A stretch of DNA of 30,691 bases, taken from Cafeteria roenbergensis. Taxonomy: Eukaryota > Sar > Bigyra > Bicosoecida > Cafeteriaceae. The stretch spans positions 1-30,691 of the forward strand of contig VLTN01000116.1 of NCBI GenBank assembly GCA_008330645.1, read 5' to 3'. The notes under the pieces were generated by a model. The model searched no databases, had not been told where the DNA came from, and saw only the letters and a list, made by a program, of their open reading frames with translations. The position numbers and the translations under genes were made by a program. Of this stretch, positions 1 to 30,691 are shown in pieces. The stretch's first letter is position 1. Every line of letters starts with the position of its first letter.

Positions 1-369
1 CCGTCCTCTCGGCCGCCCTCAGCGTTCCTGTGCATGCAAGCGAATTCGTCGGCGCAGTTGTCCGAGCACACACCACGCAAGAGGCCACCAGCGCGTCACG
101 CAAAGCAAAATCGAACCCGCAAGGCGAGCGGCAAGCGTTCTGTGTGACGGCTTGCTTGCCCGGAACCAGAAAAGAGGCAGCATGTGCCCCTGTCTATGAT
201 AAACGAATCGCGCACCTTCGGCGATGGTGCCCAGACTGGCACAGGTGGCGGCTGGAACAGGCAGCGGCTGACGTGGCGTGCTCCGGCCGCTGCCGCCGAG
301 GTCTGCTGGCACGTCCGCCCCGTCAAGGAGATGCGCATCGCCCTTGAGCCAGGCGAAGAAGCCTTTGGC
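1..369. other. Flank 3' of the giant gene, no gene recognised
   Basis: This stretch is slightly less GC-extreme than the rest. Short open frames exist on both strands, but none shows a domain, a Cys pattern or a hydrophobic design. It is presumably the 3' untranslated and intergenic region of the giant gene. No poly(A) signal or structured RNA is evident. Confidence 0.4.
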
Positions 370-889
370 TCAATCCTTCCCGCCGTCCTTGGCATTGCTG
401 GAGGGCGGCGCAGCGCGCGTCGGGGTGGACCGGCGATGCGCCTGGCCGCGTGCGCGCCGCGCGGCATCGGCTGCACCCTTGGCCAGCAGCTTGGCGGCGG
501 AGGCGTTCGATGCCCTGGCCATCCCCTCCAGCATCGCTAGCTCTTGCGGCCCAGGCTTGGCGGCTGCCGGAGCCTCGGCCGCCCTGCCGTCGGTGCAGCT
601 CGCCTTGCTCTCGGCCTCTACGCCCTGCGCGCTGCGGCCGAGCGCTCTGAACCCCGCCTTCTGGGTCCACATCGGGTTTCGGGCGGTTGTGCTCCACTCC
701 GGAGCCCGCTTCTTCAGCCAGCAAAGTCAACTGGTTGCTATGTGCCCGAGCAGCGTGCCGGCCGCCGGGGAGCGCGAGACTTCTTGCCCCGCCAGAGGCG
801 GCTCCAGAAACCACGTCATGCGCGTGCTTGCGCTTGGCAGAAGCACAGGGCAGCGTCGCCGCGGCGAAGCGAGCCAGCAGGGGGAAGCG
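370..889 (-). other. Cytoplasmic tail and C-terminus
   Basis: After the last helix the frame continues with RFPLLARFAAATLPCASAKR. A further shift near 700-780 would give TQKAGFRALGRSAQGVEAES, then ELAMLEGMARASNASAAKLL and the terminus SSNAKDGGKD before TGA at 370-372. The tail is Ala-, Arg- and Lys-rich with no recognised domain. If the shift is not real, the frame of the membrane domain ends at about 323 with an unconvincing Gln/Arg-rich sequence. Confidence 0.5.
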
Positions 890-3800
890 CACCGCCACCA
901 GTGCGAACACGAGCAACGCCAGCGCCAGCTGGACGGCCACCATCAGGATGCCCACCAGCCGCATGGCCTCCAGGTCGGGCAGTCCGTACGGAGGCACGAA
1001 GGCCAGCGCCATGGCCAGGACCACGGCGCGCCCTACCACCACGACCGTCTTGACGGCGTGCGCAGCGCCCGAGGACGCGGGCGTGGTGGCCAGGAGCAGC
1101 GTCAGGACCAGCACCTGCTTGGCCAGCATGGCCCCGACCTGCGCTCCGGGCCGCGAGTCCAGGGCCACGAGGAGCATCGAAGTGGCGAAGCGGTCGCCGA
1201 GCGCCGCCAGGAGCCACCACCGGCCCGCTGCGCGCTCGTGGTCCGAGCGCCCCGTGGCGTCAAAGACGCGCGCCCCGCGGCCCTGGTGGGCGTGAACCAA
1301 GTACGGCGGCGAGCCCACGTGGACCGGCCCGCCGCCGGGGGCGCTCCCCAGCTGCTGGCAGCAGCCGCACAGGGGCGCCAACCAGGCGAACGGCCGCTGC
1401 CGCAGCACGCTGTGCGCCTGCAGCGCAACGAAGCCCAGCGAAAACCCGAAGAGCAGCAGCCACCCGGCGAGGCGGTGGTCAGCGGCGTCGTTCGGCCCGC
1501 CTGGAACGCGCGAGACTTCAAACATTCCGGCGAGCGTCAGCGACGAAAAGTAGATGCTGGCCACAGCCGCCATCGCGACAGCCAGCCTGTTGGCCAGCGC
1601 GGTCGGCCCGTGGATGCGTGGACGCCGCGACGCGGTGCTCCGAGGCTCGGCGGGCTTGGGCTCCTCCGCTCCGCCCGGCTTGGTCGGCACCAGCGACCCG
1701 CGCTTGCCGCCAGCCTTGGCCTTCACGGAGCCAGCCCGCAAAGGAGTGACCACGGAGAACTCAGACGAGGGAATGGGCTTGCCCGCGCCGGAACCCGCGC
1801 GGCTGTCCGGCCTTGTGAGGAAGCAGGAAGTCACGATGAGGAATCCGAAGGCCAGCGCAAAAGCCGCTTCCGCGGCAGCAAGCGACACTGCGCCCAGCTC
1901 GAGCAAGTCCTCCGGGCGGGCACCCAGCGGGGAGGCCAGCGCCCGCACCGACGATGGGACGCTCGAGTCGCCGACAGGGTCCTCCGGGAAGGCCAGCCAC
2001 CAAGAAGCCTCGCCTCCGCCGGAAGTCCCGATTCCGACTGCGCTCACCGATGCGTTTGCTGTGCTACGACGCGTTGGCGTCCCCACACCATGTCGAGGGA
2101 GGCGACGGACGCAGCACACCCCAGACTCCAGGAAATCAGCCCCGTGGACGACACGACAGCTCGCCGCTGCGCCGCAGCACTGGCGGGGCAGTCAGGTGCA
2201 GCTGGGAGAGCATCACCGCGAACTGCCCGTGTCCGCAACGTCCAGCAACGCCCATGCCACCACAGCGAGCGACGGCAGCGCCGACGCGATGGCCGAGCCA
2301 GGGCCTCAGAGTGGAGGGGAGCGCCCCCCCACACCGCGCGGGAGGAGTCGATCACTCCCTGCAGCAAGGCAAGCCCGACTGTCGACAGGAGCACCACGGT
2401 GTGCGCGCGCCGCCAGAGCGCTCTTCGTCGCGCTCTCGTCGCCGAAGACTGCGACGGGGAGCGCCGCGGCATCCGCGGAGGCGTTGCAAACGCCCTTGCC
2501 CGATTCCATCGCCTCTGGCTCCACGGCCTCGACCCAAGCCGCCTGCAGCAACGAAGCGTTCGAGGTGACGCCTTCCGGGTCTGGCGCGCAGAGCGGGCAG
2601 TCCGAGCCCGCCGCCCAGTCCCCGGGAGGCGGGCATGGGGCTGCGCAGACGATCGTGCCTTCCAACACCACCGACCCCCGGGCGCTATCCATCTCCAAGG
2701 CCCCGCCTTGGGAGCTGACAGGGCCGGAGGCGGCGCCCAGCAGAGGGTCTGCTGAGTCCTGCGTTGCGGACCGCAGGCGGGCCTCCACGCTCGTGCGGCT
2801 GCCCGGGCCGCTCGGGGGCCATCCCCCGCTCGGAGGCGGAACAACCGCGCTTGCCACCATGCGCGCGCCAGTGACGAAGGGTCCGTCAGCGCTGAAGCCA
2901 GAGGCACCGCTGCTGCCCACGAGCGCCGCGCCCCCAGACGACAGCGGCGGCATCACCACGGCTCTGGCGGTCGCAGCCTCGGCAAAGCCTGCCACAGCCC
3001 CAACCCCTGCCCCGAAGCTGAGCAAGGACGGACTCAGAGGGCAGACCCGCTGCGCCTGTGCCGGTCGCCCTGACGCGGACCGGCAGCTCGATGCGGATCC
3101 CGCAGGACCTGGCACTCGCCGCCGCTGCCGACGAGCAGATGCCGCACGAGTCCAGCCACAGCGGCGGCTCGCAGCAGAGGCCTCGGGCGTCCACAAACGC
3201 CGCAGCCGCTCAAGCTCGATCGCCCGCCAAGACCAGCCGTGCCTGCGTAGCCCCGAACGAAGTCCGTCGACGTGCCCAGCACCGAGCGCTCGTCGCCCGT
3301 CTCCGCCGAGAGCACGAGGCGCAGCTGCCTGCCGACTGCCAGGCTCGTTGCGGCAACTCCGAGGCCATCGAACTGGACGACGCCGCTCCGCGCTGCGACG
3401 GACAGGGAGGGCATGGCCGAGCCGGAGGCTGGCGGCCCGGCCACGGGCTGGAGGGTGGCCACTTCGGAGCCCCGCTCGCCCGAGAAAGGCGGCGATGCGA
3501 ACAATGGTGGAAGAGTCGCTCTCGACAGCCTGCCCGAAGTCGTCCACCAGCACCGCGCGAGGCGCAGGCTGCAGCAGCTCGCCCCGCACAAGGGACGCCG
3601 GCGCCTGCAGCAGCTTGATGCCGGTGGCGAAGCCGGAGCGCCCGGTGATGCGGAACGCCCCTGTGCTGGCGAAGTACGCCTGGGCGCGCTCCCAAGGGCC
3701 AGCGCTGCTGCCAGAGACCGAGTACTCCAGCACGAGCACGACCGAGCCGCGAGGGTGGGATGGCACGCCGCAGTCGATGAACGAGTCCGCCGGAGGCGAG

Positions 3801-6800
3801 CAGGCTGCCGCCATCGACCCCGCCAGCCGCACGCGTGAGGCGGCGTCCGCAACCACGAACGCGGAAGCTGGCCGACGGCGACGAGGCAAAGTTGCCTCCC
3901 GAGAGGCGCACGCTGGACCCAACTCCCGACGCTCCCGAAGCGGGCGACACGCTCGACACGAACGGCGCCCCGGCCTGCAGCACCGCCGACTCGTCCACCA
4001 AGAAGCTGAACTGCGGCGCCGCGGCGGAGATGGAGCCCGTGCTAACGCCGTTGCTGCTCAGTGCCGAGGCCGAGGCACTGATCCTGGCGGTCCCTGAGCC
4101 GATGTCCTGGCGCGCGCACACGCCGAACGCACAGCGTCCGCCCAGACAGTAGCTGGCCACAGCGCAAGCCCGCTCCAGGGGGCAGGGCGCGCACTTGCCG
4201 CCGCAGTCTCCAGGGCGCACTCGGCGGCAAGCTGGCAAACCCCACCGCCACACCTTCCCGAGGCGCAGTCCGCGGCCTCCTCGCATCGGGCATACGCGGG
4301 GCACAGCCGCTGCCTGCCGCATGCGCTGCCGCAGTCCAAGTCGGCCTCGCGGTCGCGCTGCCACACGCCGTCGTAGCAGCTGCCCGTTCCGCACGTTCCC
4401 AGCGCGGCGCCCGAGAACGGCAGGCGGCAACTCCCCGACGAGCACTGCGAGTCCACCTGGCAGGCGCCTCCCGTGGCTGTCAACCCGCAGGCGGGGCCGA
4501 CGTCCACAGCCACCTCGCCGGCGTCCTGCCGGCCGTTGCTGCAGTTGCGCGGCAGTGAGCAGGCACCGTCCACGCATCTCGAGTCCGCGGCGGAGCAGTC
4601 TTCGTGCACTTGGCACGCGGCGAGCGGGCCGCAGCCAGCAGCGCACGACCCGCCACCGTCCACGCAGGTCTCGTCGCCCGAGAGCACCGCATCGGCGCAG
4701 TGCTCCACGCTGCAGACGCCCTGCTGCGGGTGGCAGAAGCGGCTCAGGCACTCCGAGCCAAGTCGGCACTTGGCGCCAGAGCCGCGGAGCGACCCGCATG
4801 GCCCTCCCAAGTCTGTCGAAGTCTCGCCCGCGTCGGCGTCGAGCACGCCGTTGGCGCAGTGGCCAGGGAGGATGCACCGGCCGCTGGCGCTGTCGCGCAG
4901 CCCAGACACACACGCGCTGGCAGCGGGCGACTCCTGCCCCGCCTCGCACAGCCCGCACCCCCCCGATCCGCACCGCCCGGCGCACGTGGGCCGGCACACC
5001 CCTGACGAACACAGCAGCCCGTCGCCGCAGTGGGAGTGCGCAGCGCAGCCGAGCCCCTCCCCGCAGGGCCCGCACAGGCCGCCGCACGTCCCGTTGCCCG
5101 CCGGGCACACCAAGGAGACCCTGCCCTCGCTTGCCCCCCACGCCGGTCCCCAGTCTCCCGATGCAGTGGTGAGGTTTAGGAGGTCAGACTGCGACAGCGG
5201 CGCGCACTTTCCAGCGCTGCAGGCTCCGACACACGCTGAGTCGCTGCGGCAGGCCGCCCCGGGCGAGCACAGAGGGCAGCCAGACTCGGGCGGGCCGCAG
5301 TCCACGCCGTGCTCCAGTCCGTCCGCCACCCCGTTGTCGCACCTTGGCGCCCTCGCAAAGGCCGCTGACGCACAGCCCGGTGCACTGCGCCGAGTCAGAG
5401 CAGGACACCCCCGGCTGGCAAAGCGCGCACCGAGGCCCGCCGCAGTCGCCGCCCGGCGCCTCGTCCACCTGCGCGATGCCGTCCGAGCAGGTGGGCTGGG
5501 CGCAGAAGCCGCCCGAGCACGACCGCGACGCGCAGTCGGTGCCAGCAGAGCACCGGCTCCCAGCTGGGCAGCGCGCGCACCCCGAGTCGCCCCCGCAGTC
5601 GACTCCCGTCTCCTTGCCGTTGCGCCTGCCGTCGCTGCACGACGGACGCTCGCACACGCGAGCCAGCGGGTTGCACACCCCGGAGCCGCAGTCCCTGTCG
5701 CTGTCGCAGCCGAGCAAGTCTGCGCAGGGCGGGCAGTCGGGGCCGCCCCCGTCGGTGCACGTCTCTTTGCCGTCCTTGACCTGGTTGAAGCACGACGGCA
5801 GTGACGCGCACGCGCCCCCCAAGCACAAGCCGGACAGGCAGTCGGCATCCGCGCTGCACCGCGCCCCCACGGGGCAGCCAGGGCAGCTGACAGTGGCGTT
5901 TCCGCCCCCCGGGGCGGATCCGCAGTCGACGTCGCTCTCGGCGGCGGGGTTGAACACGCCGTCGTCGCAGCTGGCGGCCTGGCACACGCCGCCGCTGCAA
6001 GCCCCTCCCGTGGCGCAATCCGTCTCAACGCGGCAAGTCTCGCCAAGCTGGCACATGCCGGCGCCCGCCAGCCGGTCAGAGCAAGGCTCGTCCCCGTTGG
6101 TCACGCCGTCAGAGAGGCTGGGAGGCGCGCAGAGTCCTGGCGCGTCGACGCTCGGAGTGCTGAAGGCTGCGCCCACCGACCGGCACACACCCGAGGTGCA
6201 CTGCTGGGAGGAAGCACAGTGGCTGAAGTCGTCGAGGCCAGTGGCATTGACGTCCACCGCTGCCGAGGCGCCACCGCCCGAGCTGGGATCCAGCGAGCTG
6301 GCCTGGCAGGTGCCCAAGAGGCAAGCCAGGCCATCGCTGCAGTCGGAGGCATTCTGACAGCGCGAGCCGCGGTCGCACGGCCCACAGGTCCCGCCGCAGT
6401 CGGTGTCGGTCTCAAAGTGATCTTCCCCGGGCGATCCCTGCCGGATTCCATCAGCACAGCTGGCTTGGGTGCAGTTTCCGCGCTTGCAGACGCCGCTCGC
6501 GCAAGACGACCCCGACCTGCACACCGAGCCAGCCGAGCTGAGCGAAGAGCAAGCCACCGGCCCGTTCACAGGGCAAGGGTCGACCGAGTCTGTCCAGTCC
6601 AGCACGCCGCACGAGCTCGAGAGCACTGCGTTGTCCGTCCTGAGCAGCTGCGCCTCCAGCTCAAGTCCAGCCAGCTGAGCTTCGAGTTTCACGATCATCT
6701 CCAGCCGTTCTTGTGCCATTGCACTGGACTGCAGCTGTTCAGCGCTGAGCGTCGCGAGAGAGGCGTTCAGCATGGCAATGCTTCCCCGAAGGCTCTCCAC

Positions 6801-9800
6801 CTCAAGCGCCAGGTCGGCTGCTCGCTGTTCCGCCTGAGCACCTTGCGCTTGTTCCGCCGCCAACTCTAGCGTCAGCGAGCTGACTTGAGAGCGAGCGTCG
6901 CCCAAAGCCGTCTCCAGCTCGATCGTCCTCGACTCCAAGCCCACGATGCGGGTGGCGCGGGTGGCAGCCAGCTGAATTGCCAGGGCAAGGTCGCGCCTGG
7001 CGTCTCTGAGTTGGAAGTCGAGCAGCATGGAGGCATCCAGCGCCTCGTCCCGGTCAGCGCGCATCGCCTGCAGGGCGTCGTCAAGCGCCTTGAACTGAGC
7101 GAGCAGGTCAGCGCTGGCCACAGACCCGCAGCTCGCATTGCCGCTCCCTGCCCCCTCCAGCAGCTGGAGCAGCATCTGATTTTGCAGCAGCAGCGTTGTC
7201 CGCTCGTCTGCGCAGGATGAGTTGAGCCGGTTGAACCGCTGCTCCAGTCCGATGTAGTCTGGGAACTTGCAGGAGCCGTCGTCGAGCGAGCCGGGCAGGA
7301 AGTTCAGCGCCGCGTCGTACGCGCAGCCGCTAGCGAACGAGTCGCTGAATGTACACGAGCCATCATTCACTTCTGCCAAGGGGCTGAAGTTCAGTGCGAG
7401 CTGGTTTGTGCAGCCCGGGATGCGGTCGAACGCGCACATCGAGCTGTTGGACACCGTGGCGGCAGGGTTGAAGTTCTCAGCGGAGCTGTTGGTACACCCC
7501 GTCACGGGCAGTGGGCCCACGTCGTCCCCGTCAGCGTCGCAGTACTTGATGGTTCGCGGCCCAATCACGCTCCCGGCCGCCTCCACGGTGGCGTTGCAAA
7601 CGGCGATGCTCGGAGGCAGGACGACCTGCGCGCCGACGTCCACAGCAATGCGCAACCCCTTGAGCTCGGCTTGGGTTGTCACCACGCGCTGCACGGAATA
7701 CGTAGCGACCTCTGCAGAGTCCCGCACAATCGCATGCGTCTCTGTGTTGGACGAGCTCCACGACGCGGTGCCCCCGGTTACGACGACCGAAGTGCCGGCC
7801 TGCAGACGAAGGCTGCCGCTGCCGTCCCCGGAAACCTGCTCAACTTGGAGCAGAGACAATCCTGAATCGGGTGAGTGCCCCCCAGGCTTGATGCTGATGG
7901 TGGCGTGACCGAGAATCTCGAGGCGCGTGAGCAGCTCAATGCTCAGTCCGCGCCCGCCGATCTCTGTGACGCCTGAAGACAGCTTGCCTCGAGCATCCAC
8001 CAGGACAGTGCGGGTGGGAGGGACGGGTGACACAGCGCTTGGGGATGCGCACGACGGCCCCGTGCACGTGAAGGCCGTTCCAGCTGCCGCAAGTTGATCC
8101 GGTGGCCCAGACCCGGCTACAGACACGAAGGTTCCTTCAAACGTCGAGGTGCCACCCAAAAACGAGATCCGCCCACCGGAACCGCCGTTGCTGGCCCAGC
8201 CGGAGCCAACGGGCACCGCATCCCCACCTGAAGCAGAAATGACACCAGTCCCCGACAGGCGTGACGCGACCACAAGCAGCGAGCCAGCAGCTCCGCCTCC
8301 GCCGGCGACTTCACCCGCAACCGCGGCTGCAAGACCGGGAGCGCCGTCCACGGTCACGAGGCCGGCGAGGTCGACGGAGCTGGACGCGGTGAAGTTGCAC
8401 TGGATGAGCAACGACCCCCCGCCCGACCCGCCCGACGCCCCGCCCGACCCGCCCGCGCCGGCGAGCACGGGCCACTCGTAGTCGCCGCAGGTCTGTCCCG
8501 CCGGCCCGCCGCCGTGCATCCCGCCCTCGCCGGCGTCGTCGCCCGCGGAGCAGCTCGCGTCCCGCTCCCCGCCGGCGAACCCGGTGCCGTCGGCGCGGAT
8601 GGCGGCGCCGGGCGCCAGGCGCAGTCCGTCGCGCGCGACCAGCCGCAGCTGCGTCGAACGCGGACCCAGCGCCGTCACTCGCGACGTGGCCAGCACGTCC
8701 ACCTGCGCCGCGCCCACCGACCGCACGCCCGCGTCGAGCGTGAGGGACGCGTCGCCGAGGAGGCGCAGCGACTCGAAGCCGTACCGGCCCTGCGGCCGCC
8801 TCGCCCCGCCCGCCGACGAGCACGACGCCACGCCGGCGGCGCACGCCCACGCGGCCCACTCGCCGTCCGCGCCGGTACCGGTAGCGTTGTCGATCCACAC
8901 GCCGCCCGACCCGCCCAGCGACACGGCGGCGCCCGCATCCAGCGTGAGGTGCCGCACGCCCGACAGCTCGCCGCGCACGGTCACATTGCCGGCCCGCTGG
9001 ACATGATAACGCTCGGAGCCAGCAGCAGCCGTCCGTGCTCTGCAACACGACAAGGTTCAGCGACTGCAGCGCCAGCGCGAATGGCTGCTCGAGGCAGCTG
9101 ACAGCGGACTGAGCGCCTGATGATGCCACGACGTCCAGTCTGGGTGCCAAGCGGCCTCCGCCACGGCTGAAGCTCGAGGTCGTGACACGCACGGCAAGCC
9201 TCGACCGCGACACGCCGGGTCCGGAGACGTTGCCCAGCACGATGCTGGACCGGTCGTCGGGCATGGTCTCGGGGTGGAAGGCCGAGGGGGCGCGGACGGA
9301 GAAGTTGGTCGGCGACCCCAGGTACAGGTGGTCGATCACGAACCGCGCCCGGGGCCGCACGGCGTTGAGCTGTGCGAAGTAGGGCGTGGCGGGGAGGTCG
9401 CCGTTGTCGATCTCCAGACGACGCGTGCCGCACCCGTGCGGGTTCGACTCCGACTCCGACTCCGACCCCGGCGCCGCCCGGCCGTCGCACCACAGCGTCG
9501 TGCCGGCCGCGGCCTGGGCGGACCACGATCCCTGCGCCGCGCCGGCCCGCGTGCGCACGGAGCCCGTGGCGGCGGCCCAGGCGGGCTGGTACGCGTGCAG
9601 GGCGATCCGGCCGCCGGACCCGCCGTTGGCGTTGCTGCTCGCCGACGCGGCGCCTCCGTCGGCGGACAGGGTGCCCGTCACGGCCAGCCGCCCGGCCACC
9701 ACCACCAGCGACCCGCCCGCGCCGCCCGCGCCGCTCGACCCGGACCCGGCGTGGCCGTCCACGGTCACGAGGCCGGCGAGGTCGACGGAGCTGGACGCGG

Positions 9801-12800
9801 TGAAGTTGCACTGGATGAGCAACGACCCCCCGCCCGACCCGCCCGACGCCCCGCCCGCCCCCGCCCGCGCCGGCGAGCACGGGCCACTCGTAGTCGCCGC
9901 AGGTCTGTCCCGCCGGCCCGCCGCCGTGCATCCCGCCCTCGCCGGCGTCGTCGCCCTCGAAGCAGCTCGCGTCCCGCTCCCCGCCGGCGAACCCGATGCC
10001 GTCGGCGCGGATGGCGGCGCCGGGCGCCAGGCGCAGTCCGTCGCGCGCGACCAGCCGCAGCTGCGTCGAACGCGGACCCAGCGCCGTCACTCGCGACGTG
10101 GCCAGCACGTCCACCTGCGCCGCGCCCACCGACCGCACGCCCGCGTCGAGCGTGAGGGACGCGTCGCCGAGGAGGCGCAGCGACTCGAAGCCGTACCGGC
10201 CCTGCGGCCGCCTCGCCCCGCCCGCCGACGAGCACGACGCCACGCCGGCGGCGCACGCCCACGCGGCCCACTCGCCGTCCGCGCCGGTGCCGGTGCCGGT
10301 GGCGTTGTCGATCCACACGCCGCCCGACCCGCCCAGCGACACGGCGGCGCCCGCATCCAGCGTGAGGTGCCGCACGCCCGACAGCTCGCCGCGCACGGTC
10401 ACCGTGGTGGCGCGCAGCCACACCGCCCACGCCAGCATCAGCCGTCCGTGCTCCGCCACGGTCAGCGACCGCAGGCCCAGCGCGAAGGGGTCCGCGGCCG
10501 AGGACTGCGCCGGGCCCACGGTCCAGTCGGTGCCGGCCGCCACGGCGAAGCTCGAGGCGGACACGCCGGGTCCGGAGACGTTGCCCAGCACGATGCTGGA
10601 CCGGTCGTCGGGCATGGTCTCGGGGTGGAAGGCCGAGGGGGCGCGGACGGAGAAGTTGGTCGGCGACCCCAGGTACAGGTGGTCGATCACGAACCGCGCC
10701 CGGGGCCGCACGGCGTTGAGCTGTGCGAAGTAGGGCGTGGCGGGGAGGTCGCCGTTGTCGATCTCCAGACGACGCGTGCCGCACCCGTGCGGGTTCGACT
10801 CCGACTCCGACTCCCCCGGCGCCGCCCGGCCGTCGCACCACAGCGTCGTGCCGGCCGCGGCCTGGGCGGACCACGATCCCTGCGCCGCGCCGGCCCGCGT
10901 GCGCACGGAGCCCGTGGCGGCGGCCCAGGCGGGCTGGTACGCGTGCAGGGCGATCCGGCCGCCGGACCCGCCGTTGGCGTTGCTGCTCGCCGACGCGGCG
11001 CCTCCGTCGGCGGACAGGGTGCCCGTCACGGCCAGCCGCCCGGCCACCACCACCAGCGACCCGCCCGCGCCGCCCGCGCCGCTCGACCCGGACCCGGCGT
11101 GGCCGTCCACGGTCACGAGGCCGGCGAGGTCGACGGAGCTGGACGCGGTGAAGTTGCACTGGATGAGCAACGACCCCCCGCCCGACCCGCCCGACGCCCC
11201 GCCCGACCCGCCCGCGCCGGCCAGCACGGGCCACTCGTAGTCGCCGCAGGTCTGTCCCGCCGGCCCGCCGCCGTGCATCCCGCCCTCGCCGGCGTCGTCG
11301 CCCTCGAAGCAGCTCGCGTCCCGCTCCCCGCCGGCGAACCCGGTGCCGTCGGCGCGGATGGCGGCGCCGGGCGCCAGGCGCAGTCCGTCGCGCGCGACCA
11401 GCCGCAGCTGCGTCGAACGCGGACCCAGCGCCGTCACTCGCGACGTGGCCAGCACGTCCACCTGCGCCGCGCCCACCGACCGCACGCCCGCGTCGAGCGT
11501 GAGGGACGCGTCGCCGAGGAGGCGCAGCGACTCGAAGCCGTACCGGCCCTGCGGCCGCCTCGCCCCGCCCGCCGACGAGCACGACGCCACGCCGGCGGCG
11601 CACGCCCACGCGGCCCACTCGCCGTCCGCGCCGGTGCCGGTGCCGGTGGCGTTGTCGATCCACACGCCGCCCGACCCGCCCAGCGACACGGCGGCGCCCG
11701 CATCCAGCGTGAGGTGCCGCACGCCCGACAGCTCGCCGCGCACGGTCACCGTGGTGGCGCGCAGCCACACCGCCCACGCCAGCATCAGCCGTCCGTGCTC
11801 CGCCACGGTCAGCGACCGCAGGCCCAGCGCGAAGGGGTCCGCGGCCGAGGACTGCGCCGGGCCCACGGTCCAGTCGGTGCCGGCCGCCACGGCGAAGCTC
11901 GAGGCGGACACGCCGGGTCCGGAGACGTTGCCCAGCACGATGCTGGACCGGTCGTCGGGCATGGTCTCGGGGTGGAAGGCCGAGGGGGCGCGGACGGAGA
12001 AGTTGGTCGGCGACCCCAGGTACAGGTGGTCGATCACGAACCGCGCCCGGGGCCGCACGGCGTTGAGCTGTGCGAAGTAGGGCGTGGCGGGGAGGTCGCC
12101 GTTGTCGATCTCCAGACGACGCGTGCCGCACCCGTGCGGGTTCGACTCCGACTCCGACCCCGGCGCCGCCCGGCCGTCGCACCACAGCGTCGTGCCGGCC
12201 GCGGCCTGGGCGGACCACGATCCCTGCGCCGCGCCGGCCCGCGTGCGCACGGAGCCCGTGGCGGCGGCCCAGGCGGGCTGGTACGCGTGCAGGGCGATCC
12301 GGCCGCCGGACCCGCCGTTGGCGTTGCTGCTCGCCGACGCGGCGCCTCCGTCGGCGGACAGGGTGCCCGTCACGGCCAGCCGCCCGGCCACCACCACCAG
12401 CGACCCGCCCGCGCCGCCCGCGCCGCTCGACCCGGACCCGGCGTGGCCGTCCACGGTCACGAGGCCGGCGAGGTCGACGGAGCTGGACGCGGTGAAGTTG
12501 CACTGGATGAGCAACGACCCCCCGCCCCGACCCGCCCGACGCCCCGCCCGACCCGCCCGCGCCGGCGAGCACGGGCCACTCGTAGTCGCCGCAGGTCTGT
12601 CCCGCCGGCCCGCCGCCGTGCATCCCGCCCTCGCCGGCGTCGTCGCCCTCGAAGCAGCTCGCGTCCCGCTCCCCGCCGGCGAACCCGGTGCCGTCGGCGC
12701 GGATGGCGGCGCCGGGCGCCAGGCGCAGTCCGTCGCGCGCGACCAGCCGCAGCTGCGTCGAACGCGGACCCAGCGCCGTCACTCGCGACGTGGCCAGCAC

Positions 12801-15800
12801 GTCCACCTGCGCCGCGCCCACCGACCGCACGCCCGCGTCGAGCGTGAGGGACGCGTCGCCGAGGAGGCGCAGCGACTCGAAGCCGTACCGGCCCTGCGGC
12901 CGCCTCGCCCCGCCCGCCGACGAGCACGACGCCACGCCGGCGGCGCACGCCCACGCGGCCCACTCGCCGTCCGCGCCGGTGCCGGTGCCGGTGGCGTTGT
13001 CGATCCACACGCCGCCCGACCCGCCCAGCGACACGGCGGCGCCCGCATCCAGCGTGAGGTGCCGCACGCCCGACAGCTCGCCGCGCACGGTCACCGTGGT
13101 GGCGCGCAGCCACACCGCCCACGCCAGCATCAGCCGTCCGTGCTCCGCCACGGTCAGCGACCGCAGGCCCAGCGCGAAGGGGTCCGCGGCCGAGGACTGC
13201 GCCGGGCCCACGGTCCAGTCGGTGCCGGCCGCCACGGCGAAGCTCGAGGCGGACACGCCGGGTCCGGAGACGTTGCCCAGCACGATGCTGGACCGGTCGT
13301 CGGGCATGGTCTCGGGGTGGAAGGCCGAGGGGGCGCGGACGGAGAAGTTGGTCGGCGACCCCAGGTACAGGTGGTCGATCACGAACCGCGCCCGGGGCCG
13401 CACGGCGTTGAGCTGTGCGAAGTAGGGCGTGGCGGGGAGGTCGCCGTTGTCGATCTCCAGACGACGCGTGCCGCACCCGTGCGGGTTCGACTCCGACTCC
13501 GACCCCGGCGCCGCCCGGCCGTCGCACCACAGCGTCGTGCCGGCCGCGGCCTGGGCGGACCACGATCCCTGCGCCGCGCCGGCCCGCGTGCGCACGGAGC
13601 CCGTGGCGGCGGCCCAGGCGGGCTGGTACGCGTGCAGGGCGATCCGGCCGCCGGACCCGCCGTTGGCGTTGCTGCTCGCCGACGCGGCGCCTCCGTCGGC
13701 GGACAGCGTGCCCGTCACGGCCAGCCGCCCGGCCACCACCACCAGCGACCCGCCCGCGCCGCCCGCGCCGCTCGACCCGGACCCGGCGTGGCCGTCCACG
13801 GTCACGAGGCCGGCGAGGTCGACGGAGCTGGACGCGGTGAAGTTGCACTGGATGAGCAACGACCCCCCGCCCGACCCGCCCGACGCCCCGCCCGACCCGC
13901 CCGCGCCGGCGAGCACGGGCCACTCGTAGTCGCCGCAGGTCTGTCCCGCCGGCCCGCCGCCGTGCATCCCGCCCTCGCCGGCGTCGTCGCCCTCGAAGCA
14001 GCTCGCGTCCCGCTCCCCGCCGGCGAACCCGGTGCCGTCGGCGCGGATGGCGGCGCCGGGCGCCAGGCGCAGTCCGTCGCGCGCGACCAGCCGCAGCTGC
14101 GTCGAACGCGGACCCAGCGCCGTCACTCGCGACGTGGCCAGCACGTCCACCTGCGCCGCGCCCACCGACCGCACGCCCGCGTCGAGCGTGAGGGACGCGT
14201 CGCCGAGGAGGCGCAGCGACTCGAAGCCGTACCGGCCCTGCGGCCGCCTCGCCCCGCCCGCCGACGAGCACGACGCCACGCCGGCGGCGCACGCCCACGC
14301 GGCCCACTCGCCGTCCGCGCCGGTGCCGGTGGCGTTGTCGATCCACACGCCGCCCGACCCGCCCAGCGACACGGCGGCGCCCGCATCCAGCGTGAGGTGC
14401 CGCACGCCCGACAGCTCGCCGCGCACGGTCACCGTGGTGGCGCGCAGCCACACCGCCCACGCCAGCATCAGCCGTCCGTGCTCCGCCACGGTCAGCGACC
14501 GCAGGCCCAGCGCGAAGGGGTCCGCGGCCGAGGACTGCGCCGGGCCCACGGTCCAGTCGGTGCCGGCCGCCACGGCGAAGCTCGAGGCGGACACGCCGGG
14601 TCCGGAGACGTTGCCCAGCACGATGCTGGACCGGTCGTCGGGCATGGTCTCGGGGTGGAAGGCCGAGGGGGCGCGGACGGAGAAGTTGGTCGGCGACCCC
14701 AGGTACAGGTGGTCGATCACGAACCGCGCCCGGGGCCGCACGGCGTTGAGCTGTGCGAAGTAGGGCGTGGCGGGGAGGTCGCCGTTGTCGATCTCCAGAC
14801 GACGCGTGCCGCACCCGTGCGGGTTCGACTCCGACTCCGACCCCGGCGCCGCCCGGCCGTCGCACCACAGCGTCGTGCCGGCCGCGGCCTGGGCGGACCA
14901 CGATCCCTGCGCCGCGCCGGCCCGCGTGCGCACGGAGCCCGTGGCGGCGGCCCAGGCGGGCTGGTACGCGTGCAGGGCGATCCGGCCGCCGGACCCGCCG
15001 TTGGCGTTGCTGCTCGCCGACGCGGCGCCTCCGTCGGCGGACAGGGTGCCCGTCACGGCCAGCCGCCCGGCCACCACCACCAGCGACCCGCCCGCGCCGC
15101 CCGCGCCGCTCGACCCGGACCCGGCGTGGCCGTCCACGGTCACGAGGCCGGCGAGGTCGACGGAGCTGGACGCGGTGAAGTTGCACTGGATGAGCAACGA
15201 CCCCCCGCCCGACCCGCCCGACGCCCCGCCCGACCCCGCCCGCGCCGGCGAGCACGGGCCACTCGTAGTCGCCGCAGGTCTGTCCCGCCGGCCCGCCGCC
15301 GTGCATCCCGCCCTCGCCGGCGTCGTCGCCCTCGAAGCAGCTCGCGTCCCGCTCCCCGCCGGCGAACCCGGTGCCGTCGGCGCGGATGGCGGCGCCGGGC
15401 GCCAGGCGCAGTCCGTCGCGCGCGACCAGCCGCAGCTGCGTCGAACGCGGACCCAGCGCCGTCACTCGCGACGTGGCCAGCACGTCCACCTGCGCCGCGC
15501 CCACCGACCGCACGCCCGCGTCGAGCGTGAGGGACGCGTCGCCGAGGAGGCGCAGCGACTCGAAGCCGTACCGGCCCTGCGGCCGCCTCGCCCCGCCCGC
15601 CGACGAGCACGACGCCACGCCGGCGGCGCACGCCCACGCGGCCCACTCGCCGTCCGCGCCGGTGCCGGTGCCGGTGGCGTTGTCGATCCACACGCCGCCC
15701 GACCCGCCCAGCGACACGGCGGCGCCCGCATCCAGCGTGAGGTGCCGCACGCCCGACAGCTCGCCGCGCACGGTCACCGTGGTGGCGCGCAGCCACACCG

Positions 15801-18800
15801 CCCACGCCAGCATCAGCCGTCCGTGCTCCGCCACGGTCAGCGACCGCAGGCCCAGCGCGAAGGGGTCCGCGGCCGAGGACTGCGCCGGGCCCACGGTCCA
15901 GTCGGTGCCGGCCGCCACGGCGAAGCTCGAGGCGGACACGCCGGGTCCGGAGACGTTGCCCAGTACGATGCTGGACCGGTCGTCGGGCATGGTCTCGGGG
16001 TGAAGGCCGAGGGGGCGCGGACGGAGAAGTTGGTCGGCGACCCCAGGTACAGGTGGTCGATCACGAACCGCGCCCGGGGCCGCACGGCGTTGAGCTGTGC
16101 GAAGTAGGGCGTGGCGGGGAGGTCGCCGTTGTCGATCTCCAGACGACGCGTGCCGCACCCGTGCGGGTTCGACTCCGACTCCGACCCCGGCGCCGCCCGG
16201 CCGTCGCACCACAGCGTCGTGCCGGCCGCGGCCTGGGCGGACCACGATCCCTGCGCCGCGCCGGCCCGCGTGCGCACGGAGCCCGTGGCGGCGGCCCAGG
16301 CGGGCTGGTACGCGTGCAGGGCGATCCGGCCGCCGGACCCGCCGTTGGCGTTGCTGCTCGCCGACGCGGCGCCTCCGTCGGCGGACAGGGTGCCCGTCAC
16401 GGCCAGCCGCCCGGCCACCACCACCAGCGACCCGCCCGCGCCGCCCGCGCCGCTCGACCCGGACCCGGCGTGGCCGTCCACGGTCACGAGGCCGGCGAGG
16501 TCGACGGAGCTGGACGCGGTGAAGTTGCACTGGATGAGCAACGACCCCCCGCCCGACCCGCCCGACGCCCCGCCCGACCCGCCCGCGCCGGCGAGCACGG
16601 GCCACTCGTAGTCGCCGCAGGTCTGTCCCGCCGGCCCGCCGCCGTGCATCCCGCCCTCGCCGGCGTCGTCGCCCTCGAAGCAGCTCGCGTCCCGCTCCCC
16701 GCCGGCGAACCCGATGCCGTCGGCGCGGATGGTGGCGCCTGGGCCGAGCCTGAGCGAGTCGCGGGCCTCGATGCGCAGCTGGTCCAGCTTCGGCCCCTCC
16801 ACTATCACGGCAGCGGACCCTGAGATTTCCATGTCGGCAGCCGCGACAGCCCGCACGCCTGCTCCGAGCGTGAGGGACGCGTCGCCGAGGACGCGCAGAG
16901 ACGCGAACGCGTACCTGCCTGCAGCTGGCATTGGACTGTTGCGCCCACGTGGTTCCGGTGCCCTCCAATTTTGCGTGCGCTCCCGTGTCGATTGTGAGAC
17001 GTTCCGCTCCAGACAAGCTTCCTCGCACGGTTAGCGATGCACCGGGTGCAAGGATGATGCCCCGAGAGAGCACTAGCCGGCCCCACTGATGCACGGCTGT
17101 GTGGCCCAGCGAAATGCGCCCGGCGTCCATGTTGATGGTCCGGGACACCGCTTCGATCGCGACCGACCCATTGAAGCCCCACAACGCCGTCTTCACCGTT
17201 GTGGCCAACAGGCCGACGCGATGAGAAGCCGCAGTGCTTCCCGCTAACGTCCAGGTGGTGCCATCTGCAACTATCACCTGAGAACGTTGCATGGCCGGGC
17301 CAATGACCTTGCCGATCACAACGGATGATCGAGACTCCGGAGAGGACACGGGGTTGAAGTCAGGCGGCGCCTGAACCGACAGATTCGTCGCGGTCTCGAG
17401 GTGCAGCTCGTCGATCACGAAGCGGCGCCGACCTCCCGCGATGGACAGCTGCGGGTAGTACGGCGTCTCCGGCAGATCGCCGTTGTCCAGCTCCAGCCGC
17501 CGCACGCCGCAGCGGTGCGCGTTCGCCTCGCCCTCCAGCGCCGCCTCGGACTCGCTCACCCGCCCGTCGCACCAGTAGACCGTGCCCGCCGCCGCCTGCG
17601 GACTCCACGACCCGTACGCCGGCCCGGCACGAGCACGGACAGTGCCGGTGAAGTCTGACCGGGAGGGCTGGTAGGCGTGGATGGCGATGCGCCCGCCGGA
17701 GCCGCCGTTGCTGTCCAGCGTGCTGTAGCCGTCCGCCCCGGCGCCGCCGTCGGCCGAGAGGGTGCCGGACCCCGACAGCCGCGAGGCCACCACCAGCAGC
17801 GACCCGCCCGCTCCCCCGCCGCTCGCCGACCCCGAGCCGGAGGTGAAGGCGCGCCCGCTCTGCCCGTCCACGGACACGGTGCCGTTCAGCTCCATCGCGC
17901 TCGACTCCGTGGCGTTGCACACCAGCACCACCGACCCGCCGCCCGACCCGCCGTCGTGCTGGCCCGACGACCCGCCCGCGCCGGCGAGGACGGGCCACTC
18001 GTAGTCGCCGCATGTCTTGCCCTCCGGACCGCCGCCGTGCATGCCGCCGTTGCGGGCGCCGCCGTCGGAGCAGCTGGGGTGTCGGGCGTTGGGCCCGTAT
18101 CCGACGCCATCGGCTCGGATTGCTGCACCCGGTCCGATCCTGAGCGAGTCGCGGGCCTGGACGTGGAGCTGCGCTGTCTGGGGTCCGAGGACGTTGATGG
18201 ATGAGGTGTGCATGAGGTCGATCTCCGCTGCTGCGATTGAGGTGACACCGGGGTCAACTGTGAGGGTGGCGTTGCCCAAGAGCGTGACCAGCTTGAACCC
18301 ATAGGCTCCTCGAACCATGACGTCATCGGCCATGGCTTGATCGTTGTTGGAGCGGCAGCTATTTTTTGAAGCTTCGCACGCCCACTTTTGCCAGCTGCTC
18401 GAAGTGTTTTGAAGCCCAGTGAACCCACTTGCCAACAGTCGCGCCTCAGATCCCGTGTCGAGCAAAAGCTCGTCAACGCCTGAAAGCTGACCTTGCACTG
18501 TCAGTCGGCAGCCAAAGCCGAGCGTGGCTTGGCGAGGCAGCGTCAGGATGCCGTCCTGGTCCACATTGATCATTTTCAGTTGCAGAGGTACTGAATGAAT
18601 GCTGAAAATTCTCGCTGTCAGCTCAACAAGCATGGACGACTTTCCGGAAAATGACGACGTCGTCAAATGTGACCCAACGAGGCCAACCCGCTGGGCTGCA
18701 GGAGATCCCCCGACGAAAGCCCATGTGGTGCCGTTGCGGACGTGGATGGATGATCGCGCAGCGCCGCCGCCGGAAATTGAGCCCAAAAGGACAACCGTGC

Positions 18801-21800
18801 GTACGAAAGGAAGGCCCACTGAGTCGAAGTCAGGCGGCGCCTGAACCGACAGATTCGTCGCGGTCTCGAGGTGCAGCTCGTCGATCACGAAGCGGCGCCG
18901 ACCTCCCGCGATGGACAGCTGCGGGTAGTACGGCGTCTCCGGCAGATCGCCGTTGTCCAGCTCCAGCCGCCGCACGCCGCAGCGGTGCGCGTTCGCCTCG
19001 CCCTCCAGCGCCGCCTCGGACTCGCTCACCCGCCCGTCGCACCAGTAGACCGTGCCCGCGGCGGCCTGCGGACTCCACGACCCGTACGCCGGCCCGGCAC
19101 GAGCACGCACGGTGCCGGTGAAGGTGGTGTTTCGCGAGGGCTGGTAGGCGTGGATGGCGATGCGCCCGCCGGAGCCGCCGTTGCTGTCATCCGTCTCGTA
19201 TCCGTCCGCCCCAGCGCCGCCGTCGGCCGAGAGGGTGCCGGACCCCGACAGCCGCGAGGCCACCACCAGCAGCGACCCGCCCGCTCCCCCGCCGCTCGCC
19301 GACCCCGAGCCGGAGGTGAAGGCGCGCGCCCGCTCTGCCCGTCCACGGACACGGTGCCGTTCAGCTCCATCGCGCTCGACTCCGTGGCGTTGCACACCAG
19401 CATCACCGACCCGCCGCCCGACCCGCCGTCGTGCTGGCCCGACGACCCGCCCGCGCCGGCGAGCACGGGCCACTCGTAGTCGCCGCATGTCTTGCCCTCC
19501 GGCCCGCCGCCGTGCATGCCGCCGTTGCGGGCCCCGCCGTCGGAGCAGCTGGGGTGTCGGGCGTTGGACCCGTATCCGACGCCCTGTGCTCGGATGGAGG
19601 CGCCGGGAGCCAGGAGCAGGCGGTCGCGAGCGATCAGCCGCAGCTGTGTCGTCCGCGGTCCCAACGCGGTCATCGTCGCTGCGCCTTGCATGCTCAGCTC
19701 GGCGGCCGCGAGCGATTGCACGCCGGCATCGAGCACGAGCGACGCATCACCGGACAGCTGCAGCCTGGCGAATGCGTACCAGCCCCGCTCCCTGACAATC
19801 GACCCGTTCGTTTGCACCGCACAAGCTGCCCGCTCAGCAGCGCAGGCCCAGCCCTTCCACCCCGTAGTGTCGTCGGTGACATTCGCGACCCATGAGCCGC
19901 CCGAGGATGTGAGATGGGCCTTGGTCCCGCGATCCAGCGTCAGCGACTCCACTCCCGTCAGCTCGCCACGCACCGTCAACGACATGCCTCGTCGCGTGAC
20001 GGTGACGGGCGCGAGCTTCAGCTTCCCGAGTGGCTCTACCCCCACGCTGTGGAGATCGAGCAAGAAGGGCTCATCGACCGGAAGAGCAGGATCCGGGCCA
20101 AGAGCCCAGTCGGTGCCGTTCTTCGCCACGAGAGGCGACCCAGAAAGCCCCGGCCCCGACATGCGAGACACGGACAGCGAGGTTCGGTCGCCTGGTGCTG
20201 CAACCGAGTCGAAGTCAGGCGGCGCCTGAACCGACAGATTCGTCGCGGTCTCGAGGTGCAGCTCGTCGATCACGAAGCGGCGCCGACCTCCCGCGATGGA
20301 CAGCTGCGGGTAGTACGGCGTCTCCGGCAGATCGCCGTTGTCCAGCTCCAGCCGCCGCACGCCGCAGCGGTGCGCGTTCGCCTCGCCCTCCAGCGCCGCC
20401 TCGGACTCGCTCACCCGCCCGTCGCACCAGTAGACCGTGCCCGCCGCCGCCTGCGGACTCCACGACCCGTACGCCGGCCCGGCACGAGCACGGACAGTGC
20501 CGGTGAAGTCTGACCGGGAGGGCTGGTAGGCGTGGATGGCGATGCGCCCGCCGGAGCCGCCGTTGCTGTCCAGCGTGCTGTAGCCGTCCGCCCCGGCGCC
20601 GCCGTCGGCCGAGAGGGTGCCGGACCCCGACAGCCGCGAGGCCACCACCAGCAGCGACCCGCCCGCTCCCCCGCCGCTCGCCGACCCCGAGCCGGAGGTG
20701 AAGGCGCGCCCGCTCTGCCCGTCCACGGACACGGTGCCGTTCAGCTCCATCGCGCTCGACTCCGTGGCGTTGCACACCAGCATCACCGACCCGCCGCCCG
20801 ACCCGCCGTCGTGCTGGCCCGACGACCCGCCCGCGCCGGCGAGCACGGGCCACTCGTAGTCGCCGCATGTCTTGCCCTCCGGCCCGCCGCCATGCATGCC
20901 GCCGTTGCGGGCCCCGCCGTCGGAGCAGCTGGGGTGTCGGGCGTTGGACCCGTATCCGACGCCCTGTGCTCGGATGGAGGCGCCGGGAGCCAGGATCAGG
21001 CGGTCGCGAGCGATCAGCCGCAGCTGTGTCGTCCGCGGTCCCAACGCGGTCATCGTCGCTGCGCCTTGCATGCTCAGCTCGGCGGCCGCGAGCGATTGCA
21101 CGCCGGCATCGAGCACGAGCGACGCATCACCGGACAGCTGCAGCCTGGCGAATGCGTACCAGCCCCGCTCCCTGACAATCGACCCGTTCGTTTGCACCGC
21201 ACAAGCTGCCCGCTCAGCAGCGCAGGCCCAGCCCTTCCACCCCGTAGTGTCGTCGGTGACATTCGCGACCCATGAGCCGCCCGAGGATGTGAGATGGGCC
21301 TTGGTCCCGCGATCCAGCGTCAGCGACTCCACTCCCGTCAGCTCGCCACGCACCGTCAACGACATGCCTCGTCGCGTGACGGTGACGGGCGCGAGCTTCA
21401 GCTTCCCGAGTGGCTCTACCCCCACGCTGTGGAGATCGAGCAAGAAGGGCTCATCGACCGGAAGAGCAGGATCCGGGCCAAGAGCCCAGTCGGTGCCGTT
21501 CTTCGCCACGAGAGGCGACCCAGAAAGCCCCGGCCCCGACATGCGAGACACGGACAGCGAGGTTCGGTCGCCTGGTGCTGCAACCGAGTCGAAGTCAGGC
21601 GGCGCCTGAACCGACAGATTCGTCGCGGTCTCGAGGTGCAGCTCGTCGATCACGAAGCGGCGCCGACCTCCCGCGATGGACAGCTGCGGGTAGTACGGCG
21701 TCTCCGGCAGATCGCCGTTGTCCAGCTCCAGCCGCCGCACGCCGCAGCGGTGCGCGTTCGCCTCGCCCTCCAGCGCCGCCTCGGACTCGCTCACCCGCCC

Positions 21801-24800
21801 GTCGCACCAGTAGACCGTGCCCGCGGCGGACTGCGGACTCCACGACCCGTACGCCGGCCCGGCGCGCGCGCGGACGGTGCCGGTGAAGGCGACGGCGCGC
21901 GAGGGCTGGTAGGCGTGGATGGCGATGCGCCCGCCGGAGCCGCCGTTGCTGTCATCCGTCTCGTAGCCGTCCGCCCCGGCGCCGCCGTCGGCCGAGAGGG
22001 TGCCGGACCCCGACAGCCGCGAGGCCACCACCAGCAGCGACCCGCCCGCTCCCCCGCCGCTCGCCGACCCCGAGCCGGAGGTGAAGGCGCGCCCGCTCTG
22101 CCCGTCCACGGACACGGTGCCGTTCAGCTCCATCGCGCTCGACTCCGTGGCGTTGCACACCAGCATCACCGACCCGCCGCCCGACCCGCCGTCGTGCTGG
22201 CCCGACGACCCGCCCGCGCCGGCGAGCACGGGCCACTCGTAGTCGCCGCATGTCTTGCCCTCCGGCCCGCCGCCGTGCATGCCGCCGTTGCGGGCCCCGC
22301 CGTCGGAGCAGCTGGGGTGTCGGGCGTTGGACCCGTATCCGACGCCCTGTGCTCGGATGGAGGCGCCGGGAGCCAGGACCATGCGGTCGCGAGCGATCAG
22401 ACGCAGCTGTGTCGTCCGCGGGCCTACAAGCGTCATGTTGCTTGTTCCAAGAAGCTCCATGTGTTGTGTTTCTATCATCGCCACCTGTGGCTCAACCTTC
22501 GCCCGTGAGGTGTCTTGCAGTCGCAGCGTTGTCACTGAGAACATCCCAATGCTGTCAGGACCTTCGCATGCACTGCTGCCTTCGCAGACAACGCTTGAGT
22601 TGGCTCCAAAACTGAAGTTGGCCTGCCCACGGGCGCCAAATGTTACCGTTGATCCTTGCCGCAGCTCCAGCAAACGTACGCCGATCAAGGAGCCATTGAT
22701 GACCAGATGAGCATTCTCAAGAACAACATTCGGCGGCATTGTCAGCGAGCTGAGTGGCTCAATCACCATAGTGGTGGACCGAAGGAACAACCATTCAGAG
22801 TTGCTGTCCTTGGAGTCGTAGAAACTCAGGCTCGTGCCAGGGAGAAGCGGGAACTCTGAGGCTGCTGCACCTGGCCCTTCCACCGTTCCAAGCACGAGTG
22901 AGGTCCGAATGGGAGACGATGGGTCGGCCAAGAACTCTTTGGACGGTTGCAGCGAAATGTTTGTTGCAGATCCAATGTACAGCTCGTCAATGACGAAGCG
23001 AGTTCTGCCTTCGCTTGTGGAAAGCTGCGGAAAGTACGAAGTCAGGTTCAAGTCGCCGTTGTCCAGTTCCAGGCGACGGGTCAAACACCGGAACCGATTG
23101 GTGATCTGGTTGGCTTCCAGTCCACTCACCCGCCCGTCGCACCAGTACACTGTGCCTGCGGCGGCCTGCGGGCTCCAGCGCCCTGAGGCTGGCCCTGCTC
23201 GCGCCCGTACAACTCCCGAAAAGTTTGCACGCGCAGCTTTGTACACATGGAGAGCGATTCGGCCCCCGGAGCCGCCGTTGCTCCCAAAGTCTTCGAAACC
23301 ATTGGCACCCGACCCGCCGTCGGCCGAGAGGGTGCCGGACCCCGACAGCCGCGAGGCCACCACCAGCAGCGACCCACCCGCTCCCCCGCCGCTCGCCCAG
23401 TCAGTTGAGCCGGCCTTGCCACTCCCAGCAAGCCCGTCAACGGACACGGTACCGTTCAGCTCCATCGTGCTCGACTCCGTGGCGTTGCACACCAGCATCA
23501 CCGACCCGCCGCCGGACCCGCCAGCGGCAAAGCTGCCTGTGCCGCCACCGGGGCCACGCAGCACGGGCCACTCGTAGTCGCCGCAGGACTTGCCAGCCGG
23601 TCCACCGCCGTGCAGACCTCCGTCGCGTGGCAGTGTGGCCTGGCAGGACGGGTGGAAATCGTCACTTTCGTACCCGGTGCCGACAGCGAGAATGCTCGAC
23701 CCGGACCCCAGTCGGAAGTGATCTCGTACCTCGAGCCGGACCTGGTCGCTTTGGGGACCCTCAATCGACACCCTCGCTGACCCCGACATGTCCAACTCCG
23801 CTGCGCCCAGTGCCTTCACGCCAGCGCCCAGAGTCACGGCTGAGCTGTCGAGCAGACGGAGCTTGTCGAAGGCGTAGCGGCCTTGAGCGAACGTGCGAGG
23901 AGCTGCCTCATCGGAACTATTGGTCGGGGGCGAGCATGCCATCAATGGCCAGGCACAAGCCCAGTTGTACACACCTGTTGGATCAGGCGAAATCTCGCTC
24001 AGCTTGTCGAACCGAGGAGTGCTGCCACCAGATGCCACCAGTGACACTTTCGATTCGCCTCCGCCAGACAACACTTCGCCCCCCTCGAGAAGTCCAGCAA
24101 CGTTCAGTTGCGAATTCTCGAGTCGGACCTGCGATGGAAGGGTCAGCCATCCGCCCTCTGCGACCGAAACTGTCGTGCCAACGAGGATCAGCTGATCGGT
24201 CAAGCGCTGTCCTGAGTTCCACGTCAAATGAACAGACTTTGGAACATGCAAACTTACGAAAGTCGAGCTTGGCCCCAAAACACTGAAAATTGTGAGCGAT
24301 ACAATGACCAGAGGCGGGGGTTCAGGTGAGGGCATCGAGAATTGCGTCGTCGATGCCAGGAAAAGCTCATCGATCACGAAGCGGCGCCGACCTCCCGCGA
24401 TGGAGAGCTGCGGGTAGTACGGCGTCTCCGGCAGATCGCCGTTGTCCAGCTCCAGCCGCCGCACGCCGCAGCGGTGCGCGTTCGCCTCGCCCTCCAGCGC
24501 CGCCTCGGACTCGCTCACCCGCCCGTCGCACCAGTAGACCGTGCCCGCGGCGGCCTGCGGACTCCACGACCCGTACGCCGGCCCGGCGCGCGCGCGGACG
24601 GTGCCGGTGAAGGCGACGGCGCGCGAGGGCTGGTAGGCGTGGATGGCGATGCGCCCGCCGGAGCCGCCGTTGCTCCCAAAGTCGTCCCGACCATTGGCAC
24701 CCGACCCGCCGTCGGCCGAGAGGGTGCCGGACCCCGACAGCCGCGAGGCCACCACCAGCAGCGACCCACCCGCTCCCCCGCCGCTCGCCGACCCCGAGCC

Positions 24801-27800
24801 GGAGGTGAAGGCGCGCCCGCTCTGCCCGTCCACGGACACGGTGCCGTTCAGCTCCATCGCGCTCGACTCCGTGGCGTTGCACACCAGCATCACCGACCCG
24901 CCGCCCGACCCACCCAAGGAGCTGCTGCCTGGACCGCCACCGGGGCCACGCAGCACGGGCCACTCGTAGTCGCCGCAGGACTTGCCAGCCGGTCCACCGC
25001 CGTGCAGACCTCCGTCGCGTGGCAGTGTGGCCTGGCAGGACGGGTGGCGGGCATTGCTGCCATATCCGGTGCCGACAGCGAGAATGCTCGACCCGGACCC
25101 CAGTCGGAAGTGATCTCGTACCTCGAGCCGGACCTGGTCGCTTTGGGGACCCTCAATCGACACCCTCGCTGACCCCGACATGTCCAACTCCGCTGCGCCC
25201 AGTGCCTTCACGCCAGCGCCCAGAGTCACGGCTGAGCTGTCGAGCAGACGGAGCTTGTCGAAGGCGTAGCGGCCTTGAGCGAACGTGCGAGGGGCTGCCT
25301 CATCGGAACTATTGGTCGGGGGCGAGCATGCCATCAATGGCCAGGCACAAGCCCAGTTAAGCCAGCTGCTCGCCGGCAGGGCCGCAGGGTCAAATGGCTG
25401 GCTGACAACTGTCTCTCCTGTGCTTCTGAGCACAAGGCTCGCAGCTGCGCCGACAGTGATGCTGTTAGCTCCAGCAAGCTGCCCTCCGATGTCCACCGTC
25501 GTGTTGGCAAGCGTTGTCCATGCTGAGAGCGTCACACGGCTACCAGGATCGGAAACCAGAGATGTGCCGTTGAGTGTCAGACTGGGGCTCACGGTCTCTG
25601 AACCGAAGATGCTAACTGAAGTGCCGGCGAAGCTGCGGATGGTTGACTTTGGCAGCCCTGGGCCGCTCATGGACGAAATGACGAGGTAGACCCACGAATC
25701 ATCTGGAACCCACTCCGAGTAAGGAGTGTCGGGGGTCTGCACTGACAGCGTCGTCGCGGTCTCGAGGTGCAGCTCGTCGATCACGAAGCGGCGCCGACCT
25801 CCCGCGATGGACAGCTGCGGGTAGTACGGCGTCTCCGGCAGGTCGCCGTTGTCCAGCTCCAGCCGCCGCACGCCGCAGCGGTGCGCGTTCGCCTCGCCCT
25901 CCAGCGCCGCCTCGGACTCGCTCACCCGCCCGTCGCACCAGTAGACCGTGCCCGCGGCGGCCTGCGGACTCCACGACCCGTACGCCGGCCCGGCTCGCGC
26001 GCGGACGGTGCCGGTGAAGTTTGTTCGGGAGGGCTGGTAGGCGTGGATGGCGATGCGCCCGCCGGAGCCGCCGTTGCTGTCATCCGTCTCGTAGCCGTCC
26101 GCCCCGGCGCCGCCGTCGGCCGAGAGGGTGCCGGACCCCGACAGCCGCGAGGCCACCACCAGCAGCGACCCACCCGCTCCCCCGCCCGGTGCAAAGTCGA
26201 AGCTCGATGAGCCTAGCACGCCGCTCTGCCCGTCCACGGACACGGTGCCGTTCAGCTCCATCGCGCTCGACTCCGTGGCGTTGCACACCAGCATCACCGA
26301 CCCGCCGCCCGACCCACCCAAGGAGCTGCTGCCTGGACCGCCACCGGGGCCACGCAGCACGGGCCACTCGTAGTCGCCGCAGGACTTGCCAGCCGGTCCA
26401 CCGCCGTGCAGACCTCCGTCGCGTGGCAGTGTGGCCTGGCAGGACGGGTGGCGGGCATTGCTGCCATATCCGGTGCCGACAGCGAGAATGCTCGACCCGG
26501 ACCCCAGTCGGAAGTGATCTCGTACCTCGAGCCGGACCTGGTCGCTTTGGGGACCCTCAATCGACACCCTCGCTGACCCCGACATGTCCAACTCCGCTGC
26601 GCCCAGTGCCTTCACGCCAGCGCCCAGAGTCACGGCTGAGCTGTCGAGCAGACGGAGCTTGTCGAAGGCGTAGCGGCCTTGAGCGAACGTGCGAGGGGCT
26701 GCCTCATCGGAACTATTGGTCGGGGGCGAGCATGCCATCAATGGCCAGGCACAAGCCCAGTTAAGCCAGCTGCTCGCCGGCAGGGCCGCAGGGTCAAATG
26801 GCTGGCTGACAACTGTCTCTCCTGTGCTTCTGAGCACAAGGCTCGCAGCTGCGCCGACAGTGATGCTGTTAGCTCCAGCAAGCTGCCCTCCGATGTCCAC
26901 CGTCGTGTTGGCAAGCGTTGTCCATGCTGAGAGCGTCACACGGCTACCAGGATCGGAAACCAGAGATGTGCCGTTGAGTGTCAGACTGGGGCTCACGGTC
27001 TCTGAACCGAAGATGCTAACTGAAGTGCCGGCGAAGCTGCGGATGGTTGACTTTGGCAGCCCTGGGCCGCTCATGGACGAAATGACGAGGTAGACCCACG
27101 AATCATCTGGAACCCACTCCGAGTAAGGAGTGTCGGGGGTCTGCACTGACAGCGTCGTCGCGGTCTCGAGGTGCAGCTCGTCGATCACGAAGCGGCGCCG
27201 ACCTCCCACGATGGACAGCTGCGGGTAGTACGGCGTCTCCGGCAGGTCGCCGTTGTCCAGCTCCAGCCGCCGCACGCCGCAGCGGTGCGCGTTCGCCTCG
27301 CCCTCCAGCGCCGCCTCGGACTCGCTCACCCGCCCGTCGCACCAGTAGACCGTGCCCGCGGCGGCCTGCGGACTCCACGACCCGTACGCCGGCCCGGCGC
27401 GCGCGCGGACGGTGCCGGTGAAGGCGACGGCGCGCGAGGGCTGGTAGGCGTGGATGGCGATGCGCCCGCCGGAGCCGCCGTTGCTGTCATCCGTCTCGTA
27501 GCCGTCCGCCCCGGCGCCGCCGTCGGCCGAGAGGGTGCCGGACCCCGACAGCCGCGAGGCCACCACCAGCAGCGACCCGCCCGCTCCCCCGCCGCTCGCC
27601 GACCCCGAGCCGGAGGTGAAGGCGCGCCCGCTCTGCCCGTCCACGGACACGGTGCCGTTCAGCTCCATCGCGCTCGACTCCGTGGCGTTGCACACCAGCA
27701 TCACCGACCCGCCGCCCGACCCGCCGTCGTGCTGGCCCGACGACCCGCCCGCGCCGGCGAGCACGGGCCACTCGTAGTCGCCGCATGTCTTGCCCTCCGG

Positions 27801-30691
27801 CCCGCCGCCGTGCATGCCGCCGTTGCGGGCCCCGCCGTCGGAGCAGCTGGGGTGTCGGGCGTTGGACCCGTATCCGACGCCCTGTGCTCGGATGGAGGCG
27901 CCTGCTGCAAGCCCGAGCCAGCTGCGCGCTTGCACACGCAAGGCCGCCTCCCGTGGCCCCTGCAGCGTGATTGACGATGTCCCGGCTAGATCTAGTTCGG
28001 CCGCAGCAAGGCCCGCCACACCCGGACCGAGGACGACGGACGCTCCTTCCCTTGCCTTGAACGCCTCAAACGCATACCATCCATGCGATGTTGACCCGAG
28101 CGGATGGGAGCTGTTGCTGGAGCTGGTGCATGGTGACGCACCGATGTCACATGCCCACTCCTGCCACGACAAGTCTTGCGCGCTGGCCGTCTGGTTGCTC
28201 ACTTCCAAGCGCGTGTGTCCTGATCCAAAGAGACCGAGAGCACCTGAAGCGGCCACTGAAACTCGAGACACCCCGAGCCACAGGCCGCGCACGCTCAACG
28301 ACGAAGACGCGATCTGGACTTCCGAAGGTGTGCGCAAACTTGCGAATTGAGCAACATCGATAGCAAGCATGTCAAGAGCGAACCGCTCTGGCGAGAGCCA
28401 CCCGAGCTCCCAATCCGTCCCAGCCACGATGGCGAACGTTGACTGTGCGAGGCCTGTGCCACTGAGATTCCCGAAGCGCACGGACAGCCTGTGCAGCTCG
28501 GGTGCGTTGGCGACGAAGAATGATGACGCTGGGACCGACAAGCGCATCGGTGACGCAACCACCAGCTGATCGATCGCCACGATTGAGCGCAACGGCAACA
28601 GAGCCAGCTGCGGGTAGTACGGCGTCTCTGGCAGGTCGCCGTTGTCCAGCTCCAGCCGCCGCACGCCGCAGCGGTGCGCGTTCGCCTCGCCCTCCAGCGC
28701 CGCCTCGGACTCGCTCACCCGCCCGTCGCACCAGTAGACCGTGCCCGCGGCGGCTTGCGGACTCCACGAACCGTACGCCGGCCCGGCGCGCGCGCGGACG
28801 GTGCCGGTGAAGTTTGCCCAGGAGGGCTGGTAGGCGTGGATGGCGATGCGCCCGCCGGATCCGCCGTTGCTGTCCAGCGTGCTGTAGCCATTCATTCCCG
28901 CGCCGCCGTCGGCCGAGAGGGTGCCGGACCCCGACAGCCGCGAGGCCACCACCAGCAGCGACCCACCCGCTCCCCCGCCGCTCGCCGACCCCGAGCCGGA
29001 GGTGAAGGCGCGCCCCGCTCTGCCCGTCCACGGGACACGGTGCGTTCAGCTCCATCGCGCTCGACTCCGTGGCGTGCACACCAGCATCACCGGACCCGCC
29101 GCCCGACCCGCCGTCGTGCTGGCCCGACGACCCGCCCGCGCCGGCGAGCACGGGCCCACTCGTAGTCGCCGCATGTCTTGCCTCCGGCCCGCCGCCGTGC
29201 ATGCCGCCGTGCGGGCCCCGCGTCGGAGCAGCTGGGGTGTCGGCGTTGGAACCCCGTATCCGACGCCTGTGCTCGGATGGAGGCGCTGCTGCAAGCCCGA
29301 GCCAGCTGCGCGCTTTGCACACGCAAAGGCCGTCTCCGTGCCCCTGCAGCGTGATTGACGATGTCCCGGCTAGATCTAGTTCGGCAGCAGCAAGGCCGCC
29401 ACACTCGGACCGACGACGACGGACCGCTTCCTTCCTTGCCTTGAACGTCTCAAACGCATACCATCCATGCGATGTTGACCCGAGCGGATGGAGCTGTTGC
29501 TGGAGCTGGTGCATGGTGACGCACCCGATGTCACATTGCCACTCCTGCCACGACAAGTCTTGCGCGCTGGCCGTCTGGTTGCTCCTTCCAAGCGCGTGTG
29601 TCCTGATCCAAAGAGACTGAGAGCACGCTGAAGCGGCCACTGAAACTCGAACACCCCGAGCCAACAGGCCGCGCACCTCAAACGACGAACGACGCGATCT
29701 GGACTTCCGAAGGTGTGCGCAAACTGCGAATTGAGCAACATCGATAGGGCAAGCATGTCAAGAGCGAACCGCTCTGGCGAGAGCCACCCGAGCTCCCAAT
29801 CCGTCCCAGCCACGATGGCGAACGTTGACTGTGCGAGGCCTGTGCCACTGAGATTCCCGAAGCGCACGGACAGCCTGTGCAGCTCGGGTGCGTTGGCGAC
29901 GAAGAATGATGACGCTGGGACCGACAAGCGCATCGGTGGACGCAACCACCAGCTGCTCGATCGCCACGATTGAGCGCAACGGCAACAGAGCCAGCTGCGG
30001 GTAGTACGGCGTCTCCGGCAGGTCGCCGTTGTCCAGCTCCAGCCGCCGCACGCCGCAGCGGTGCGCGTTCGCCTCGCCCTCCAGCGCCCGCCTCGGACTC
30101 GCTCACCCGCCCGTCGCACCAGTAGGACCGTGCCCGCGGCGGCCTGCGGACTCCACGACCCGTACGCCGGCCCGGCGCGCGCGCGGACGGTGCCGGTGAA
30201 GGCGACGGCGCGGGAGGGCTGGTAGGCGTGGATGGCGATGCGCCCGCCGGATCCGCCGCCGTTGCTGTCGTAGCTGCTCCAGCCGTCCGCCCGGCGCCGC
30301 CGTCGGCCGAGAGGGTGCCGGACCCCGACAGCCGCGAGGCCACCACCAGCAGCGACCCGCCCGCTCCCCCGCCGCTCGCCGACCCCGAGCCGGAGGTGAA
30401 GGCGCGCCCGCTCTGCCCGTCCACGGACACACGGTGCCGTTTCAGCTCCATCGCGCTCGACTCCGTGGCGTTGCACACCAGCATCACCGACCCGCCGCCC
30501 GACCCGCCGTCGTGCTGGCCCGACGACCCGCCCGCGCCGGCGAGCACGGGCCACTCGTAGTCGCCGCATGTCTTGCCCTCCGGCCCGCCGCCGTGCATGC
30601 CGCCGTTGCGGGCCCCGCCGTCGGAGCAGCTGGGATGTGTCGGGCGTTGGACCCGTATCCGGCACCAGCTGCGAGAATCGATGCACCCGGG
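370..30691 (-). CDS. Giant modular repeat protein with C-terminal multi-pass membrane domain (5' partial, frame interrupted by indels)
   Basis: The minus strand encodes one continuous domain series of about 10,000 residues. In order these are 17 Gly-rich units with CGDYEWPVL, three DGSC-type repeats, a coiled coil, about 14 Cys-rich repeats, an IPT/TIG-like segment, a beta-sandwich-like segment, a spacer, about eight hydrophobic helices and a short tail ending at TGA 370-372. The start codon and signal peptide lie beyond the right edge. No introns are needed: each time the frame breaks, homologous protein resumes at once in another frame, leaving no room for an intron. Breaks are at about 29,015, 19,325, 16,935, 16,003, 15,235, 12,527, 9,860, 9,050, 8,984, 5,343, 4,212, 3,867, 3,487, 3,195, 3,030, 2,425, 2,300, 2,225 and 2,120-700. 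The protein is probably a cell-surface fibre or receptor. Function is inferred from architecture only; I do not recognise a named gene. A split into several genes, or a pseudogene, is possible but less likely. Confidence 0.7.
890..2400 (-). other. C-terminal polytopic membrane domain (about eight helices)
   Basis: Hydrophobic segments in order are HTVVLLSTVGLALLQGVI (2,343-2,400), SAIASALPSLAVVAWALL (2,240-2,303), LGAVSLAAAEAAFALAFGFL (1,817-1,891), ALANRLAVAMAAVASIYFSS (1,520-1,600), LAGWLLLFGFSLGFVALQA (1,403-1,471), AMLAKQVLVLTLLLA (1,079-1,138), AVKTVVVVGRAVVLAMALAF (989-1,054) and LVGILMVAVQLALALLVFAL (890-964). After helix 2 comes QFAVMLSQLHLTAPPVLRR (2,165-2,225). This resembles the F..ml..l.l..P..L signature between early helices of TRP-like or polytopic C-terminal domains of giant protist surface proteins. 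A basic loop (GSVKAKAGGKRGSLVPTK) separates helices 3 and 4. Small frame shifts occur at about 2,425, 2,300, 2,225 and 2,120; the rest reads in one frame. Channel activity is an inference. Confidence 0.65.
2430..3030 (-). other. Low-complexity juxtamembrane spacer
   Basis: One frame is open through SFGAGVGAVAGFAEAATARA, SSGGAALVGSSGASGF, GARMVASAVVPPPSGG, SVVLEGTIVCAAPCPPPG and GVCNASADAAALPVAVFGD. It is rich in Ala, Gly, Ser and Pro, with a few cysteines, and no family is recognised. It leads directly into the first hydrophobic helix at 2,400. Confidence 0.45.
3136..3215 (-). other. CGxC...DARGLCC...LDSCGIC motif
   Basis: LSGCGVC is followed, one base out of frame at about 3,195, by VDARGLCCEPPLWLDSCGIC. 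Paired CGxC motifs around D.xGLCC....LDxCGxC are found near the membrane in giant algal and protist surface proteins. They are probably disulfide- or metal-knotted linkers. The motif is short but distinctive. Confidence 0.55.
3296..3620 (-). other. Invasin/filamin-like beta-sandwich segment
   Basis: Motifs LLQPAPRAVLVDDFGQAV, SSTIVRIAAFLG, PSLSVAARSGVVQFDGLGVA and LRLVLSAETG match the pattern '..P.V.v.D.fG..v..s..tV.a.l ... G.v.F..L.v......L.l.ls', seen in repeated Ig-like domains of invasins and of large algal surface proteins. The segment is split by a frame break at about 3,487 within TTTCTCGGGCGAGCGGGG. The family call is an inference from strand-like periodicity and the conserved DDFG and VVQFDGL motifs. 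Confidence 0.5.
3870..3995 (-). other. IPT/TIG-like segment
   Basis: VLQAGAPFVSSVSPASGASG followed by VGSSVRLSGGNFASSPS has the hallmarks of an IPT/TIG Ig-like fold start: P.V.SVSP..G...G..V.L.G.NF. The expected second half (VADAASRVRLAG, CSPPADSFIDCGVPS, GSVVLVLEYSVSG) follows in another frame after a break at about 3,867. IPT domains are extracellular or membrane-proximal Ig-like modules in plexins and many protist receptors. The assignment rests on motif spacing only. Confidence 0.6.
4115..6575 (-). other. Cys-rich repeat region (about 14 repeats)
   Basis: Repeats follow C-x-(D/N)-G-x-x-x-G-x-E-(T)-x-x-D-C-G-G-x-C-x-x-C-x-x-G-x-x-C-x(4-5)-D-C-x-S-G-x-C-x(4)-C. Good copies are CSDGRRNGKETGVDCGG with CSAGTDCASRSC, and CADGIRQGSP with DTDCGGTCGPC. 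The family is a recurrent extracellular Cys module of myxobacterial and protist surface proteins, and each copy should hold four or five disulfides. The first six copies are in the frame of the coiled coil. An extra C at 5,342-5,343 shifts to a second frame carrying repeats 7-13, and a lost base at about 4,209-4,214 shifts to a third carrying repeat 14 (GDCGGKCAPC). Continuity of the Cys pattern across both breaks argues that they are spurious. Confidence 0.8.
5344..8983 (-). CDS. Uninterrupted reading-frame segment: last repeat units, DGSC repeats, coiled coil and first six Cys-rich repeats
   Basis: About 1,213 codons are open between a one-base loss at about 8,984 (GTCAC-ATT against the GGTCACCGTGG of sister copies) and an extra C at 5,342-5,343. 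The frame runs from VTVRGELSGVRHL of unit 16, through unit 17, into three DGSC repeats (7,263-7,499), a heptad-rich coiled coil (6,606-7,088) and six Cys-rich repeats. This single segment physically joins the Gly-rich repeat array to the Cys-rich region, so the two belong to one protein and not to neighbouring genes. The Cys-rich pattern resumes in another frame directly past 5,343 with the motif CDNGVADGLEHGVDCG. Confidence 0.8.
6606..7088 (-). other. Coiled-coil stalk
   Basis: About 160 residues lack Gly and Pro runs and show heptad spacing of Leu, Ile and Ala with Glu, Arg and Gln between. Examples are LLAQFKALDDALQAMRADRD, RIVGLESRTIELETALGDA, SLTLELAAEQAQGAQAEQRA and LEMIVKLEAQLAGLELEAQ. 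A shorter helical lead-in (EQRFNRLNSSCADERTTLLL, about 7,150-7,250) precedes it. In an otherwise beta-rich ectodomain this would be an oligomerising stalk between the repeat fibre and the Cys-rich region. Oligomer state is not inferable. Confidence 0.8.
7263..7499 (-). other. Three DGSC-type repeats
   Basis: Three short repeats share the pattern G-C-(T/A)-(N/Y)-x-x-A-x-N-F-x-P-x-(A/S)-x-V/L-x-(N/D)-(D/S)-(G/S)-(S/M)-C-x-F. They read GCTNSSAENFNPAATV then SSMCAF, GCTNQLALNFSPLAEV then DGSCTF, and GCAYDAALNFLPGSL then DGSCKF. This matches the widespread C(T/M)D..A.NYNP.A..DDGSC repeat of large secreted proteins in bacteria, algae and large DNA viruses, thought to be a small disulfide-bonded extracellular module. 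The first copy is degenerate (SSMC for DGSC). Confidence 0.8.
7540..8467 (-). repeat. Repeat unit 17 (terminal, degenerate unit)
   Basis: The unit begins with the A motif LLIQCNFTASSSVDLAGL, continues with LLVVASRLSGTGVISASGG (closer to B units) and GGSGGRISFLGG, and then loses the pattern. YWCDGR and LELDNGDL are absent. The rest (about 7,540-8,090) keeps beta-strand-like motifs such as LSIELLTRLEILGHATISI and GSLRLQAGTSVVVTGG and ends in TIKYCDADGDD. It has much lower repetitiveness and more balanced base use than the array, as expected of an old capping unit at the end of a repeat fibre. Confidence 0.75.
8415..8454 (-). repeat. G-rich linker tract (potential G-quadruplex), repeated in each A unit
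   Basis: The coding strand carries eight runs of three or more G separated by 1-4 bases, encoding the GGSGGASGGSGGG linker. Equivalent tracts lie at about 9,825-9,867, 11,173-11,213, 12,517-12,558, 13,862-13,902, 15,200-15,241 and 16,544-16,584. Three of the seven carry a one-base gain (15,233-15,237, 12,525-12,528, 9,857-9,862). Quadruplex formation is predicted from the run pattern only. Confidence 0.6.
8468..9879 (-). repeat. Repeat unit 16 (A type with divergent middle)
   Basis: This unit is 1,412 bp. The front and rear are A consensus, with the longest Ser-Glu run (SESESESNPH, about 9,447-9,470). The stretch at about 9,020-9,200 is unrelated to other A units: TTSSFSRGGGRLAPRLDVV, SCLEQPFALALQSLNL and GRLLLAPSVIMSSG. 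Three breaks occur: in the G-rich linker (9,857-9,862), at about 9,050, and a lost base at about 8,984. The rear ends with SCSAGDD where other A units have SCFEGDD. Confidence 0.82.
9880..11226 (-). repeat. Repeat unit 15 (A type)
   Basis: The length is 1,347 bp (449 codons), fully in frame. The extra codon is in the Ser-Glu microrepeat (PGESESESNPH at about 10,795-10,820, against PGSESESNPH). A neighbouring C/G substitution at 11,222 (GGCCAGCACG against GGCGAGCACG) is confined to this copy. Confidence 0.88.
11227..12571 (-). repeat. Repeat unit 14 (A type)
   Basis: The length is 1,345 bp: the 1,344 period plus one extra C in the C-run at 12,525-12,528. That run lies in the GGSGGASGGSGGG linker coding tract and breaks the frame. 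The remaining sequence is near-identical to unit 13. Confidence 0.85.
12572..13915 (-). repeat. Repeat unit 13 (A type, reference copy)
   Basis: This unit is exactly 1,344 bp (448 codons) with no frame break, so it is the best reference for the A repeat. Features in order are GGSGGG linker, LIQCNFTASSSVDLAGL, AGRLAVTGTLSADGG, GGSGGRIALHAYQPAW, LWCDGR, PGSESESNPHGCG, RRLEIDNGDLPATPYF, GTDWTVGPAQ, TVTVRGELSG, WACAAGVASC, GRYGFESLRLLGDASLTLD and CGDYEWPVL. Confidence 0.9.
13916..15254 (-). repeat. Repeat unit 12 (A type)
   Basis: The length is 1,339 bp. It has one Gly-Thr hexamer fewer than the sister units (IDNATGTGADG at about 14,320-14,345, against IDNATGTGTGADG), giving 1,338, plus one extra C in the G-rich linker tract at 15,233-15,237 that breaks the frame. 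All other positions match the A consensus. Confidence 0.85.
15255..16597 (-). repeat. Repeat unit 11 (A type)
   Basis: The length is 1,343 bp, one base short of the 1,344-bp period. The missing base is a G at about 16,002 (CGGGG-TGAAGG against CGGGGTGGAAGG in all sister copies), which breaks the frame inside APSAFHPETMPDD. A substitution at 15,964 (CAGTACGATG against CAGCACGATG) also marks this copy. Otherwise it is practically identical to units 12-15. Confidence 0.85.
16598..17990 (-). repeat. Repeat unit 10 (B front, transitional rear, frame break)
   Basis: The constant half is B type, but the unit runs into the A array: its end reads GFAGGERDASCFEGDD as in A units, not GYGSNARHPSC. The variable half encodes SSVVIGKVIGPAMQRSQVI, LTVRGSLSGAERLTIDTG and GRYAFASLRVLGDASLTLG. 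Between 16,925 and 16,945 the frame shifts and the expected W..WAC-x6-C segment is absent (TWAQQSNA is followed at once by PAAGRYAF). This looks like a real or assembled deletion of roughly 15-20 residues at the B/A boundary. Confidence 0.78.
17991..19465 (-). repeat. Repeat unit 9 (B type, variable half zeta, longest unit)
   Basis: At 1,475 bp this is the longest unit. The length equals 491 codons plus two bases, matching the two-base gain in the GC run at 19,321-19,330 (GGCGCGCGCCCG against GGCGCGCCCG in sister units). The variable half is unique: FVRTVVLLGSISGGG, FGCRLTVQGQLSGVDELLL, WQKWACEASKNSC and AYGFKLVTLLGNATLTVD. It includes an extra insert (about 18,540-18,680) reading SSMLVELTARIFSIHSVPL that most units lack. 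Confidence 0.82.
19331..29012 (-). CDS. Longest uninterrupted reading-frame segment of the giant gene (repeat units 2 to 9, in part)
   Basis: This stretch of about 3,200 codons has no break. It begins within unit 2 after an extra C in a C-run at 29,013-29,016 and ends at a two-base gain in a GC run at 19,321-19,330. It covers the B-type repeat units: GGSGGRIAIHAYQPS, YWCDGR and LELDNGDL recur in each, alternating with variable halves. Potential N-glycosylation sequons such as CNATES and LNGTVS are frequent, as expected of an extracellular protein. An open frame this long, with amino-acid-level repeat conservation and no nonsense changes, is the best single proof that the minus strand is coding. 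The first in-frame GTG at 28,950-28,952 lies in the middle of a repeat and is not a credible start. Confidence 0.8.
19466..20845 (-). repeat. Repeat unit 8 (B type, variable half epsilon)
   Basis: This unit has 1,380 bp (460 codons) in frame and is the tandem sister of unit 7. The near-identical stretch runs from the CGDYEW motif through the whole variable half and into the constant half, to about 20,440 against 21,820. It then differs at the insertion after HAYQPSR (SDFTG here, AVAFTG in unit 7) and in the STLDSNGG/ETDDSNGG linker. These small variants are shared with other, non-adjacent units. Confidence 0.88.
20846..22228 (-). repeat. Repeat unit 7 (B type, variable half epsilon)
   Basis: This unit has 1,383 bp (461 codons) in frame. 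The variable half encodes VAAPGDRTSLSVSRMSGPG, SLTVRGELTGVESLTLDRG, WKGWACAAERAAC and GWYAFARLQLSGDASLVL. It aligns with unit 8 at an offset of exactly 1,380 bp with only a few substitutions, for example CAGGATCAGG at 20,991-21,000 against CAGGAGCAGG at 19,611-19,620. Confidence 0.88.
22229..23563 (-). repeat. Repeat unit 6 (B type, variable half delta, most diverged B unit)
   Basis: At 1,335 bp (445 codons) this is the shortest B unit. Its constant half is itself partly diverged: VDGLAGSGKAGSTDWASGGG, IALHVYKAARANFSG and CLTRRLELDNGDLNLTSYF. It has a lower GC content than its neighbours and more varied codons. Its Cys pair is C-x5-C (VVCEGSSACEG) where the others have C-x6-C, and it lacks the usual W..WAC. 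It looks like an older unit that has escaped most of the homogenisation affecting the rest of the array. Confidence 0.85.
23564..24955 (-). repeat. Repeat unit 5 (B type, chimera: unique front and beta rear)
   Basis: This unit has 1,392 bp (464 codons) in frame. The first part of its variable half (about 23,960-24,370) is unique: VSLTIFSVLGPSSTFVSLH, QLNVAGLLEGGEVLSGGG and SPDPTGVYNWACAW. From CAWPLMAC (about 23,955) leftwards it is near-identical to the rear of the beta units 3 and 4, including FAQGRYAFDKLRLLD and HPSCQATLPRDGG. The abrupt change from unrelated to near-identical DNA marks a recombination or conversion junction inside the unit. Confidence 0.85.
24956..26359 (-). repeat. Repeat unit 4 (B type, variable half beta)
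   Basis: This is a second copy of the beta unit, again 1,404 bp and in frame. The part that differs from unit 3 is in the constant half: the linker after the VSVDGQSG motif reads VLGSSSFDFAPGGG where unit 3 has RAFTSGSGSASGGG (about 26,190-26,225). The variable halves are essentially the same DNA. A small constant-half difference inside otherwise duplicated DNA points to local conversion after duplication. Confidence 0.88.
26360..27763 (-). repeat. Repeat unit 3 (B type, variable half beta)
   Basis: This unit is 1,404 bp, exactly 468 codons, with no frame break. The variable half encodes PYSEWVPDDSWVYLVISS, GQLAGANSITVGAAAS and the Cys pair CAWPLMAC, then GRYAFDKLRLLD. The tail differs from alpha units: HPSCQATLPRDGGLHGGG and WPVLRGPGGG in place of HPSCSDGGARNGGMHGGG and WPVLAGAGG. 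It is almost identical to unit 4 at an offset of 1,404 bp. Confidence 0.88.
27764..29150 (-). repeat. Repeat unit 2 (B type, variable half alpha)
   Basis: The constant half lies on the right, with GAGMNGYSTLDSNGGSGG as its local variant. The variable half (about 27,900-28,600) encodes FGNLSGTGLAQSTFAIV, GLWLGVSRVSVAASG and the Cys pair ACDIGASPC. It ends in GYGSNARHPSC and CGDYEWPVL. It is the clean sister of unit 1, and the pair is evidently a tandem duplication. Length is 1,387 bp, with single-base gains and losses at its right end only (29,013-29,150). Confidence 0.85.
29013..30691. other. Indel-dense, probably low-quality window end
   Basis: Compared with the sister DNA of unit 2, at least ten one-base differences occur within about 280 bp. 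They include an extra C at 29,013-29,016, an extra G at 29,032-29,034, a missing C at about 29,042, a missing T at about 29,078, an extra G at about 29,091, an extra C at about 29,155 and a missing C at about 29,181. More follow to about 29,700 and from 30,090 to 30,640 (extra C 30,090, extra G 30,126, extra AC and T near 30,428-30,441). Almost all are length changes, not substitutions, which is typical of uncorrected reads near a contig end. Confidence 0.7.
29151..30546 (-). repeat. Repeat unit 1 (B type, variable half alpha, indel-laden copy)
   Basis: This unit repeats unit 2 almost base for base but carries many one-base gains and losses in its constant half and around 29,160-29,760. The stretch 29,760-30,050 is nearly clean and encodes the alpha variable half (FGNLSGTGLAQSTFAIVAGT). 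The reading frame is therefore recoverable only in pieces. The 145 bases to its right (30,547-30,691) are the end of a preceding unit, reading PGAS, GYGS and then CSDGGARNGGMHGGG. They show that at least one more unit lies beyond the window. Confidence 0.75.

Follow-up and report, generated by a model that had tools for sequence, protein, structure and literature searches.

A giant repeat protein of Cafeteria roenbergensis with predicted beta-helix modules and a putative TRP/Flc-like membrane base

Introduction

To our knowledge, little is understood of the molecules with which bacterivorous flagellates hold and sense their prey. The genome report treats Cafeteria as a model organism in research on grazing and on giant viruses, and lists the assembly CrBVI with 170 contigs, 36,327,047 bp, 70.1% GC and a contig N50 of 460,467 bp (PMC6972860). 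Cafeteria roenbergensis, the bicosoecid stramenopile of that report, is named C. burkhardae in later papers. One complete contig of 30,691 bp (C116, hereafter the window) raises the question of what kind of protein is built from a long array of large, regular units, and how it is held at the cell. A first-pass annotation had proposed an undescribed surface-fibre module. No description of this protein was recognised in the literature search, whose coverage excluded most subscription journals and bioRxiv.

Results

The repeat array

Searching 36,303,456 bp in 167 contigs with a degenerate DNA pattern for CGDYEWP gave 85 sites on 10 contigs, while the reversed control pattern gave none. The window holds 16 of these sites, all on the minus strand, and a seventeenth unit start, at 29173, lies one base off the pattern. 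This confirms the 17-unit CGDYEWPVL array described at first, in which unit 17 is truncated and divergent. With a profile built from six intact units, the array was traced along 30690–8010 of the minus strand, and the plus strand gave no rows at E 0.01. Unit spacing was 1335–1475 bp (445–492 residues), so the original size of 445–491 residues was right. The motifs GTLSADGG, NGGSGGRIA, WCDGR and RRLE.DNGDL were invariant in 11 aligned rows, namely 8 complete and 3 partial units of the 17, with the 6 units that have frame breaks left out. CGDYEWPVL was present in all 8 complete rows. CGDYEWPVL does not serve as a unit boundary, being located inside a module, where the model has low confidence.

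All units are encoded on the minus strand. The frame is broken several times in units 1–2 (27786–30691; starts 30568 and 29173), as far as about 29045, and the gene runs from them off the contig, apparently into contig C75. Units 3–8 (19488–27785; starts 27785, 26381, 24977, 23585, 22250 and 20867) share a single open frame of 3339 aa from stop to stop (19029–29045). Units 9–10 (16620–19487; starts 19487 and 18012) are frame-broken. Units 11–16 (8490–16619) are of a second type, mostly about 1340 bp long, and include the near-identical units 13 and 15 (dN 0.001, dS 0.005). The divergent unit 17 (8010–8489) is truncated after the glycine-rich core, and GGRISFLGG replaces GGRIALHAY. The gene is longer than the span first given, 7540–30691, extending to about 373 and running off the contig at 30691, and its frame shifts among the three minus-strand frames.

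A proposed joining of contigs into one locus

Window positions 19136–30691 aligned with C75 2–11559 at 98.55% identity; this 11.6-kb alignment, with 70 mismatches and 98 gap columns, extends to the ends of both contigs. Positions 1–12333 aligned with C16 590119–602474, up to the last base of C16, at 98.47% over 12.4 kb. Upstream of the overlap, C75 carries 12 further motif sites, and a Met at 28966, before the first of them, is followed by a stretch that resembles a signal peptide by eye. Taken together, C16, C116 and C75 would form one locus with a gene estimated at about 47.7 kb, 15,900 residues and 29 units; the earlier suggestion of a single chain of perhaps more than 8,000 residues is supported by this estimate from contig dovetails. 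Shifted 3.2-kb alignments in the second-type block scored 97.9–98.4%, so the unit number there may be off by one or two. The joins to C75 and C16 could also be between alleles; the genome report describes heterozygosity and removal of redundant contigs for the Cafeteria assemblies (PMC6972860), and alleles are therefore possibly mixed in the joined locus.

A second array, on the plus strand of C75 (131825–150267), comprises about 14 units within a single 6451-aa frame, which is cut off by the contig end, and so that gene, too, is longer than assembled. Several arrays are located at contig ends; such genes may therefore be absent or fragmented in gene catalogues.

Reading frame integrity

The coding frame of the window wanders among all three minus-strand frames through 1–2-base indels, and units compared side by side revealed 1–2-base differences, some of them in G/C runs. 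Window positions 1–8600 were 99.07% identical to C16, which is open over 2130 aa where the window is broken. The 21 indels between them all measured 1–2 bases; 12 were located at 2023–2407, and no indel lay in a run of more than 4 bases, which argues that the breaks are not chiefly long-homopolymer errors. Introns were rejected as their cause for this region, given the size of all 21 indels, and for the units compared, and none was seen in the giant gene.

Frame changes occur in other copies as well: C16 has one, between its 2130-aa and 1691-aa frames, C9 loses the frame after 6029 aa, and the minus-strand array of C75 is spread over several frames. The break positions differ between the window, C16 and C9. 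Long paralogous arrays stay open, with 12 units in the 6029-aa frame of C9, the 6451-aa plus-strand frame of C75, and a C8 protein open throughout its 3364 aa. In eight pairs covering 3600 codons, differences at codon positions 1, 2 and 3 numbered 1300, 1058 and 1720; GC reached 79% at third positions versus 65% and 59% at the others, and dN was below dS in all 17 unit pairs. From the long open paralogs, the differing break sites, the third-position bias and dN below dS, we conclude from the assembled contigs that the array is probably coding sequence with consensus errors and not decay.

Fold of the unit and known families

Pfam scans of P0001, P0002, P0003, P0004, P0007, P0010 and P0011 returned no model covering the unit. 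The NCBIfam model AgmC_N (NF047640) matched the glycine-rich core of P0001 at E 2.3e-5 with 23.5 bits, against a curated cut-off of 275, and its best stretch was limited to profile positions 247–372. At E up to 1, it matched 8 of 11 units, and its best match in the genome, in a related giant, reached E 7.1e-11 and 45.2 bits over positions 211–406 of 412. The core thus shares a weak likeness with AgmC of myxobacteria, although every Cafeteria match remains below 275 bits; a literature search for AgmC found no paper. The view that no named family spans the whole unit holds as far as Pfam coverage is concerned and is qualified by this weak match to the core.

Two further Pfam models were rejected. 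DUF6255 scored 44 bits against 25 (E 2.9e-11) on whole P0001, but no stretch passed alone, the best being 17 residues (13–29 of 70); Ig_4 scored 21.4 against a cut-off of 30.1. We take both scores as the sum of weak repeats. Sequence searches of the PDB matched neither P0001 (E 1) nor the unit profile (E 0.1), and four matches for P0011 (E 0.59–0.96) were taken as chance. Strict peptide patterns gave 30 matches in a viral scan and 63 and 592 in two prokaryote scans, none of which was confirmed; these patterns missed AgmC itself.

Modelling of one unit, which the first-pass annotation had suggested, predicted a parallel beta-helix and not disorder. In the model, short parallel strands stack along the unit as a right-handed parallel beta-helix. 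A two-unit model had a pTM of 0.64, with pLDDT below 50 at residues 413–463, around CGDYEWPVL. Foldseek gave 117 matches against the PDB and 257 against BFVD, none in either under E 0.001. The beta-helix adhesins TibA, pertactin, Ag43 and tapirin differ from the unit in sequence, at 10–13% identity and Foldseek E 0.3 or worse. Their secretion route and anchoring also differ from those of the Cafeteria protein.

Domains after the array

Downstream of the units, the same strand carries a segment named by eye (7287–8010), which comprises the last of the beta-helix region and three GCTN..A.NF.P.A repeats (7287–7499). A coiled-coil-like stretch (6636–7253), also identified by eye, precedes cysteine-rich repeats of the form C.DG...G.ETDVDCGG..C..G..C....DC.SG.C (4328–6605), which occupy two frames and were likewise named by eye. 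A further stretch (3620–3968) looks IPT/TIG-like by eye. The frame-broken multi-pass membrane domain (854–2279) matches Pfam TRP (PF06011) over 884–1231, and a C-terminal tail follows (373–853), whose end was inferred by comparison with the near-identical C16 copy, where the frame is open. Pfam scans of P0003, P0004 and the C8 protein gave no match for the GCTN, coiled-coil, cysteine-rich or IPT/TIG-like parts, the last being covered by its C8 counterpart. NCBIfam SMC models scored on the C8 counterpart of the coiled-coil-like stretch, far below their cut-offs; an SMC identity was rejected and only a coiled coil is retained.

The order in the joined locus would then be a signal peptide (by eye), about 29 units, a coiled coil, cysteine-rich repeats and the multi-pass membrane domain. 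The signal-peptide-like start of C8 fell below the hydropathy threshold and that of C9 reached it. Such a start, the membrane domain, and the sequons and cysteines suggest that the repeats are located outside the cell.

The membrane domain and the TRP/Flc/Pkd2 family

The membrane region of the window matched PF06011 at E 1.7e-7 with 30.9 bits against a cut-off of 28.5, and with 33 bits in another scan. The C8 copy scored 28.3 bits (just below the cut-off) in one scan and 31.8 in another; the C26 copy remained below it at 21.6 bits. These are partial matches, covering 111–115 of 426 profile positions in the window, C8, C16, C61, C89 and C109 copies. Across the genome, PF06011 had 16 matches, 11 of them over the cut-off, including two that passed only together with their neighbours, while the C26 membrane domain as query found 24 matches on 15 contigs, some partial. 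The domain lies downstream of the array on the same strand in 8 of the 10 CGDYEWP contigs, C80 being counted for one of its two arrays as the other runs off the contig; in the remaining two, C9 and C75, the gene reaches the contig end. A single open frame encodes both the units and the membrane domain in C8, C26 and C61.

A crude hydropathy plot of the C8 membrane region showed 7 separate peaks versus the nine helices of Pkd2, and the membrane-domain profile matched no PDB chain at E 1. TRP_N had no match at E ≤1 in the full C8 protein; a genome search for it gave 0 matches, with a search control that likewise matched nowhere. A subgroup of fungal Flc proteins is described as mostly lacking TRP_N (PMC9600462). 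The Cafeteria protein therefore shares with the TRP/Flc/Pkd2 family a C-terminal membrane region, matching profile positions 288–402 over the cut-off and followed by a tail, but differs in having no detected TRP_N/ML domain and in an extracellular part of thousands of residues made of predicted beta-helix and cysteine-rich repeats. Fission-yeast Pkd2 is described as conducting calcium under membrane stretch (PMC11277609); an earlier paper describes Pkd2 and Trp1322 as calcium-permeable and not mechanosensitive (PMC3139647). Separately, PF06011 proteins on C7, C1 and C48 form a different-looking set, those on C7 and C48 with cysteine motifs just before the membrane part.

An extracellular chain agrees with the surface-fibre module proposed in the first-pass annotation; the protein nevertheless appears to be more than a fibre, ending in a multi-pass membrane domain that matches PF06011.

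Mosaic units

Each unit was divided into three segments: A runs from CGDYEW to FVIDEL, B is the variable part, and C starts at WAC and ends at the next CGDYEW. Nucleotide identities over A, B and C were 99.5, 43.7 and 53.5% for units 3 and 7; 92.7, 37.4 and 95.6% for units 3 and 5; and 99.8, 78.2 and 99.5% for units 10 and 11 of C9. The arrays are mosaic within themselves: among the 28 pairs formed by the 8 window units (of 17) that are open throughout, 7 combined glycine-rich A segments above 90% (91–99.5%) with adjoining B segments below 45% (37–44%), a pattern resembling an exchange of cassettes. Three window pairs were alike throughout (units 3–4, 7–8 and 13–15), and in other pairs even A was no more than 61–77% identical.

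For all 190 pairwise comparisons among 20 units, pN and pS were averaged over blocks of 30 columns and came to 0.14–0.22 and 0.28–0.40 in the first 180 columns, and 0.40–0.51 and 0.58–0.63 in columns 210–390; one block with 15 pairs (0.60, 0.71) was set aside. Because synonymous and amino-acid distances drop together, conversion or recent duplication, beyond selection alone, seems to homogenise A. In a genome search with three B cassettes, the listed matches with at least 98% identity all lay in the window or in the stretch of C75 that is collinear with it, the other listed matches being 41% or lower. Cassette transfer between loci was thus not seen for these three among the matches listed.

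Discussion

The simplest reading of the locus is an adhesin or tether fused to an Flc/Pkd2-like base. The window would hold the central part and the 3' end of a single giant gene, whose chain is likely secreted through the signal peptide recognised by eye and fixed in the membrane by its C-terminal TRP/Flc/Pkd2-related domain. The outer rod would consist of about 29 parallel beta-helix modules, probably stapled by conserved cysteines, above a stalk in which a coiled coil is combined with cysteine-rich repeats. The glycine-rich half of each module, homogenised among many units, may act as scaffold, and the variable beta-helix cassette as binding face. Such a long rod could act as a multivalent adhesin or tether, with bacterial prey or surfaces as its most likely targets; binding or pull on it may be signalled through the TRP-like base. 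With a rise of about 4.8 Å per coil, a rod of this many beta-helix modules would reach an estimated length of well over 100 nm. The repeats, their mosaic pattern, the shared membrane domain and the PF06011 match are observed directly, whereas the joining of the contigs, binding, tension sensing and calcium or channel roles are what we infer, and a giant membrane-anchored adhesin with a TRP/Flc-like base, prey binding and signalling included, is our best explanation of the whole, held tentatively. If true, this giant beta-helix family with a TRP-like membrane domain offers a concrete candidate surface sensor or receptor.

In Chlamydomonas, the mastigoneme filament protein MST1 is not known to be a beta-helix array, and filament and channel are separate proteins. 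That system is an analogy, not evidence, for the Cafeteria protein, in that a long extracellular filament is joined there to the polycystin channel PKD2 (PMC10846610).

The same architecture could instead belong to a structural surface coat or a flagellar or attachment filament, in which the membrane domain is a mere anchor and the repeats make the structure long and stiff but neither sense nor specifically bind anything. The near-identical repeats, the scaffold-like glycine-rich core and the partial TRP match would all suit this role. A spacer, however, would need no cassettes as divergent as those found beside nearly identical segments in 7 of the 28 window pairs, and the membrane domain recurs on 15 contigs; we regard a purely structural role as possible but on balance unlikely. 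Alternatively, gene conversion could shuffle cassettes between conserved segments and so alter recognition of self, prey or virus. The mosaic pairs in the window and in C9 and the lower synonymous distance in the conserved half speak for such a combinatorial array, but units 3–4, 7–8 and 13–15 are alike throughout, the listed matches of the three cassettes with at least 98% identity are confined to the window and C75, probably the same locus, and dN is lower than dS in every one of the 17 pairs. This makes recognition by reshuffling doubtful. Improbable in our view is also the fullest version, one-chain mechanoreceptor-adhesins with up to about 29 beta-helix modules on a TRP-like channel, whose cassettes are re-dealt by gene conversion between a fixed scaffold to give each cell line its own recognition array.

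A decaying array with genuine frame breaks would account for the many breaks in the window and for those in C16, C9 and the minus strand of C75; we consider it very improbable, as the near-identical 3' region of C16 is open where the window is broken, breaks fall at different places in the three copies, and the arrays of C9, C75 (plus strand) and C8 remain open, in an assembly reported to derive from 13–45x PacBio RSII data with polishing (PMC6972860). Polysaccharide lyases and epimerases share the beta-helix, and AlgE4, RbmB and polygalacturonase appear among the structure comparison rows, which could point to a carbohydrate-active enzyme. This likeness is of fold alone and adhesins rank as high, while no such Pfam family passed its cut-off in the seven proteins scanned (CBM_11 gave E 0.57 and 10.6 bits against 27), so that an enzyme is hardly credible.

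Other loci

Open frames of 11,219–12,260 aa with AgmC-like glycine-rich modules were found at C10:682688–717790, C43:246369–262493 and C64:169369–191151; those of C10 and C43 include the membrane domain in the same frame, and that of C10 starts with a signal-peptide-like stretch. The minus strand of C66:67555–68262 holds a divergent unit fragment that stands alone, is interrupted by a stop codon and is possibly a relic. At C26:90542–96000, more than 1,600 codons pass without a stop in all six frames, suggesting a long simple or tandem repeat rich in GC. A third architecture is present at C25:287188–287523, where CxxC-type cysteine repeats and then a hydrophobic segment come after a glycine-rich, beta-helix-like stretch.
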